Below are positions 1-64,000 of a stretch of DNA of 64,000 nucleotides, one piece after another; the stretch's first letter is position 1; every line of letters begins with the position of its first letter. The notes under the pieces were generated by a model. That model saw only the letters and a program-made list of their open reading frames with translations, did not search any database and had not been told where the DNA came from. Source of the stretch: Tieghemiomyces parasiticus (lineage: Eukaryota > Kickxellomycota > Dimargaritomycetes > Dimargaritales > Dimargaritaceae); contig JANBPT010000109.1 of assembly GCA_027575765.1 (NCBI GenBank), positions 1 to 64,000 of the forward strand, written 5' to 3'. Position numbers and translations under genes: made by a program.

Positions 1-369
1 TTTGTTTTTCTTGCGCTCACCTGTATTACTACTTGCTCCACCTTTTCCCGCTACAGCATCACTCCTATTTTAACCTTTACCACCCTATCTCTCATTAAAC
101 GGCTACGCATGACGATACCCGTACCGAACAATTAGTGTCTACGGAACCCTTTCAAACTCCCTCCCCACCTAGGTCAGCTGGACCATGGCCGTCGCCCAAG
201 TTCTCGCATCATTGCCACGGTGTAGCGTTCCACCACCCAATACCAATACCGAGACTTGGTGCTGTTCCTTAGATTTGGTATTTATATGGAGGTGAAAAAT
301 ACAAGCATGAACCCAGGCTCTTGTCTCCCGCGCGTACTACTCACCATACACGCCACACCGAGGGTGCCT
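1..369. other. window edge, no supported gene
   Basis: No coding feature is supported here. The stretch is pyrimidine-rich on the plus strand and holds an ATG in good context near 185 that opens only a short frame without recognisable content. It lies downstream of the minus-strand DinB-fold gene and may contain its 3' UTR. Confidence 0.4.
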
Positions 370-1367
370 CTAGGACCTGGTGGCTGCAGATTCGCCTTCA
401 CCAGCGTGCTTGAGCGTAGACGGGGCAATACCGAAATCAGCTGGTACATCAACGCCGTTTTCCATACACATGACCTTGACCATGGCATAATGATGGACTG
501 TGGGAGAGAGGTTGGGGAAATTGCATGCGTAGTTATGGCCTTGGTGAGTAACTCGGTAATCGATCTGCGGGTAATCCTTTAGGGCTAAGATACGGGTGCA
601 CCCACACATAAATAGAAAAGTGTAATTTGGCAGAATAAAAAATAAGGTAGTTACCAAAGGACTTACTGGCGTGGTGGGTACAAAACCAAAGCTCACGGCT
701 CAATGTCGACCGCAATGGCATGGTGTCCGGTGATTTAGGGTCCACCTGGGCACGTACCTCGACAGGCATGTCCAGTAGAAGATCCAGACGGGCGGCGAGC
801 GTACCAAGTTGGTCAATCAGCTGCTCGAGAAAGCACACGGCCGCCACAGGGTCGTTCTCCATCGGAACCTGGGCCGAAGTAAAAAAAAATATATGAGGGG
901 AGGGTCAGCGCGAGGGATATTATCGTGACATTATCAAGTGGGCGAGATTGTCATTCAGTGCCAGGGCCGCAACTAATTATGTATCGTCTGTCGACAAGGT
1001 CCGGCTGGGTGCCATTCCCGGGTTGGAAATGGGCGGGGGACAGGGACAGATAGGTCGGCCTAGCGACACAGGGTAAGGGGGGTCTTACCTTGCGGTCCCG
1101 CCTGTCATAAGCCACCACCGGAAGGTCCGCCAGAGCGTCGCTGGTGCTCAGCGGGTAGGACGGCAGGGCCTTGAGAAAGAGGTGGTAGTGATCGTACACG
1201 TGTCGAAAGTGCTTGCCGATGGTGCTCTGCGGCATATACTGCGAGGGTCTGGTCAACAAATCCGGCTGGTCCGCGAAGGACCGTAGGAGGTCGACACCCT
1301 GTTGGAGAATCGTGCGACTGCTATGAAACAGCTGGGTACGGTCTTCGGTAGGGTGTATGGCGGTCAT
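370..1367 (-). CDS. DinB-fold (DinB/YfiT superfamily) protein, three exons
   Basis: Three minus-strand exons, 1367..1089, 868..667 and 497..370, join with consensus GTAAG/AG sites into 202 residues. The protein shows the hallmarks of the DinB-like four-helix metal-binding superfamily: GKHFRHVYDHY at residues 51-61 supplies the first His ligands, and HHAIHHYA at 158-165 supplies the others. The second motif is completed only by splicing exon 2 to exon 3, which strongly supports the gene model. The ending (DFGIAPSTLKH) is typical of the eukaryotic uncharacterised branch. The family includes bacterial metal-dependent thiol-linked enzymes, but the reaction of this branch is not known to me, so no substrate is assigned. 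The ATG at 1367 follows a pyrimidine-rich leader. There are no apparent functional partners nearby. Confidence 0.85.
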
Positions 1368-3130
1368 TTGGGAAACGGGGTATGAAACTGGGGTGAGAAA
1401 ATGGTAGGGGAGAGAGAGACAGGGAATTTGATGGCGTCGGAGCTTGACGACAGCGGTGTCCGGAATGTGGTGTAAGACGGATAGAGCGGGGTAGGGTCAA
1501 GTGGAGTTAAAGAGCGGTCGAGGTAAGGAGAAAGTGTAGGCCTGTAAACGATACAGGCGGAATGAAAAAAAGCGACGTAACTTGGCCCACGAGGGCGGCT
1601 ACCGATCCACGCCTCGGTAACTCGTTGACGGAAGGACGTCGTCACTCCTGTGTCTACACTGCGAGAAGAAGCATTCGGGGGAGCCTTGTGACTGTGCCCC
1701 ACTTGCTCCACTCCTTTCCCTCCATATATCCAAGTGAGTGGGGTGTGAAATACTACATCTCCAGACTCTGTTCGGTTAGCACTATAAATTTAACTGTCAC
1801 CAGTCGATACATAAATCATTTTGTAGATCATGCAGTGATTGGTCACGTAAAGAATATCGTGTGGCCACAGGGCGTCTGCCTACTGTCATGACAAATGAGA
1901 ACCCCCCGATAGTTTGCCAGCGTTAGCCGTTTCGAAACTTATTCGACGGTCTCAATACCACCGGACCGTGGCGCGGTTAAAACCCTTGCGGGCCCGATTG
2001 TGTGATTAAAATGCTTACTAGAGCAGGCTCGATTGTGAATACTTGTATAGGAATATGAGAAATCCAAGTTTTAACAAAAACGTGGTCATTGATTAAGCGA
2101 AGGTGACATGGATAGCAATACGGTGATCCCGCCGGTCGACCGACGGATGGTAGTTCGTCTGTAGAAATGGGATACGGAATGCGATGCTTGTTAATGACAG
2201 GGAACGTCCCAACACGAAGGCGCAATGGGATCACTTAGGTATGTACGTATGAAGCGACGTGCTTACAGCACCGGAAGGTGGAACATTGTAGAAAATAACA
2301 AGAGAGGAAGTGGGGGACATCGAGGTGTAGCGGGGCTGCTACGAATACCTGACGGTACACGCTTGTAAGTGGTAGGTGGGTGAGGAAAATAAGCGAGCGG
2401 AGACCACTGGGTCAGTAGCGTCCAGTCTAGCGGGAAAGAGCTGGATGGGCGCGATACCAATAGGTAGACGCTTAGAGTTGTTTGTCCGTAGTTGTGTAGT
2501 TTAAGCGTGCGTACGAAGAGGGGAAGGTGTGATAGGATAACCGGCGGACCCGCCCTGAGCCCCAGAAAGGTCAATAATTTGATCGCCGGAAAACAACGGC
2601 GCCCGGGAACCTCCCACACGCGTGGCTGGTAGGTATAGAACGCACCTGGGAAGGTTTCCAGCGCAGGCATCACCAGGACATGCTCACAGCGTCCATAAAC
2701 CTGCATCTGCTACGTCAGATGCACAATTCGTTGCCCGGGGCAGCTGTGACCAAACCCCCCACTCTACCAAACGGTCTCCCGCCACCGAGTCTAAAACAGT
2801 TAAACGAGTAATGGCCCGCCGATTTTATAATTTTATGTATATGTACATTACGTTCTCAACTTCACTATCCGATTCGTTTACGACCCACTTGCCCGCAGCC
2901 CCACTCGGTTGATAAGCTCGTTTTTGTATTCCGTCAATCTCCTCCCGCGGGCTGCACGCCCCATTACAATACCAACCGTAAGTATCGGCGACGGTGTGGC
3001 AGCAGGTGTAGGTATATTAGGAAACACGGCAGTGAACATGTAGGCGTAAGGCGTGATGGTGACCGTACATAGCAATAGAGGACGCAATGACCGTCTGTGG
3101 TTGGGGACATCATAGGGCTGCCGGGCGCGC
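1368..3130. other. intergenic, no supported gene
   Basis: Open frames here have low-complexity or random-looking content and mostly non-ATG starts. The first few hundred bases upstream of 1367 are pyrimidine-rich on the minus strand, with a TATATGG-like string near 1720, and probably hold the promoter and 5' UTR of the DinB-fold gene. Nothing else is recognisable. Confidence 0.4.
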
Positions 3131-3547
3131 TTATAACCCGCACCCCATATGCTTTCGCGCCCTCCTGAGCGAGTCTTTTGCCCGATGATATGTGGTCCGG
3201 ACTTTCTCTTTCCATGATTTTTTGTTCAGAATTTTTTTGGCCTTCATTTCGCAAGCCTCGTCTAAACGGCGTAAAAGCTCTCGGGATCCTAACGGATCAC
3301 ACACTTGGCTTGTAGCTCTATATACTCCGTCGGAGTCTAAAGAAGTCGTTTTGGGTCTAGATAGTGAGGTAACGGCCGAGTGATAGAAATCACTGTACAG
3401 CTCCTCAGGGATAGTGGACAAATCAGACGAATCGCTAGTCTGGTGGTACCTAGTTGAACCAGATCGTCCAGCGGCCACCGTGCAGGCCAGTAAGACCAAG
3501 CCGATCGCGGGTAGAAGGATATTCCGAGAATACATCGTGCCAAACAT
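3131..3547 (-). CDS. small secreted basic protein, hypothetical
   Basis: A single-exon ORF of 138 residues. The first ATG (3547) has A at -3, and a second in-frame ATG lies four codons on (3535). The N-terminus is a clear secretion signal: a short polar start, a hydrophobic core (ILLPAIGLVLLACTVAA) and a small-residue cleavage region near residues 24-27. The mature part is Ser/Thr-rich at first, then strongly basic and helical (KAKKILNKKSWKEKVR, then RAKDSLRRARKH), with three cysteines after the signal. I do not recognise a family. Small size, secretion signal and a basic tail would suit an extracellular or effector-like protein, but that is inference. A TATA-like stretch lies upstream around 3675-3685. 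Confidence 0.55.
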   Translation of the reverse strand: MFGTMYSRNILLPAIGLVLLACTVAAGRSGSTRYHQTSDSSDLSTIPEELYSDFYHSAVTSLSRPKTTSLDSDGVYRATSQVCDPLGSRELLRRLDEACEMKAKKILNKKSWKEKVRTTYHRAKDSLRRARKHMGCGL

Positions 3548-4951
3548 GTTCGACAACCGATAAGACTGCAGTTGACAGTGTCAGGAGAAGCCTTTTGCGA
3601 GTCGGCGTTGGGAAGAAATAGTCGGCTGAAAATTAATAAATAGAGTTCATGAGCTGGATAAGGGAATGTACGTTTAATTTATAAATGAAAGGCATGAGGT
3701 ACAGGTACAGTTGCGCAGTCGCTATAGGTTGAAAAACAGAAAAACAAAAAGGAGGAGCTGTCACCATCGCCAGGGAGACGAAGGCAAGTGAGGGGGGAAT
3801 GTAGCGTAACCAGTACGCTGATCGTCACTGGTGAAGTCAAGCATCCTTTGTGAACCCCAATCGATAGTACAAAAACATACCGCTGCCAACTCAAGACCAG
3901 CTAAAGCCAAGGCAGGTCAAGGATATTGGCTATCTATTGTACTCTCACCGACTGAAGAGAAAAACGATTCGATTAATGGCGTGGAGAGAAGGAATGGTAC
4001 TCGTATCACCCCGGCCGACGCCTCTGTGGCTTGTCGTACTACTGTGGCCGAGGTATCTGCTGGAAAATATCCAAGTTAGAAGGCCGCAGTCTCTCATCAC
4101 ACTCGCCAATTCTGATGGAGCCACTTAAATCGGACGTCGGCCACGACCGGCCGCCGCTTTATGATCGAGAGGACGGCGACCTTCCGACTTCGCAGCCGAG
4201 CTCAACTGGAACCCTGGCCCTCCGCTCCCCTCCCCCCTCCACCATGTGAGAGAAAATATGGAATCAGACCTCTCAACTGCACCAAACGGCTTTTCATCAC
4301 CAGCAATCGTACATGTTTATTTTTTTAAGCGCGCAATTAAATAGACTACTTCACCTTGGCCTTCATTTTCTCTGCACCCCTCCTCAAACTGTACTCCTCG
4401 TTATACTTCGCCCGCTATCAATATATTTGGATTCAGAGTCGTGCAAGCGGTTTCACAGAAGTGGTTGTGGGCATAGCCTGTCGAATAAGCAGCCCCTCTT
4501 CCGCGGTGTGCTACTCGTTGGTGGTGTAACCATGGCCGTGTTGAATAGGGGATATGCGATGACAATAGAAGGGGAGGGATAGAGCCGCCCCCCCCCCCTA
4601 CGCGGCCGTCCGCAATGAGTGAAATAGAATGACAGTTCGTTGCGGTCGTAAGCTTTCAAGCCCCCCCCCCTCCCCAGTCGGTGCGGCCCATCCACGGGCA
4701 GTCCAGACTTCACTTGGATACTTGGCAGTTCCCAAGTAGCCCGGCCACGGACTGTAGATTATCTAGTGACTGGTAATAAGTAGATATCTTTCGTAGCAGG
4801 GCAGTCGTTATTTTATTGTGCAGGGTGAGTTATAGCGTGCACGGCACGGCGAGATTGAACGTGGGGCGCGCAAAGAAATTAAAAAGAAAAGGGCAAGCGA
4901 GTCCCAAACAAACCCCCCCCGTCCGGTCCGCTAAGTGTGGTTTGCTATTCT
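3548..4951. other. intergenic with C homopolymers
   Basis: No gene is supported. It contains AT-rich promoter-like sequence for the secreted protein (3640-3690) and two long C runs, about 10-11 bases each, near 4585 and 4662. The short frames on either strand have no recognisable content. Confidence 0.4.
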
Positions 4952-5458
4952 CTAGGAAGCCGACCTGTCCGATGTCGAATCTATGGTGGAAGCTGACCGC
5001 GTCTCGTCACCTGGGCTGTCCGTGCCCAACGATCCGGTAGCCGAAGTGGCAGGTGTAGGTTCTACAGCCGAGTCCGCGTCCTCGCTATCGGATTGTTCTA
5101 TTCTGGCCCCCACGCCGGCCCCGCCAAGAGTTTGCCCGTCGCCTGCACTCTCCTCGTCCTCGTCGTCCTTGGGATCCTCGTGGTAAAACTCCGGGTGCCG
5201 GTCAAAGCACGCCTGCATGGTCCGGAACTTGTCGGTGCACTGCTCCATGGCGTCCTCACTCGAACTGGCCTCGATGTAACAGCTGTAGGCGGTACGGAAG
5301 GCGTCGCCGCAGGGACCGTGGATATAGCCTTGCATACACGGGCAGTCCCAGTTGATTTCTCCTGTCACTGGGTCCACCGGGCGATCCGGCTTGCTGGGGT
5401 CTGGCGGCGGCAGGGAAATGATTATGTCCTTGCCATTTTCAATGCGGCTGGTCGACAT
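4952..5458 (-). CDS. MIA40: mitochondrial intermembrane-space import oxidoreductase Mia40/CHCHD4
   Basis: This single-exon ORF of 168 residues is a Mia40/CHCHD4 family oxidoreductase, which traps and oxidises cysteine-motif proteins in the mitochondrial intermembrane space together with Erv1. The redox CPC motif is at residues 39-41 (INWDCPC). It is followed by the twin CX9C pairs C50/C60 and C74/C84, with the aromatic substrate-cleft residues between them. The N-terminus is short and polar with no presequence or membrane anchor, so the protein resembles the soluble animal CHCHD4 form and not the anchored yeast Mia40. The C-terminal half (95-168) is acidic, Ser/Glu-rich and probably disordered. 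The ATG at 5458 sits just before the conserved N-terminus. It is divergent from PCID2. Confidence 0.95.
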   Translation of the reverse strand: MSTSRIENGKDIIISLPPPDPSKPDRPVDPVTGEINWDCPCMQGYIHGPCGDAFRTAYSCYIEASSSEDAMEQCTDKFRTMQACFDRHPEFYHEDPKDDEDEESAGDGQTLGGAGVGARIEQSDSEDADSAVEPTPATSATGSLGTDSPGDETRSASTIDSTSDRSAS

Positions 5459-5974
5459 TGTCGGCGTACAGGGGCTGGACTGATGGCGTGAGTGCTGGAT
5501 GTACTGTTGGTGACGAGGGAAAATGATCGTGGTGGGTGGCCAGTAGTAGTAGGATCAGGTGAGGAATGCAATGTTTAACACCTACGAAATGAGCAGGGCT
5601 CGCGGAGAGGGTGTTGGGTAGTGACCCGGGCCCTATGTACAATTGCTGTCTTTTCCAGTTGGCTAGTGTGCACCTTCCTTACCCAGGTCAGCTTGGAGAG
5701 GCCAGCGGCGATCACCGAGTCCACGGACCCGGGCGACCTACTGGTCATATTGTAAACCTGGAAAGAAAAGACCGACAAATCGGAATTGGACATTCTATTC
5801 CATTCCCGCCATGCCCTGGAGTGCCCACGATCTGTAGGCCATTCGGCAGCGTCGTTGATTTTGATCGTTTACCACTACCTCATCGCCATCTTGCCCTGTC
5901 CTAAACCCACCCTATTCCCCTTACTCCACAGCAATCCCCCCCGCCGCTGCCGACTGATCTCTGTCTGTGCCATC
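5459..5974. promoter_or_regulatory. divergent intergenic promoter, MIA40 / PCID2
   Basis: A 516-base interval between two head-to-head start codons (MIA40 at 5458 minus, PCID2 at 5975 plus). It must hold both promoters and both 5' UTRs. The PCID2 side is pyrimidine-rich just before the ATG. No TATA box is obvious. Confidence 0.5.
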
Positions 5975-7502
5975 ATGAAGTTCCCCACTTACCTAAAGAA
6001 GGTCGAAAAGCACCTCAGCGTCCACGATGGCGCCAAGGTCTGCGGCTATATCAGCCTCGAAGAGGCCCGGGTACGCAGCAGCTACGTTGACTGCCGCGAA
6101 ACCCAAACCAACTACCACTTGCGGTTCGTACGCACTATGCCCAAACCCTGGGATGAGCTCCTGACCAACCTGTTTTCAGCCTTGGCCGCCCTCGAGAGTG
6201 CGGATCACGTTGAGGCCTACACGCAGTTTCATGGGGTCGTCAGGTACGTAAACCCATGTAATGGAGAAGCGGGAATACACAGGCCCCCCAGTCCATGTGC
6301 AGTTAGGGGAAGGCAATTGCCTGCCAGACGAAATGATTATAACGGCATACCTAACCCGGCCGCCTTATATGGCACCACCCTGTCCTACCATATCCGTACT
6401 TTAATTTTGGGACTTGCGCTTTGTACTCATCAGCATATTGAACCGGATGTTAGTCAGCTGCGACCGCTGGATCCTGCCGGTCGTCTACATAACCAACCGA
6501 CAACTCTACCATCTCTCGGTCAAGGTAAATACATAATTCTACGGACAGTGACTTGATTCTGACTGATGCCTTCGCATGCTAGCTATTTACCCTTCTCCCC
6601 CTTCACCTTTATCGTGTTCACTCACCTCTTACCCGATTATCCTACCCCAGGCCGACCAGCAACTCGTAGAGGCGGGCCAGAAGACGGGTAGGTTGGAGGA
6701 CGCCACTCGGACCATCAACCGGACCTTCTCGCTCTGCACTACCGACCGCCATCCCCTCCACACTTCGCGCAAGTGGGGGACGTATTATCTGGCTGGTCTC
6801 CTCTTCGCGCAATACTTCCGGCTACACACCCGTCATCTGTGCACTAACGTCCTGCGGTCCATGAAGATGGCCGAGCTGCCCGCTTTTTCCGAATTCCCGC
6901 TGGCCCACCAGGTGCGGTTTAAATACTACACGGGTCTCCTTGATTTTTACAACGGCAACTACGAGGCGGCCGAGGAAAGCCTCCAGTTTGCCTTTGAGCA
7001 CTGCCGTTACGACAGCCGGGCCAACAAGGAACGCATCCTGGCCTACCTCATCCCGACCTACCTGTATCGCGGTGTCCTCCCTTCCGCGTCCCTCCTAGGC
7101 CGCTACTTACGTCTGAAACCCATCTACCAGCCGTTCGCTCTAGCCATCCGCACTGGGGACATTAGCCTGTACGACACCGCCCTTCAGCTGAACGAAGGTT
7201 ACCTCCTGCGCAAAGAAACCTACCTCGCCCTCGAACAGGCGCGCGTCCTTGCCGCCCGCACGCTACTGAAGAAGACCTACCTGGTGGCCGACCGGACCAC
7301 CAGGCTACCCTTCACCCATTACCAGGCGGCCCTCCGCACCGTCGGAGTCGAGAGCGACCTCGCCGAGGTCGAGTGTCTCCTAGCCGGCATGATTTACAAG
7401 GGGTTGGTCAAGGGTTACATGGCCCACGAACAGGGCATGTTGGTCCTAAGTAAGGACAACCCTTTCCCCAGCCTCAAGTCAATCTACCGGGCTAAGGTTT
7501 GA
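5975..7502 (+). CDS. PCID2: PCI-domain protein PCID2 / Thp1-Csn12 family, three exons
   Basis: Exons 5975..6243, 6434..6524 and 6651..7502 give 403 residues, about the length of human PCID2 (399). The middle exon is read in a frame different from the long open frame covering it, and restores the conserved stretch WILPVVYITNRQLYHL. Exon 3 carries the family core: ADQQLV, the helical repeats (YYTGLLDFYNGNYEAAEE, FAFEHC) and the C-terminal winged-helix end with GMIYKGLVKGYM and the NPFP signature. PCID2/Thp1 is the PCI subunit of TREX-2, which couples transcription to mRNA export at nuclear pores; Csn12 paralogues act with the signalosome. Which of these roles applies cannot be decided from sequence alone. 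The start is the first ATG of the conserved N-terminal helix. Confidence 0.93.
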
Positions 7503-7783
7503 GGTTCGGGAGGGGGGGGGCGGTAAGGAAACCGGCTGGCTCCTCTATTTGCATTACGAACACGTATGTTCTTCCCAGGCCATAAAGATGGGTGTATGGC
7601 GCCAGTTGGAGTTATTAACGATACAGGTGAAACAAAATCATCGTAGAATTCTAAGCTGGAGGTCACAGTTCGCAGTGGTTTGGATAGAACTTAGGAGAGT
7701 CAATGATGCTGAGTCGATTGGTGTAAACCACTCCAGGATTGAACCATTTTTGACTTCACAGCTTGCTTTTTTAACCATCCATC

Positions 7784-8880
7784 ATGTCTATTTTTCAAAC
7801 CCCCTCCCCCACCCCACCCAAGTTAGCCAGGCGTGATGTATGGGCCCTTATTTATGATTACTATCTGGAGGGCCGCAAGGCAGATGATATTTTTAATGTT
7901 TTGACTTCCAAGCTGGGCTTCGCTGCCCCTAGCCACTCCACTATCTATAATTGGCTGGCTTGCTTTCACACCGGTCACCACTCTTTTGAAGCCGACCCTC
8001 GTTCTGGCTGCCTATCAGATGACATTGGTAGATATTGTGGGGATGTGATCCTAAAACGGCTAAAGGAAGACCCTCGATTGACTGCTGAGCAGCTGGCCTG
8101 GGCCTGTCATACTTCCCCTAGTACCATGCGCAATGTCCTACGCAGGGACTTGGGGTTGCACAGCTACTTCAATTGCTGGATCCCCCACAACCTCACCGAC
8201 GACCAGCGTCACCAGTGAGTACATTTACTCACCGATTTACTGGAGGCATTCGAGGAAGTCAGTTGGTACCTGCTGAACTCCATCGTCACTTGTGACGAGG
8301 CCTGGGTAGATTTTTATTATCTATCTGCCGACTCTGATTGCCAAAGGTGATGTCTTGTAAAAATCAATGGCACTGTCCCAACCTAGATCCGCTGGGGTCT
8401 GCCATGTCCAAGGGTATGCCAAAAAGTTGTTTACCAAAGGCTGTCTGTTTAACCTGGGAGTCAAGCCTCTCCGTGACAAGGTCTTTTCCGACCACTACAT
8501 ACGGTACGAGTTGGAACTCATGCTCCAGGCCTGGGGAAGATCACGCGGGAGGTTGGGCCCATCACCTCCCCCTCCCACAATCATACCAACTCGTATACAC
8601 CACCACATTGCACCACAGCCACCTGAGCCTCCATATACAGCACCCGAGACAAACTTCTTCCAGCCCCTCCCTACAGTTCTCGGCTAGCCCCCTGCGGCTT
8701 CAGGCCGCTCAGGGATGTCAAACCGTGGCTGTGCAGCAAGAAAGTAGCCGCATTGGAGGCGGCCATGGACGCCAGCCGACAAAGGTCTGCCAAGCTCCCG
8801 CCAAGGGGCTTTAGATCCCACGTTGATAACCGGCTAGAATGAGCTCGCCGAGTGGTACAGGGTGACGGTGACCGTATGAA
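7784..8880 (+). pseudogene. decayed mariner-type transposase
   Basis: The first 144 codons (7784-8218) are open and encode the paired-type HTH region of a mariner transposase, including STIYNWLACF, DPRSGCLSDD and a second HTH ending DLGLHSYF. The frame then meets TGA at 8216 but continues in frame as homologous sequence up to another stop near 8350, including IVTCDEAW with the first catalytic Asp. After that the similarity jumps frames. Around 8670-8880 one reads a mariner C-terminus (YSSRLAPCGF, then LPPRGFRSHVDNRLE, stop, ARRVVQGDGD). The third catalytic acid (APCDF in active copies) is Gly, and the HDN motif is not recognisable. I did not locate the terminal inverted repeats. This is an inactive relic. 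Confidence 0.8.
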
Positions 8881-10250
8881 CTGATCACCATGCAGGAATG
8901 GGTTGACACAGGCTTTATAGATTATCTATAGTAATAACAACACCATCCCTGGCCCTAGTGAGATATCTGGTAAACAACGCCTAGCAATGTGCTCAGCCAG
9001 ATGCAAATTGGCTCAGGCCAACGCCAACTAAACGGCGGCCTGTCAGCACCTTTGACGGGAAGCCCGGCGTATATTTAGCTGAGCACCTTCTCTCTTTCAA
9101 TTTATTATCCGCCTCCTTAGCACTCCCGTCGGCGCAGAGGGCCTCATTACCCGATACCATTGGACCTCGAGGCGAAGGAGGGGTTGGTATTGCCCCTTTC
9201 GTTCTGCCATTGACACCACAGCACCTGTCTTTTGTGTCTCGAAAGCCTCGCAAGGGAAGGCGTGCTATCCAGCAGGTGGGACATGACCTCCAGTCAGCCT
9301 TGACCGATTAGCTTCCTACGCTATACCATTAGGTAAAGCATGATTCATTCGTCTGGTTTCTTGACGATATTGGCGCTTAGGAAGCAATCGAGGCGGGACT
9401 TACAGGGTGTCATGTCGTTGGGACGAGCTACCGGTGCCGAAATGCCAGCCGTGGTCCGAGCTGAGGCGCTGGGGGACACCAACAGCGGGGGCAGCAGGAG
9501 GGGGACGGCGGGAGGAGCAGCGGGGTGCAGAGGGGTGCAGAGGGGTGCAGAGGGGGTGAGCTGGAGAAGGAGGGGTGTACTACAGGGTCCGAAGCGGACG
9601 TGTGACAAGGATCACAGAAGTTCAGAAAATTCGTGCTGTGAGTCAGTAGCAATGAGACAGGGAGGAGGGAGCCGTCTGCGCCAGGGATCTTGGACGCAAT
9701 GGCAGGACTTTTTGTTCATTCCCGTGTTAAATGCCCTCGGCCATGCTGGTAGTGTGATTTTCTTTCATGCTGGGTAGCCGACACGTCGGCGGCTTTCTGG
9801 TGAGGTTTCTCTGCCAAGCGCACTCGCTCAGTTCAACCCACCGCTGGCTACAAGTCGAGGCGACAGACATGGTACTGCCAGCCTATTCCTCTGGGTCAAG
9901 ACATTTGGCAACTGGTAATGGCTTCCCGGGTAGGGCGTTGGTAGATTGGCCGGCTCTGTGGGCTGCATGAAGACGAGGAGTTTTATTGCCGCTATGTAGG
10001 CTGACCTCGCCTTCGTTGATAATACCATCTAGATATATGACAATGAAAACCCGAGGGTGGTGGCTATTGGTCATGTGGTTACACATGCGTGGGACCTGTC
10101 GCCGCCAGGGTTACCCAGCTCAGCCACCTCGGATACTTTCTCCTCCCTCTGGCCGTCCGACTCTGCCTGACGGTTTCTCGTCACCTCCCCTCCTCTGCGT
10201 CCCAATTCCTTCCCCCCTCCGAGCGTGTTGCACCCTCGTCCCTCGACTCG
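8881..10250. other. intergenic, no supported gene
   Basis: Sequence between the mariner relic and the promoter of the next gene. Apart from a short 10-bp tandem repeat near 9521 there is nothing recognisable. The open frames are Gly/Arg- or Pro/Ser-rich reflections of base composition. Some of it may be further decayed transposon sequence. Confidence 0.35.
9521..9557. repeat. 10-bp tandem repeat
   Basis: Three consecutive copies of a 10-base unit (consensus aggggtgcag), the first differing only in its first base, followed by a partial fourth. It is embedded in a G-rich plus strand. Confidence 0.9.
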
Positions 10251-10258
10251 ATATAAAA
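10251..10258 (+). promoter_or_regulatory. TATA box
   Basis: ATATAAAA lies about 130 bases upstream of the ATG at 10384. There is no ATG between the expected initiation zone and 10384, so 10384 is the first start codon on the predicted transcript. Confidence 0.6.
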
Positions 10259-10383
10259 CGCTGCCCCACCTCCGCCCTTTCAAACTAGCCTTACCTCTCA
10301 CCTCTTTCCGCATCAACCTGCAGTCTTGTCGCCGCTAAGCGACCTCGTCCCCCTGTCACTTCCCGCCCCGTTATCGTCTCACC

Positions 10384-12005
10384 ATGCAACTGTAATCGAC
10401 CCTGGCCTGGCTTGCTGCGAGCCCTTTCCTGGTTTTGCTATTGCAAAAAGGTCATTCCGGCGTCCAGGCCACTCCTGCAAAGAATCGGCCTAAATCCCCC
10501 CCATACAAAAAGCTTCCGGCCGAGCTAAGGTATCGAGTGGCAAAGCATCTGCCCCACTCCAGCTATGCCAGGCTGATGAATGCAGACCTGCTCTTTTCCC
10601 AACAATCTGGGCGCCGACCTGCGACAGTGATCGCCAAGGTGAGTGTACGGGCAAAGACACCCCGCTGCAGCTTATATTGTGCCACCTTCCTAGATGGTGG
10701 CATATAGTTCTGACTTACCAGTATAGTCCATACCCTAACAGTCCACTTAATGCGGATAAAACGGGGGTTTTTTTTTTGCTCAGAGCTACTGGGCTACAAT
10801 AAGTGGGTAATCTAAACGCACTGGGCACCTAACCTGTTTGCAAACCCCGGTTGTCGCTGATTGCCTCCATCGTACGTTCTAAATTTTAGACGCTTGTCGA
10901 ATTGGGCCTTGCTAACGGACAGTCCTGCCATGGGAAGCCACTGGATGAGAAATCTAGTATCCCCCATATCGTCGCCCTTATCAAACCGTACGTTGATATC
11001 TTCGAGGCCGCTAAGACTTACCTTGTTGTAACAATGGATGCTACTGAACGCTTGGATCTGACCCACACAGACATCAGTTACACCAATACCGATGTTATAG
11101 ATACGTTCGTGCGCTATGTTGGTGACCGTTTCCGCTATATCGACCTGAGCAATTTTATACCGCACGTTCACGGACCAGTCTACCCGATCCTTCTGGCTGC
11201 GTACCAGGGAGAAACCGAGGCAATCTTAAAGTTCATAGGACGGTGTAAGAAAGCAACTATAGTCCGAAAAGTGGCTAGCCAAATCGAAGACCCATATTCT
11301 TTCATTTTCATGACTCGGGACGCTTGCTCAAGTTATATGGGGGCATCAGGGTTGGATATTCAATCCCCTCTTTATGAGGTACTAGCCAAGCAGGTAATTG
11401 CCTTCATGATCAAGGAGGGGCGTCTAGATAGTCTTGTGGAATTCACCAAGTCCGTGCAAGACGAGCCACTAATGTGGAATAATGAATACTCGAAAATCGT
11501 AGGCATGCTGCTGCTCGAGGCTGGCTACGTAACTACCACTGATGAGGAGCCAACGGTCCCCCAATGGCCATCTTCGGACACCTTACCCATGAGGGATGAG
11601 ACCCGTGAAGAGTTGACCTCCTCCTTGAAATCGGTACTTGAAGATTTACCTTCATATCAGCAGTTGTGCGCAGACGAACTCGGCCTAGCTACTGCCCACG
11701 AAGTCCTCCGGCGCGCTTATCCGGGTAGTCGAAAAATGAACTTCCCCGGGTGCAAGTATCATTTCTACGATACCCGTTACTTTTATTTTGCGCGTATTGG
11801 TAAAAAGATACACTTTTATGTGCGTACAAACACGGACGATCTGATCCCCGAGCAACGGAATAGCTTGGAGTCAGTGGACAGTAGCACCGTCCCCGACTAC
11901 AGATTCGGTCCCACCGGCGCTGATTTCCCGATCCCGACGGAGCCGTTCATCGTTGATAAGGATCATGTGGAACAGCCCGCACGCAGCATTCTGTTTGGAT
12001 TTTAA
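10384..12005 (+). pseudogene. putative secreted protein with an F-box-like segment, premature stop at codon 4
   Basis: Two exons (10384..10638 and 10890..12005) give a 457-codon frame through GTGAGT/TTTTAG sites, with continuous sense ATVIAK-TLVELG across the junction. The first ATG after the TATA box begins M-Q-L and is followed at once by TAA. The same frame then continues as an evident signal peptide core (STLAWLAASPFLVLLL) and stays open for 450 codons. A single C-to-T change (CAA to TAA) would explain this. Residues about 33-58 (KLPAELRYRVAKHLP) resemble an F-box-like helix pair. The rest, rich in aromatic and acidic residues, matches no family I recognise. The long intact frame argues for a recent lesion, a sequencing error, stop readthrough, or a minor downstream start such as the TTG at 10435. 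Confidence 0.6.
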
Positions 12006-15000
12006 GTTCGCCAGTCCTCCAATGGCCCAAACTGACCCTCTAACGTGTTATAGCAGTCCTGTACGGTGTCCCAGGATTGTCAAAGCATCCTGATGATCAT
12101 TCCGGCATTTCTGGTATGGAATTGTCTATCAATCAATGCTTGGTAGTATCCTTGACACCGCCCCTGTGCCTGGTGGGCTTGGAAAACGATGGGGATAGCC
12201 ATGCAACTCGCGCCATAAATACTGCGGATAGCTTTTCCTCTGGGAAAATACCGAACCATACCAATAGCTGGCGGTGTGGTCGTATTGGGTTAGGCATGTA
12301 ATATAGTAGGCCATGACATCTCTAGGTTAGCGTCCAATGCGCTCCATAGTCTAAGCGAATTCAGAGCGCCCTGGTTCGTACAGAGACTCCACCAACATAT
12401 GATTCTGTAATGAGTCAAGTGTAAGTAGCTGCCAGGAAGCTTAACTTGAATGACATGGCAGATGGACGAAAGGCATTCGATTAAGCAGAACCACCAAAAA
12501 ATATGATCGGCGTTACCCCTTTAGTGGCGCATAGCTGCAACTCGACCACCAGACGAGATATACAGGATGGATAAGGGGTATCGGGAAGATCCTTCCGGAG
12601 ACCTAGACCTTGGAAATCCTACAGTACCAATGACCTAACGGAAGATGAAGGTGGCAGAATGACGGCCGTGGTATCAGATCTACTGGGATATATTGGTTGT
12701 CATTGGGACGGGTAAGTATCGTTAATCTGATAGCAAAGCTTGAATGGGTGAGGGAGTCGGAGATATAGTGTAGAGTACCCCGTCACAATTACAGCCGGCT
12801 ACTGCTAACGGGTGACCCGCGACGATGGCCTCAGGTGGCGTCACTGGACGCTGTGGCAACCGGAAGGCAATCACCGGCAGCAGCGGAGTCCATTAGGCAG
12901 CCGATCCTACAATCCAGCTATGGGTGTTGTTGCCCGTCATTGAGGTCATGGGGAGACCAATGGTGGATGGTGGTATGCAACTTTCGGTCTCTACATAGAA
13001 CTGCCTGCACGGTGGTAGGGGAAGCGTGGCAAGTCCGATATGTCTACCCGTTGGCTCGTTGATGCATCATCAACTCTAGCACGGGCTGAAGCATGCGCCC
13101 TTTAGGTTCATCAGTTGTATACACGGGATGGTCTAATCTGCTTGCGTTTTGGAGCAAGCAGTGGCCCATGTGAAAGTGGGCTAACCGTGTCAAGCTTGTG
13201 GTGAAGCAGCTTGCAGTAGAGCCCGGTTAGGCTGCGTGGTAGGTGTAAACTTAACAAGTAAACAATACTAGCCGTTAAGCTTAACTGGTGGTGCGAATCG
13301 TAGACGGTGTGATGACTGCCATGTATTGAATAGCGACGGTAAGTCTTTAAAGCTCAAACAATAGCCGGTATCATTCACAACGGCTACTTGGCTGGACCCA
13401 GGAGAGGTCCAGGATGACAGTACGGGCGGGGCCGGGGGCCAACAGGAATAAGGGGAACAGTTGGTGGTCATTAGATCAGGAATAAAGAAGAAAAGAAGAC
13501 AAGGCCCTGGAAGGAGTCGAAGGCGGCACTCTGTTTGGATAATGACGGCGATGGAAGGGTGGGGCCACCGTGCGGATAGGAAGATATACTTTTCATTAAC
13601 CAGCAACTATAACGCGCAGCCACCAAGGCTGGGTGGCTCTGTCTGGGTTGGAGAGGCAGCCGACTGGCCTCACTTGGGATACGGGTCAGGGGGGCAGGGT
13701 TCTAGGCTACGACAACGAGAATTGCTACAAAAAAAGGAGGAGGGGCCTAGATGGCCGTGATAAGGTACGGAAGGGTAAGAAGTAGAAACTGGCCATTTTC
13801 CTTGCCGGTGTGTACGAGTGACTGGGGAAAGAGTAGGTGTGTTGTAAGTGACTTACCAGCTTGTGCATGTCGTGATGTGAGGTCGTTTAGGCAACCGTAG
13901 GTACCAATGCCCACAAAACAATTACACCAAGCCTTAGTACAACTCTCCCTGTGGCAAAAGGCTACCCAATGAGTCGTTAAAAGGTCGTCATTGTGCACCC
14001 TAAGTAAATATAAAGCCCTTCAGTCCATTTCTCAATAAACTACTACTGTGGTACCCATAAACCACGCACTCCACCGCTGCTCCCACTACGCCCCCCGCTG
14101 CCCTTCCTGGTTTCTATCTCGGTTGCTTTCCCAGTACATGAGGATTTCCATCCAACTACGAATACACCTCTAACTACCAACTAACAAGGCGACCTAACAG
14201 CTTGCACATGAAATTCGACTGTAGCAACTCGACGACCCCAGCCTCTCTCGGACTAAACCCCCGTCTGCCACTAACTCTCTTGTGCTGTCTGGTACTTGTA
14301 GAAAACAGTTTTCTTCCTAAGCCCCTCGCTCGTTTATCTTCTCTCTACTATACTATCGTATTCTAACGTCGCCACTACGCTGCCTCCGTTGCAACATAGA
14401 ACTTTATCGGACTTCTCTCTCAAATGTCTTGGACCATTTAGAGGCATCATAAATTCGTATCAGTAAACTAAGTCTAGCAAAGATAGCATTGCAAGTGATA
14501 TATTACTTAAGGCTGGCAGAAATGTGAGACTAAAGGGCCCCCGCAGCGGTATACAACTAGGCTCATCGGAACAACCGAGAAGTACCACCTATGACTTACC
14601 CCTGCCAGCCAACGGACCATGGGCGTCATCCTTCCGTGACGTACATCTTCCATTTTGGGCGGCTTCCTACGCGTGGCCTCTCTTCCGTGGTTTCAATCCG
14701 ACTTCTCGTCAAAACCACAAAACTTACAGCAGAGTACCTACGGACCGCACACATGTGGTCTAGTGCCCCCTTCTCGCTGCCTTCTCTCTCCCCTTTGTGT
14801 ACATTATGGAAACATCTCATCCGCCATGGGAAATCCTCGATGCAGAACTTCAGCCTACCAGATATCCCAGTCTACCACTAGTGCTGCTGGCTGGCCAGGT
14901 TAGAGGGTTGGGCCTGGCCTGGATCAGGCTGCAGCTTGTCTGCTCACAGGATTTCACCTTGGGCATCGTGTTTTAAAGGGTGCCGAGTCTACAAGCGCCA

Positions 15001-15350
15001 GAAAACTGATTGATGGAGTGACATGGGGGTGACCGACCGCCTACCACCAGGGCTGATGGCAGCAGCCTGATGTATCAGCACGTAGGGAGGGGGGACATGT
15101 AACAAAATTCAGTCTAGCGTCCGCCGTATCCAAGTCATTGCTCTAATTGATAAGCATAAATCACTGATAAATGGTAGTGGCCTATACCACACCCTTCTAT
15201 CAATACCAATTTTCATTAATACCGGGCTTGGGATGGGTATACTTGGGGCTACCCTAGCCAAGCCAGAAATTGAACTAGTATAAAGCGTCATCTTTTCCAT
15301 GTACGATTATGTGGTATACATCACTTCCACCGGCACGCCTCTGTATACCT
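12006..15350. other. gene-poor accessory stretch
   Basis: About 3.3 kb without a supportable gene. Open frames are short, start at non-ATG codons or lack recognisable content. A TTTATATTTA string on the minus strand near 14005 is followed by an ATG that meets a stop after four codons. Decayed repeats are possible but I could not identify any. Confidence 0.35.
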
Positions 15351-15357
15351 TATATAG
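15351..15357 (+). promoter_or_regulatory. TATA box upstream of small Cys-rich ORF
   Basis: TATATAG lies 80 bases before the ATG at 15431, and the interval has the pyrimidine-rich character of fungal leaders. This is part of the reason for keeping the downstream 62-residue ORF. Confidence 0.45.
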
Positions 15358-15430
15358 AACGACCCCATTTACATTCTGCTAATTTTCACCGTCTTCATTT
15401 ACACCATTGCCCCACGTTAATTAGCCTAAC

Positions 15431-15619
15431 ATGTGCCGCCTGATCTACCTCAGTTATACCTGCGGCCATATCATGAGGACCTCAGCTTATGAGTTTTGCG
15501 AAAACGCCACTGTAAACGAAGTGGGGCAACCTATTGGGCCCTGTAAATATAGGGTGATAGCTGCCTTCCACAGCCTGTCTATCCGATGTCCCTATCCTGT
15601 TTGTCCCAGCGAAGAGTGA
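15431..15619 (+). CDS. small cysteine-rich protein, hypothetical
   Basis: An ORF of 62 residues starting with ATG in an A-rich context, 80 bases after a TATA box. It begins MCRLIYLSYTCGHIM and has six cysteines (residues 2, 11, 23, 38, 53 and 58). The pattern of an aromatic residue, x, Cys-Gly-His near the N-terminus followed by spaced cysteines resembles small metal-binding-looking proteins scattered through fungal genomes, which generally have no assigned function. There is no signal peptide. It stands alone between long gene-free stretches and next to LTR remnants, so it could also be chance or a fragment. Confidence 0.45.
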   Translation: MCRLIYLSYTCGHIMRTSAYEFCENATVNEVGQPIGPCKYRVIAAFHSLSIRCPYPVCPSEE

Positions 15620-16090
15620 AACTTTTCGATACATCTAGCTAGATTCTGGTCCACCCGGTCAAAAATAAGGGCGCAAGATAACCACATCACGACATCTAGT
15701 CAAACAACCACTGTCCATATCTACGGTTAAGCTTTTTGTAGTAAATAAATGAATTAAGATCGTTACTTTGGCTTTAATTGGGGCCGAATACCAGCATCTT
15801 ATATATGCAAAATATGATTGCTAAATTTTCATGCAAACTATACTTCTTTTTATGAGATGGCCTTGATGTCTATCAGAAAAGTCTTATCCTGCATTGGTGT
15901 AGAGGACTTTAGTTAACTATCTAACGCACTATTGGGATTGTTATGCCTTACAGACGTTAGCCACAGAATGGTGGCGGCTTGTGTGGTAGGCGTTAACTCG
16001 CCTATAAACGGATAATAAGCGTTGAGCTCAAACTGGGGTGTGGATTGTGGATTGGATGATGTGGTGCCCTAAAGTACTGATCCGATCAGC
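15620..16090. other. AT-rich spacer before LTR sequence
   Basis: AT-rich, no open frame of note, no recognisable feature. It ends at the TGT that begins the first LTR-like sequence. Confidence 0.4.
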
Positions 16091-16568
16091 TGTAGCACTT
16101 CCAGCTCTCTTTTCCTTTTACCTAAACTGCTCCCTTCCTTATACGCCTTCTTCTTATATCTGATGCTCCACTATGGCGATGATAACCTTTCTGATCTGCT
16201 GGATGGCGTCCTCTCCTTGACAGGTGCCTCCGCCTCCATCTATGTAGGGCTTTAGTTCCATCAGCCTTCTTCCTCCTAGCTGATGCGGTAGCTTGGTAGC
16301 TGCCTTTTTATTCGCCTGGGCGCTAGCCCTGCCTCGCACTATTGTCCTTTTGGTTCGCTCTTAACCCAAGCTGTAGCTACTACGCTGGATGCTGGACATC
16401 CTTTGCTATAAAAGACCCTCTGGGTCGCTACTAATAAACGATAGCTTATCCAACATCACCAGTTTCCACCGTTATCATTTCACTCTTTTGTAAGTCACTT
16501 CAGTTCATTAACCTTTTGCCTCTTAGTTTTTAACCGTAGCTTCCTCCAGGGTAGTTTTCCCTACAACA
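16091..16568 (+). repeat. LTR-like sequence, copy 1 (plus orientation)
   Basis: About 478 bases beginning TGTAGCA and ending CTACAACA, the TG...CA form of retrotransposon LTRs. It contains TATAAAA (about 16407), a short GC-rich hairpin-like R region (GACCCTCTGGGTC) and AATAAA close behind, in the promoter/polyadenylation order of an LTR. From about 16366 onward it is nearly identical to the reverse complement of copy 3; its upstream U3-like half is similar but diverged. No matching target-site duplication is visible at its edges. Confidence 0.7.
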
Positions 16569-16665
16569 ATTATGAATCTACCAAAAGTGGTCAATGGAAA
16601 TGCCTTCACAATATAATCTCATTGAAGCATTGATTGATGCTGCATTCCCGCCTCCACGCACCCCA

Positions 16666-17046
16666 TGTCATAGCTTGATCCCGATCAATGATGGCCTACC
16701 TATTTGGTAGTCTACATTATCCTGGCTTCAGGCTTTTACCCATATCTATTATCCCCCCCTCGTCTACCTACTTTCCATATATCCTTCCGATAGGCATTCA
16801 ATCTTCCTGATTATTGAAAGCGCCTTCTTCACTGGCGCCGCCGCCTCTTATCCTTCTAGGACCTTCCTTTCTCTACCCTTGCTTTGGCGGCTACCTAGCC
16901 GCCCTTCTATTCATGCCGGCGCCCGGTCCCGCCACGGCCTGTCGTCCTGGATTCCCCTAGTCCAGGCTGGCTAGTTACTTGGTTGATGTTGGCCATCATT
17001 CAAGTATAAAAGACCTAACGGTCGCCATACAATAAACGACAGAATA
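16666..17046 (+). repeat. LTR-like sequence, copy 2, diverged
   Basis: The core around 16992-17040 (TATAAAAGACC, GGTCGC, then CAATAAACGA) matches the TATA-R-polyadenylation core of copies 1 and 3 in the same order and spacing. The preceding pyrimidine-rich 300 bases resemble their U3 in composition. Outer edges are uncertain; the start is placed at a TGTCATAGC string. It is in the same orientation as copy 1. Confidence 0.45.
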
Positions 17047-17122
17047 TATCCAGACAATAACCCCCCAACCCCCGTTTGAAGTTAAAGTTTTTTTTTTCGT
17101 AGTTTAGTACATTTTGTCCTAC

Positions 17123-17575
17123 TGTCGTAGGGAAAACTACCCTAGAGGACGCTACGGTTAAAAACTAAGAGGTAAAAGGTTAATCCACTGAAGTGACTTA
17201 CAAAAGAGTGAAATGATAAAGGTGGAAACTGGTGATGTTGGATAAGCTATCGTTTATTAGTAGCGACCCAGAGGGTCTTCAATAGCAAAGGATGTCCAGC
17301 ATCCAGCGTAGTAGCTACACCTTGGATTAGAATAGAATCCCGGAACGATAGTGCAAGGCGGAGCTGGCCCCAAAGAATAATGAGAAGGCAGCTGCGCGAC
17401 TGCCGGATCAGTAAGAAGAATAATGAGGGAAGTAGAGCCCTAAAAGGATAGAGGAGGGGACGCCTGTCAAAGTAGAAGACGCCATCCGGTAGATCAGGAA
17501 GGTTGGCGTCGCTACAAGGGAATATCGAATGTGGGGATAGGCTAACGAAGGTGGGAATGAGGTCGAGATGCCACA
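17123..17575 (-). repeat. LTR-like sequence, copy 3 (minus orientation)
   Basis: The reverse complement starts TGTGGCATC at 17575 and ends CTACGACA at 17123 (453 bases). Its last 200 bases are an inverted copy of 16366-16568 with only scattered differences. The TATA position is altered (CTATTGAAGA instead of CTATAAAAGA), so its promoter is probably dead. The U3 half aligns with copy 1 in blocks such as GGATGGCGTC and TTGACAGG. Together copies 1 and 3 form a large inverted repeat with a loop of about 550 bases. Confidence 0.7.
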
Positions 17576-18592
17576 ACTGACCGGATCAATGGTTTAGGGC
17601 ACCACAAACCTTAAAGTTGGAGAAAGAGACGATATAAAGCGATGGGTAGGGCGCTAGCCAACGACGCCGTCAATACAAGTTACACCTCAACTCGTAATGT
17701 CTTGCAGCGCTCTCTTCTCGTCCATGGCTGCAAAGGAACGCCAAGTAAATTATTTATTGACCTTGCCAGCCTGTTTTGCCGCCCACTCGGCCCTGGGCTA
17801 GTTGGATTTTACCTCCGTCTTTCACGCTGAAGGGTACCAGAACGCACTATAGCGCCATTGCCGTTTACAACTAAATCACGATGTAGCTAAGAATCACGCG
17901 ATAGTCATACAATAGGACGTAAACAGTTCCTGGTATGTCTTGCCAAGGTAGTAGTGGAAACCTATAACTGCGGCTGGTTAGGTCCATTATCCTGCATCCA
18001 CCACGTCAATGAAAATCGTGTTAGGTTTCACAGGGGAAGCTACCCGTTATTCCCGCTATAGTTGCTACTACATCTCTCCTCTTTCCACTAGCCACAGGTT
18101 GAAATATACTCTGGGCTCACAATACGAAGCCCACGCCATTACTATACCATGGTATGTTGTGTTTAATAGACCTTCAAATTGCAGCGATCAAATCTGAGCC
18201 TCTTCGTCATTGAAAGTCTCGCTCAGAAAGGGGCACACGATATAGTACTCGTCTTAGCTTCCACCCATTACCCCCCGGCTGGACGCAATCTGGTCAAGGA
18301 ATGGCCTGTAGAGTACTTGATACTCGGGGAAGATCACCAGTGCACCACCCTACGCCCCTCGTACAGATCAACACATCGCTTTGCTAGACAACTATGTATT
18401 TCATTTATTGTAGTATACACACCAATGATGCAATAGAGACATTTAATTTTTTCAACAGTGTGCAACATCGATGTCGGTTTTAATTACCTCTTAGCCGTCA
18501 ATGGATATTTAATACTACAAGTTGTGCCATGGTATAGCACGATCCTTTCCTATATTTGACCTTCATTCTACATATTACGTCGAGGCTGGTAC
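17576..18592. other. intergenic, 3' side of BUB1
   Basis: No gene is supported. A 62-codon ATG frame at 17642 and an 85-codon frame at 18179 have no recognisable content. The region between them may contain further transposon debris. It includes the 3' UTR of BUB1. Confidence 0.35.
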
Positions 18593-21500
18593 CTACGCGG
18601 CTCGCTTGAGCAGCTCGTGAACCCGCAAGTTCAGCTGTTTGAGCAGGGTCTTGAGGTTCTTGCTGCTATGGTGAGAATTACCAATCAGGTACTTTTCAAA
18701 CTGTCGCCGCAGGAGGGCCAGACATTGGCACCCTTCGGTACGGGTGAGCGGCCGCGGAGTGGTATCGACCGACGCACCTTGCCCGCCGTACTCGTCGGTA
18801 CTGGATAACAAGGACGACGATGCTGACGCAGTAGACGCGTTGGCAAACGAACCAGCTACCCCTGGTAAGCCACTCGGGTTGTTATTGGCCCGGGCGAGGA
18901 GGATGGGCCCAACGATGGCTGGATTCAATAGGAACCGGAACAGATCCGTCCATAACGTCACCTGCCAGTAGCGTTTCAGGGAAGCAATGGGCATGACGAG
19001 CGGGTAAGGCGTGGCATTTAGGGAGGTCGGATTAATCAAGTCGGGGGACCGGACGGACTGTAGTCGGTCCAAGTAGCGGCCATGCAACAGGGCATGGGCG
19101 ATCCCCGCGAGGCCCAGGTAGTCGAGTTCAAACACCCAAGCATTATGAACTGGGACGGCTGGTGCCACGGCAGCGAGGAGCGGGGAGTCCGGTGGTAGGC
19201 TGTCACGTTGGAGCTTGCGGATACGATGACAAAGGTCGGTGGTGGCGAAGGCCGCGTTGGTTTTACGGTCGTTAAGGCCGCGGGGTCGGGAGCGGGAGCG
19301 GGACCGCGGACGAGCACTGGCAGCTGGACCCGCCGTGTCATTCTCCGTGGAGGAGGGCCGGGACGGCAGGTTAGAACCGTTAGCCTCGGCCGGGCCGTCG
19401 TCACCACCGGACTGGCGGTACCGCCGTTGCACCGCTGTATGGAATCCGTCCGTATGCTGCAGCACCGTCCCACCGCCGGTTGGCAGACACGCCAGATCGA
19501 TCGCCCGGCCGAAATCTATTACCAGGATGCCCTTGCCGCCCCATCCCTCACGGCCCTGCGGTGAGTACTGCGCGTTCCACCGACCGAGCACCGTTCCCGT
19601 GGCTGGGGTGGCCCCGAATCCACCCAATTTATACGGCGTTCCGCTGGCCAGGGTACCTTCAGCGCCGTAGGCCAGGCCGCCGCTCCCGGCGCCATCGAAT
19701 CGTAGCATAACGTTATCAGGCTTCAGGTCGGTGTGGGCCACATTGGCGCGGTGGATGGCCTCGACTGTCCGTAGGAGCTCGGCCATAAAGTAGATGGCCA
19801 ACATTTCCTCAACGCCAGTGTCGCTGCCGCCCCCGCCCGGCATGCGGCCGACCCCGCCGCCACCGACACTACCAGCCCCTTCAAAGGCGGCCGCCGGTAG
19901 GGATTTTTGCGTGAGAGGATCGATTCGCCAGGCGTTGATGGCGTCGACGAGGGTTCCGTGCTCGTGGTACGGGGTGACCAGGTAGCTCTCATCACGGAAG
20001 GTGTAGCACTGGGTCGCCCGGACGACCGAGGCGGCCGGTATGGGGTCGAGGCGGCGATGTAGCTGGCCGAGAATAAAGAATTCCCAAGGTGTGCCGCCAA
20101 CCTCGACTTTGAGGGCACGGTAGATACTCTGCGGGGCTTCCGGTAGGTTGGGATCGACAGGCGTCGGGTTTGACCGTTTGACGGCCCCAGCCTTGACACT
20201 AGCTTGATCGGTCAAATGGACGTCATGATCGTCGTCGTCATCGTCGCCGTCCCAATCCATGGCTTCAACGGCCTCGAGATCGGTAACCAGATACACGGCC
20301 GCCTCACCGCCCTCGCCCAATTTGCGCTCGACCGTATATTGGTGTGGACCAAGTTCCACAATTCCCAGCTCCTGGCCGAGCATTTCAGTGTTCATACTGA
20401 GGTCATCGTGATCGAACCGGGCCCGCGTGAGGGCCTGTGTGGTACCGCCACGACCAACTCCGCCGGCCGGTCCGCCGAATCGGCCTCCGCGCTTTAAACA
20501 CAGCTTGCGAATGCGGGCGGCCTGATGACAGGTCAGGTGCGTAAAGTCGTGGAACCCTGGAAGGGTGCGCAGCGTGGTCTGGAAGGCCTGGTACACGTGC
20601 GGGACGAGCGGGCGGAGCTCCTCGGGTGGCTCCGGATCTTTAGGTCGGGCGGCTGATGAGGCCCGTCGGCGGCGGGTCGGGGCAGCTGCATCGTCATCTT
20701 TGGACCCGCTGCCGCGACTTTTCGATCGACTGGGTGGGCGCTGGGCTAGCCGGAACGGATTGCCCGCGTCCCCGTCGTCGAGTGGGAAGGGCTGGCTCTT
20801 TTGGATACCCGTCTTGGCCGTCCAAAGGCCGTCGAAGGGCGGATCGATGCTGGATTCGAGGTCGGAGAGCGAAGTGCGGAACGAGTAAGCCGACTCGTTA
20901 GTGCGCAGCGGGGCGATGGTGGACATGGTATGGTCGGCTTGACTCGGATAAAGGGCTTGGCGGAGGGCGTGTGGGGTATCGGTAATGCCATCGTGGCCGC
21001 CGTCGAACGCGGCGAGGGACCGCGGACGACCAAAATCCAATGCGTTCTCATCACTACCACCTGTTGCGGCCCCTTCGTCAAACATTGTGAACGGTCGTTG
21101 CTGGGATGACGGGCCGCCCGAGCTGCTAGCATCGTGGTCGGAGGATTTCAAATCGACCACTTCGTCACGGAAGACCGGGAAGGCCGTGGGCTTGTGATGA
21201 AGCGGCGTGGGGTCGGGCAACGGCCGGGGCCGGAGCGCTGGGATGGCCGGGGTGGCCTTGGGCTGGAGCACGCTAGCTGGGGTATTGAGTCCAGGGCGGG
21301 CTGGACGGAAGACAGCTGGGGTCCGGGTGGCAGCGGCCAGTGGAGTACTGGGACCAGCGCCGTCGCAAAAGATGGCCATCTTGGCCACGGACCGCGGCGG
21401 TGGCAGCGATGCAGGGAGGGGCGCGGGTGGCGGGCCTTCTTCTGCAGCACTGGCCAGATAGTTCTCGTCTCCAGAGGAGGAATCAGATGTGCCGGGGAGA

Positions 21501-23013
21501 TGGTCGTTGGACGGTCCGGGCGTGGCTAGAGCTGATGAGGCGGCGAGGGGCCGTCGGACGGCCGGAGTGGCGTGGCGAGAATCCACGGCGTTCTCGTCAG
21601 TAAAGACATTGAATGGTGCTCGTGGGGTTGGGTGGGCTGCGGTTGGTCTTGCGGACGACGGTGGTGGTGGTTGGGCGCCGGCAATCGGGTACACCAGGTC
21701 GTCACCTCCATCGTCGTCTGAGTCATCGCGCTTGAGGGGCTGGTTCCAGATTTCGTACATCTCAGCCTCGGCGGCCTTGGTATTGATGGTCGGTGAAGCC
21801 GCGCCGGGGCCCTTACCGCGCTTCCGACGGAATGGGGTGGCGTCGGTCGGGCGGTCTTCGTCGTCCGAGTCGTGCAGCTTGACCATGTACTGGACCGGAG
21901 TCTGGGTGACCACCTTGCGGGAGCTGGGCGGTAGCTCGACAATATCGAGACAGTTGAGCTTGGCCGTGATATCCGGATCGGGCGGTTTGGACGACCGGTT
22001 GGCAGCGGAAGGAACAGCAAGGTTCGACAAAGGTGGGCCCATGATGGAGTTGGTATGAAGTGGTACCGGTGGAAGTTTACCGGGTTGGTAGCGCGAGTGA
22101 CGGGCCCGGTATTCCTCCAAGGAAAGCTCCCTACCGCCAGCATAAAATAGGTCTTGATTTAGCGAGAGGCGTTCGGGGCGGCGAGCTTTGTTGTCGACGG
22201 CACTCGGTGGTTCACGGGGTGATGATATTGACTTGGCCTGGCCGGTCATGTCTGGAGACTGGTAACCAGTAATAACAAAGGCGTATGGGGAAGCTACGGG
22301 TCAGTTGGGAAATGTTTAGAGCAGCGTAGGGCTCAATAGGTATTAGGAACGTGTAGAGCATTTTCGACCGCGTCCTGACACACCACACCACTTACCGGTT
22401 GCGCTGACGGCCCGCCGCTGCTGGCGTTAGCAGGTTGGTGCCGACTCTGGTCCATGTACTCGCGGTAGCATCGCAGTAGCCGCTCGCGCGGGCGGGCGTT
22501 ACGCGCGATGCCATCTTCATAAACCTTACGCGCAGCGGCAGTATCGCCCAGCTTCCCCAATAGCTGGGCATACTCGGTGTAAAACACAGCCAGCACTTTA
22601 CCGATCCCGAGCTCGGCCATGTGCCTAAACACTTTCAAGGCCGCCTCGGACCCAGGACTCCCTCCCGACTCACCCTGGTCAACCTCCGGCTGTCTTAGAA
22701 ACCGCGTGTAAGCGATGCACACCTTTAGGAACCGGGCGTCGGAGCGATACCGCGCATCCTCTAGAAACAGAGCATACGTCTCCTGGACCAGCGGGAACAG
22801 ACGGTGGTACCGGACGGCTGGGTCGGCGAAATGCTGCTGGCCCCACTCTAGACACCGGTAGAAGGGGTCGAGCGGGTCGTCGTCGAGGTCAAAGTTGACT
22901 TGATGGATCTGGTAAATAAACTGGGTGTACTGATGTTCAAGCTGCTCCGGGGTTGGCGGGTGGCCAGTGGCGGAGCCCGCGGGCTCACCGCCGATGGGCT
23001 TATTTCTCAGCAT
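18593..23013 (-). CDS. BUB1: spindle-checkpoint kinase BUB1, two exons
   Basis: Exons 23013..22396 and 22258..18593 join in phase 0 into 1,427 residues. Exon 1 is the Mad3/BUB1 N-terminal TPR region (ending in FYTEYAQLLG and ARKVYEDGIARN). Exon 2 holds a GLEBS-type Bub3-binding motif (FYAGGRELSLEEYRAR, about 243-258), the conserved SPTINTKAA segment (361-369), and several ABBA-like degrons. A complete kinase domain follows: glycine loop LGEGGEAAVY near 850, Lys in RALKVEV near 920, HTDLKPDN near 1048, and DFG near 1120. BUB1 acts at unattached kinetochores, phosphorylating histone H2A and scaffolding checkpoint complexes. The intact catalytic residues favour BUB1 over a kinase-dead BubR1/Mad3. 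No canonical KEN box is evident; DEN occurs at comparable places. Confidence 0.95.
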
Positions 23014-23662
23014 GCGGAACGAGTGGCCGGTGGTGGGTTTCGGTCTGAGTTTAGAATGGGGAGATGAATTGGCTGCATATCCCGACGGCGGAGTTAGGCT
23101 AGTGAATGCAGATTCCTAGGATAGCTAGAGAGGATGGCAAGGTTGGAACTCGTATGGGCAATGTATGTGTAGGAGGACACCAAGTCACCAGGTACGGTGG
23201 GCCAAGGGATAGTGAGTTGGTCAAGCGAGGAAGGTAGATAGCTGTGGAGAATAGCGTTATTTTGTCTGTTGTTGCTAAGTAGTGCGCATAGAATCACATT
23301 GGAGGCGCAGCAGAGAACTGCCCCGACAGGTCCGTGAAAGAGTAGGAGTAGGCAGTGACAATTGTGTCAACAAACATGTACCCCTTGCCATGCAGCCAAT
23401 CCGGGCTGATCTTCGCCAGCTAGCCCTCTGGCTAATGCCATCTATGGCAGATTTTTCACCCATGAAACCAAGCATTCAATCGGTCAAACTTATGGACAGG
23501 GAGTCTTATTTTTTTAAAAAAAAACCAAGTTTACGCAAGCCGAACTCGGCTTACACTTCAGAGCGTGCACATACTTATCGCGAGTAAGAACAGCCATATC
23601 GTAAGAAATTAATGTCATGGGCGACGGAGCGGTAAACGTAAGTAAAAGAGGGCAGCCAGCGG
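23014..23662. other. intergenic, BUB1 promoter side
   Basis: Lies upstream of BUB1 and downstream of the next minus-strand gene. An A/T homopolymer block near 23510-23525 is the only notable feature. No gene is supported. Confidence 0.4.
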
Positions 23663-24826
23663 CTAGACAGGCTGGTCGTCGGTGGGATTGGAAGCGGCGG
23701 TCTGCAAGAGCAGCACAGCGAGCCCACACACCATCGCCGAGGTCAAGCCTGGCAAGGCAAACGCCTGACCGTAGGGGTAGAGGGACCGGGTGGCCGCAAG
23801 GGTGGTGATTGGGTGGGTGAGGACATCCTTGTAGGCCCGAGTGAGGGTTATGAGGTGGTCGAGGATGGCCTGGAGGAGGGTCTTTACGTCGGTAAGCAGA
23901 GTGGATGGGGCCGGTATGGGGGCGGCGGGTAGGGTGGGCGACAATGAACAACGGCACGGTGAAGGCACGGTAGATGAGGTGGAGGGGGCAGGACGGGACT
24001 TTTGGGGCGTATTGGCTGGGCTAACAAGAGGTCGCGAGGCGATGAAGTTGTGTAACCGCTCGGCAGTACTTGCGTTGAGTGCCATGGGTTGGAAGGGATA
24101 TGGGCCCGTGGGCGAAATCGAGCGCAAAGGGGCCGATTCGGGCGACCGGCACGGCGTTCCTCTGCGCCGGTGTTCAAAGTCCTCCAGCTGGTGGTTGCAC
24201 TCGGCCAGTTGAGAGCGCAGGACGCGGCGGTAACGGAGTAGGTCGGCGCGGGCGGTGGGTGAGTCCTGGAACTCGCTGAAAATGTCCAATAAGGTGACAT
24301 GTTGGAGGCGGACCCGACCCAGCCGCTGGCGGAAAGTCGACTGTAAATGGGCCCACGGGCGGGCGGCGCTGTGGAGCCCCGGTGCTTTGGAAACGAAGGG
24401 TGAGGGGCCTTCGAATCCATATGCAGTGGCGTCCGAGGTGGTGGCCGAATCCGGAGAGCTGGGAATGGGGTCTGCCAGGGTTATGGCGCGGCTGATGGGC
24501 ACGGAGTCGGACGCTGTACGCCGGTGGACCGTGCCCGTGGCCTTGCCGGCTGACTGAGGCGTCCATGGCGCAGTCTGAGCCGGGGATGGCGGGAGATCTG
24601 GCCGCTGTTGGGAGGTGCGGTAAAGCTCGTCGTAGCGAGTGGCTAGGTACTGGTTCTGGGCGACCAGGCTCTCGTTCGCCTCCGAGGCCGTCTGGACTTG
24701 TCGCTCGAGGTCGCGGATACGCTGTATTAGATCATCCGCTGGGGGCACTCCGCCCAGCACGGGCAGGTCGCTCACCAAAGGAAGATTGGGCCCCCCGGCT
24801 GGGCTGGGCGATGGCGGGCTGGCCAT
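23663..24826 (-). CDS. coiled-coil protein with C-terminal hydrophobic segment, hypothetical
   Basis: A single-exon frame. The ATG at 24826 is preferred over the upstream TTG that extends the open frame, giving 387 residues. After a Pro/Ser-rich start, residues about 28-75 form a predicted coiled coil (DLIQRIRDLERQVQTASE onward). A Ser/Pro-rich linker leads to a second helical, basic block (LLRYRRVLRSQLAECNHQLE). Near the C-terminus lies a hydrophobic stretch (TSAMVCGLAVLLLQTAA, about 361-379) followed by a short polar tail, the arrangement of a tail-anchored membrane protein. I do not recognise the family; a role at an organelle membrane is only an inference from topology. A TTAAAA string near 24970 could serve as promoter element. 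Confidence 0.65.
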   Translation of the reverse strand: MASPPSPSPAGGPNLPLVSDLPVLGGVPPADDLIQRIRDLERQVQTASEANESLVAQNQYLATRYDELYRTSQQRPDLPPSPAQTAPWTPQSAGKATGTVHRRTASDSVPISRAITLADPIPSSPDSATTSDATAYGFEGPSPFVSKAPGLHSAARPWAHLQSTFRQRLGRVRLQHVTLLDIFSEFQDSPTARADLLRYRRVLRSQLAECNHQLEDFEHRRRGTPCRSPESAPLRSISPTGPYPFQPMALNASTAERLHNFIASRPLVSPANTPQKSRPAPSTSSTVPSPCRCSLSPTLPAAPIPAPSTLLTDVKTLLQAILDHLITLTRAYKDVLTHPITTLAATRSLYPYGQAFALPGLTSAMVCGLAVLLLQTAASNPTDDQPV

Positions 24827-26433
24827 GGGGCCGGGTGACGTGAAGAAATCGTGAGGACTCGTGTGCTGTCGAGCAAGTGGGCGGCGGAGAGGGCGGGGGG
24901 AAAGGTGGGTAGAGCAGCACCGGTTAGTGGAGAGCAAAAGCGGCGGGAAACGGACGGACTGTCGGGGGGTTTTAAGCCTTGCTAAGTACCTGGTGACTAC
25001 GGCTAGACGAACATGCCGTAAATCAATGAGGTTGGGCGGCGGACGAGTAGAGCGTCAATCCCGACCCACTCGGGGCGGCATGGCGTACGTGGAAGCGGGT
25101 TTCCAGAACTGCACGCACTTACCAGGTCGCGCAGGGGGGTTAGCATGCGGGACGACATGGCTTCGGGGAAACCCGGAGTTGGGCAGTGGGAGACTGGGAG
25201 GGCGCGCGCGGGTCGATCGGGATTCTGGGCGCCCTAGAGGCTGTAGTCAGAAGCAACCAGTAAAGAGGCGAAACTAACGTGCTAATTGTCCAGCGGCTAA
25301 CACGTTGGGACGTAGGAAGCGGCCAAGGCAGGGCCGAAACCCTTCCGATGCAGTGGGCCTGATGTGGGGAAGGAGTGGGTAAAGGGTGGAGTGGGACGCT
25401 GGAACAGCCACGTCTGCAGGAGTATGGGCAACCGAGTCCGGCACAGGCGAGTAAGGTGATGACAATGGGCAGAAAATGGGAGTTCAGTACGGCGAGTGAG
25501 GCGAAAACCTCCAGTAGCTGGCGGGAATTAACAGCCCGTTAGAAGGTGCAGTGAATTGTCATTAGTGTCATAAATACCAGATTGGTATGGCCAAAATACT
25601 GAGCGTTGCAAACAGCTAAGCACACAAAATCTCGAAAAAAAAGACAGACATGAAAAAGGAACTATGCCAATCAGGAGTACATCTATATCCCCTCCCCAAG
25701 CGTAAACCATTTATACGGTGCCCCACATCCGGAAAAACGAGCCATCCTAGAGCGGTGCGGACAGGCCGTCGGTGCCTTGTCACTTGGGTGCACAAAACCG
25801 GAGCCACTGGGATGTCCTCAAATCAACGCACGGCATCCACAGGCCTGTGCCTGAAGTCGCTATCCAGCCCGTACACGAGGGAGTGGGATAAGGTGGGGGT
25901 GGAAGACAACAACCTAGGGATACGAGGAGGCTATGTGTCGAACCGACGGCCTTGCCCGCCTTGGCAGGGCCTAGGTGGCACCCAAATCAGCCGGAGATCA
26001 GAGGGGGGGATCGGCTGGTGCATGAAAGTGGCTGGAGGCGGAAGCAGAGAATCGGAGACTTGGTGGCGTCGTGGGGGGGGGGAGAGAGCTTTGAACGCAA
26101 GGCGGATGGACGGCGGCCCACCACAGAAATGCGGGGCGGGTCAATGGGGTTGGTACGGCGCGCCCGAGCGTGTAGGGAGGAGGGTGCGGAGGTGCCACCG
26201 GCCATACAAAAGCGAGGGTGGCGTACTTGGTAACCCGACGGGGAGTAGCCGGGTGGTGGGCTTGTCGGAGCCAAGCACTACAGGTAGCCCTGCGTAACTC
26301 CGCTGTACGTCTGGGGCACGCCGCACTGAGGCTGGCTCCGTACTACCATGATTGCTTTGACGCCTAGTGACTGGGGCCCCCCCTCTCCCGCCCGCTGCGC
26401 CACTCCTCCCCTCCCCCCGGTTTTTTTTTCTCC
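24827..26433. other. intergenic, no supported gene
   Basis: About 1.6 kb. The first 150 bases are the probable leader and promoter of the minus-strand coiled-coil gene. The long plus-strand frame at 25650-26297 is Gly/Arg-rich, without recognisable structure, and reads as composition-driven. No other feature was seen. Confidence 0.35.
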
Positions 26434-26655
26434 TCATTGGCGCACACCCAGCGTCAACGTATCCATAACTACCCCGTGTGCCCTGATCAACCGCGATTTT
26501 TCATTTACAGCTAGTGGGCCCTGCGGAGTTGGCACTGCCTCGTGAGGCTCATAGAGGCCCAGGAACGACAATGCTTCAGGGGTATGCATTGATCTAGAGG
26601 CTATGTGTTTCAGAAGGTTAAGCGATGGTCCGAGCCTCACAGGTGTCGAAGCCAT
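26434..26655 (-). CDS. possible small mitochondrial protein, hypothetical
   Basis: A 73-residue ORF whose ATG has an ideal context (acaccATGG). The N-terminus (MASTPVRLGPSLNLLKHIASRS) is free of acidic residues, with hydrophobic and basic residues spaced as in mitochondrial targeting presequences, followed by a polar mature part of about 50 residues. I cannot assign a family. The frame is also open upstream, which weakens the case. A GTAGTT inside the last 15 codons could be a splice donor, so the true C-terminus may differ. Treat as a candidate gene only. Confidence 0.35.
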   Translation of the reverse strand: MASTPVRLGPSLNLLKHIASRSMHTPEALSFLGLYEPHEAVPTPQGPLAVNEKSRLIRAHGVVMDTLTLGVRQ

Positions 26656-27443
26656 GGTGTTCGTCGGCGTGTGACTTCCGTATCCGTCGTGCCAACGAAG
26701 GGCCGGACCCCATAATACGAGGCTTCTAGTTCCACAACTATAGCGCTCTCCCTGGCGATCCCATGCCTTTCCCTGGGCCGCTCCCGTTAATTCCGACCAG
26801 GTCACCTGACCTCGGCTTGCGAGCACCTTGAGCAGCAGGGGAGGAAGTCACTCCGTCCCATGACGTACGAGAGTGGGCATGGAGGCTACGGCCGCCGGCT
26901 CGATCTATCAGGTTTGTGGCTCACCCGCTGGCCGCCGAGGGCCGGGTCGACTGGCCGCTGGCGGTGCTGGAAAAGCCTTGGCAGGCGGAGACGTCAGTCG
27001 AAGACTACCGTGTGTACCACTTGGACGCGGAGAGGCAGTCACCTAGGACCGCTGCCACCTGCCCTGTCATGTTCAACCCCTCTCCATGCGACACCTTGTA
27101 AACCGTCCCGCTCATGCCACCTACCTCGGCCGTATAACCTCCGCCGTCCCTTCCGCCCATACCGGCCGCCCGTCCGCCTTCCCTGGGCTTGGCTCTGCTC
27201 CTCTCTCTCCTTCTTCTTCTCTCTGAACCCGCCTCCTTTTTTCTGGTCTGCCACTTATCCATCTGCATGACCACTTGGCCCCAGACATCATAACCGACCT
27301 TGTTGTCACCAAGCCATCGCCAACCCGCTACTGAACCAGAGTCCCATTCCGTCCCGTCCGACTTCATTGTCCGCGCGGCGTCGTCCCGGTTCTCCCTTCT
27401 CCGAGTTCCTTAGCCCATTGTCACTTCTCTCACGCCTGCCAGC
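26656..27443. other. intergenic, SNX4 upstream region
   Basis: The last 300 bases before 27444 are strongly pyrimidine-rich on the plus strand, typical of a fungal 5' UTR, and belong to SNX4. A plausible-looking but unanchored plus frame at 26916-27101 was not accepted as a gene. Confidence 0.4.
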
Positions 27444-29480
27444 ATGAGCTCACCCGAATACTGCGACGAGGTGTGGGCCAAGTCGTCCTCGCCACGGAAA
27501 CCCAAGCCCACCTCGAACTCATCTGCCACCACCCGGTCAGCCCGCGCCAACAGTCGCTCGACGGCTGCCCCCGTCACCGACGACCCCCTGGGCCTCATGG
27601 CCAGCCAGACCATCGCCGCCCCAACGGAGACTACAGTCAAGGAGGTCGATTCGCCTGTCGGTGCCACCCCCACTAGTCCGCACCACCACCTTGCCACACC
27701 CGCGTCCCCTGAACGGAACCGTCGGCTGGCGGCCTGGGGGTCACCGCCGTCGACCGCCGCCGCGTTGGCTTCGTCTCATCCTACCCAGGCCCGGTCCGAC
27801 GTCGAAGCCTCGGATAACGATGACAACGAGGCCTCCCCCTTCGGCGCGGCAACCTGGGCAGGCTTCCCTACCATTGAGGCGGGACCGTCGTCCTCGTCTG
27901 CCGTGCCCCAGTCCTCGACCACGTCCACTGGCGCTCACGATCACCCCTGGGGCTCGCCCTCATCAGCCGCCTCTCCGGTCAGCCAGCTCCCTGCCTATCT
28001 TCACAACCAGCACTTGCACGACGATGATGATAACAGTCCGACCAATCACGCGGGCCCTTCGGCCTCCAGCGCCGCTAGTCCGACCGATCAGAATGGTGGT
28101 TGCCCCTACGAAATCACGGTGAGCGACCCGCGCAAGGAGAGCGACGGGACCGCCCACGCCCACATTTCATACCTGGTGACTTCCCTCAAGGCCCTGCCAG
28201 GTACTAACCGCCGCAACAAGACGGCCTTACGTCGGCGCTATCAGGACTTTGTCTGGCTGCACGCCAACCTAGCCAAGGACTACCCGGCCTGCGCCCTCCC
28301 GCCGCTCCCGGGAAAGTACCGAATGGAGTATTTGACAGGAGATCGGTTCAGCGACGACTTTATCGGCAAGCGCCGGGCGGGCCTGGAACGGTTCCTGGGC
28401 CGCCTGGCCCACCACCCGGTCCTTCGCGCCAGCCACTATTTTATTGTGTTCCTTGAGGCCCGGGACTGGAGCTCCGAGTACGAGGAGAAGGCGAAGGCCG
28501 ACGGCGGGGTCCTCGACAACCTGGGCGACGCCTTCCTGAATGCCTTCTCCAAGATTAAGAAGCGCGATGAAAAATTCATTGAGATCCAGGAGACCGTAGA
28601 CAAGCTTGAGGAGAATTTGACGGCGGTCGAGAAGCTCTACTCGCGCATTGGTAAGCGCGAGACGGAGGCCGCTGAGGCCTACGCCGAACTGGGCCGTGGG
28701 CTCAACGACCTGGGCCAGCTCGAAACAGGCCTAACCGCGCCGCTGACGGCGGCGGGGGCCACCGTGGTAGATTTCAGCGACCACCTCAAGTCACTCACCG
28801 GGGGTATCGATGCAACGTACCTCAGTCAGGTGCACGAATACATTGCGTATAGCCAATGCTTCAAGGCGATCCTCAAGCTGCGCGACCAGAAGCAGGTGGA
28901 GTTCGAGGAGCTGTCGTACTACCTGCAGACCACCACGGCCGAACTTGAACGTATCCTTCAGAATCAACATGCCTCGCTTACCAGCGGGGCCGGGTTCACG
29001 TCGTACCTCAAGGGCAAATACCGCGAGATGAAGGGTGTCGATCACGAACAGCTTCGCCGCGAACGTATTGAGAAACTGGAACGGAAGGTCAAGGAGCTCC
29101 AGTCTGCCGTCGAGTTGAGCCACGACGAGACCACTAAGTGTTCCAACATTGTCACCAAGGAGCTGGATATCTTCCAGGATATCAAGACGGCCGATTTCAA
29201 GCAGCACCTGGGCGACCTGGCCACCTACCAGGTCGACTTTTACGATAAGGTAAGTTTCGCAGGAATCCGCGTTGCTGTGCTTGGTGGGGGAGGGTAAGAG
29301 GAGGAGAGTGGACGGGCAAGCAGGACGTGTTGGAGCTGGGAGGTGGTGGCTAAAGCGTGACTAACCGGTATGAACGCTTTAATTCCTGGCATCACACAAC
29401 TTTTACCATTTTTTGAACAGGCCATGTCCACCTGGGAGACCCTGTTGCCCATATTGGAGGGGATCGAGTTGGACGAATAA
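27444..29480 (+). CDS. SNX4: sorting nexin 4 (Snx4/Atg24), PX-BAR protein
   Basis: Exons 27444..29249 and 29421..29480 give 621 residues. The 20-codon last exon (AMSTWETLLPILEGIELDE) restores the usual Snx4 C-terminus after an in-frame GTAAGT donor. The first 215 residues are Ser/Thr/Pro-rich and probably disordered. A PX domain (about 219-345) carries the phosphoinositide-binding RRRYQDF and PPLPGK motifs, and a long helical BAR domain (about 365-615) follows. Snx4 binds PI3P on endosomes, forms heterodimers with other SNX-BAR proteins, and serves endosome-to-Golgi retrieval and selective autophagy. PX-BAR order and the closing helix fit Snx4 better than Snx41/42. Confidence 0.9.
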
Positions 29481-30993
29481 TGTAACCACTAGGCCCACCG
29501 ACACTCGATTCTTTTTATAATCCTCGCTAAGCGACCTCTATCCTATCGTTACTCATTGTATTGCCGCCTTATCAGTAAAGTTCGGTCCTCCCAGTTGCGG
29601 CTTGGTACATTGACGGTTGCTTCGAGCGGCCAGCTAGGTCGAACATTAAGCGAAACCACGGCGTGGGGAAGAATAGAGTTGTCTGCTAATGTCAACGGGT
29701 TATTTTCGATACAGATCAGGTATGGGCTCCCGTCCGCATTATTCTTTTTGAGCAGAGAAGCCTCTGCAAGCGGCCCAACTTGTATCGCGAGGTTAGGATC
29801 TCTTGGACAGCTACAGACAACACCTCAACGTCATCTTGTGAGAGGTTCAGCCTCAACAAAAATCCGATTGACCTTTAGAAAGTAGAATTTTATTGATACA
29901 ATTGCATGTGCCGCAGATATGAAACGGGTGAGAGGTGGGAGTGGCGCCACCCGCCGGAAAAACTCCAATGGGAAATAAGGGGATGGCCGGTTCCCCGGCC
30001 ACCTCCTTTGGCACCGTCTCGCAATCCGTGATTAATACTTGACAGGTCTGTTCTACCGATCCGTGTCGCACCGCCACCGACCTCACTCAAGGGGAACAGC
30101 TGTATGGCGGAAAGAGTAGTGGTGGTTGACGTGTGAGTCATGTTGGGGAGGAGGTGAGAGTTAGCGATCTGCTTCGCTACATGGCAGTTGGAGATCTGGA
30201 ATGGGCGATTCGGTCTGAGCGATCGTCGAACCGTCCTTGTGTACGCAGCGACTAGGAGACGGCCTATCGTTCGGATACCATGGCTGTGCTAGGGTCCGAG
30301 TGGCTAGGGAGGACGAGACGAATGACTTACCTAGGCTATTCGAGAGAGGCGGCTGAGTGACGGGCTTCGGGCGGAGATAACTAGCGGTTCAGAGAGGGCC
30401 GTGGGCCTCAGTTGCTTATATAATCCCTCCTCCACCTGGTGACCGGTGGGTTCGCGTACCACGGTCCCCAGCAGAATTTGCGTCGTGGACGATAGCTGAC
30501 GGTGAAAAAGGGCAGAGGGTGTTCCCATATACTTGGCTTGACAAAAATTTCCTCTAATCAGGGCTGAGGCAGCACACAGCTGGGAACAACAGGGTCACAT
30601 GATTTTTGTAAAGTACACTGCTGCTTTATGTACTTACAGAGACGCGAGCACCTTTCATGCCTCCCATCTAGCGTTGGCAACGGTGGAGGATACGGGCAGG
30701 GGGGTGGGAGGGGAATCACAGTTGTACTTCAGTCTTGGGGCGGTGATGGTGACCTGAATATATCGGCCGCAGCAGGTGGGGCTCACCAATAGTGTAAACA
30801 ACCAACTCCGACTGTCTAAGCATAGTACCAAATCTAAATATTGCATCAGCTCATCCCCTCACCCGCGCGTCCATGCCGCCTGCCTACCCGCTATAACTTA
30901 TCGTCAAGCTTTCGCCTGTCCATCTCCTCATTGTCACTGTTCCCCTTACATAGCGACTCCAGTCTGCCCATCCCCGGCTTCAGACCAATCGCC
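29481..30993. other. intergenic, SNX4 to RFC2
   Basis: About 1.5 kb. It contains the SNX4 3' end and, in the last 150 bases, a pyrimidine-rich leader for RFC2. A minus-strand 83-codon ATG frame (30141 to 29890), ending in a stop inside an AATAAA string, has no recognisable content and was not accepted. Confidence 0.35.
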
Positions 30994-32477
30994 ATGTCCT
31001 TCTTCAGTAAACCAAACAAGGCCAAGCCGGCCACGGCATCAAAGGCGCCCACCGATGACAAGCACATGCCGTGGATCGAAAAGTAGTAAGTGTCTTCGCC
31101 GGCTGCTACCGCTGCCACTCCGGTGGATTGGTGCGACTACTATGGAGAACTAGCTAACTCAGCCGACCGGGTATTCCACCCCTCCTCCTCCTCCCCTCGT
31201 CCTCCACCACCTACATTATACCTTACCAACAGTCGCCCCCGGTCTATGGACGACATCACAGCGCAGGAGGAAGTCGTGCAGGTGCTCAAGAGCTGCCTCA
31301 AGTCCCAGAACCTCCCTCACTTGTTGTTCTACGGGCCCCCAGGTACGGGCAAGACGTCCGCAATCCTCGCCCTTACGAGGGACATGTTTGGGTAAGTAGC
31401 TATATGTGTACAGGTGCGGCACCTTCTAAGTTGGCTACCAGATCATCGTAGTACTGGGGAAGCCGATACATCCAACTCATCAGCGACCGATTCCCTGCTT
31501 AATTCATGCTCCGCTTCAGCCCCGAGCTCATGAAGTCCCGCGTACTCGAACTAAATGCCTCTGACGAGCGCGGTATCAAGGTAGTCCGCGAGAAGATCAA
31601 GAACTTTGCGCGCTCAACTGTGAGCGGAAATGTTAGGTAAGCTGTCAAAGTCCACCAAAGTTCGAACTGCCACAGCGGTTCTCGTCACACCATATATATA
31701 TATTTGCAAGGCTCAACTCTCCCTCCCGTCTCACCACCAGCATGTGGCCTACCTTTCATCTCTGTTCCCACTACTTTACAATCCAGCGGCCGCTCCGTCC
31801 CTCCTTACAAGATTATCATCCTGGATGAGGCTGATTCGATGACCGGGGACGCACAAGCGGCTCTGCGCCGCACGATGGAGAATTATTCCAAGATCACGCG
31901 GTTCTGTCTCATCTGCAACTACGTCTCGCGCATCATCGAGCCGCTCGCCTCCCGCTGCGCCAAGTTCCGGTTCAAGCCGTTGCCGATCGAACAGAGCGAG
32001 CGGAAACTGGCCTCCATCTGCGACCAAGAATCCCTCCGGTACGACCCGGGTGCCCTTCGCGAAGTTATTACGGCGTCCGAGGGTGACCTCCGCCGGGCCA
32101 CCATGTTTTTGCAAAGCGCCCATAACCTCCAACAGGGCGAACCCATCACCGTACCGGTTATCCAGGAGATTGCCGGGGTCATCCCGCCGGACCGCGTGGT
32201 GGCCCTGACGGAGAGTTGGAGCGGGCCCGGGGCGACGTACGAAACCCTGAAGCGGACCGTAGATGAGGCCGTGTGGTCCGGCTTCTCTGCCCACCAGATT
32301 ATCTCCCAAATCCACGATTTGGTGGTGGGCGGCGAGGGGACGGGTAACTGGACGTCGCTGCAAAAGGCCCGTGTCGCCCAGGCCATTGGGGAAATCGATA
32401 AGGCTATCTCGGACGGAGCGGACGAGCACCTGCAGCTCGTGAGTTTTATGCTGCAGGCGTCACAAATCATGCGATAG
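30994..32477 (+). CDS. RFC2: replication factor C small subunit (yeast Rfc2 / human RFC4 type), four exons
   Basis: Exons 30994..31085, 31233..31391, 31520..31636 and 31787..32477 give 352 residues, and each splice restores conserved RFC sequence ([52 protein letters not shown]). The Walker A motif GPPGTGKT is at 65-72, Walker B LDEAD at 135-139, and the arginine-finger SRC motif follows in [10 protein letters not shown]. The collar domain ends in [12 protein letters not shown]. The family loads the PCNA sliding clamp at primer-template junctions with ATP, in replication and repair. The [16 protein letters not shown] stretch and the insert at [13 protein letters not shown] point to the yeast Rfc2/human RFC4 member and not Rfc3-5. 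Confidence 0.95.
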
Positions 32478-33897
32478 AGGCGAGGCGAGTGTGTCATGCC
32501 TTGAGATGAAACCAGTCCTGACGTTACTTGGATGGGTCTCTGCTCTCCTATGTTAAAATATATATGGGTAGCTATGTGCTGATGATTTAGAAAGCCTGGA
32601 GAAACCGGGTATCGTACTGAAAAGAAAAAGGAGGTGGAAAGGGCGGGCGTAATCCGAATGTCGGACTTTACTTCGTCCGTTCATAGCAATGACCTTGCTG
32701 GGCCGAGCGCCCTATAGGGAGGCAGGCAGGACCGTGGGATTGAGAAAACGGATACAATGTTCGACGAATAGCGGATTACAAGCTATACCCGTGGCCCTTT
32801 AACCATTCTAATCAGCATCAGTATTATACGTCAGCGATGTTCATCGGTCGTATTTTTCTTCTTCTTCTTCACCTTCCAGCTTGGCGCCAGGACGCGCTCT
32901 CCGAGCTTTATGATGTTGAACGGCGACTCCTCCCCCCACCTTCTGCCATCACCGGCCTCTCCCTGACCGGCGGAGTCCGACCACTCATGGAAACTTGACT
33001 GTGCCGGTGTAACGCCATTTTAGTCAGCCCCGACGCACGACTTGCTCAACTTTGCCTGATGGGGTATCATTGGCAGGGCTGCTCCCTTGGGACCGTAAGC
33101 CTGGGCCTCACTTTCGTGGGCTGAAAAAAGTTCCCGGGAGAGACTGGCGCTCTGCTAAAAACCCTGCAACGGCCTAATTTGACTTGGCAACAAAGAATTG
33201 TTTGTTAACTAGGCCCTGCGAATAACTGGGCTAAAAATAAGGGCAGTGTTAAGTGCGCATGCATGTTCTTCCTGTATGAGGAAAATTGGGGATAGTGGCA
33301 CTGCGGATGGTTATTGAGAAAAATATATATGCAAATCCATTCCGATTGGCTCCTGATCCGTAAGACCGGAGCCAAGATTGGCCACTAGGGGGGTAGGAGG
33401 GGGAAGGTTGAGTGGTAATGGACTGGATGGGGAAGAAGGGGGAGATGGGTGGCGCACGCAAGGTGGGACATGTTGGACGTCACTAAAGCCAAGCCACTCA
33501 TCGCGCTCCTTACATATCAATCTCCCCCCTCCCTTCTACAACCTAAGCCGTATAAATTAAAGCCCTAATCTTGCGTACGACCTTCACCTCGAACGACCAT
33601 CGCTAGTGAATCTCTGACCCCTGGCATCGGCCTGACGACGGCCCCTCCACATCTCTATGCTCTATTATCCCGTAGCTTACGGTGCTTATTCCCTGTAGTT
33701 GTTCTGCACCATTGTACACCACCTCCCTTTTTTTAACCTTTGCATGGTATAACAGCTTCCAAGTCCGTCCCCGCCACCCTGTCTGCATCGGTGCCTTCTC
33801 GTGACAGTCAGCGACCTCCGCCCGTGACCCTCCCCCCTAATCTACTCCCCTGGCAGACCTCGCCACCCTCGCCCCTTCTCCTCCATAGCACGCCACC
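32478..33897. other. intergenic, RFC2 to transporter
   Basis: About 1.4 kb with no gene. A TATAAAT string at about 33550 lies 340 bases before the transporter ATG. Between them, at 33744, is a minimal upstream reading frame (ATG GTA TAA). A CTT microsatellite sits near 32860. Confidence 0.4.
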
Positions 33898-35541
33898 ATG
33901 GGGACCCTCAGTTACGCGGCCGCCAACGCCATCGTGTACGTGACGTTAGGCATCTTTATGTGCATTGGTCTCTACGCCGGCCGACGTACGGGCAATGATA
34001 AAGAACAGTTTCTGACGGCGCAGGCCACCCAGGGCGCCTTCTCCCTGGGCCTTAATTTCCTGGCGACCAGCGTCGGTACCTGGATCCTATTTTCGCTCCC
34101 CGAAATTGCCACCATCGCCGGCCTCCTGGGCGTCTTTGCCTACTCCCTCGCTTGTGTGTTCCCGCTCCTCGTCTTCGCGTGGATCGGACCCATTATCCGC
34201 CGCCAGAACCCCGACGGGTTCAGCCTAGTATCATTTATCCTACGGCGGTTTGGCCCGGCGCTCCACATCCTGTACTGCCTCATCATGGTGGTGTATATGG
34301 TGCTGTTCCTCACGAGCGAGTTCACAGGGATCCGCAGCATTCTGAGTCTGTTGGCCGGGATCGAAGGCGTGGTGCCCGTGATAGTCATCGCGGTCGTCAC
34401 TACGATCTATACGGCCTACGGAGGCCTTCGTTCGTCCATCTTTACCGACGCCATCCAGGCTGCTCTGTCGACCCTCATGATCATTATCGCCGTCATCACG
34501 GTGGCCACGTCCGTCCGGTTCGATCACACCACGGCGGTGGAGTCCGGGCTGCTCAACTCAACCAAACGCGGGTGGGAACTTATGTATGTGATGCCCATCG
34601 CCGTCACGTTTGCCAATATGTACCACCAGGGGTTCTGGCAGCGGACGTTTTCGGCTCGCGACGACCGCACCCTCATGTGGAGCTCCGTCGTGGGATCCGC
34701 TGTCACCTTACCTGTCCTCATCCTTATCGGGGTAACGGGCCTGATTGCCGTATGGGCCAAGACGTGGACCCCTGACCAGCCCGGATACAACGCCTTCTTC
34801 ACGTTGTTCACGGCCCTGCCCAGTTGGGTCGTCGGGCTCACCGTGATTTTGTCCGTCTCCCTGGTGTGCTGCAGCGTAGATACCTTGCAGTGCGCCCTGG
34901 TCTCGTCCGTCTCGGAGCTGTTCCATAACCGTCTGTCCATCTGGTGGATTCGCGTCTTGGTCATCCTGCTCAATGCCCCCACGCTGTACCTGTCGTTGGC
35001 CAACATTGACATTCTTCAGCTGTTCCTCGTGGCCGACCTCCTGGCGGCCGCCACCATTTTGCCGGTTCTCCTGGGGCTGATCCGCGGCTCCGAACGCTAC
35101 CTTAACGGGCTCGACGCCTTCTTGGGGGCGGTGGGCGGGTTGGTCAGCGTTGTGGTGTTCGGCACCATCTATTATGGTGACATCCACGCCGGCGTCCGCC
35201 TCTTGTATCTCGCCGACGGTTTGTACGTCGATGACGAGTCCGTCTTGGGTGCTTTCATTGTTGCGCCCCTGGCCTCTGTGGTCGTCACCCTGGGCGCCAG
35301 CCTACTTCGGATCACCTTCTACCGTTTGGTGCTACGTCGCAATCCGCCCCCGGCCTCCGCCCCGCTGGGGCCTCCCGCCCCGTTCCCTTGCCACTTAACC
35401 CGCTCCGCTGTTCCTTCGGGGGAAGTAACCAACCCCTCCCTCGCCGGTCGGGATTCCTGTAGCGACTACGACGCTGACGTCGCCAGCAGCAAGTCCGGCA
35501 AGCGTCAAAGCTTCACACCTGGACACTATACGGGCGCCTAA
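33898..35541 (+). CDS. sodium:solute symporter (SSS) family transporter
   Basis: A single exon of 547 residues with an optimal start context (gccaccATGG). It is a polytopic membrane protein with roughly a dozen hydrophobic helices from residue 8 to about 490 and a polar C-terminal tail of about 70 residues. Diagnostic SSS features include the N-terminal helix with the following SLGLNFLATSVGTW stretch, the TAYGGLRSSIFTDAIQA signature, and MYHQGFWQRTFSARDDR after the sixth helix. The family couples sodium or proton gradients to uptake of small polar solutes (urea, proline, pantothenate and others). At 547 residues it is shorter than fungal Dur3 urea transporters, and the substrate cannot be named. 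It faces U2AF2 tail to tail. Confidence 0.85.
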   Translation: MGTLSYAAANAIVYVTLGIFMCIGLYAGRRTGNDKEQFLTAQATQGAFSLGLNFLATSVGTWILFSLPEIATIAGLLGVFAYSLACVFPLLVFAWIGPIIRRQNPDGFSLVSFILRRFGPALHILYCLIMVVYMVLFLTSEFTGIRSILSLLAGIEGVVPVIVIAVVTTIYTAYGGLRSSIFTDAIQAALSTLMIIIAVITVATSVRFDHTTAVESGLLNSTKRGWELMYVMPIAVTFANMYHQGFWQRTFSARDDRTLMWSSVVGSAVTLPVLILIGVTGLIAVWAKTWTPDQPGYNAFFTLFTALPSWVVGLTVILSVSLVCCSVDTLQCALVSSVSELFHNRLSIWWIRVLVILLNAPTLYLSLANIDILQLFLVADLLAAATILPVLLGLIRGSERYLNGLDAFLGAVGGLVSVVVFGTIYYGDIHAGVRLLYLADGLYVDDESVLGAFIVAPLASVVVTLGASLLRITFYRLVLRRNPPPASAPLGPPAPFPCHLTRSAVPSGEVTNPSLAGRDSCSDYDADVASSKSGKRQSFTPGHYTGA

Positions 35542-35790
35542 ATTCCGATGGTTAGCTTCCATCGCCCCCCCCCCCTGCCATCTGCAACTACCTATATTTC
35601 CGGTCAACCTTTGCCGCGCGCTCTTTGCACTGGTTCATTCTACTTGTTATTATCTCCAAAGCACTATCTATGTCGGATGAGCTAGTCCCGTCGCGGGAAA
35701 AATCAAAGCATATTGATTCAAAAACTATTCATTAAACGGCCGCACGAAATTGTCAATAGACATGGGTAAGGGTATAGAAGTCGCGTACCA

Positions 35791-37783
35791 TCAGTAGTTT
35801 TCGGCCTCGAAATCGGCCGGGGTAATGTAAGAGGTGAGCACCGTACGCTGGGCGAACTTTCGGCCGGCCAGGGCGCGAAGTGCATCGGTGGCCTGACTAA
35901 GGGAGGCAAACTCGACAAAGATCTGCCAGGGCGCCAAGGATGGGATGGACAAAGGATGGGTGTGTTAGAGAGTTAGTAGCGGCTCATGTAGCGAATCCCC
36001 CCAGGGAGAAAACGGCACTCTTCAAGTGACCGGTCATGTAGTCTACTTACCTTGCCGATACCAGGGACCTGCCGACCGGGCTCAGGCCGCGGGATGCGTA
36101 CGTTGACCACAGTGCCAAACCGACCGCATTCCTCTTTGACATCCTCCAGGATATCTGTATAAAGAAAGAGGGTGAGAGTGAGTAGATGTGCGTGGGTGGG
36201 TGCGGGAGGAAAATGGCAAATGATGGTCAGCCGACGTTTAAAAGTGGTTGGCGTGGCGACCTAGCCCGCCAAACTGGGTGTGACAAAATGGGTATTGCGC
36301 AATTGTACTTACCGGAATACTCTTCATCATCTCCCAACTCATCGGGGGTGACCATGTTCAGCAGCTGGACGATACAAGTGGGCTGGATGAGCGGGGGCTG
36401 ACCATGCTCCGTGGCTTGTGAAGCCGACTGGAACGCCGCGGCGAGACTGGGCGGCAGGTGAGTGGACCCACCCGACGTAGTCGGAGCTGTGGGTGGGTAC
36501 GCGTTGGCCCCGGTGCCACCGTAGGGCATTGTCGCCTGACCGTACCCACCAGGACGGCCGCCCCCGCTACCGTGCATACCGGACTGTCCGCCCGCACCGC
36601 CACCACTGGACGACGCTGGCTGGACCACGAGCCGACGGTCGCCTAGTTCCATACCATTGAGACCCTGACATACCGACTCGATCACTTCGGGCTGCCTGAA
36701 TTCGCAAAAGGCGAACCCGCGGGACTCGTTGGTATCCGAATCCTTGACCAGGTGGAACCCCTTGAGGGGACCGAAGGACTGCAGGAGTTCGATGAGCTGA
36801 GTCTCAGTAATATGGCGCGGGATCGACCCGATGTAGATTTTGTGAGGCGAGTTGGGGATGTGACTGGAGATCCCACTGGACCCGAGCGGCGCCGCCGACC
36901 CCAGCTCAGACTGGTTACCATGACTACGGCCGACAGTGTGATCACCGGCGGTGGTAGCAGGATCGGGGATCCCCAGGGTCGAATAGTAGTCCTTGGGCCG
37001 TCTAAGTCTGAGCTCGCTTTGGTTAAAGACCACGCCGTCCATGGCCAGGGCGATCTCCGCCAATTCAGGGGTTTGGAACTCCACAAAGGCGAAACCCTTC
37101 TCGGCGTTAACGTGGCACCGGTTGATGGCCCGGTCGTAAGGTCGGATGGCCTCGGCCTGGACAAGCAGGGCGACGAAAAAGTCGCTGAGGGCAGCATGAT
37201 CGGCGTCCTGGCCTAGGTTACCTACGTAGAGGCGCAGCTTGACCCGGGTTACCGGGTCGACATCACTAGCGACGGAGCGGCCACCGCCCAGGGGGATTGT
37301 ATTGGCCGAAGACCCCGTGGGCCGCCGCGAGCGGTCGTCCATCCGGCGGTCGCGATGCCGGGAGTCTCGACAGTCGCGTCGATCAGTATCGGACCTGGTA
37401 GCCATGGTATGGATCGGTAAGAGAAACTTACCGCTGGCCTTGGCCTCGGCGGCCGATACCCCTTCGAACCCTTCGGGGGCTTTGTCCCACAGGTTGACCG
37501 GGCGACGCCAGCGGTCGAGTGGACTCACCGACCGGCGGTGGCGGCGGCGATGACGATCCGGGGAGCGCGAAGTGTGCTGGGAATGCCGGGTACGGCCATG
37601 ACGTCCGTTGTGGTCATCCACTTCGCTGAAGTCTCGTTCGCGGTTACGACCCTGGTGCCGACGACGGTCATTGTCACGATGGCGATCTTCACTGGGTTGG
37701 CGACTCAGGTCGCGTTTACGCGAAGATTCGGTTCGGGCTGGCGACAGCGCTTCATGTGGCGGGGGGGCTGGCGGATACGACAT
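35791..37783 (-). CDS. U2AF2: splicing factor U2AF large subunit (U2AF65), three exons
   Basis: Exons 37783..36313, 36154..36051 and 35922..35791 give 568 residues. Splicing adds the end of the third RRM-like domain (DILEDVKEECGRFG, then IFVEFASL and GRKFAQRTV), which the main open frame alone lacks. Domains: an RS-like Arg/Asp/Ser-rich N-terminus (about 20-90); a U2AF1-binding ligand motif RWRRPVNLWDKAPEGFE with Trp99; RRM1 (183-264, RLYVGNL/GFAFVEF); RRM2 (314-390, KIYIGSI/GFAFCEF); a Gly/Ser-rich linker; and the UHM (about 469-558) starting in CIVQLLNMVTPDEL. U2AF65 binds polypyrimidine tracts and recruits U2 snRNP to the branch site through SF1 and SF3B1. A GTAAGT inside exon 1 near 37430 is not used, since splicing there would break the frame. 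Confidence 0.95.
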
Positions 37784-38862
37784 GATTGGGTTAAAAGTGA
37801 CAAGAGAACGTGGCTAGACTGTAATGCGACAGGAACAATGGACACAAAAGCCGTAAAACCAATCTAGGTCGCGGGCAGGTGGAAGAAGTCTACGGCGCGA
37901 GAAGAAAACTAAAAAAAAAAACCTACCCCCAATAGTCAGATGTGGAATCCCCCATATTTAGCCATTCCTAAAGGCCTATGAGTTGGCAAGGGATCGAAGG
38001 TTGAGCCTGTGCGCTTACGCGTGGCCAGCGCAGAGCCTATTTGACGAGAGACAGATAGGGAGTTCGCTCGCTATCAGCCAGCCGCGCCGGTTTGGGCCTA
38101 CCAGTCTACTTTAATACCAACGGGCTCGAATTCCCTCCTAGTCATATCTGTGGTAAGGTGGAGTAGGCTGTCAGATAAATAGGTTGATCTTCATTGGCAC
38201 GTGTATGAAAGGCACCTCATACTCCTCAAGCTATGGAAAGGGACCGGGCGGGTTACTATTGTAACCGAGGCGCACCCCAGGAAGCCTCTCGGTCCAAGAA
38301 AGCCACCTCCCTTCAGAATCCACCTTCCTGATGGATTATCTAAAAACTTTCATCACGGATTATTCCCATTCTTTGGGAAATACGAAGACGGTGACCTTCC
38401 GATGCTGGAAGTGATCTCTACTCGATAATGGATCCTCCTCCTCATGAAGATAGTCCCCGAACCACGAGCCTCAAGCCACACCAACCGGTTTCGCGTCATC
38501 ACTCGAACCACACCAATGTAACGACGACGAATCACCCATAATCATAGATTTGTTAAGTGTGCAACTAATACTGTTTCTTTATTCTACTCGGCCTGCTCGC
38601 CAGAAATTCTCCCTCAGTCTTTCCTCTAGTTACTCCCCCTCTCTCTCTCGGGCTACACACCTCATCATACTGCTATCGAATGTATCCCCGTATCCCCGCT
38701 TTTTCGTTTCTGGCTATAACTATATTGAAAATATCGGGCCCCCATAAGATTGACGATGACTAACAGTGCAGGAAACACATAAAACTAACGGGCCCCATTG
38801 GGGGAGGGTAAAAAGAAGGTAACATGTATATGTATATAATAATTGCGACCAAGTTAGGCGAC
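37784..38862. other. intergenic, U2AF2 promoter and NRPS 3' side
   Basis: No gene is supported. The U2AF2 end holds its leader and promoter. The NRPS end, read on the minus strand, is AT-rich just after the stop codon (TTATTATATACATATACA), as expected for polyadenylation sequence. A 75-codon frame at 38201 starts with GTG and has no recognisable content. Confidence 0.4.
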
Positions 38863-41800
38863 CTAGGCACGATTAGAAACTGAACGGAGCAGTTGCTCTA
38901 GGGTTTCGCGCCAGGTGGTGGCGAGGCGCTCAATATTGGGAGTGGCAAAAACGTCGGTACTGTAGCCGACGTTGATGGCCAGTCGGTCGTCATCATGGAA
39001 ACACAAAAAGTCGAGCAAATAGGGCCAGCAGTTGGCTAGACCAAGCTGGCTGTACTCACGCATAATGTCAGCACGACTCTGGAAGAGCTGGCTGGTGGAG
39101 CGGACGCCGGTGGCGTCCACCCGGCCAAGGTAGTTGAAGGCGTACTGCGGGACAGAGCCGAGTCGCTCCCGGTCGGCAGCAGACCGATGCCTGAGAAGCG
39201 GGTAGGTGAAGCCACGGTGCGGAATGGCGCGGAGGGCCGCCTGTACCTGGCGCAGGGTCCCGGTGAGTGATTCGTGCGGGTCTGCGGCGGTCAGGCTTAC
39301 TGGGTACAGCGCGGTAAACCACCCTACGGTGCGGGACACGTCGTAGCCAGGCAGGTGGGCCTGGCGGCCGTGGGACTGGAACTCGAGTACTAGGCCGGCT
39401 CGGTCCGGATAGCAGGTGACGAAGGCGCGCACGAGGGCGGTGAGCATTAGCTCCAGAGGTTCGGCACCCAGAGCCTCGGCAGCGGGGCCGAAGAGTGCTC
39501 GGGTGAGGTTGGCATCCAGGTACGTGGTGGCCCCGGTCTGGGAGACCACAGTGCGGGTGGCTGCCGTCAGGGGATAGTCCGGCGCGACGGGTGGGTGGGA
39601 GGGCATGTCAGGCCAGTCGGTGGGCTGGAGCTCGCGGGCCCATTCGGTCAGGAGAGCGGACCAACGCCGAAACCCTAGGGTCTTAGGTGGTAGGGAGAAC
39701 CCGCGCATCAGGGTTTCCAGGTCCTCCACCAGGATACGCAGCGAGACGAGATCCACAACGAGGTGGTGGGCAGTAAAGAGGAAATACTGCTGGTCGCCAA
39801 TGTCAAAAACACCGGCCCGGACTAGGGGACCCTCGGCATAGTTGAGTCCGTCCAGGAATGACGGGATGAGGTCGCGCATAGCCTGCTCGCTGGCCACGGC
39901 GTGGTAGCTAAGCCAGTCGGTTACCTCGGGAGCGTCGTCAGCCACCCATCCGGTCAGTGTGGCTGCATCTTCACTAACATCGTTGATCGGCCCGCAACCA
40001 TCGTACCGGCTGCGCAATAGGTCGTGATGGCGCATGAGGGCCAGAAGCACCTGCTGCCAGCGAGTGAGCGGATGGACGGTGGCCGACTGTAGGAGGATTG
40101 ACAGGCGAAACTCGTGAGGAGCGGCGAGATTCATCCGGAAGAAGTTGCGCTGCACCGGAGTTAGGGTGAACTGGCCTGTCGCAGTGTCCGCTTCGGAATC
40201 GACGGTGGCGTCGGCGGTGGGGGTACAAGACCGGGCCAGGTCACGAACTGTGCGTTGACGATCAATGTCCGCCAGGCGGAGGTCGAGGCCGGCGGACCGG
40301 CACTTGGCCGCCAGGTGCACGGCGACGAGAGAATCGCCACCAAGTTGGAAGAAAGTCGCGGTTGGGTTCAGTGTGGAACGATCTTTCTGTAGTACATCGG
40401 CCAGGATATCGAGTAGGGTGCCTAGATTGGGTAGGTCTTGGGCTGGCGATTCGGTGGGTAGGGTCGGGACCACGGAAGTGAGTGATGTCACTTCCAAGGC
40501 AGGTAGGGCCCGCCGGTCCACTCTACCCTGCGGAGTACGAGGCAACGCATCCAGGGTGGCCAGAGACTCGGGAACCATGTGGGCTGGTAAGTGGGTACGC
40601 ACCGTGGCCAGGACGGCCGCACTGTCTAGCGACGCAGGGGTTACGAACCCGACCAGGTGGTCCCGCTGTACGGCGGCGTAGGCGCTGTCAACCCCTGGGT
40701 AGGCCAACAGGGCAGCTTTCACGTCGCCCAATTCCACGCGGAACCCCTGCACCTTGACTTGATCGTCTAGGCGGCCCACGAAGGCGATGCGACCCTGGGC
40801 ATCCAGGAGGCGGACGGCGTCCCCCGTGCGATAGACCCGGCCAGGTCCGAAGGGGTTGGGGAGGAACTGTGCGGCAGTGAGTTCGGAGCGACTAAAGTAC
40901 TCGCGCGCGAGAGTCGCACCACTAATGTAGAGCTCGCCCACAGTACCGATAGGGACGGGCCGTTGGTGGGAATCGAGTACATAGCCCAGGGCCCCGCGGA
41001 TAGGGGTCAGGTTAATGGGGTCGCCCGCGGCGAGTACGGTAGCGTGGGAGTATATTGAAGTCTCAGAGGATCCGTAGCAATGGACCAGGCGGACATGGGT
41101 CGACCAGCGGTGTGCCAACGCCGGCGGCAGGACTTCGCCACCCACCACCACGCAGCGTAGGCGCGAGGTAAGGGTCGGGTCGAGGGTGGCCAGGAGGGAC
41201 GGGGTGCAGCTGAGCACGGTACCGGTAGCAAGGGCGTCAGGCAGGTCGAGCGGGGCGGTCACTACCGTAGCGCCCGCGAGCAAGGGAACCCAAAGCTCAG
41301 CGATCGCAGCGTCGCACGCCGGGGCCAGAACGGGGCAGACCACGTCGTCAGTACGAGGCTGGATGATCTCAGAGATGCCAGTGAGGCTAGCGGCGGCGGC
41401 AGCGTGGTCGATCCATACCCCCTTGGGATGGTCGGTGGAGCCGGAAGTGTAGACCATCCAGGCGGGGTCACGGGGGGTTACTGCGGGCAGGTTAACCTGA
41501 TCCGCGGTGTCGGCATCGGCACCGGCCAAGTCGTCCCACGCGGGGTTTAACGCGGCGGTGCGCACGTGGGTGGGGAGGGCCGCAACCACAGCCTCATCGA
41601 CCCGCGTCCCGACGAGCACGCACAAAACTGGCATGTCTTGTAGAATATATGTGAGGTGCTCGGTCGGGTGGGTCGGATCGAGCACAAGGAAGGCTGCGCC
41701 GGCGCGCCAGGCGGTCAATTGGCCCACGGCCAGCTCGGCGCGGTCGGCTGTAAGCAGAGCGATCACGGGGGGCCGGGAGGCCGGGGTATCTACAGCGGTC

Positions 41801-43320
41801 ACGGTCTCAAGGAGTCGGACGGCTAGGCGGCCGGCCCGGCGCCAGAAGGAGTTGTAGGTCAGGGTCCGGTCGTCGGACAGGCGCATGGCTACGCGGTCGG
41901 GGGTGGCCCGGGTCCGGGCCTCGATCAGCGCCAGGACGGAGGTCGTCGGGCCGGTAGGTTCCAGCGCGTCCTTGGGGGTCAATTGGGTCGCCTCATCGGT
42001 GTCAAACACGTCCACCGACCCAAGGGAAGCGGCAGGTTCCGCGCGGGCCAATCGATTAACAGCCGCCGTGAAGTGACGGGCCAGACGGCCTACGAAGTCG
42101 GGTTCAAACTTGGCCGGTTGGTACTCCACCTTGACGGTTAGTGTGTCGTCGTGTACGAAAGTGCACAAGGATAGGTCAAAGTCCGTGTGCTCTACACCAT
42201 ATTCGCCCGTCACGGTGATTGGACAGTCCGGGTCGGGCTCGCCCACTGGGTAGTTCTCGTAAACCAGGGCGGTGTTGAAGAGCGCAGTACCCGGACCCAG
42301 TGGTCCCCAGCGGTGGATATCGGTTAGGCGGCAGTGTTCAAACCGGACGCCGTCTGCGGCCTGGCCGTGCAGTCCCCGGAGCCACTCGTCTACGGGGACA
42401 GTGGGGTCCACGTCGACGCGGAAGGGCACGTTGTTAATGCACAGGCCGATGAGCTGGTCCATATTGGTCACTGGCAGGTTCCGGCCGGAGACCACCACAC
42501 CAAAAGTGACGGCAGCTCGGTCCGTGTACCGGTGTAGAACCAGACCCCAGGCGGCGCGGAGCAACGTGGCGAAGGTAATCCCGCGGGATTGCATACAGTG
42601 GTTTAGGCCGGCCATTCCTGGGAGGTCCACAGTCACAAAGTGGCTGAGTTTGGGTCCGGGTTCCGCTGCCGTTGTGGTCTTGGCGACCGGTATGGGCGGG
42701 CCGCTTAGAACAGTGGGCTCGGTAATCCCGGAAAGTAAGTTGGCCCAATGCATTCGGGCCTCCTCCGCGTCCTGGTGGACCAGATAGCTGATGAAGGCCT
42801 CGTAATCGGCGACCGCGGTGGGTAGGGCCCGGTCGACGTAGTGGGCTAGCAGCTGGGCAATCATGAGTGCACTAGACCAGCCGTCGGCCAGGGAGTGGTG
42901 AACGGTGAAGAGGAACCGGTGGTGATCTGTCCCGACCCGAATCAGGGCGAATCGTAGCAGGGGCTCGTGCGGACAGAACCCCCGCTGGCGGTCCTGGCCG
43001 AGGTAGTCTCGCTCCCACCCCAAATAGTTCTCGGCCAGGTCTGTGAGGTCAGCCTCGTACCAGAGCGCCGTGAATTGTTTGAGGACCAGCTGGAGGTGGG
43101 CCCCGCCCAGGGCCGGACTACCCAATAGGAACCGGGTTCGCAGGATAGCGTGGGCCTGGCCGACTGCGTCCCAGGCACGCTTAAACCGGGCCGGATCAAG
43201 GGGCCCACGCACGTCGAATGCGGTTTGTACAGTGTAGGAGGTTGGGTCTCGCAGCAGAGCCCCCAGCAGGCCTTCCTGCAGCGGCGCACACGGGTACAAG
43301 GTTTCGATCTGGCGAAGGTC
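38863..43320 (-). other. NRPS module 5: C4-A5-T5-E5, partly degenerate
   Basis: C4 (HHSLADGWS near residue 6658) and T5 (LGGDSLVAV near 7510) are intact. A5 is odd: the phosphate loop reads YTSGSTDHPKG, A5 motif YGSSETS replaces YGPTE, the A4 motif is ACDAAIAELW, and the A10 lysine is Arg (PQGRVDRR). Pocket by eye: D-A-A-S-V-G-C-I-Y then Arg. E5 has HHLVVDLVSL, with Leu for Trp, and QSHGRQ in place of the catalytic-Glu EGHGR motif; FNYLGR is kept. The protein ends about 35 residues after the domain, with nothing to release the chain. Confidence 0.85.
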
Positions 43321-46300
43321 TAGGCCGAGGCGGGGCAGCTCAGTTTCCACAAGGGTGTCTAGCTGGGCTTCAGTAGCGTCGAGAAGGGGGAAGTCGGCGG
43401 GGCAGTACACGGCTGCGGAGCCACTGACAAGGTCGGTCAGCAGGCAGGCCAACTCGTCCCGCCAGGTGTCAACCAGCCGTGTAGCCGTAGACTCACGGTG
43501 CAAGGCTGTATTGTAAGTCAGGCAAACCACAAGGCCGCGATCGGCGTCCACTTTGCAGACGGCGTCCAGTATGCGGTTCCAAGCCTCGGTCTTGGCAACG
43601 TTGCCGGCATCCTCTCCCAGCAGCTCGTCGCAGGACCGCCAGAAAGCCTGGGCCGACTCCAGTTGTTCAAACCGGCCAAGGTAATTGAAGAGCAAATCGG
43701 GCTTGGTGACAGACGGGCCAGTTTCGGCCGATTTCGGGTAGCTTAGCAGACTGTAGGGAAAGCCATGATTGGGTACGGCGCGTAGACGTTGCTTGACGTG
43801 ACGCAGGCGAGCAAGGCGGGCACGGGTGGCGCTCTCGGCGGGGTCAGTCGCACCAGGTAGGATCGGCGGGTGGAATGGAAGCGGGTACGTTACGGTGAAC
43901 CAGCCTACGGTCCGGGACAAATCGATAGCGTCGTCCCACGGGTGGCGGCCGTGGCTCTCGAGTTCAATTTCCAATGAATCCGTGGAAAACACGTGTTGCA
44001 CAGCGGCTACCAGGGCAGCCACCATGAGTTCCTGCGGTTTCACGTCGGCCACGGTGCTGAGCTGGCAGAAGAGCTGATCGGTGAGGGTGGGGCCCAAGGC
44101 GCGCTCCAGGGACCGGCAGGCCGCAAGAGGAACGTAGGCGCGGCGGTCCACGTCAAAGTCAAGCGGAATGGGGGTCACCGGCGGGTAAGCGGGCCAAGTC
44201 GTGGCGAGCTGAGTTTGGGCGTGGTTCTCCAGCAGTGTGGCCCACTGGCGGAAGGCCATGGACTTGGGTGGGAGCTCACGACCGCAGAGGAGGGCCTCCA
44301 GGTCCTCCAGCATGATGCGCCAGGAAACCAGGTCGAGGGCAAAGTGGTGAACGGTGACGAAGAGGTACGTGCCGGCGTGGGGGGCTCCAGCGGCGATCGT
44401 GACTAGGCCCACAGCCAGGATGGGACCCTCTGCCAGGGACAGGGTGGTCTGTTCGGCGTGGACCCAGGCGCTAAGGGCGTCAAGGTCGGGAAAGGTCTCT
44501 GCCGTGAGTCGCACAAACGGGGTCAGATCCGCCACGGTGGCCTCGCCCGTGTTCCCTACAGGCGGGACGTTCTGCTGCCAGTCACCCCGGGCATTCCGCG
44601 TCAAGCGGACGCGCAACATATCGTGATGGCGGACCAAGTAATGGAGGGCCCCGCGCAAAGCATCCAATGTGAGTTCGGTGCGGCAGCCCAGTAGGAAAGA
44701 CATGTTGAACTGGTCGATCCGTTCGAAGGGCTGGGACAAGAACCAGTGTTGAATCGGGGTGAGTGGGACTAGGCCAAGCGGTGAGGCATCGGTGCGGTGC
44801 ACAATACTGTCAGCGGGGGCAGCGGCAAACCGAACCTGACCGGCCAGCTGCGCCAGGATTGGGGTCTTGAACACCTGGGCCACCGTTACGTCTAGGCCGG
44901 CGCGCTTAGCCCGAGACACAAGCTGGATGGCCGAGATGGAGTCGCCTCCTAGTTCGAAAAAGGAGGCATTGGCGTTACAGGTGGCCGGATCCACATTCAG
45001 GGTGGCGGCCAGGGCATCAACCAGGGCGCCGAGAACGGCTGGGTCACAGGCATACAACGTGGCACGCCCCGTGGCTGCCGTTGGCAGGGGTCGACCGGCG
45101 AGTTGGCGACGATCCACTTTTCCGTTACTGGTCAAGGGCATTGTAGCCAGGGTGATCAAGTGGTGGGGGACCATGTAGGCTGGGAGGCGGGCGCCGAGCT
45201 GGTCGGAGACGGCCGTACAGTCTATAGTGCTAGTGTCGCCCGACGATGGCGCCAGGTAGAGGACCAGCTGCTGATCCTTGACAACCGCAGCGGCCTGTGC
45301 GACCGCCGGGTCCAGCTCAGCGGTGCTCTCGAGCTCGCCTAGTTCGATGCGGAACCCGCGCAGTTTGACCTGGGAATCACTGCGCCCCAGGATCTGAATG
45401 CCGCCGTCGGGGAGCCAGCGGCCCAGGTCGCCCGTACGGTAGATTCGACCGGGGCCGAAAGGATTGGGGAGAAACACCCGCTCGGTCAGATCAGGCCGTT
45501 GCCAGTAGCCAGGGCTAAGCCCGCGACCGGCCAGGTACAATTCACCGGTAACTCCCGCGGGGACGGGGCGGAGCGCCTCATCCAACACGTAGCAGGCGGT
45601 GTTGGCTAGCGGGATACCCACACTAACTAGCCGACCAGGTACGACCCGCCCGGTGTGGGAGCCGATACTGGCCTCAGACGGGCCGTAGGCATTGTAGAAC
45701 GTGCATCGGCCGGCCCAACGCTGCACAAGGGAGTACGGGAGAGGCTCCCCGGCAGTAGCCACCACCTGCAAGTTGGGGTAGTCGGCTGGATCGAGGATGG
45801 CTAGCGCGGACGGCGTGCAGATGAGATTGGTGACGCGGCGAGCGGTCAGCGAGAAGTCTTCCTCGCGTAGGACGAGGGTAGCCCCGTTAGCCAAGGTGGT
45901 AAACGTTTCGGAGACGCAGCCGTCGAAGGCCACGTTTAGGAACTGCATAACGCGGGTTCCCGGTCCGCTAGAAAAGTTGTGCGGGGCGTGGCGCACAAAG
46001 TTGACGATGCCGCGGTGGCGGATGGGAACGCCCTTGGGACGGCCGGTGGTGCCCGAGGTGAAGATAACGTAGGCTAAGTCGTCGGGGTCAACCATGGTGT
46101 CGATCAGGGGGACATCGGGGACAGCCACGAGGTCGTCGAGGCGACCCACGCGAGCTGGCTCCACGCCCAGCGTCTCCGTCACGAAGTTGTAGTGGGCTGC
46201 CGTGGTGAGCACGACGGGTGTGTCCAGTTCGTGTAGCATGTGACGCAACCGGTCAGCAGCGTTGCTGGCCTCCATGGGACAATAGGCCCCCCCCGCGAGG

Positions 46301-49300
46301 AGAGTGCCAAAGAGACCAAATACCATCGCCGGGCATCGGTCAATAATCAATGCCACCGGCCGATTGCGGGCCAGTCCTCGGCTCTGCAGCCAGTGGGCGA
46401 CTCGAGATCCCATTTGGTGCAGCTCAGCGTAGGTCCACCGCTGGTCGATATACTCCAGAGCCACAGCATCTGGGTCCCGTTGGGCCTGGCGCACTACCCA
46501 GTTGTGGAGGCCAATCTCGAGGTCCGGGGAGTCGTCCGTGGGTCCTTCGGCCCAGGTGTGCAAGACGAGCTGGGCCTCCGCAGCGGGCAGTGTGAAAAGG
46601 TCGGCCACGCATTGGTCGGGGGATGCTTGGACCAGCCGAGTCAGAATGTCGTCGAGGGCGGCGGCCATGCGTTCAACGTAGACGGGGAGGTAGCGAATCG
46701 CGTCATAGAGCAACCGCACACGAAGGTGGCCATTGGCGGGGTCCTCAACAAAACAAACCGATAGCGGATACTCAGTGAACTCGTGGCCCTCACCACGGTC
46801 GTACCGGATCTCGGGCTCCTTAGTGGCAGGGGTCTCAGCCACAGGGTAGTTTTCGTACACCAGTAGCGACTGGAATAGGTCGGTTTGGGAGGCCACTCCG
46901 GCCCATGCCTTAACGTCGACTAGGCGGTGGTGTTCGTGCGGGATCATGCGGCCTGCGTCCCGGTGTAGCGTACGGAGCCAGGCCTGGACGGAGGCCTCCG
47001 CCGGGAATCGCACCCGGACTGCGACAGTGTTGATACACATGCCCACTAGCCGCTCCACATCCGGTATGGGTACGTTGCGGCCAGACACTACCACGCCAAA
47101 GGTGACCTCGGAGGCGTTTCCAACGTAGCGGGCCAACAGTAGACCCCACAGGGCACGCAACACGGTGGCAACGGTGAGGTCCTGACGGCGGGTGAAGGCT
47201 GTGAGCTGATCCAGCGGGGTGCTAAACGTAAGCCAGTGGGACCGGGACACCGCAGGGACGTCGATGGAGCCGCCATTATCCCCACGGTTCTCCTCAGTTG
47301 GTTCAATTAGAACCGGGTCCACCGGGAGCTGAATGGCCGGGGTCGGAAGCACGTTGTCTAGGTAGGTCTGCCAGAAAGTTTGGGCTTGGGCAGGGCTCTG
47401 CTCAGTAAGGTAGCGCACGAAGGGATGGAACTGGACAGGTGGGTCCAACGGTGTCGCATGGTACAAAGCCAAGGACTCTGCCAGCAGCCGGCTGTTGGAC
47501 CAGCCGTCGAGCAGAGTGTGGTGGACAGTGAATACGCAGCGGTGGCGTGCCGATCCGGTGGCCAGCACGGCCACCCGCACCAGCGGTCCGTCGAGGGAAA
47601 ATCCGCACTGGCGGTCAGCGGCGATGTAGGCTGCCTCCCGGTCCGACAGCTCCACGGGTGGACAGTCGGACCAGTCAGCGACGTGCCAGTTCACGCGGGC
47701 CGTCCGGAGCACGAATTGCAGGAGGGTCACCCCAGGGAGCTGGTCGGTGGCATGGAGGCGAGTACGGAGGGCCTCGTAGCGTGCCGTCAGGTCGTTCCAA
47801 ACCCCGCGGTACCTTTCGAGGTCGAGGTTGCCGACAATGTCGAACACCATCTGAACCAGGTAGGCCGAGGGATCCTGCATGGTGCGGACCACTAGCCCTT
47901 CCTGGAGTGGCGTGGCCGGCAGAATGCGCCCGACGTCACCGGGGGAAAAGCCACCGGCGGTGCCGGCCTCCTGCAACAACATGTCCAGGGAATCCTGCGA
48001 ACAAGGGAGCAGGGGAACGTCCACGGGAGCCAGGCAAGACACCGGGGCGGTCGCAGGGTGGCCGTTTGCAAAAGTGGCAAGGTGAGCGGCCCATTGCTTC
48101 AGCAGTTGGCGAACCGTCGCCTGGTGGTGGACTGAAGGACAGTGCCGGATAGCCAATTCCAAACGATCCCCCACGTGGCGGCAGTTGAGTTCTAGCAGGT
48201 ATGGCCAAGCCTCTTCCGTATCTAGGTCGCAGGCGTCGGGAAGTAGCTCGGACCGGGCATGGAATGGTGCGTCGGCGGCCTCGAGGCCTTCGAAACGGCC
48301 CAGGTAGTTGAAAGCCACGCGGCCGTAGGAAAGTTGAGCGGAATCAGAGCCAAGGTACTTGCGCATACCAAAAGCCAGGCCGGCATGGGGGGCACCGCGC
48401 ATGCCTTGCTTAGCAGAACGGAGGGCAGCCGTCAAAGGGTACTGGGCATCACTACGGAAAGTGACCGGGTAGATGGCGGTGAACCAACCGACGGTACGGG
48501 ACAGATCAAGCGGGCCGAAAGGCTGGCGCCCATGGCCCTCGACATCGATCTGCATACTGGGAGCCCCGTAGTGATCCAGGTAAGCAGCAGCGAACCCGGC
48601 CAGTAGTAGTTCCACTGGTTGAGCGGACCAGGTGACGGCGGTGGGACCCAGGAACAGGGCCCCAGTGATGTCGGAGGATAGTTCATGGGTTTCGTTCACC
48701 CGCGCACCCACGAGGTTGACTGTCAGCGGATCGGCGACGTCGGTATCGGCATACAGGGCTACAGTCTCGGCGGACTCAGTCGGCCACGTTACCTGGCCAG
48801 CATACTCACGTAGGTGAGCGGACCAGGCTAGATACGACACCGTTTTTTGCGGGAGGGAGGCGGTGGGTTCCTTCAGTAGCATGGCAAGGTCCTCGAGTAG
48901 AATGCGCCACGAGACCAGGTCCACGGCCAGGTGGTGCACGCTCCAGAAGAGCCATTGGGTCTTTGGATCAGTATGGAAGATACCGGCCACAGTGACGGGG
49001 CCCGTGTCCAGGCGGATACGGTCGGTAAGGGCGACACAGGCGGTTGGGAGGTCGGCCAAGGGTATCGGGTCCTCTCGCACCGCGACTAGCAGGTCCCCGT
49101 CGACAGCTATGGCGGCCGGAAGTTGCGGGGCCCAGCTTGAGCCCTCAGCCGGGGCCGGATTAAATCGAACGCGTAGGATATCGTGGTGAGTGACAAGGCG
49201 GCGGAGAGCGGCCGTGATGGCAACGGGGTCGTGGGGCACGGTAAGTTCCAGGAGGAAACTCTGGTTAAAACGGTGCACGTTAACAAGGCCCAGATCCCAG

Positions 49301-52300
49301 AACCAAGACTGTACTGGAGTCAGGTCAAAGTGGCCAACGACGGGGTCCTGGACTACCAAGTCAATCACCACGTCACCGATCACATCCGCTACGGCAGCGA
49401 GGCCATAGGGGGTCGGGTGGTCGAACACCTGACCTACGGTGGCCGTCACGCCAGCATCGCGCAGACGTGCCACGTAGCGGATTGCTGATATGGAGTCACC
49501 GCCCAATTGGAAAAAAGATGCGTGCAACCCGACACGGGTTGGGTCGAGGTGAAGAGAAGCTGCCATGGCGGTCACGACGCGCCGCTGGACGTCATCTTGA
49601 GGTAGACTGGCGTCGCACTGGTTGTTAGCTTCCTCGGCCTCAACCGCCATCTCTGCAGCAACGACATGGCGGCTCAGCGCGGCCCGGTCGACTTTGTTAT
49701 TGGCGGTGGTAGGCAAACTCGGCAGAGAATAGATACGGTGTGGAACCATGTAGGCGGGCAACTTGGCGGCGAGGAGGTCGTGGGCAGCCGTTGTGTCAAC
49801 CTCTGCGGGTGCGACGCAAGCATAGATACGGTCGCGGTGGACCAGGGCCGCCCCAGCGTCGACACCAGGGCACTGGCTTAGGACAGCATCAACCTCTCCC
49901 AGCTCGATACGGAAACCGCGCACCTTAACGAAATCACCCGTTCGGCCCATATACTGGAGGGCGCCGTCGGCCAACCAGCGCACGAGGTCACCCGTGCGGT
50001 AAAGTTTACCCGGACCAAATGGATTCGCGCAAAAAGCCTGGGCATCTAGGTCGGGCCGGTGGAGATATCCGCGGGCCAAGTTCGGACCGCCTAGAAAGAG
50101 TTCGCCGACGGCGCCAGTTGGGACCGGGCGGAGGAGGGCGTCCAGGACGTAGCAAACGGAACCGGCGATCGGTCGGCCAAGCGTGATGGGCCTACCAGGC
50201 TCCACCCGACCGACGTGCGTACACACGGTGGCTTCGGAGGGTCCGTAGAGGTTGTACATGGGGAAGCGGGCGGCCCAACGGTCAGCCAGCGGCTGCGGTA
50301 GGGGCTCGGCTCCAGTCATCAGCCGGCCTACCCGGCCAAACTCTGCCGGGTCGAAGGCGGTTAGGAGAGATGGGGTCAGGGCCACCACGTCGATGTTGTT
50401 GAAACTGGAAGAGACGGGCGGATTGAGGACCAGGGTCCCGCCATTGGCCAGGCAAGAGTATATGTCATTGACGCACCCATCGAAGGCCAGGTTGAATAGC
50501 TGGAGGACGCGTTCACCGCGCTGGACACCCAGATTGTGCGGCGGGGACTGTACCAGATTCGCCAGGCCACGATGAAGGATCTGAACGCCCTTAGGTCGAC
50601 CGGTACTGCCCGAGGTGTACACAACGTAAGCCAAATCGTCGGGCGAGGGCAGGGGAAGTGAGACGTTCGACTCTGCCACATCGCCGGCCAAGTCGGCAAA
50701 GGTGGCGTAGTGCCACCCGTCCTTCGTGTTGCCAGCAGGCCCAGGGCCGAGGTACCTACAGGTACCTGCAACGTCCACCACAACGGGGCAAGCGCATTCA
50801 GTAAGGAGGGCGATCTGACGGTCAGCGGGGTTGGTCGCATCGATCGGCACGTAGGCAAATCCGGCGCGCAGAACCCCAAGCATGGCAACGATCGTGGCTG
50901 GGTGGCGAGTTACCAGTAGGCCAATCACCACGGAAGTGTGCGGGTCAGTGGCGACCAGGGCTAACAGCTGGTGGGCAATACGCCCGGCAGTCGTCCAGAG
51001 GGTGGCGTAGGTGGTCTGGTCTAAACCCTGCTCGATGGCCACGTGATCTGGAAGCTCAGTAGACCACGCACGGATCAGGTCCACGACCGTAACGTTAGGC
51101 TCGGCCAGGGCGGCCGGCTGACTCCACGCCAGCAGTTCACGCTCCTGCTCGAGTGGAGTGAGGGCCAGCTGAGCCAGCGTGGTTTCCGCCGAGGGCTGCA
51201 AATGAACTTCGAGTGCGACCGCGATCAGACTAATGTAGCGGGTCAGCGCCGCAGCCAAGTGGCCCACGTAGACCCCGTCGACCTCGGCCGTCTTGTATGT
51301 GAGACGAACACGAAGGCTACCGGCCGGGTCATCAAAGAAACAACCCGACACTGGATATTCGGTGAATTCGTCGGCGGTCACGTCCGTGAGGGCTACGGCA
51401 GCGGGATCGGCTTCGTTGGTATCGCTGGGATAATTTTCGTAGACCAAGATGGTGTTAAACAGTGTAGCGCGGCCCTCGGCAGGATCGATCCAGCGGGAAA
51501 TGTCTGCCAGACTGCTGTGTTCGAATGCGGTAACCTGTGCCGAATGGTCTCCTACCGTCCGGAGGAAGGCCAGCAGAGAGACCCCGGGGTCCACCGTGGC
51601 CCGGAAGGGAATAGTGTTGATACAGAATCCCATCAGGTGTTCTATCCCGTCGACGGGGACGGCACGGCCAGCTACGGTCACCCCAAAGACAACGTCGGTT
51701 TGGCCCGTGTAGGCGTGGAGGAGGAGGGCCCAGGCGGCACGAAGAAGTGAGGAGACGGTCAGGCCGTGGTGCTCGGCGCGACGGCGGAGGGCCCCGGCGT
51801 CAGGGTACAAAGAGTGTAGCAGCTCAGCATCCCGAAGCCGTTCAGGCGGCGCCAAGGGGGCGGGTAGTCGGAGTTGGGTACCTTCCTTTGGGACCCCCGT
51901 TAAATAATCAGACCAGAATTTACGGGCCTGAGCAGGATCCTGGCCGCCAAGGTGACGGACAAACGCTTCGTAGGGAACAGCGGTTGGTAGGGTGGCGAAG
52001 TCCGCGGTAGCGGTAAGGGCTAGGTGCAGTTCCCGCAGTAGAATGCCGTTAGACCAACCGTCCAGGATGGCGTGGTGACTGGTAAGTACGCACCGGACGC
52101 GATCCGTGGATTCGGCGACGGTGGTGAGACGCAACATGGGAGCGAGCTGAACGTGGAAACCGCGCTGTCGGTCCGCGGCTAGGTAACCCGCCTCGCCGTC
52201 GTGACCTAATTCTGACCATGACGCGGCGTCGAACCAAGGGAATTCGGTGTCCTGGGTCACGACCTGAACCGCTTCGGTATAGCGTCCGAATCCTTCGAGG

Positions 52301-55300
52301 AGAAACCGAGTGCGAAGAATTGGGTGCCGCCGCACTACCGCCTGGAGGGCAGTATAGACGCGATCTCGAACCGTCAGGCCGCGCAGGGTAAAACTAAGCT
52401 GCAAGGTGTATTCCGCAGGGCGGCGCGTGGTCACGGCTAGTAGACCGGCCTGGAGCGGAGTGCAGGGGTAAACAGTTTCGACCATAGCGGTGGACAGGCC
52501 GTGGCGAGTGAGTTCGGTCTCAAGTGCCAGGAGGTCGACGGTAGTTACCGCGGGAAGCAGGGGGAAATCCAGCGGAACCCAGTAGCGGTGATGCGGGGTT
52601 ATCGTAAGTTGCTCGGTCAGCCGGTCCATCTCGTCCGTGAGCGCGGATCGGAACTCGGCCAAGGATGGCGGTGCGAATATGGACGGGGGGTAGGTCACCT
52701 CCACGGCCAGTGTGCCGTCATCGGTCACCAGCACGACGACATCGAGGAGGTGTGCGCGAAGCTCCGCGCCGTCCATCTCAGACACCAGGTGGCGCAAGTC
52801 GAAGCGTGGGCGCCAGGGGGCGGTACCCCGGGCGGTGAGCGCATGATCATTGACGGTCTGACCGAGGAAGTTAAAGGCCACATCACCGGGGTGATAACCC
52901 TCCGCCGTTGGGTCTACGGCGGCAAAGCGGCGGACGCTGGCGCGCAATTCGTCCCGGATCGCCTCACGCACAGCAGCCTTGGCGGCGCGGATCCACGCGA
53001 CCGGACCCGACGATGCAGGTATCACAGGGGCTAGGGCCAGCACCGTGGTGAACCAGCCCACCGTTCGGGCCAGGTCTTGGGTGGGCAGCCAGGGTCGACG
53101 CCCGTGACCCTCGGTGTCAATTACAGGGGAGGGTTGGTCTGGTTGCCACCGGTGAAAAGCGGCAGCCAGTGCTGCAATCAGCAAGTCGGTGGTCTGCAGG
53201 CCCGGGGTTGGACGGAGTAGACGGTGGGAGGTCTCTGTAGCGATATCTATGCGTATGGTTCGGGCCTGCCCCACAGTGTTACTCACTAGGAGGTTGGGGT
53301 CAATGGTCAACGCCCAGCCGGTGGCCTGACTGAGGTTGGCGCCTGGGGTATCACCATCGGCTGTACTTTGGCGACCGTACTGGTTTAGGGCTGCTGCCCA
53401 GTCCGGGAAGGGAAGCGTGGCGGGAACTGGACGTGTGCCGTTAAGTGCAGCGGCCAAGTCCTCAAGCAGAGTTGACCAGGACACCAAATCGACCACCAGG
53501 TGGTGGACACTGAGGATCAGTAGACCGGCATCAGCCTCGGCGACTTGGAGAATTCCTGCGCTCAGGAGGGGTCCCGTGTGGATATTAATGGCTGCATGAA
53601 CCTCCGCTACCGCCGCCGGGAGGTCAGCCAGCTCCGCCTGCCGCTCAGTGACCGGGACTGGGGCAGCATCCTCGGGGTCGTGGTAGGTCTGAATCCAGTT
53701 TGGCAAGGACGACTCGGTCTGCAGAGTAAAGGTGGCGCGCAGCATTGGGTGGGTGTCGCGCACCTGCGTGAGGGCCTGCTGGATAACCTCACGACCAACT
53801 GGGCGGGTGAGTTCGAAGACAAAGGTCTGGTTGAAGCGGTGCACGTTGCGGAAGCGGCGGACACTCAGGAACCACCGCTGGATCGGAGTAAGAGGGAACG
53901 CCTGGCCAGACATAACGGTCGGACTTGGCCGGCTCTCGTGCGCGGACGTGTGGGCCACCATGCAGGACTGAGCGGTCTTCTCGAGTGGGTCTCCGCGGAG
54001 GAGATCGGGAACAGCAATTTGCCAACCCAGCTGGCGGCAGCGGGATGCAGTCTGAATGGCAGAGATAGAGTCTCCCCCCACGCGGTAGAAACTGTGGGCC
54101 ATGTCAATATGGTCAGCGGCAATACCGAGGACCGCGGCCAGGACCTCACGGAGCACGCGGGCCTGGCCGCTGAGCGCCAGGGTGGCTGATGGTAGCAAAG
54201 CTGTCTGTTCTAAGAGGGACCGCAGTTGCTGGTAGTCAACCTTACCGTTAACCGTCAGAGGCAAAGTCTGAAGGGTCAGGATGCGGGAGGGCAGCATATA
54301 GTGCGGTAGGTGATCAGCCAGGTCCCGTCGAACGGCGGCCTCGTCAAGCTCATTGGGGCCGGTCACAAAGGCGGCAAGTTGGGCACGGTGCACAAGGGCT
54401 ACAGCGGTCTTCACCTCGGAACGAAGGCGGAGACAGCTCTCAACCTCGGCCAATTCGATCCGGAACCCGCGTAGCTTCACCTGTTCGTCGATACGACCGA
54501 CGTACAGAACCTGGCCGTCGGCGGTCCAGCACCCCAGATCGCCCGTGTGGTACAGTTTGCCTGGTCCGAACGGGTTGGGCACAAACTTGGTGTCAGTAAG
54601 CTCGGGCTGGTTGTAGTACCCCAGGGCGAGGTTGGGTCCACCCAGCATAATCTCGCCGGCGACGCCAATGGGCACTGGCTGGAGGGTGGGGTCCACGATG
54701 TAACAGGTGGTGTTGGCCAAGGGCTTGCCGATGGTGACGGGTCGGCCGGAATATACCCGACCAATGTGGCTGCAAATGGTGGCCTCGGTGGGGCCGTAGT
54801 AGTTGTACAGCTCGACACGATCGGCCCACTGGTCTGCGAGGGCCGCCGGGAGGGGCTCGGCGGCCACCCCAATGATCTGTAGCTGTGGGTAGTCGGACGG
54901 GTCGACGGCGGCCAGCATGGACGGGGTGACGACGGCCGTATCCACAGTAGATAATCCCGCCAGCAGCCCCTCAGTATCCGTGGGGAGCACCAAGGTACCA
55001 CCATGACATAGAGCGATGAAGGCAATGTGTAGGAACCCGTCGAAGCCGGGGGCCATAGGGTGGAGGATCCGGGTACCCGGCCGGGGGCAGAGGGACCCAG
55101 CGTGAGCCATAGCCAAATTGGCTAGGCCGGCATGAGAAACCAAGACACCCTTTGGGACGCCAGTGGTGCCCGAGGTGAAGATTAGGTACGCGGGTTGGTC
55201 CAAGCGCAGGTTTGCCGTGGGTGCGGTGGGCGAGGCGGGTAGGGTATCCACATCCGGTAGAGTGAACGACAAAACCGGCACGGACAGATGGTCCGGAGGA

Positions 55301-58300
55301 GCAAAGGCGGTGATGTTAACGATCAAACGGCAGTCGGCGGTCTGCAGGATATAGTCACGACGTTTAGGGGGGAGCTGGGCGTCAATCGGAACGTATACAG
55401 CTCCAAGGTGCCACAGGCCGAGCAAAGTTACAAGGAGGGCCGGATGGCGCTGCACGATTACGGCCACACGGTCACCGGCGGTGATGCCGAGTCCTTGGAG
55501 CTTCCCGGCCAGAGTGGCGGAGTGCCTGATGAGGTCGGCGTAGGTCACAGAGCAGGCGCTGTGTTGGATGGCCACGGTGCTGGCGAACCGGGACATGCGC
55601 TCACGGAGCAGGGCGGGGAGGGAGGTGTTGGCGGGGAAAGGGTGGGTGGTGGCCGCGGCGTCGTGGCTGAAGTGGTCCAGAATTAGCGAGAGCTCGGCCG
55701 GGGCCACCAAATCCAGCGTATCGAGAGACTGGGCCGGCTGGGCCACAGCGGCCTCGACGAAATGGACAAAGTTGGCAAGAAGTCGCCGAGCGTGGTCCAT
55801 AGTGAATAACCAGGCGGCGGACGTGAGACACAGGAAGGTGCGATCGGTCCGATCGACTTCCACGGTCAAGTGCAACTCCGACGTGGTGGTTGGAGCGATA
55901 TCGTCCGGGCCGGACTCGTCGGATAGTAGATCCCAGCCATCTTTGCGCGTCGGTAAACGCCAGTCGCGAAATTCGAGGGTAACCTGGTGCGGGTACGCAA
56001 AACGAGGGTCCCAGCCAAGAGGCAGAGCAGTGACAGACGTGGCATCTTTGGGGGCCAGCGAAGGGGAATCGGGTGCCAAGAGGTCTGCCAAACAGCGGCC
56101 AGTTGGGTGCGACAAGGTGGTAGTATACAGTGCTGCGCACGGGCCCAGCACAGCATGCCCCTGGCCGACTAGGGATGGCCTACTCACCCCTTGGTGCACG
56201 TCCTGACGGTGGCTAATTCGACTAACGAAGGCGCCCCACATAACTCCCCACACTGCCACCAGATCCGTGTCGGTCTCCTCCGCGATGCGGGCGAGGTCAG
56301 CTTGGGCGGCGGGAGTAAATTCGAGACGGTGTTCGTGTGCCTCAGGAGCGAAGAGGGCAGGCCTGGGCAGGTCGGTAGGTAAGTCGAGGGGAACGAACTC
56401 GGGAGCGAGGGACCGGTCGGCGTTCGTAACGGTTGTTTGGTTGGGATCGCCGGCGATAAGGTCAAGCAGCTGTGTGGGTTCGGCGGGGAGGGCCGGTCCC
56501 AGTCCCTGGCCGCTCAGGGCTTCGTAAGTGTGCATGAGCTGCTCCAGGAACTGTGGCAAGGACGGCCCGTCCATGATGAGGACATGGAAAGCACAGGTCA
56601 GGCGGTTACTGTCAGAAAGAGTCACCGCAAACAGTGGCAGGCGCTGGGGGTCAAAGCTGGGGCGCAGGGGGGCGTCAGATACGTCGCACGTAGCCTGAGC
56701 ATGCACGGACTGGACGACAGTAGGCCCCGTAGGTTGGAACGTGGTGCGTAGTATTTCGTGACGATCGGCCAGAGCGAGTACAGCGAGCTGAAGACGCGCC
56801 AGATCCAGTGTAGTGTCGGTGACACGGTAGGCGGCGCGTATCACCAGCGATGATGGTTCTTCAAGGTTACAGCGCAGCCAGCTGCGCCATTGCGCAGCTG
56901 ACAAAGGCCCGCTGCGTACCACGTCGTCACATCCGTTCTCGGTCAAGCCGGGAGGGGCGATTGGGGTGGCACGGTCGGGGTTATCGATCAAGGTGGCCAG
57001 GTCACCCAATTGGCGGTTGCGGTACAAGTCGGCGGGGGTCACCGGTAGGCCGAAGCGCGTGGTAATTAGGTAACAAAATTGGAAAAGGCGTGGGATGGTG
57101 AATTCGCCCCCGGCCAACAGATCGGTCGTTACCGTCGCTAGCGGACTGGTGTAGCCGTCGGCGTTCGACACCAGGGCGTGGTAGGTGAGGGCTAGCCAGT
57201 GCTGGGTGGGATTGAGGCCCGAGTTCTCAACCCTCAGTTGGAAGTAGACGGGGGCGGCGCGAGAAAGAAATGATGGGTCCCAGTCGGCCAGCTCCGATCC
57301 GAAATACTCGCCCACTGAAACGATCGCACTGGGTAGCAGGGGTGGCGGTAGGACACCCTGCAGTCCTTGCACCATAGTTGTAATGTCACTGTCTTCCGCA
57401 TCGACCCAGGCCAGGAGCCGCCCTGGCTCCACAGGCACAACATGGACACGAGCCGCACCGGCGGCTTCCAGGGCTTTCGTAAGGATGATCAAGGGGAAAC
57501 GAAGACCACCCCGTTCGGCAAAACGGGACTCTGATGTATCCGCGACCCCACTACCCTGGAGTCCGGTCGGTACGGGTGGAACTGCCAGGTCGCCCAGGGT
57601 CACGGTCGGCGTGGCGCTGATAAGGGTGGCCAATGCATGGTCGAGGCACCTAGCGACGTAGGCAGCGGCCTCGGTGTTGTAGTGCGTACAGTGGTAGAAC
57701 ACCGTGACGTCGTAGCGGTCCCCGCGGTCACTGACCATTACGGCCAGCGGGAACTCGGTCACTTCGTAACCGATCCGATCCGTGATGCGTAGCGGACACC
57801 CAGGGTCAGCGGTCGGAGGCGGGTAGTTCTCAAAGACGAGCATGGTGCGGAAGAGCGGGGTGCCGTCTGTATGGCCAGCGTGGCGAGTGACAGTAACGAG
57901 GGCGTCATGCTCGCGTGGGATCATGCGAACCTGGTCGTCATGGAGGGACTTAAGCCACTCAAGTACGCTCGTTTGGTGAGCCAGGGCGACGCGAACAGGC
58001 AGGGTGTTGAGGCAGGGCCCGGCCAGGCTTTCAATTCCGTCGAAGCCCTGGTTACGACCGGACACCACCGAGCCGAAAGTAACGTCCTCACTGCCAGACA
58101 GTCGACCAAGCGTGAGGGCGAAGGCGCCACGTAGGAGGGCGGCAACCGTTAAGCCATGCTGCTGGCTGAAACGGTGAAGCTTCGCCATGGGCAGCTGAAG
58201 GGGTGCAATAAACTGAGCGGGCGGGGCAGCCGCGGCAGTCGGTGGGCCCAGGTAGGGCAGCGGGGTTGGTCGACTTCCGCGTAGGTAGTCGGCCCAGAAT

Positions 58301-61300
58301 GCAGCCGCGCCCTGTCGATCGGCCTCGCTACGCTGGATCTCGTTGATGTGGTCCACAAAGGCGCGGAACGCCGGACGGACGGGCAATCCGGCCACTGAGT
58401 CAGTTTGGTAGGCCGCTAGCCAATCCTGAAGGAGCAGCGAGAAGGACCACCCGTCAAACAACGCGTGGTGGATCGACAGGAGGAGGCGGTGTGTACCGGA
58501 TTGAGGCGTCCGGGCCAGTTGGATGCGAACCAGGGGGCTATCAAGAGCCATCCCACGGGCGCGATCAGCGCAGAGGTAGGCCGCCTCCGGGTCACCGTCC
58601 TGTGCCCACGTGACGGTGGCCGGCCACTCGGCATTCGGCTCGGTGAGGGCGACCTGGACGAACCCAAAAGTACCCGCCGCAGGGGTGTCGACGAAGACCG
58701 TACGCAGCAGGGGCTGACGCTCACAGACCGTGAGCCAGGCGGAACGCAGTCGGGCCTCGTCGAGTTCCCCCGTCAGGCCCAGGGCGATCTGTACGAGATA
58801 ACGGGAGGGGTCCTGCAGGGAGGCCGCCAGGAGTTGGGCCTGAATCGCCGTCGTTGGGTACATGTCATCCACCTGAGTAGGCGCAATTCCGCGACGGCCC
58901 AGCTCCGTAAAAACGGCTCGGAGCTCGTCGGAGGAGGCCCCCAACTGCGGCACGTCCGCAGGGGTCCAGAGGGGCCGAGGGGTCACCCGGTGGTCGGCGA
59001 GACGGCACAGGTTAGCCAGCCAGCCGTCCATGACCTCGTGGAGCACCGTGGGAGGGAAGTACGCCGCGTTGTAGTCCACCATAAGCCTGAGCTGCTCGCC
59101 GCTGATCACCGACATGGCGTTCAGGTTGTGGGTCATAAACTCGCCTGGCGCGTAATCGTACTGTCCGTGAGTTCCCTGCCAATCAATGTCCACCCAGGCC
59201 CCGGAGTCGGTGCCCGCGTCGTTAAACCGCCCAAAAAAGTTGAATAAGATGTCGGTCTTGGCGGGCGTCTTGGCCAGGAGTTGCGCGCGTTCATTAGGTT
59301 GGGCCCCCGGCGAGTGACGTAGCACTCCGAAGGGGAAACCCTTACGCGGAATCTGCTGCAACGCCGCCTTGGTGGTCAGCAACAATGTGGCGAGATCCGT
59401 CGCATCCGGGGTGGCCAGGACTAGCGGATAAACCGAAGTAAACCACCCCACTGTACGGCTGACATCCAGTCCGTCGCGCCAGGGCTCGCGGCCATGGCCC
59501 TCCATATGCAGGGCAACCGCGGGAGTACTGAACGTGGCGGCGTAAGCCGCTGCGAAAGCCGCCAGCACCAGGTCGCGCGGAGTGACTCGCCACTCGGCAG
59601 CCACTGCGCCGACGAGAGCCGCCGTACGTTCGCGGTCCAGGACGCGACCCCCGGCTTCGCGCTGGTAATCGACCGTATCGACACGGTGCGTGAGTGGAGA
59701 CGGCACGATTGCAGAGTCGGGAAACGACTGGGCGGGCCATTCGGCGGCCTTCACCTGGGAGGCGTGCAGGTCCAACTGCTCAGCCCAGATTCGGAAGGCC
59801 AGGCTTGGGGCGGGGAGCGGCTGGCCGTCCAAGAGGCTGTTAAGGTCCTCGACAAGGATACGCCACGACACCAGGTCGATGAAGAGATGGTGGACTGTGA
59901 GGTGAAGGATGGCAGGGGCAGTGACATCTGCGGGGTCGGTAAGCAGGACAGCCGCTAGAAGGGGACCATGGGCTAGGTCAAATTCGCTAGGGATCGTCGT
60001 GAGGTAAGCGTCACGCTCTGCGGGGGTCAGGGCTACGACTCGCACCAGGATATGGTCGGTTAAAGTGCCCATGACGGGGACCTCCTGGTACCAATTTCCT
60101 TCGGTTTCACCTTGAGTGTAACGAGCGCGCAGCATGTCGTGGTGAGCCACGAGGGTGGTTAGGGCCGCCTCCAGTTGGCCGCGGGTGAGTGGACGGCGCA
60201 CCCGACAGTTAAACGACTGGTTGAAATGGAATCGGCGTCGCACGGGCCATTCAAAGAACCAGCGCTGGATCGGGGTTAGGGGTACGGGGCCCGTGGCTGG
60301 GCCGGTCAGCGTCGCGTCAGGGGCGATTCCCTCGGTTTCGAGGGGCTGCAATTGGGAGGCCATGGCGCGTAGGGTGGGTTGGTCAAAGATTTGGGGGACG
60401 GTGAGGCGGTATCCTCGCTGGCGGCATTGCGCAACGGCAAGGATGGCTACTATAGAGTCACCCCCCAGGCGGAAAAAGTGACTGTCGTGGCGCAGAGTGG
60501 AGACCGGGCGACGTAGAACATGGCCCCATACCGCAGCAAGTGCGGCTTGGGCCTGGGTGTCCCAAACGGCGGGATCGGCCGGGTTGGAAGCGGCGACGTC
60601 GGACTTGAGCTCAGGGACGATGGGGAGTGCCTCGCGGTCAACCTTGTCGCTACGGGTGCGCGGGAAGGTGGTCAATGCCATGAGATAGGTGGGCACCATG
60701 TAGCGCGGAAGGCCAGTGGTCAAATGGACGCGGAGGTCGTCCAGATCTACCGTGGCAGGGGTCACATAACCTATCAACCGGTCCTGGTGGACCACGGTCA
60801 CGGCCTGCGTCACGCCAGGGTAGGCTAGCAGGCAGGTGTCGATCTCGCCCAGCTCGATCCGGAAACCGTTGACCTTTACCTGGTGATCAATCCGGCCTAG
60901 GTACTCTAACCGGCCGTCCGGCAGCCAGCGGGCATAGTCTCCAGTACGGTAGACCCGGCCGGGCCCGAAGGGGTTGGCCAGGAAACGCGTGGCACTGAGC
61001 TCCGGGAGGTTGTTGTAGCCGCGGGCAACGCCTACGCCACCAATCAATAGCTCTCCGGGAACACCTACGGGCACTGGTTGCAGGCCGTCATCTACAATGT
61101 ACGACGCGGTACCCGCTATCGGTTTACCAATGGTTACTGGTTCGTCGGGGGCTACAACACCGTAGTGGGTGAAGACGGTGGCCTCAGTGGGCCCGTAGCC
61201 GTTGCCGATTGGACACCGGGATTCCCACCGCCGACGTAGGTCCGTTGGGAAGGCCTCACCTACACTGGTGATCTGGCGCAGACGCGGGAACCGATCGGGG

Positions 61301-62865
61301 TCAACCAGGGCCAGGAATGACGGCGTGGCAGTGATGATGTCAGCCGTGGCCAGGTCGGCCAGGGGATCCTCGCCGGATAGAACCAGGGTACCACCGTTAC
61401 ATAACGTGACGAACCCTTCGTACAGGAAGGCGTCGAAGGCCACCGAGAAAACCTGGAACACGGCCACGCCCGGACCAATTTCGTCGGAGCGGCAAGGAAT
61501 GCGGACAATGTTGGACAGGCCGTGATGTTCCACCAACACACCCTTGGGCCGGCCCGTGGTGCCCGACGTGTAGATGACGTAGGCGAGCTGGTCGGGGGTT
61601 ACGGTCGGCAGTGCTGGCGAGGAAGCAGGGTTTGGGAGGCTGGCGACCGGGGGCTCGACATCGACGACGCAGACTAGGCCGTCGTAGACCGCGGCCAGTG
61701 TCTCACGCAGGGCCGCGGTAGTCAGTACCACCGGGGCGTCGCAGTCGGTTAGAATGTAGCGGGTGCGATCGGCCGGGTACTGGACGTCGATGGGTACGAA
61801 GGCACCTCCAGCCTTCAGAACGGCCAGCATCGCTAACATGACCCAGTGCGACTTTGGTATGAATAGGGCGACGCGAGTCTCACTCGTCACTCCAAACCCC
61901 TGCCGTAGGCGGCAGGCGAGGTCAGTACTGGTGCGACTGAGGGTGTCGTAGGTCACCGTCTCCCCAGCGAAGGTTTGGGCCGCGATATCCGGATGCGACT
62001 TGGCCCACTCATCGACCATCTCGACGACAGGGACGAAGGTAGTACTCAGATCGCACGATGGCAAAGGGGGGTTAAAGGTGTGGAGGACCTTCTGCCTGTG
62101 TTCCAAGTCGAGCCACTGCACTGAAGCCACAGTCGGTTGGACGGTACTGGTTTCCAGCGGAAAGGTGGTCAGCTGGACCAGGCTACCCAGCAGGCACGCG
62201 AGCTGACGAACCAGTTCCTCCGCTGCAATGCGATGGATACGGCGTGTATCGTAGGCGAGGACAATCTGATCCACGCCGTCGACCGGGGCGGGGCCGACAG
62301 TGACGGCCACCGTTACCCGGGCGCGTTCCATCCAGGGGCGTGCAACGGTCAGAAAGACGGATTCGGCCACGGCCCCAGTCTCGACGGCATGGACGATCAT
62401 AGTTTCGAACAGAGCCACGTCGAACTGTTCCGCCTGATCCGACGCGGTCGGTTCCGGGGAGTGACTTAGCGACTCGGCAATCTCTGCCAGCCATGGCAGG
62501 AGGGGGCGACCTGGCGTACAGCCCGGAACCGTGGCGATCATGGAGTGGTCTTCGGCTTGTGACGATACAACCAATCGCCCAATAACCAGACGGTCGGTGC
62601 GGGCATAGCGGGTCACCAGCACTGACCACGCCGCCTGGAGGAGGATCGAGGCAGACATGCCCGTTGCATCCGTCCACGCTGCCAGGTCGAGCAAGAGCGG
62701 GCAGGTCTGCGTGTCGATGCCACCCTGTGGGACTGTGGGTTTGAGCAGGGGGAGGGCTTCGTAGTCGCCATGGCCCTGGGCAAGGAGGGCCGAGTAATGA
62801 GCGATACGCAAGGCGCTGTCGGTGGCGGTACCGGTGGTGGCGTTAGAGCGGTCGGTGTGTGACAT
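38863..62865 (-). CDS. giant nonribosomal peptide synthetase, five A-T-E modules plus one decayed module
   Basis: An uninterrupted frame of 8,000 codons. The ATG at 62865 is the first one downstream of a TATA box at 63171; the frame itself opens upstream to a TTG at 63075. Domain order (residues, approximate): truncated C 1-270, A1 275-770, T1 775-840, E1 845-1300, C1 1330-1755, decayed block 1760-1965, dead C 1980-2390, A2-T2 2410-2965, E2 2980-3435, C2 3460-3895, A3-T3 3925-4490, E3 4510-4950, C3 4970-5415, A4-T4 5450-6010, E4 6030-6490, C4 6515-6950, A5-T5 6970-7545, E5 7560-8000. It should activate amino acids as adenylates, load them on phosphopantetheine arms (GGDS in all five T domains), epimerise and condense them. 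There is no TE, reductase or terminal C domain, and no intron in 24 kb although neighbouring genes have them. Confidence 0.95.
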   Translation of the reverse strand: MSHTDRSNATTGTATDSALRIAHYSALLAQGHGDYEALPLLKPTVPQGGIDTQTCPLLLDLAAWTDATGMSASILLQAAWSVLVTRYARTDRLVIGRLVVSSQAEDHSMIATVPGCTPGRPLLPWLAEIAESLSHSPEPTASDQAEQFDVALFETMIVHAVETGAVAESVFLTVARPWMERARVTVAVTVGPAPVDGVDQIVLAYDTRRIHRIAAEELVRQLACLLGSLVQLTTFPLETSTVQPTVASVQWLDLEHRQKVLHTFNPPLPSCDLSTTFVPVVEMVDEWAKSHPDIAAQTFAGETVTYDTLSRTSTDLACRLRQGFGVTSETRVALFIPKSHWVMLAMLAVLKAGGAFVPIDVQYPADRTRYILTDCDAPVVLTTAALRETLAAVYDGLVCVVDVEPPVASLPNPASSPALPTVTPDQLAYVIYTSGTTGRPKGVLVEHHGLSNIVRIPCRSDEIGPGVAVFQVFSVAFDAFLYEGFVTLCNGGTLVLSGEDPLADLATADIITATPSFLALVDPDRFPRLRQITSVGEAFPTDLRRRWESRCPIGNGYGPTEATVFTHYGVVAPDEPVTIGKPIAGTASYIVDDGLQPVPVGVPGELLIGGVGVARGYNNLPELSATRFLANPFGPGRVYRTGDYARWLPDGRLEYLGRIDHQVKVNGFRIELGEIDTCLLAYPGVTQAVTVVHQDRLIGYVTPATVDLDDLRVHLTTGLPRYMVPTYLMALTTFPRTRSDKVDREALPIVPELKSDVAASNPADPAVWDTQAQAALAAVWGHVLRRPVSTLRHDSHFFRLGGDSIVAILAVAQCRQRGYRLTVPQIFDQPTLRAMASQLQPLETEGIAPDATLTGPATGPVPLTPIQRWFFEWPVRRRFHFNQSFNCRVRRPLTRGQLEAALTTLVAHHDMLRARYTQGETEGNWYQEVPVMGTLTDHILVRVVALTPAERDAYLTTIPSEFDLAHGPLLAAVLLTDPADVTAPAILHLTVHHLFIDLVSWRILVEDLNSLLDGQPLPAPSLAFRIWAEQLDLHASQVKAAEWPAQSFPDSAIVPSPLTHRVDTVDYQREAGGRVLDRERTAALVGAVAAEWRVTPRDLVLAAFAAAYAATFSTPAVALHMEGHGREPWRDGLDVSRTVGWFTSVYPLVLATPDATDLATLLLTTKAALQQIPRKGFPFGVLRHSPGAQPNERAQLLAKTPAKTDILFNFFGRFNDAGTDSGAWVDIDWQGTHGQYDYAPGEFMTHNLNAMSVISGEQLRLMVDYNAAYFPPTVLHEVMDGWLANLCRLADHRVTPRPLWTPADVPQLGASSDELRAVFTELGRRGIAPTQVDDMYPTTAIQAQLLAASLQDPSRYLVQIALGLTGELDEARLRSAWLTVCERQPLLRTVFVDTPAAGTFGFVQVALTEPNAEWPATVTWAQDGDPEAAYLCADRARGMALDSPLVRIQLARTPQSGTHRLLLSIHHALFDGWSFSLLLQDWLAAYQTDSVAGLPVRPAFRAFVDHINEIQRSEADRQGAAAFWADYLRGSRPTPLPYLGPPTAAAAPPAQFIAPLQLPMAKLHRFSQQHGLTVAALLRGAFALTLGRLSGSEDVTFGSVVSGRNQGFDGIESLAGPCLNTLPVRVALAHQTSVLEWLKSLHDDQVRMIPREHDALVTVTRHAGHTDGTPLFRTMLVFENYPPPTADPGCPLRITDRIGYEVTEFPLAVMVSDRGDRYDVTVFYHCTHYNTEAAAYVARCLDHALATLISATPTVTLGDLAVPPVPTGLQGSGVADTSESRFAERGGLRFPLIILTKALEAAGAARVHVVPVEPGRLLAWVDAEDSDITTMVQGLQGVLPPPLLPSAIVSVGEYFGSELADWDPSFLSRAAPVYFQLRVENSGLNPTQHWLALTYHALVSNADGYTSPLATVTTDLLAGGEFTIPRLFQFCYLITTRFGLPVTPADLYRNRQLGDLATLIDNPDRATPIAPPGLTENGCDDVVRSGPLSAAQWRSWLRCNLEEPSSLVIRAAYRVTDTTLDLARLQLAVLALADRHEILRTTFQPTGPTVVQSVHAQATCDVSDAPLRPSFDPQRLPLFAVTLSDSNRLTCAFHVLIMDGPSLPQFLEQLMHTYEALSGQGLGPALPAEPTQLLDLIAGDPNQTTVTNADRSLAPEFVPLDLPTDLPRPALFAPEAHEHRLEFTPAAQADLARIAEETDTDLVAVWGVMWGAFVSRISHRQDVHQGVSRPSLVGQGHAVLGPCAALYTTTLSHPTGRCLADLLAPDSPSLAPKDATSVTALPLGWDPRFAYPHQVTLEFRDWRLPTRKDGWDLLSDESGPDDIAPTTTSELHLTVEVDRTDRTFLCLTSAAWLFTMDHARRLLANFVHFVEAAVAQPAQSLDTLDLVAPAELSLILDHFSHDAAATTHPFPANTSLPALLRERMSRFASTVAIQHSACSVTYADLIRHSATLAGKLQGLGITAGDRVAVIVQRHPALLVTLLGLWHLGAVYVPIDAQLPPKRRDYILQTADCRLIVNITAFAPPDHLSVPVLSFTLPDVDTLPASPTAPTANLRLDQPAYLIFTSGTTGVPKGVLVSHAGLANLAMAHAGSLCPRPGTRILHPMAPGFDGFLHIAFIALCHGGTLVLPTDTEGLLAGLSTVDTAVVTPSMLAAVDPSDYPQLQIIGVAAEPLPAALADQWADRVELYNYYGPTEATICSHIGRVYSGRPVTIGKPLANTTCYIVDPTLQPVPIGVAGEIMLGGPNLALGYYNQPELTDTKFVPNPFGPGKLYHTGDLGCWTADGQVLYVGRIDEQVKLRGFRIELAEVESCLRLRSEVKTAVALVHRAQLAAFVTGPNELDEAAVRRDLADHLPHYMLPSRILTLQTLPLTVNGKVDYQQLRSLLEQTALLPSATLALSGQARVLREVLAAVLGIAADHIDMAHSFYRVGGDSISAIQTASRCRQLGWQIAVPDLLRGDPLEKTAQSCMVAHTSAHESRPSPTVMSGQAFPLTPIQRWFLSVRRFRNVHRFNQTFVFELTRPVGREVIQQALTQVRDTHPMLRATFTLQTESSLPNWIQTYHDPEDAAPVPVTERQAELADLPAAVAEVHAAINIHTGPLLSAGILQVAEADAGLLILSVHHLVVDLVSWSTLLEDLAAALNGTRPVPATLPFPDWAAALNQYGRQSTADGDTPGANLSQATGWALTIDPNLLVSNTVGQARTIRIDIATETSHRLLRPTPGLQTTDLLIAALAAAFHRWQPDQPSPVIDTEGHGRRPWLPTQDLARTVGWFTTVLALAPVIPASSGPVAWIRAAKAAVREAIRDELRASVRRFAAVDPTAEGYHPGDVAFNFLGQTVNDHALTARGTAPWRPRFDLRHLVSEMDGAELRAHLLDVVVLVTDDGTLAVEVTYPPSIFAPPSLAEFRSALTDEMDRLTEQLTITPHHRYWVPLDFPLLPAVTTVDLLALETELTRHGLSTAMVETVYPCTPLQAGLLAVTTRRPAEYTLQLSFTLRGLTVRDRVYTALQAVVRRHPILRTRFLLEGFGRYTEAVQVVTQDTEFPWFDAASWSELGHDGEAGYLAADRQRGFHVQLAPMLRLTTVAESTDRVRCVLTSHHAILDGWSNGILLRELHLALTATADFATLPTAVPYEAFVRHLGGQDPAQARKFWSDYLTGVPKEGTQLRLPAPLAPPERLRDAELLHSLYPDAGALRRRAEHHGLTVSSLLRAAWALLLHAYTGQTDVVFGVTVAGRAVPVDGIEHLMGFCINTIPFRATVDPGVSLLAFLRTVGDHSAQVTAFEHSSLADISRWIDPAEGRATLFNTILVYENYPSDTNEADPAAVALTDVTADEFTEYPVSGCFFDDPAGSLRVRLTYKTAEVDGVYVGHLAAALTRYISLIAVALEVHLQPSAETTLAQLALTPLEQERELLAWSQPAALAEPNVTVVDLIRAWSTELPDHVAIEQGLDQTTYATLWTTAGRIAHQLLALVATDPHTSVVIGLLVTRHPATIVAMLGVLRAGFAYVPIDATNPADRQIALLTECACPVVVDVAGTCRYLGPGPAGNTKDGWHYATFADLAGDVAESNVSLPLPSPDDLAYVVYTSGSTGRPKGVQILHRGLANLVQSPPHNLGVQRGERVLQLFNLAFDGCVNDIYSCLANGGTLVLNPPVSSSFNNIDVVALTPSLLTAFDPAEFGRVGRLMTGAEPLPQPLADRWAARFPMYNLYGPSEATVCTHVGRVEPGRPITLGRPIAGSVCYVLDALLRPVPTGAVGELFLGGPNLARGYLHRPDLDAQAFCANPFGPGKLYRTGDLVRWLADGALQYMGRTGDFVKVRGFRIELGEVDAVLSQCPGVDAGAALVHRDRIYACVAPAEVDTTAAHDLLAAKLPAYMVPHRIYSLPSLPTTANNKVDRAALSRHVVAAEMAVEAEEANNQCDASLPQDDVQRRVVTAMAASLHLDPTRVGLHASFFQLGGDSISAIRYVARLRDAGVTATVGQVFDHPTPYGLAAVADVIGDVVIDLVVQDPVVGHFDLTPVQSWFWDLGLVNVHRFNQSFLLELTVPHDPVAITAALRRLVTHHDILRVRFNPAPAEGSSWAPQLPAAIAVDGDLLVAVREDPIPLADLPTACVALTDRIRLDTGPVTVAGIFHTDPKTQWLFWSVHHLAVDLVSWRILLEDLAMLLKEPTASLPQKTVSYLAWSAHLREYAGQVTWPTESAETVALYADTDVADPLTVNLVGARVNETHELSSDITGALFLGPTAVTWSAQPVELLLAGFAAAYLDHYGAPSMQIDVEGHGRQPFGPLDLSRTVGWFTAIYPVTFRSDAQYPLTAALRSAKQGMRGAPHAGLAFGMRKYLGSDSAQLSYGRVAFNYLGRFEGLEAADAPFHARSELLPDACDLDTEEAWPYLLELNCRHVGDRLELAIRHCPSVHHQATVRQLLKQWAAHLATFANGHPATAPVSCLAPVDVPLLPCSQDSLDMLLQEAGTAGGFSPGDVGRILPATPLQEGLVVRTMQDPSAYLVQMVFDIVGNLDLERYRGVWNDLTARYEALRTRLHATDQLPGVTLLQFVLRTARVNWHVADWSDCPPVELSDREAAYIAADRQCGFSLDGPLVRVAVLATGSARHRCVFTVHHTLLDGWSNSRLLAESLALYHATPLDPPVQFHPFVRYLTEQSPAQAQTFWQTYLDNVLPTPAIQLPVDPVLIEPTEENRGDNGGSIDVPAVSRSHWLTFSTPLDQLTAFTRRQDLTVATVLRALWGLLLARYVGNASEVTFGVVVSGRNVPIPDVERLVGMCINTVAVRVRFPAEASVQAWLRTLHRDAGRMIPHEHHRLVDVKAWAGVASQTDLFQSLLVYENYPVAETPATKEPEIRYDRGEGHEFTEYPLSVCFVEDPANGHLRVRLLYDAIRYLPVYVERMAAALDDILTRLVQASPDQCVADLFTLPAAEAQLVLHTWAEGPTDDSPDLEIGLHNWVVRQAQRDPDAVALEYIDQRWTYAELHQMGSRVAHWLQSRGLARNRPVALIIDRCPAMVFGLFGTLLAGGAYCPMEASNAADRLRHMLHELDTPVVLTTAAHYNFVTETLGVEPARVGRLDDLVAVPDVPLIDTMVDPDDLAYVIFTSGTTGRPKGVPIRHRGIVNFVRHAPHNFSSGPGTRVMQFLNVAFDGCVSETFTTLANGATLVLREEDFSLTARRVTNLICTPSALAILDPADYPNLQVVATAGEPLPYSLVQRWAGRCTFYNAYGPSEASIGSHTGRVVPGRLVSVGIPLANTACYVLDEALRPVPAGVTGELYLAGRGLSPGYWQRPDLTERVFLPNPFGPGRIYRTGDLGRWLPDGGIQILGRSDSQVKLRGFRIELGELESTAELDPAVAQAAAVVKDQQLVLYLAPSSGDTSTIDCTAVSDQLGARLPAYMVPHHLITLATMPLTSNGKVDRRQLAGRPLPTAATGRATLYACDPAVLGALVDALAATLNVDPATCNANASFFELGGDSISAIQLVSRAKRAGLDVTVAQVFKTPILAQLAGQVRFAAAPADSIVHRTDASPLGLVPLTPIQHWFLSQPFERIDQFNMSFLLGCRTELTLDALRGALHYLVRHHDMLRVRLTRNARGDWQQNVPPVGNTGEATVADLTPFVRLTAETFPDLDALSAWVHAEQTTLSLAEGPILAVGLVTIAAGAPHAGTYLFVTVHHFALDLVSWRIMLEDLEALLCGRELPPKSMAFRQWATLLENHAQTQLATTWPAYPPVTPIPLDFDVDRRAYVPLAACRSLERALGPTLTDQLFCQLSTVADVKPQELMVAALVAAVQHVFSTDSLEIELESHGRHPWDDAIDLSRTVGWFTVTYPLPFHPPILPGATDPAESATRARLARLRHVKQRLRAVPNHGFPYSLLSYPKSAETGPSVTKPDLLFNYLGRFEQLESAQAFWRSCDELLGEDAGNVAKTEAWNRILDAVCKVDADRGLVVCLTYNTALHRESTATRLVDTWRDELACLLTDLVSGSAAVYCPADFPLLDATEAQLDTLVETELPRLGLDLRQIETLYPCAPLQEGLLGALLRDPTSYTVQTAFDVRGPLDPARFKRAWDAVGQAHAILRTRFLLGSPALGGAHLQLVLKQFTALWYEADLTDLAENYLGWERDYLGQDRQRGFCPHEPLLRFALIRVGTDHHRFLFTVHHSLADGWSSALMIAQLLAHYVDRALPTAVADYEAFISYLVHQDAEEARMHWANLLSGITEPTVLSGPPIPVAKTTTAAEPGPKLSHFVTVDLPGMAGLNHCMQSRGITFATLLRAAWGLVLHRYTDRAAVTFGVVVSGRNLPVTNMDQLIGLCINNVPFRVDVDPTVPVDEWLRGLHGQAADGVRFEHCRLTDIHRWGPLGPGTALFNTALVYENYPVGEPDPDCPITVTGEYGVEHTDFDLSLCTFVHDDTLTVKVEYQPAKFEPDFVGRLARHFTAAVNRLARAEPAASLGSVDVFDTDEATQLTPKDALEPTGPTTSVLALIEARTRATPDRVAMRLSDDRTLTYNSFWRRAGRLAVRLLETVTAVDTPASRPPVIALLTADRAELAVGQLTAWRAGAAFLVLDPTHPTEHLTYILQDMPVLCVLVGTRVDEAVVAALPTHVRTAALNPAWDDLAGADADTADQVNLPAVTPRDPAWMVYTSGSTDHPKGVWIDHAAAAASLTGISEIIQPRTDDVVCPVLAPACDAAIAELWVPLLAGATVVTAPLDLPDALATGTVLSCTPSLLATLDPTLTSRLRCVVVGGEVLPPALAHRWSTHVRLVHCYGSSETSIYSHATVLAAGDPINLTPIRGALGYVLDSHQRPVPIGTVGELYISGATLAREYFSRSELTAAQFLPNPFGPGRVYRTGDAVRLLDAQGRIAFVGRLDDQVKVQGFRVELGDVKAALLAYPGVDSAYAAVQRDHLVGFVTPASLDSAAVLATVRTHLPAHMVPESLATLDALPRTPQGRVDRRALPALEVTSLTSVVPTLPTESPAQDLPNLGTLLDILADVLQKDRSTLNPTATFFQLGGDSLVAVHLAAKCRSAGLDLRLADIDRQRTVRDLARSCTPTADATVDSEADTATGQFTLTPVQRNFFRMNLAAPHEFRLSILLQSATVHPLTRWQQVLLALMRHHDLLRSRYDGCGPINDVSEDAATLTGWVADDAPEVTDWLSYHAVASEQAMRDLIPSFLDGLNYAEGPLVRAGVFDIGDQQYFLFTAHHLVVDLVSLRILVEDLETLMRGFSLPPKTLGFRRWSALLTEWARELQPTDWPDMPSHPPVAPDYPLTAATRTVVSQTGATTYLDANLTRALFGPAAEALGAEPLELMLTALVRAFVTCYPDRAGLVLEFQSHGRQAHLPGYDVSRTVGWFTALYPVSLTAADPHESLTGTLRQVQAALRAIPHRGFTYPLLRHRSAADRERLGSVPQYAFNYLGRVDATGVRSTSQLFQSRADIMREYSQLGLANCWPYLLDFLCFHDDDRLAINVGYSTDVFATPNIERLATTWRETLEQLLRSVSNRA
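43390..47960 (-). other. NRPS module 4: C3-A4-T4-E4
   Basis: C3 has HHTLLDGWS near residue 5118. A4 has FTSGTTGRPKG near 5605, YGPSEAS and NGKVDRR. Pocket by eye: D-G-S-I-A-A-A-I-G-K, small residues lining a roomy pocket. T4 is LGGDSISAI near 5972. E4 has HHFALDLVSW near 6174 and ESHGRH (Glu kept, Gly to Ser), and FNYLGR. It is probably functional throughout. Confidence 0.88.
48010..52480 (-). other. NRPS module 3: C2-A3-T3-E3
   Basis: C2 has HHAILDGWS near residue 3597. A3 has YTSGSTGRPKG near 4089, YGPSEAT and the lysine in NNKVDRA. Pocket by eye: D-G-N-A-M-G-L-V-C-K. T3 is LGGDSISAI near 4455. E3 has HHLAVDLVSW near 4645, EGHGRQ and FNYLGR. It is a complete elongation-plus-epimerisation module. 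Confidence 0.88.
52560..55645 (-). other. NRPS module 2: A2-T2-E2
   Basis: A2 motifs are intact (FTSGTTGVPKG near residue 2566, YGPTEAT, NGKVDYQ). Pocket by eye: D-G-H-V-G-A-Y-I-C-K. T2 is VGGDSISAI near 2928. E2 has HHLVVDLVSW near 3120, EGHGRR and FNFLGQ. It sits after the dead C domain, so any peptide bond to residue 1 would have to be made by C1 reaching past the decayed block. Confidence 0.85.
55690..58880 (-). other. NRPS: C1 followed by a decayed module
   Basis: C1 is intact (HHALFDGWS near residue 1467). The next roughly 200 residues lack all A-domain core motifs and end in a segment like the second half of a T domain (DLYRNRQLGDLATLI), with GGEF at the place where GGDS carries the phosphopantetheine serine. 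A further condensation-like domain follows, opening with SAAQWRSW and reading HVLIMDG where HHxxxDG belongs, so the catalytic second His is Val. The block therefore looks like a dead module left in the line between C1 and A2. Confidence 0.75.
58960..62045 (-). other. NRPS module 1: A1-T1-E1
   Basis: A1 has an intact phosphate loop (YTSGTTGRPKG near residue 430), YGPTEA and the A10 lysine (SDKVDRE). Specificity pocket read by eye against GrsA-PheA: D-A-Y-T-T-V-G-V-F-K. T1 carries LGGDSIVAI (near 800). E1 has HHLFIDLVSW near 990, the catalytic-Glu motif EGHGRE, and FNFFGR. All three look functional. The product would be a D-configured starter on T1. Confidence 0.85.
62046..62865 (-). other. NRPS: N-terminal half-C domain
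   Basis: Residues 1 to about 273 match only the C-terminal half of a condensation domain (SASILLQAAWSVLVTRYARTD, then the floor and latch region). The half that carries HHxxxDG is absent, so no condensation can happen here and A1 is expected to be the initiating module. Confidence 0.65.
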
Positions 62866-64000
62866 GGCGCTGATACGAGTAAGGGGGTAGCGAGCCTCTG
62901 TGCTGTATTTGCAGGTTTGGCGGAAACTGTTGTGGTTCCAAGTAAGGAGGGGAGGGGCGGAGAATAGGTCAGCAACGCTTGGGGTCAGTTGACTAGGTTC
63001 TACCGGGTGAGCTGGTAAAAGGTCGGTGAATAAGTGTAAACTGCGACTATGAACCACCAGTATACGACGGGGCAAGCAAATTGGTGCGGAATAGTAAAAT
63101 TAGTGCGGGTGCTCGTGTCGCTGGTTGTCGTTGATTGACAGTGCAGCAAGGAGGGTAGGTGTGACACATAATATATAGGGGGGCATAGCTGACACTATAT
63201 AGTAGGTAGGCATCATTAGAGTGCCAGGGGCTGAGATCTGGACCGAATCCCTTCGAGTCGTTCCTGTCGAGGCCGCTCTCGACCGGGCGAGGTAGCATCC
63301 AGGTTAACTCAGGCGCAGTCGTTTCTCAACCACTTTGACTACCGAGCTTGCGGACCTCCGCCTCAGAAAAGCTCTTTTGGGGCGGGCTGAGGCACTTGTT
63401 ACCTACTTGAGTTACTTTGACCGAGCCGGTGGGGTGTCAAAGCTTGGCGGACCGGGTTCGAAGGAGGCGGCAAATTGAAGGCACAGAAATTCGGACTTGC
63501 CGAGGGTTTTGCCGAGAGTCTAATGATCGGGACCCCGGTGCGACGTATTCTCTTGAAGATTCCGCGGACAGCTTTAATGAGCGGGAACAGGGTTTAAAAA
63601 AGGATACGGCGCAGAGTTGAGCAGTGGAGGCAAATCTTTGAGTTGAGGTCGGATGGAGCGGGTGTGAACAATATGAAAGTGCCAGTAGTCGGAAGCGAGC
63701 GCTGAAAGAGTATCGGTCTCAGAGGCTGTAAGGTCAATGATGGGGCAAGAAATTACAACGACGCGGTAGGAGGGCGCTGACGATACTTGTTGGAGGTCCT
63801 ATAACTTAATTGAAGAACGCGGAACGGTGTACATTTTATACATTCGGACCCCGTCGAGCTGACGAGAACCCTCACGCCCCTCGCTGAAGAGACTGGTGCC
63901 AGAGGGCATGACGAATTACTCGTCTATATTAATGGACTCATGTGAGTAACAGGTCAGATCGCAGCGACAAGGACCCCCTCTTGCTGCACAAGGCTGGGCC
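62866..64000. other. NRPS upstream region to window end
   Basis: The 300 bases nearest the NRPS contain no ATG on the minus strand between the TATA box and 62865, consistent with a 5' UTR of about 270 bases. Beyond 63210 nothing is recognisable; the short plus-strand frame at 63417 has no family content. Confidence 0.45.
63171..63177 (-). promoter_or_regulatory. TATA box of the NRPS gene
   Basis: TATATAT on the minus strand, 306 bases upstream of the ATG, with a second TATATAG-like string at 63195-63202. With an initiation site some 30 bases downstream, 62865 would be the first AUG of the transcript. Confidence 0.5.

Follow-up and report, generated by a model that had tools for sequence, protein, structure and literature searches.

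A giant non-ribosomal peptide synthetase (NRPS) of Tieghemiomyces parasiticus, a mycoparasitic early-diverging fungus (Dimargaritales, Kickxellomycotina), probably belongs to an old family of such enzymes that is specific to the Dimargaritales lineage; the terminal E-type domain of the enzyme, E5, would not epimerise and most likely acts in release of the chain or its hand-over. This provides a testable case of a C-superfamily domain that possibly acquired a different chemistry in the terminal position of an assembly line, within a fungal order with many giant NRPSs, and D-rich peptides are predicted from a mycoparasite. The stretch of DNA analyzed, 64,000 nucleotides in length, is referred to in the following as the window.

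The NRPS is encoded on the minus strand in a frame of 8,070 codons counted from a TTG (63075-38863), within which an ATG starts a protein of 8,000 residues (≈24 kb; Table 1). No internal stop was present, where ≈194 would be expected in 8,000 codons from base composition alone, and the single giant frame proposed in the preliminary description was thereby confirmed. A second copy was found on contig C486 of the same genome, also as a single open frame, of 8,008 codons from stop to stop. The two contigs have 95.6% identity over 25.4 kb and are collinear across 36380-64000 of the window (≈4.4% divergence), and the two neighbors tested, the RRM protein and the sorting nexin, have 96–97% identical partners on C486 in the same order. 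The simplest reading is that the assembled genome is likely that of a hybrid or contains two haplotypes; excerpts of Ahrendt 2018 (PMC6784888) describe three of four Zoopagomycota as non-haploid. P450 and reductase matches elsewhere in the genome are mostly paired too. The starting Met and the end are identical in the window NRPS, the C486 copy and the public T. parasiticus protein IWQ60_004348, which lacks two blocks of the C486 frame and what precedes its Met but otherwise agrees with that frame without mismatches.

The two copies were compared over 7,998 codons; the synonymous differences number 660 and the non-synonymous ones 351, which gives a dN/dS of 0.178. By domain, the ratio was 0.079 for E5, 0.127 for both A4 and E4, 0.141 for C2, 0.204 for A5, 0.214 for the dead C domain, 0.312 for E2 and 0.366 for the N-terminal part. 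Judged by these ratios, the whole protein, dead module included, is kept by selection; a pseudogene is ruled out by the two open copies and the overall ratio of 0.18.

Table 1. Positions in the window of the NRPS, its domains and neighboring genes.
Feature	Position	Strand	Remarks
NRPS coding frame	38863..62865	-	8,000 aa; ATG at 62865, stop at 38863
C-type domain N-terminal remnant	62041..62865	-	weak, 18 bits, second half of profile; no Pfam Condensation match
A1	60631..62034	-	pocket code DAYTTVGVFK, by alignment
T1	60352..60543	-	GGDS
E1	58978..60306	-	HHLFID, EGHGRE intact
C1	57601..58881	-	HHALFDG
Remnant: C-terminal part of A, T without serine	56932..57588	-	by eye
Degenerate C-type domain	55726..56931	-	without HHxxxDG; common to family; contains block 1
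A2	54229..55626	-	pocket code DGHVGAYICK, by alignment
T2	53965..54156	-	profile
E2	52597..53916	-	HHLVVD, EGHGRR intact
C2	51205..52491	-	HHAILDG
A3	49681..51093	-	pocket code DGNAMGLVCK, by alignment
T3	49390..49581	-	profile
E3	48049..49350	-	HHLAVD, EGHGRQ intact
C3	46612..47943	-	HHTLLDG
A4	45106..46515	-	pocket code DGSIAAAIGK, by alignment
T4	44836..45027	-	profile
E4	43423..44790	-	HHFALD, ESHGRH intact
C4	42028..43317	-	HHSLADG, by eye
A5	40510..41943	-	A10 motif QGRVDR, A3 TSGSTDHPKG, A5 motif HCYGSSE; pocket code DAASVGCIYR, by alignment
Arg codon replacing catalytic Lys of A5	40522..40524	-	placed by hand
T5	40228..40419	-	0 amino-acid differences between copies in 64 codons
E5, terminal E-like domain	38869..40191	-	HHLVVD intact; QSHGRQ without catalytic Glu; last domain
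Gln codon replacing catalytic Glu of E5	39376..39378	-	placed by hand
RRM protein	36227..37783		neighbor
Sodium:solute symporter	33898..35541		neighbor
PX/Vps5 sorting nexin	27444..29297		neighbor
BUB1/Mad3 kinase	18593..23013		neighbor

Domains were called by profile searches with models built for this analysis. The raw output, C(remnant)-A-T-C-C-C-A-T-C-C-A-T-C-C-A-T-C-C-A-T-C, has the repeated A-T-C domains in one chain of a multimodular NRPS. The C-type domains that follow a T carry HHxxxD together with an [EQ]xHGR motif, and those that precede an A carry HHxxxDG (in C4 recognized by eye). With these motifs, the order reads (C remnant)-A-T-E-C-(dead module)-A-T-E-C-A-T-E-C-A-T-E-C-A-T-E, the last E being the Glu-less E5. 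The claim made from the sequence, that all five A-T pairs precede an E-type domain and that every internal E has a separate C after it, is borne out by both profiles and motifs. The pocket codes differ from those of the second copy at one position, in the module-3 code.

The His and Asp of HHxxxD and the Glu of EGHGR are all present in E1–E4. In a FastTree analysis of 341 C-type domains, E1–E5 all branched with true E domains, apart from C, with a support of 1.0; since tree, motifs and fold agree, the possibility that these E domains are ordinary C domains is ruled out. Against the NCBIfam model TIGR01720, E1–E5 scored 19.5–68 bits, below its cut-off of 74.2 bits, and C1–C4 had no listed match. 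The intact E1–E4 and the placement of C1–C4 support repeated E-C pairs and a mostly-D product. The tyrocidine and gramicidin S synthetases likewise use A-T-E initiation and a separate E followed by its own C, but the window domains differ in falling within the fungal group in the best trees; in the bacterial systems, the E domains are active and the lines end in a TE.

Work on GrsA and TycA identified the Glu as the epimerase base and the Lys of the A domain as essential. Of the preliminary view that every module epimerises, the part concerning modules 1–4 agrees with the intact motifs, but module 5 does not fit: in both copies, the Glu of EGHGR in E5 is replaced by Gln, and in A5 the catalytic Lys of motif A10 has become Arg and the A3 motif is altered. 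E5 has the fold and branch position of an E-type domain and lacks the catalytic Glu, and because of this lack (QSHGRQ) module 5 is not expected to epimerise. The loss is common to the family and is thus old and retained: the Glu was absent in 20 of the 21 terminal domains examined and present in 32 of 32 internal ones, as well as in all 80 GTDB loci among the matches listed. The terminal domain of D. xerosporica P0008 retains it. A G[FYH]FAH signature occurs in 16 of the 21 terminal domains; E5 is without it, unlike this genome's other terminal domains. E5 had the lowest dN/dS among the large domains (33 and 8 differences; Fisher p 0.044 against the rest), which was not significant once the picking of the lowest domain was allowed for. 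Between the paralogues C428 and C891, the terminal domain, at a dN/dS of 0.356, is looser than their internal E domains (0.218–0.289).

C1 and A2 are separated by a dead module (55726-57588) that consists of an A/T remnant that lacks the GGDS serine and a C-like domain that lacks HHxxxDG. It recurs on contigs C47, C428 and C891 (22–23% identical) and, by domain order and motifs, on C818 and in D. cristalligena and D. xerosporica proteins. Since it is shared across Dimargaritales proteins, it was probably inactive before the genera parted, and it might be a scaffold or recruitment domain kept under selection. An AlphaFold model of the region was too poor to use (pLDDT 39.9). The X domain of glycopeptide NRPSs stands at the end of its line and recruits a P450. 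The dead C domain resembles the X domain, as described in excerpts of PMC11546977, in being a retained C-type domain without a working HHxxxDG, but it sits after C1 and not at the end. None of the genome's P450 matches is on the window contig.

Reading the product by colinearity, an all-D peptide of up to five residues, as first proposed, is not supported in the light of E5 without its Glu and A5 without its Lys; the peptide is better predicted as D-D-D-D with an L or missing fifth residue. In the proposed mechanism, A1-T1-E1 would start the chain with a D-residue, C1 would pass it over the dead module to T2, modules 2–4 would each add a D-residue, and C4 would transfer the chain to T5. A fifth residue, provided that one is loaded, whether by the altered A5 or in trans, would be L and escape epimerisation. 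E5 is under purifying selection and retains the His and Asp of HHxxxD; it would then most likely act in release (cyclisation or hydrolysis of the chain) or pass the chain to a partner. Were A5 dead and T5 unloaded, C4 would have nothing to transfer the chain to, and synthesis would end after four residues.

The release function was sought by six-frame searches of the genome, which spliced genes can escape. TE (PF00975) matched three frames of 306–415 aa and reductase (PF07993) four frames of 392–1,673 aa, none of them a giant NRPS; PF00144, the beta-lactamase family that includes PBP-type TEs, had no match. The six giant frames followed through to their C terminus (window, C486, C47, C428, C891 and C1142) contained neither a TE nor a reductase, leaving the terminal E-type domain as the only candidate for release in cis in these frames. 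We infer that the Glu-less terminal E-type domain is the best such candidate. Fungal CT domains, in excerpts of PMC11546977, resemble E5 as C-superfamily domains at the end of the line, after a T and without a TE, that keep HxxxDxxS; E5 differs in lying in the E branch and not in the C branch, in trees that contained no named CT domain. We tentatively consider it possible that the Dimargaritales turned an epimerisation domain into a new NRPS termination domain, which lost the Glu, kept the His and Asp, mostly gained the new signature and would release or cyclise the chain without a TE or reductase; the window E5, with Glu changed to Gln and no new signature, would represent an early state. Against a release role for E5 are the small counts behind its dN/dS, the looser terminal domain of C428 and C891, its missing signature and the Glu of P0008.

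Alternatively, E5 and A5 may be decaying, with the tetrapeptide leaving by slow hydrolysis or through a discrete hydrolase and module 5 serving as a scaffold only. A key residue has indeed been lost in each of the two domains, and the family's other readable terminal A domains keep the Lys. We consider decay somewhat unlikely, however, given the dN/dS of both domains, the unchanged T5 and the age of the family-wide Glu loss. Bacterial subunits that end in E hand over to a partner that starts with C, and in the known cases this E is active. The idea that the window NRPS works as a subunit within a longer line, with the terminal E-like domain and the N-terminal C remnant as docking parts (compare TycA and GrsA; docking is treated in excerpts of PMC11546977), would fit this genome's other giant NRPSs read to the end, which also finish in an E-type domain. 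It is doubtful, given that the E of the bacterial cases is active and that no partner gene was detected among the neighboring frames scanned, from which spliced genes could escape.

The origin of the family was addressed with trees of individual domains. In the FastTree analysis, fungal E domains including those of Dimargaritales formed one group (0.986); other fungal rows, nine proteins' worth, lay beside the E2 clade, so that Dimargaritales alone did not form one group. A second E tree, made under the C20 mixture model, comprised 72 rows and 30 bacterial E loci picked from 80 among the matches listed. Here, the Dimargaritales E domains formed one group (SH-aLRT 90) within the fungal group (92). 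E1, E2, the penultimate E and the terminal E each formed a cross-genus clade at 99–100, and E3 was without such a partner. The C tree comprised 92 rows; dead C domains (score <150) were omitted, and each bacterial protein was limited to four rows. Dimargaritales and other fungi were joined at 99, adjoining (90) 11 bacterial C rows, of which 9 come after a C-type domain; C1–C4 and the other fungal C domains, including ones not after an E, joined these rows, also at 99. Separate from this group were 21 bacterial C rows, 19 of which stand between a T and an A. Fungal references were few, with 10 rows for E and 20 for C; two, P0053 (Quaeritorhiza) and P0102 (Diploschistes), were fungal by name, and the rest were taken as fungal from Pfam content and tree place. 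The A tree recovered positional clades for A1 (0.993), A2 (0.999) and the terminal A (0.997), with chytrid rows inside; 25 other fungal rows lay apart, and its deep forks lacked support. Thus, E and C go with other fungi in the best trees, while the A tree is silent at depth. Orthology by module position extends across Tieghemiomyces, Dimargaris and Dispira.

An alternative reading is a very old transfer of E-C modules from bacteria into the Dimargaritales ancestor, followed by vertical descent. An AU test did not reject grouping the Dimargaritales E domains with bacteria (p 0.478) and only narrowly failed to reject grouping the C domains with the bacterial, mostly after-E, C domains (p 0.064); moreover, three bacterial rows, from Bacillus, Metabacillus and the long-branched Pollutimonas, adjoin the fungal E group (94, 89). 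Such an origin is left open by these tests, but we regard it as unlikely, since the best trees join both domain types with other fungi, on the few references given above.

Recent acquisition from bacteria, offered earlier to account for the missing introns and the repeated E-C pairs, was not borne out. Such pairs are usual in bacteria, and in single-domain BLAST the best score was slightly higher to the mainly bacterial set (29–34% identity, 766 rows) than to other fungi (28–35%, 58 rows) for eight of nine domains. However, other Dimargaritales reached 29–45% identity, whereas the 80 bacterial E4 loci among the matches listed in an alignment-based scan reached at most 34%, and a single-protein scan of bacterial genomes gave no match. 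The E and C domains do not nest among bacterial sequences, and the diverged second copy keeps its neighbors in the same order. Given the positional orthology and the fungal grouping in the best trees, recent transfer appears very unlikely.

Nor can bacterial origin be argued from missing introns: open frames of more than 5,000 codons with C domains occur on at least 18 contigs of this genome (77 of 283 candidates scored), so such giant frames are usual in the family here. The frame was described as intronless, and it is open throughout in both copies, but the IWQ60_004348 model excises one block of 204 nt and another of 180 nt, both in frame, from the C486 copy as introns. Block 1 (204 nt; GTGAGT...CAG ends) lies inside the dead C domain, and seven of its eight changed codons between the copies are non-synonymous and one synonymous. 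Block 2 (180 nt; GTGGGG...CAG ends) lies at the end of E3, with three non-synonymous and two synonymous changes in five codons. Elsewhere in the frame, 236, 141 and 634 differences fall on the three codon positions, in that order. The GT...AG ends and a pattern of change unlike the rest of the frame make a real intron in block 1 possible. Removal of block 2 is likely a prediction error, because E3 would then be truncated at its end.

The other family-matched neighbors in the window encode replication factor C, PCI and GCK proteins, followed past the window by a mitochondrial carrier and WAPL. The scanned neighboring frames with a family match are all housekeeping or transport genes and give no indication of a biosynthetic cluster. 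Scans of the window for tRNAs and Rfam families gave no matches.

The Mortierella malpicyclin and malpibaldin synthetases are large, intron-poor NRPSs of early-diverging fungi that incorporate D residues through bacterial-type dual E/C domains. The window NRPS shares their size, intron poverty, early-diverging fungal source and, by prediction, D residues and differs, by description only, in having separate E and C domains. NRPS expansion in a related genus is already known: excerpts report 27 NRPS genes in two lineage-specific expansions in D. cristalligena (Ahrendt 2018, PMC6784888), 21 NRPS and 7 NRPS-like genes (Tabima 2020, PMC7466969) and, again, enrichment in Dimargaritales (2023 review, PMC10386755). 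The D. cristalligena expansion belongs to the same order as the window NRPS and is lineage-specific, with most genes alone on short contigs, and the D. cristalligena proteins P0005 and P0006 are relatives. The excerpts of PMC6784888 name no product and are silent on E content, on a dead module and on terminal domains without Glu; in them, D. cristalligena A domains are linked to epipolythiodioxopiperazine synthetases. A limited search by title of the literature on Dimargaritales NRPSs and on T. parasiticus and Dispira genomes found no paper on the window NRPS.

The paralogues C428 and C891 differ by a dS of 0.12–0.24 in nine aligned C-type domains and 0.09–0.65 in T domains. Their A domains diverge by 0.84–1.07 in modules 2, 4 and 5, and by 0.13 and 0.20 in modules 1 and 3. 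The edges of the diverged cores fall inside the A domain, where 40-codon blocks have 0.53–0.78 nucleotide identity (one 0.88), against mostly 0.82–0.99 outside; the first 290 residues are also diverged. This pattern suggests that their A-domain cores have likely been exchanged naturally, an example of value to NRPS engineers. Contigs C478, C707, C932, C1109, C459 and C640 carry NRPS matches interrupted in frame by one or two stops, possibly broken or spliced relatives, and C47 has a longer frame still, of 9,121 codons from stop to stop, with seven A domains and fewer E domains.
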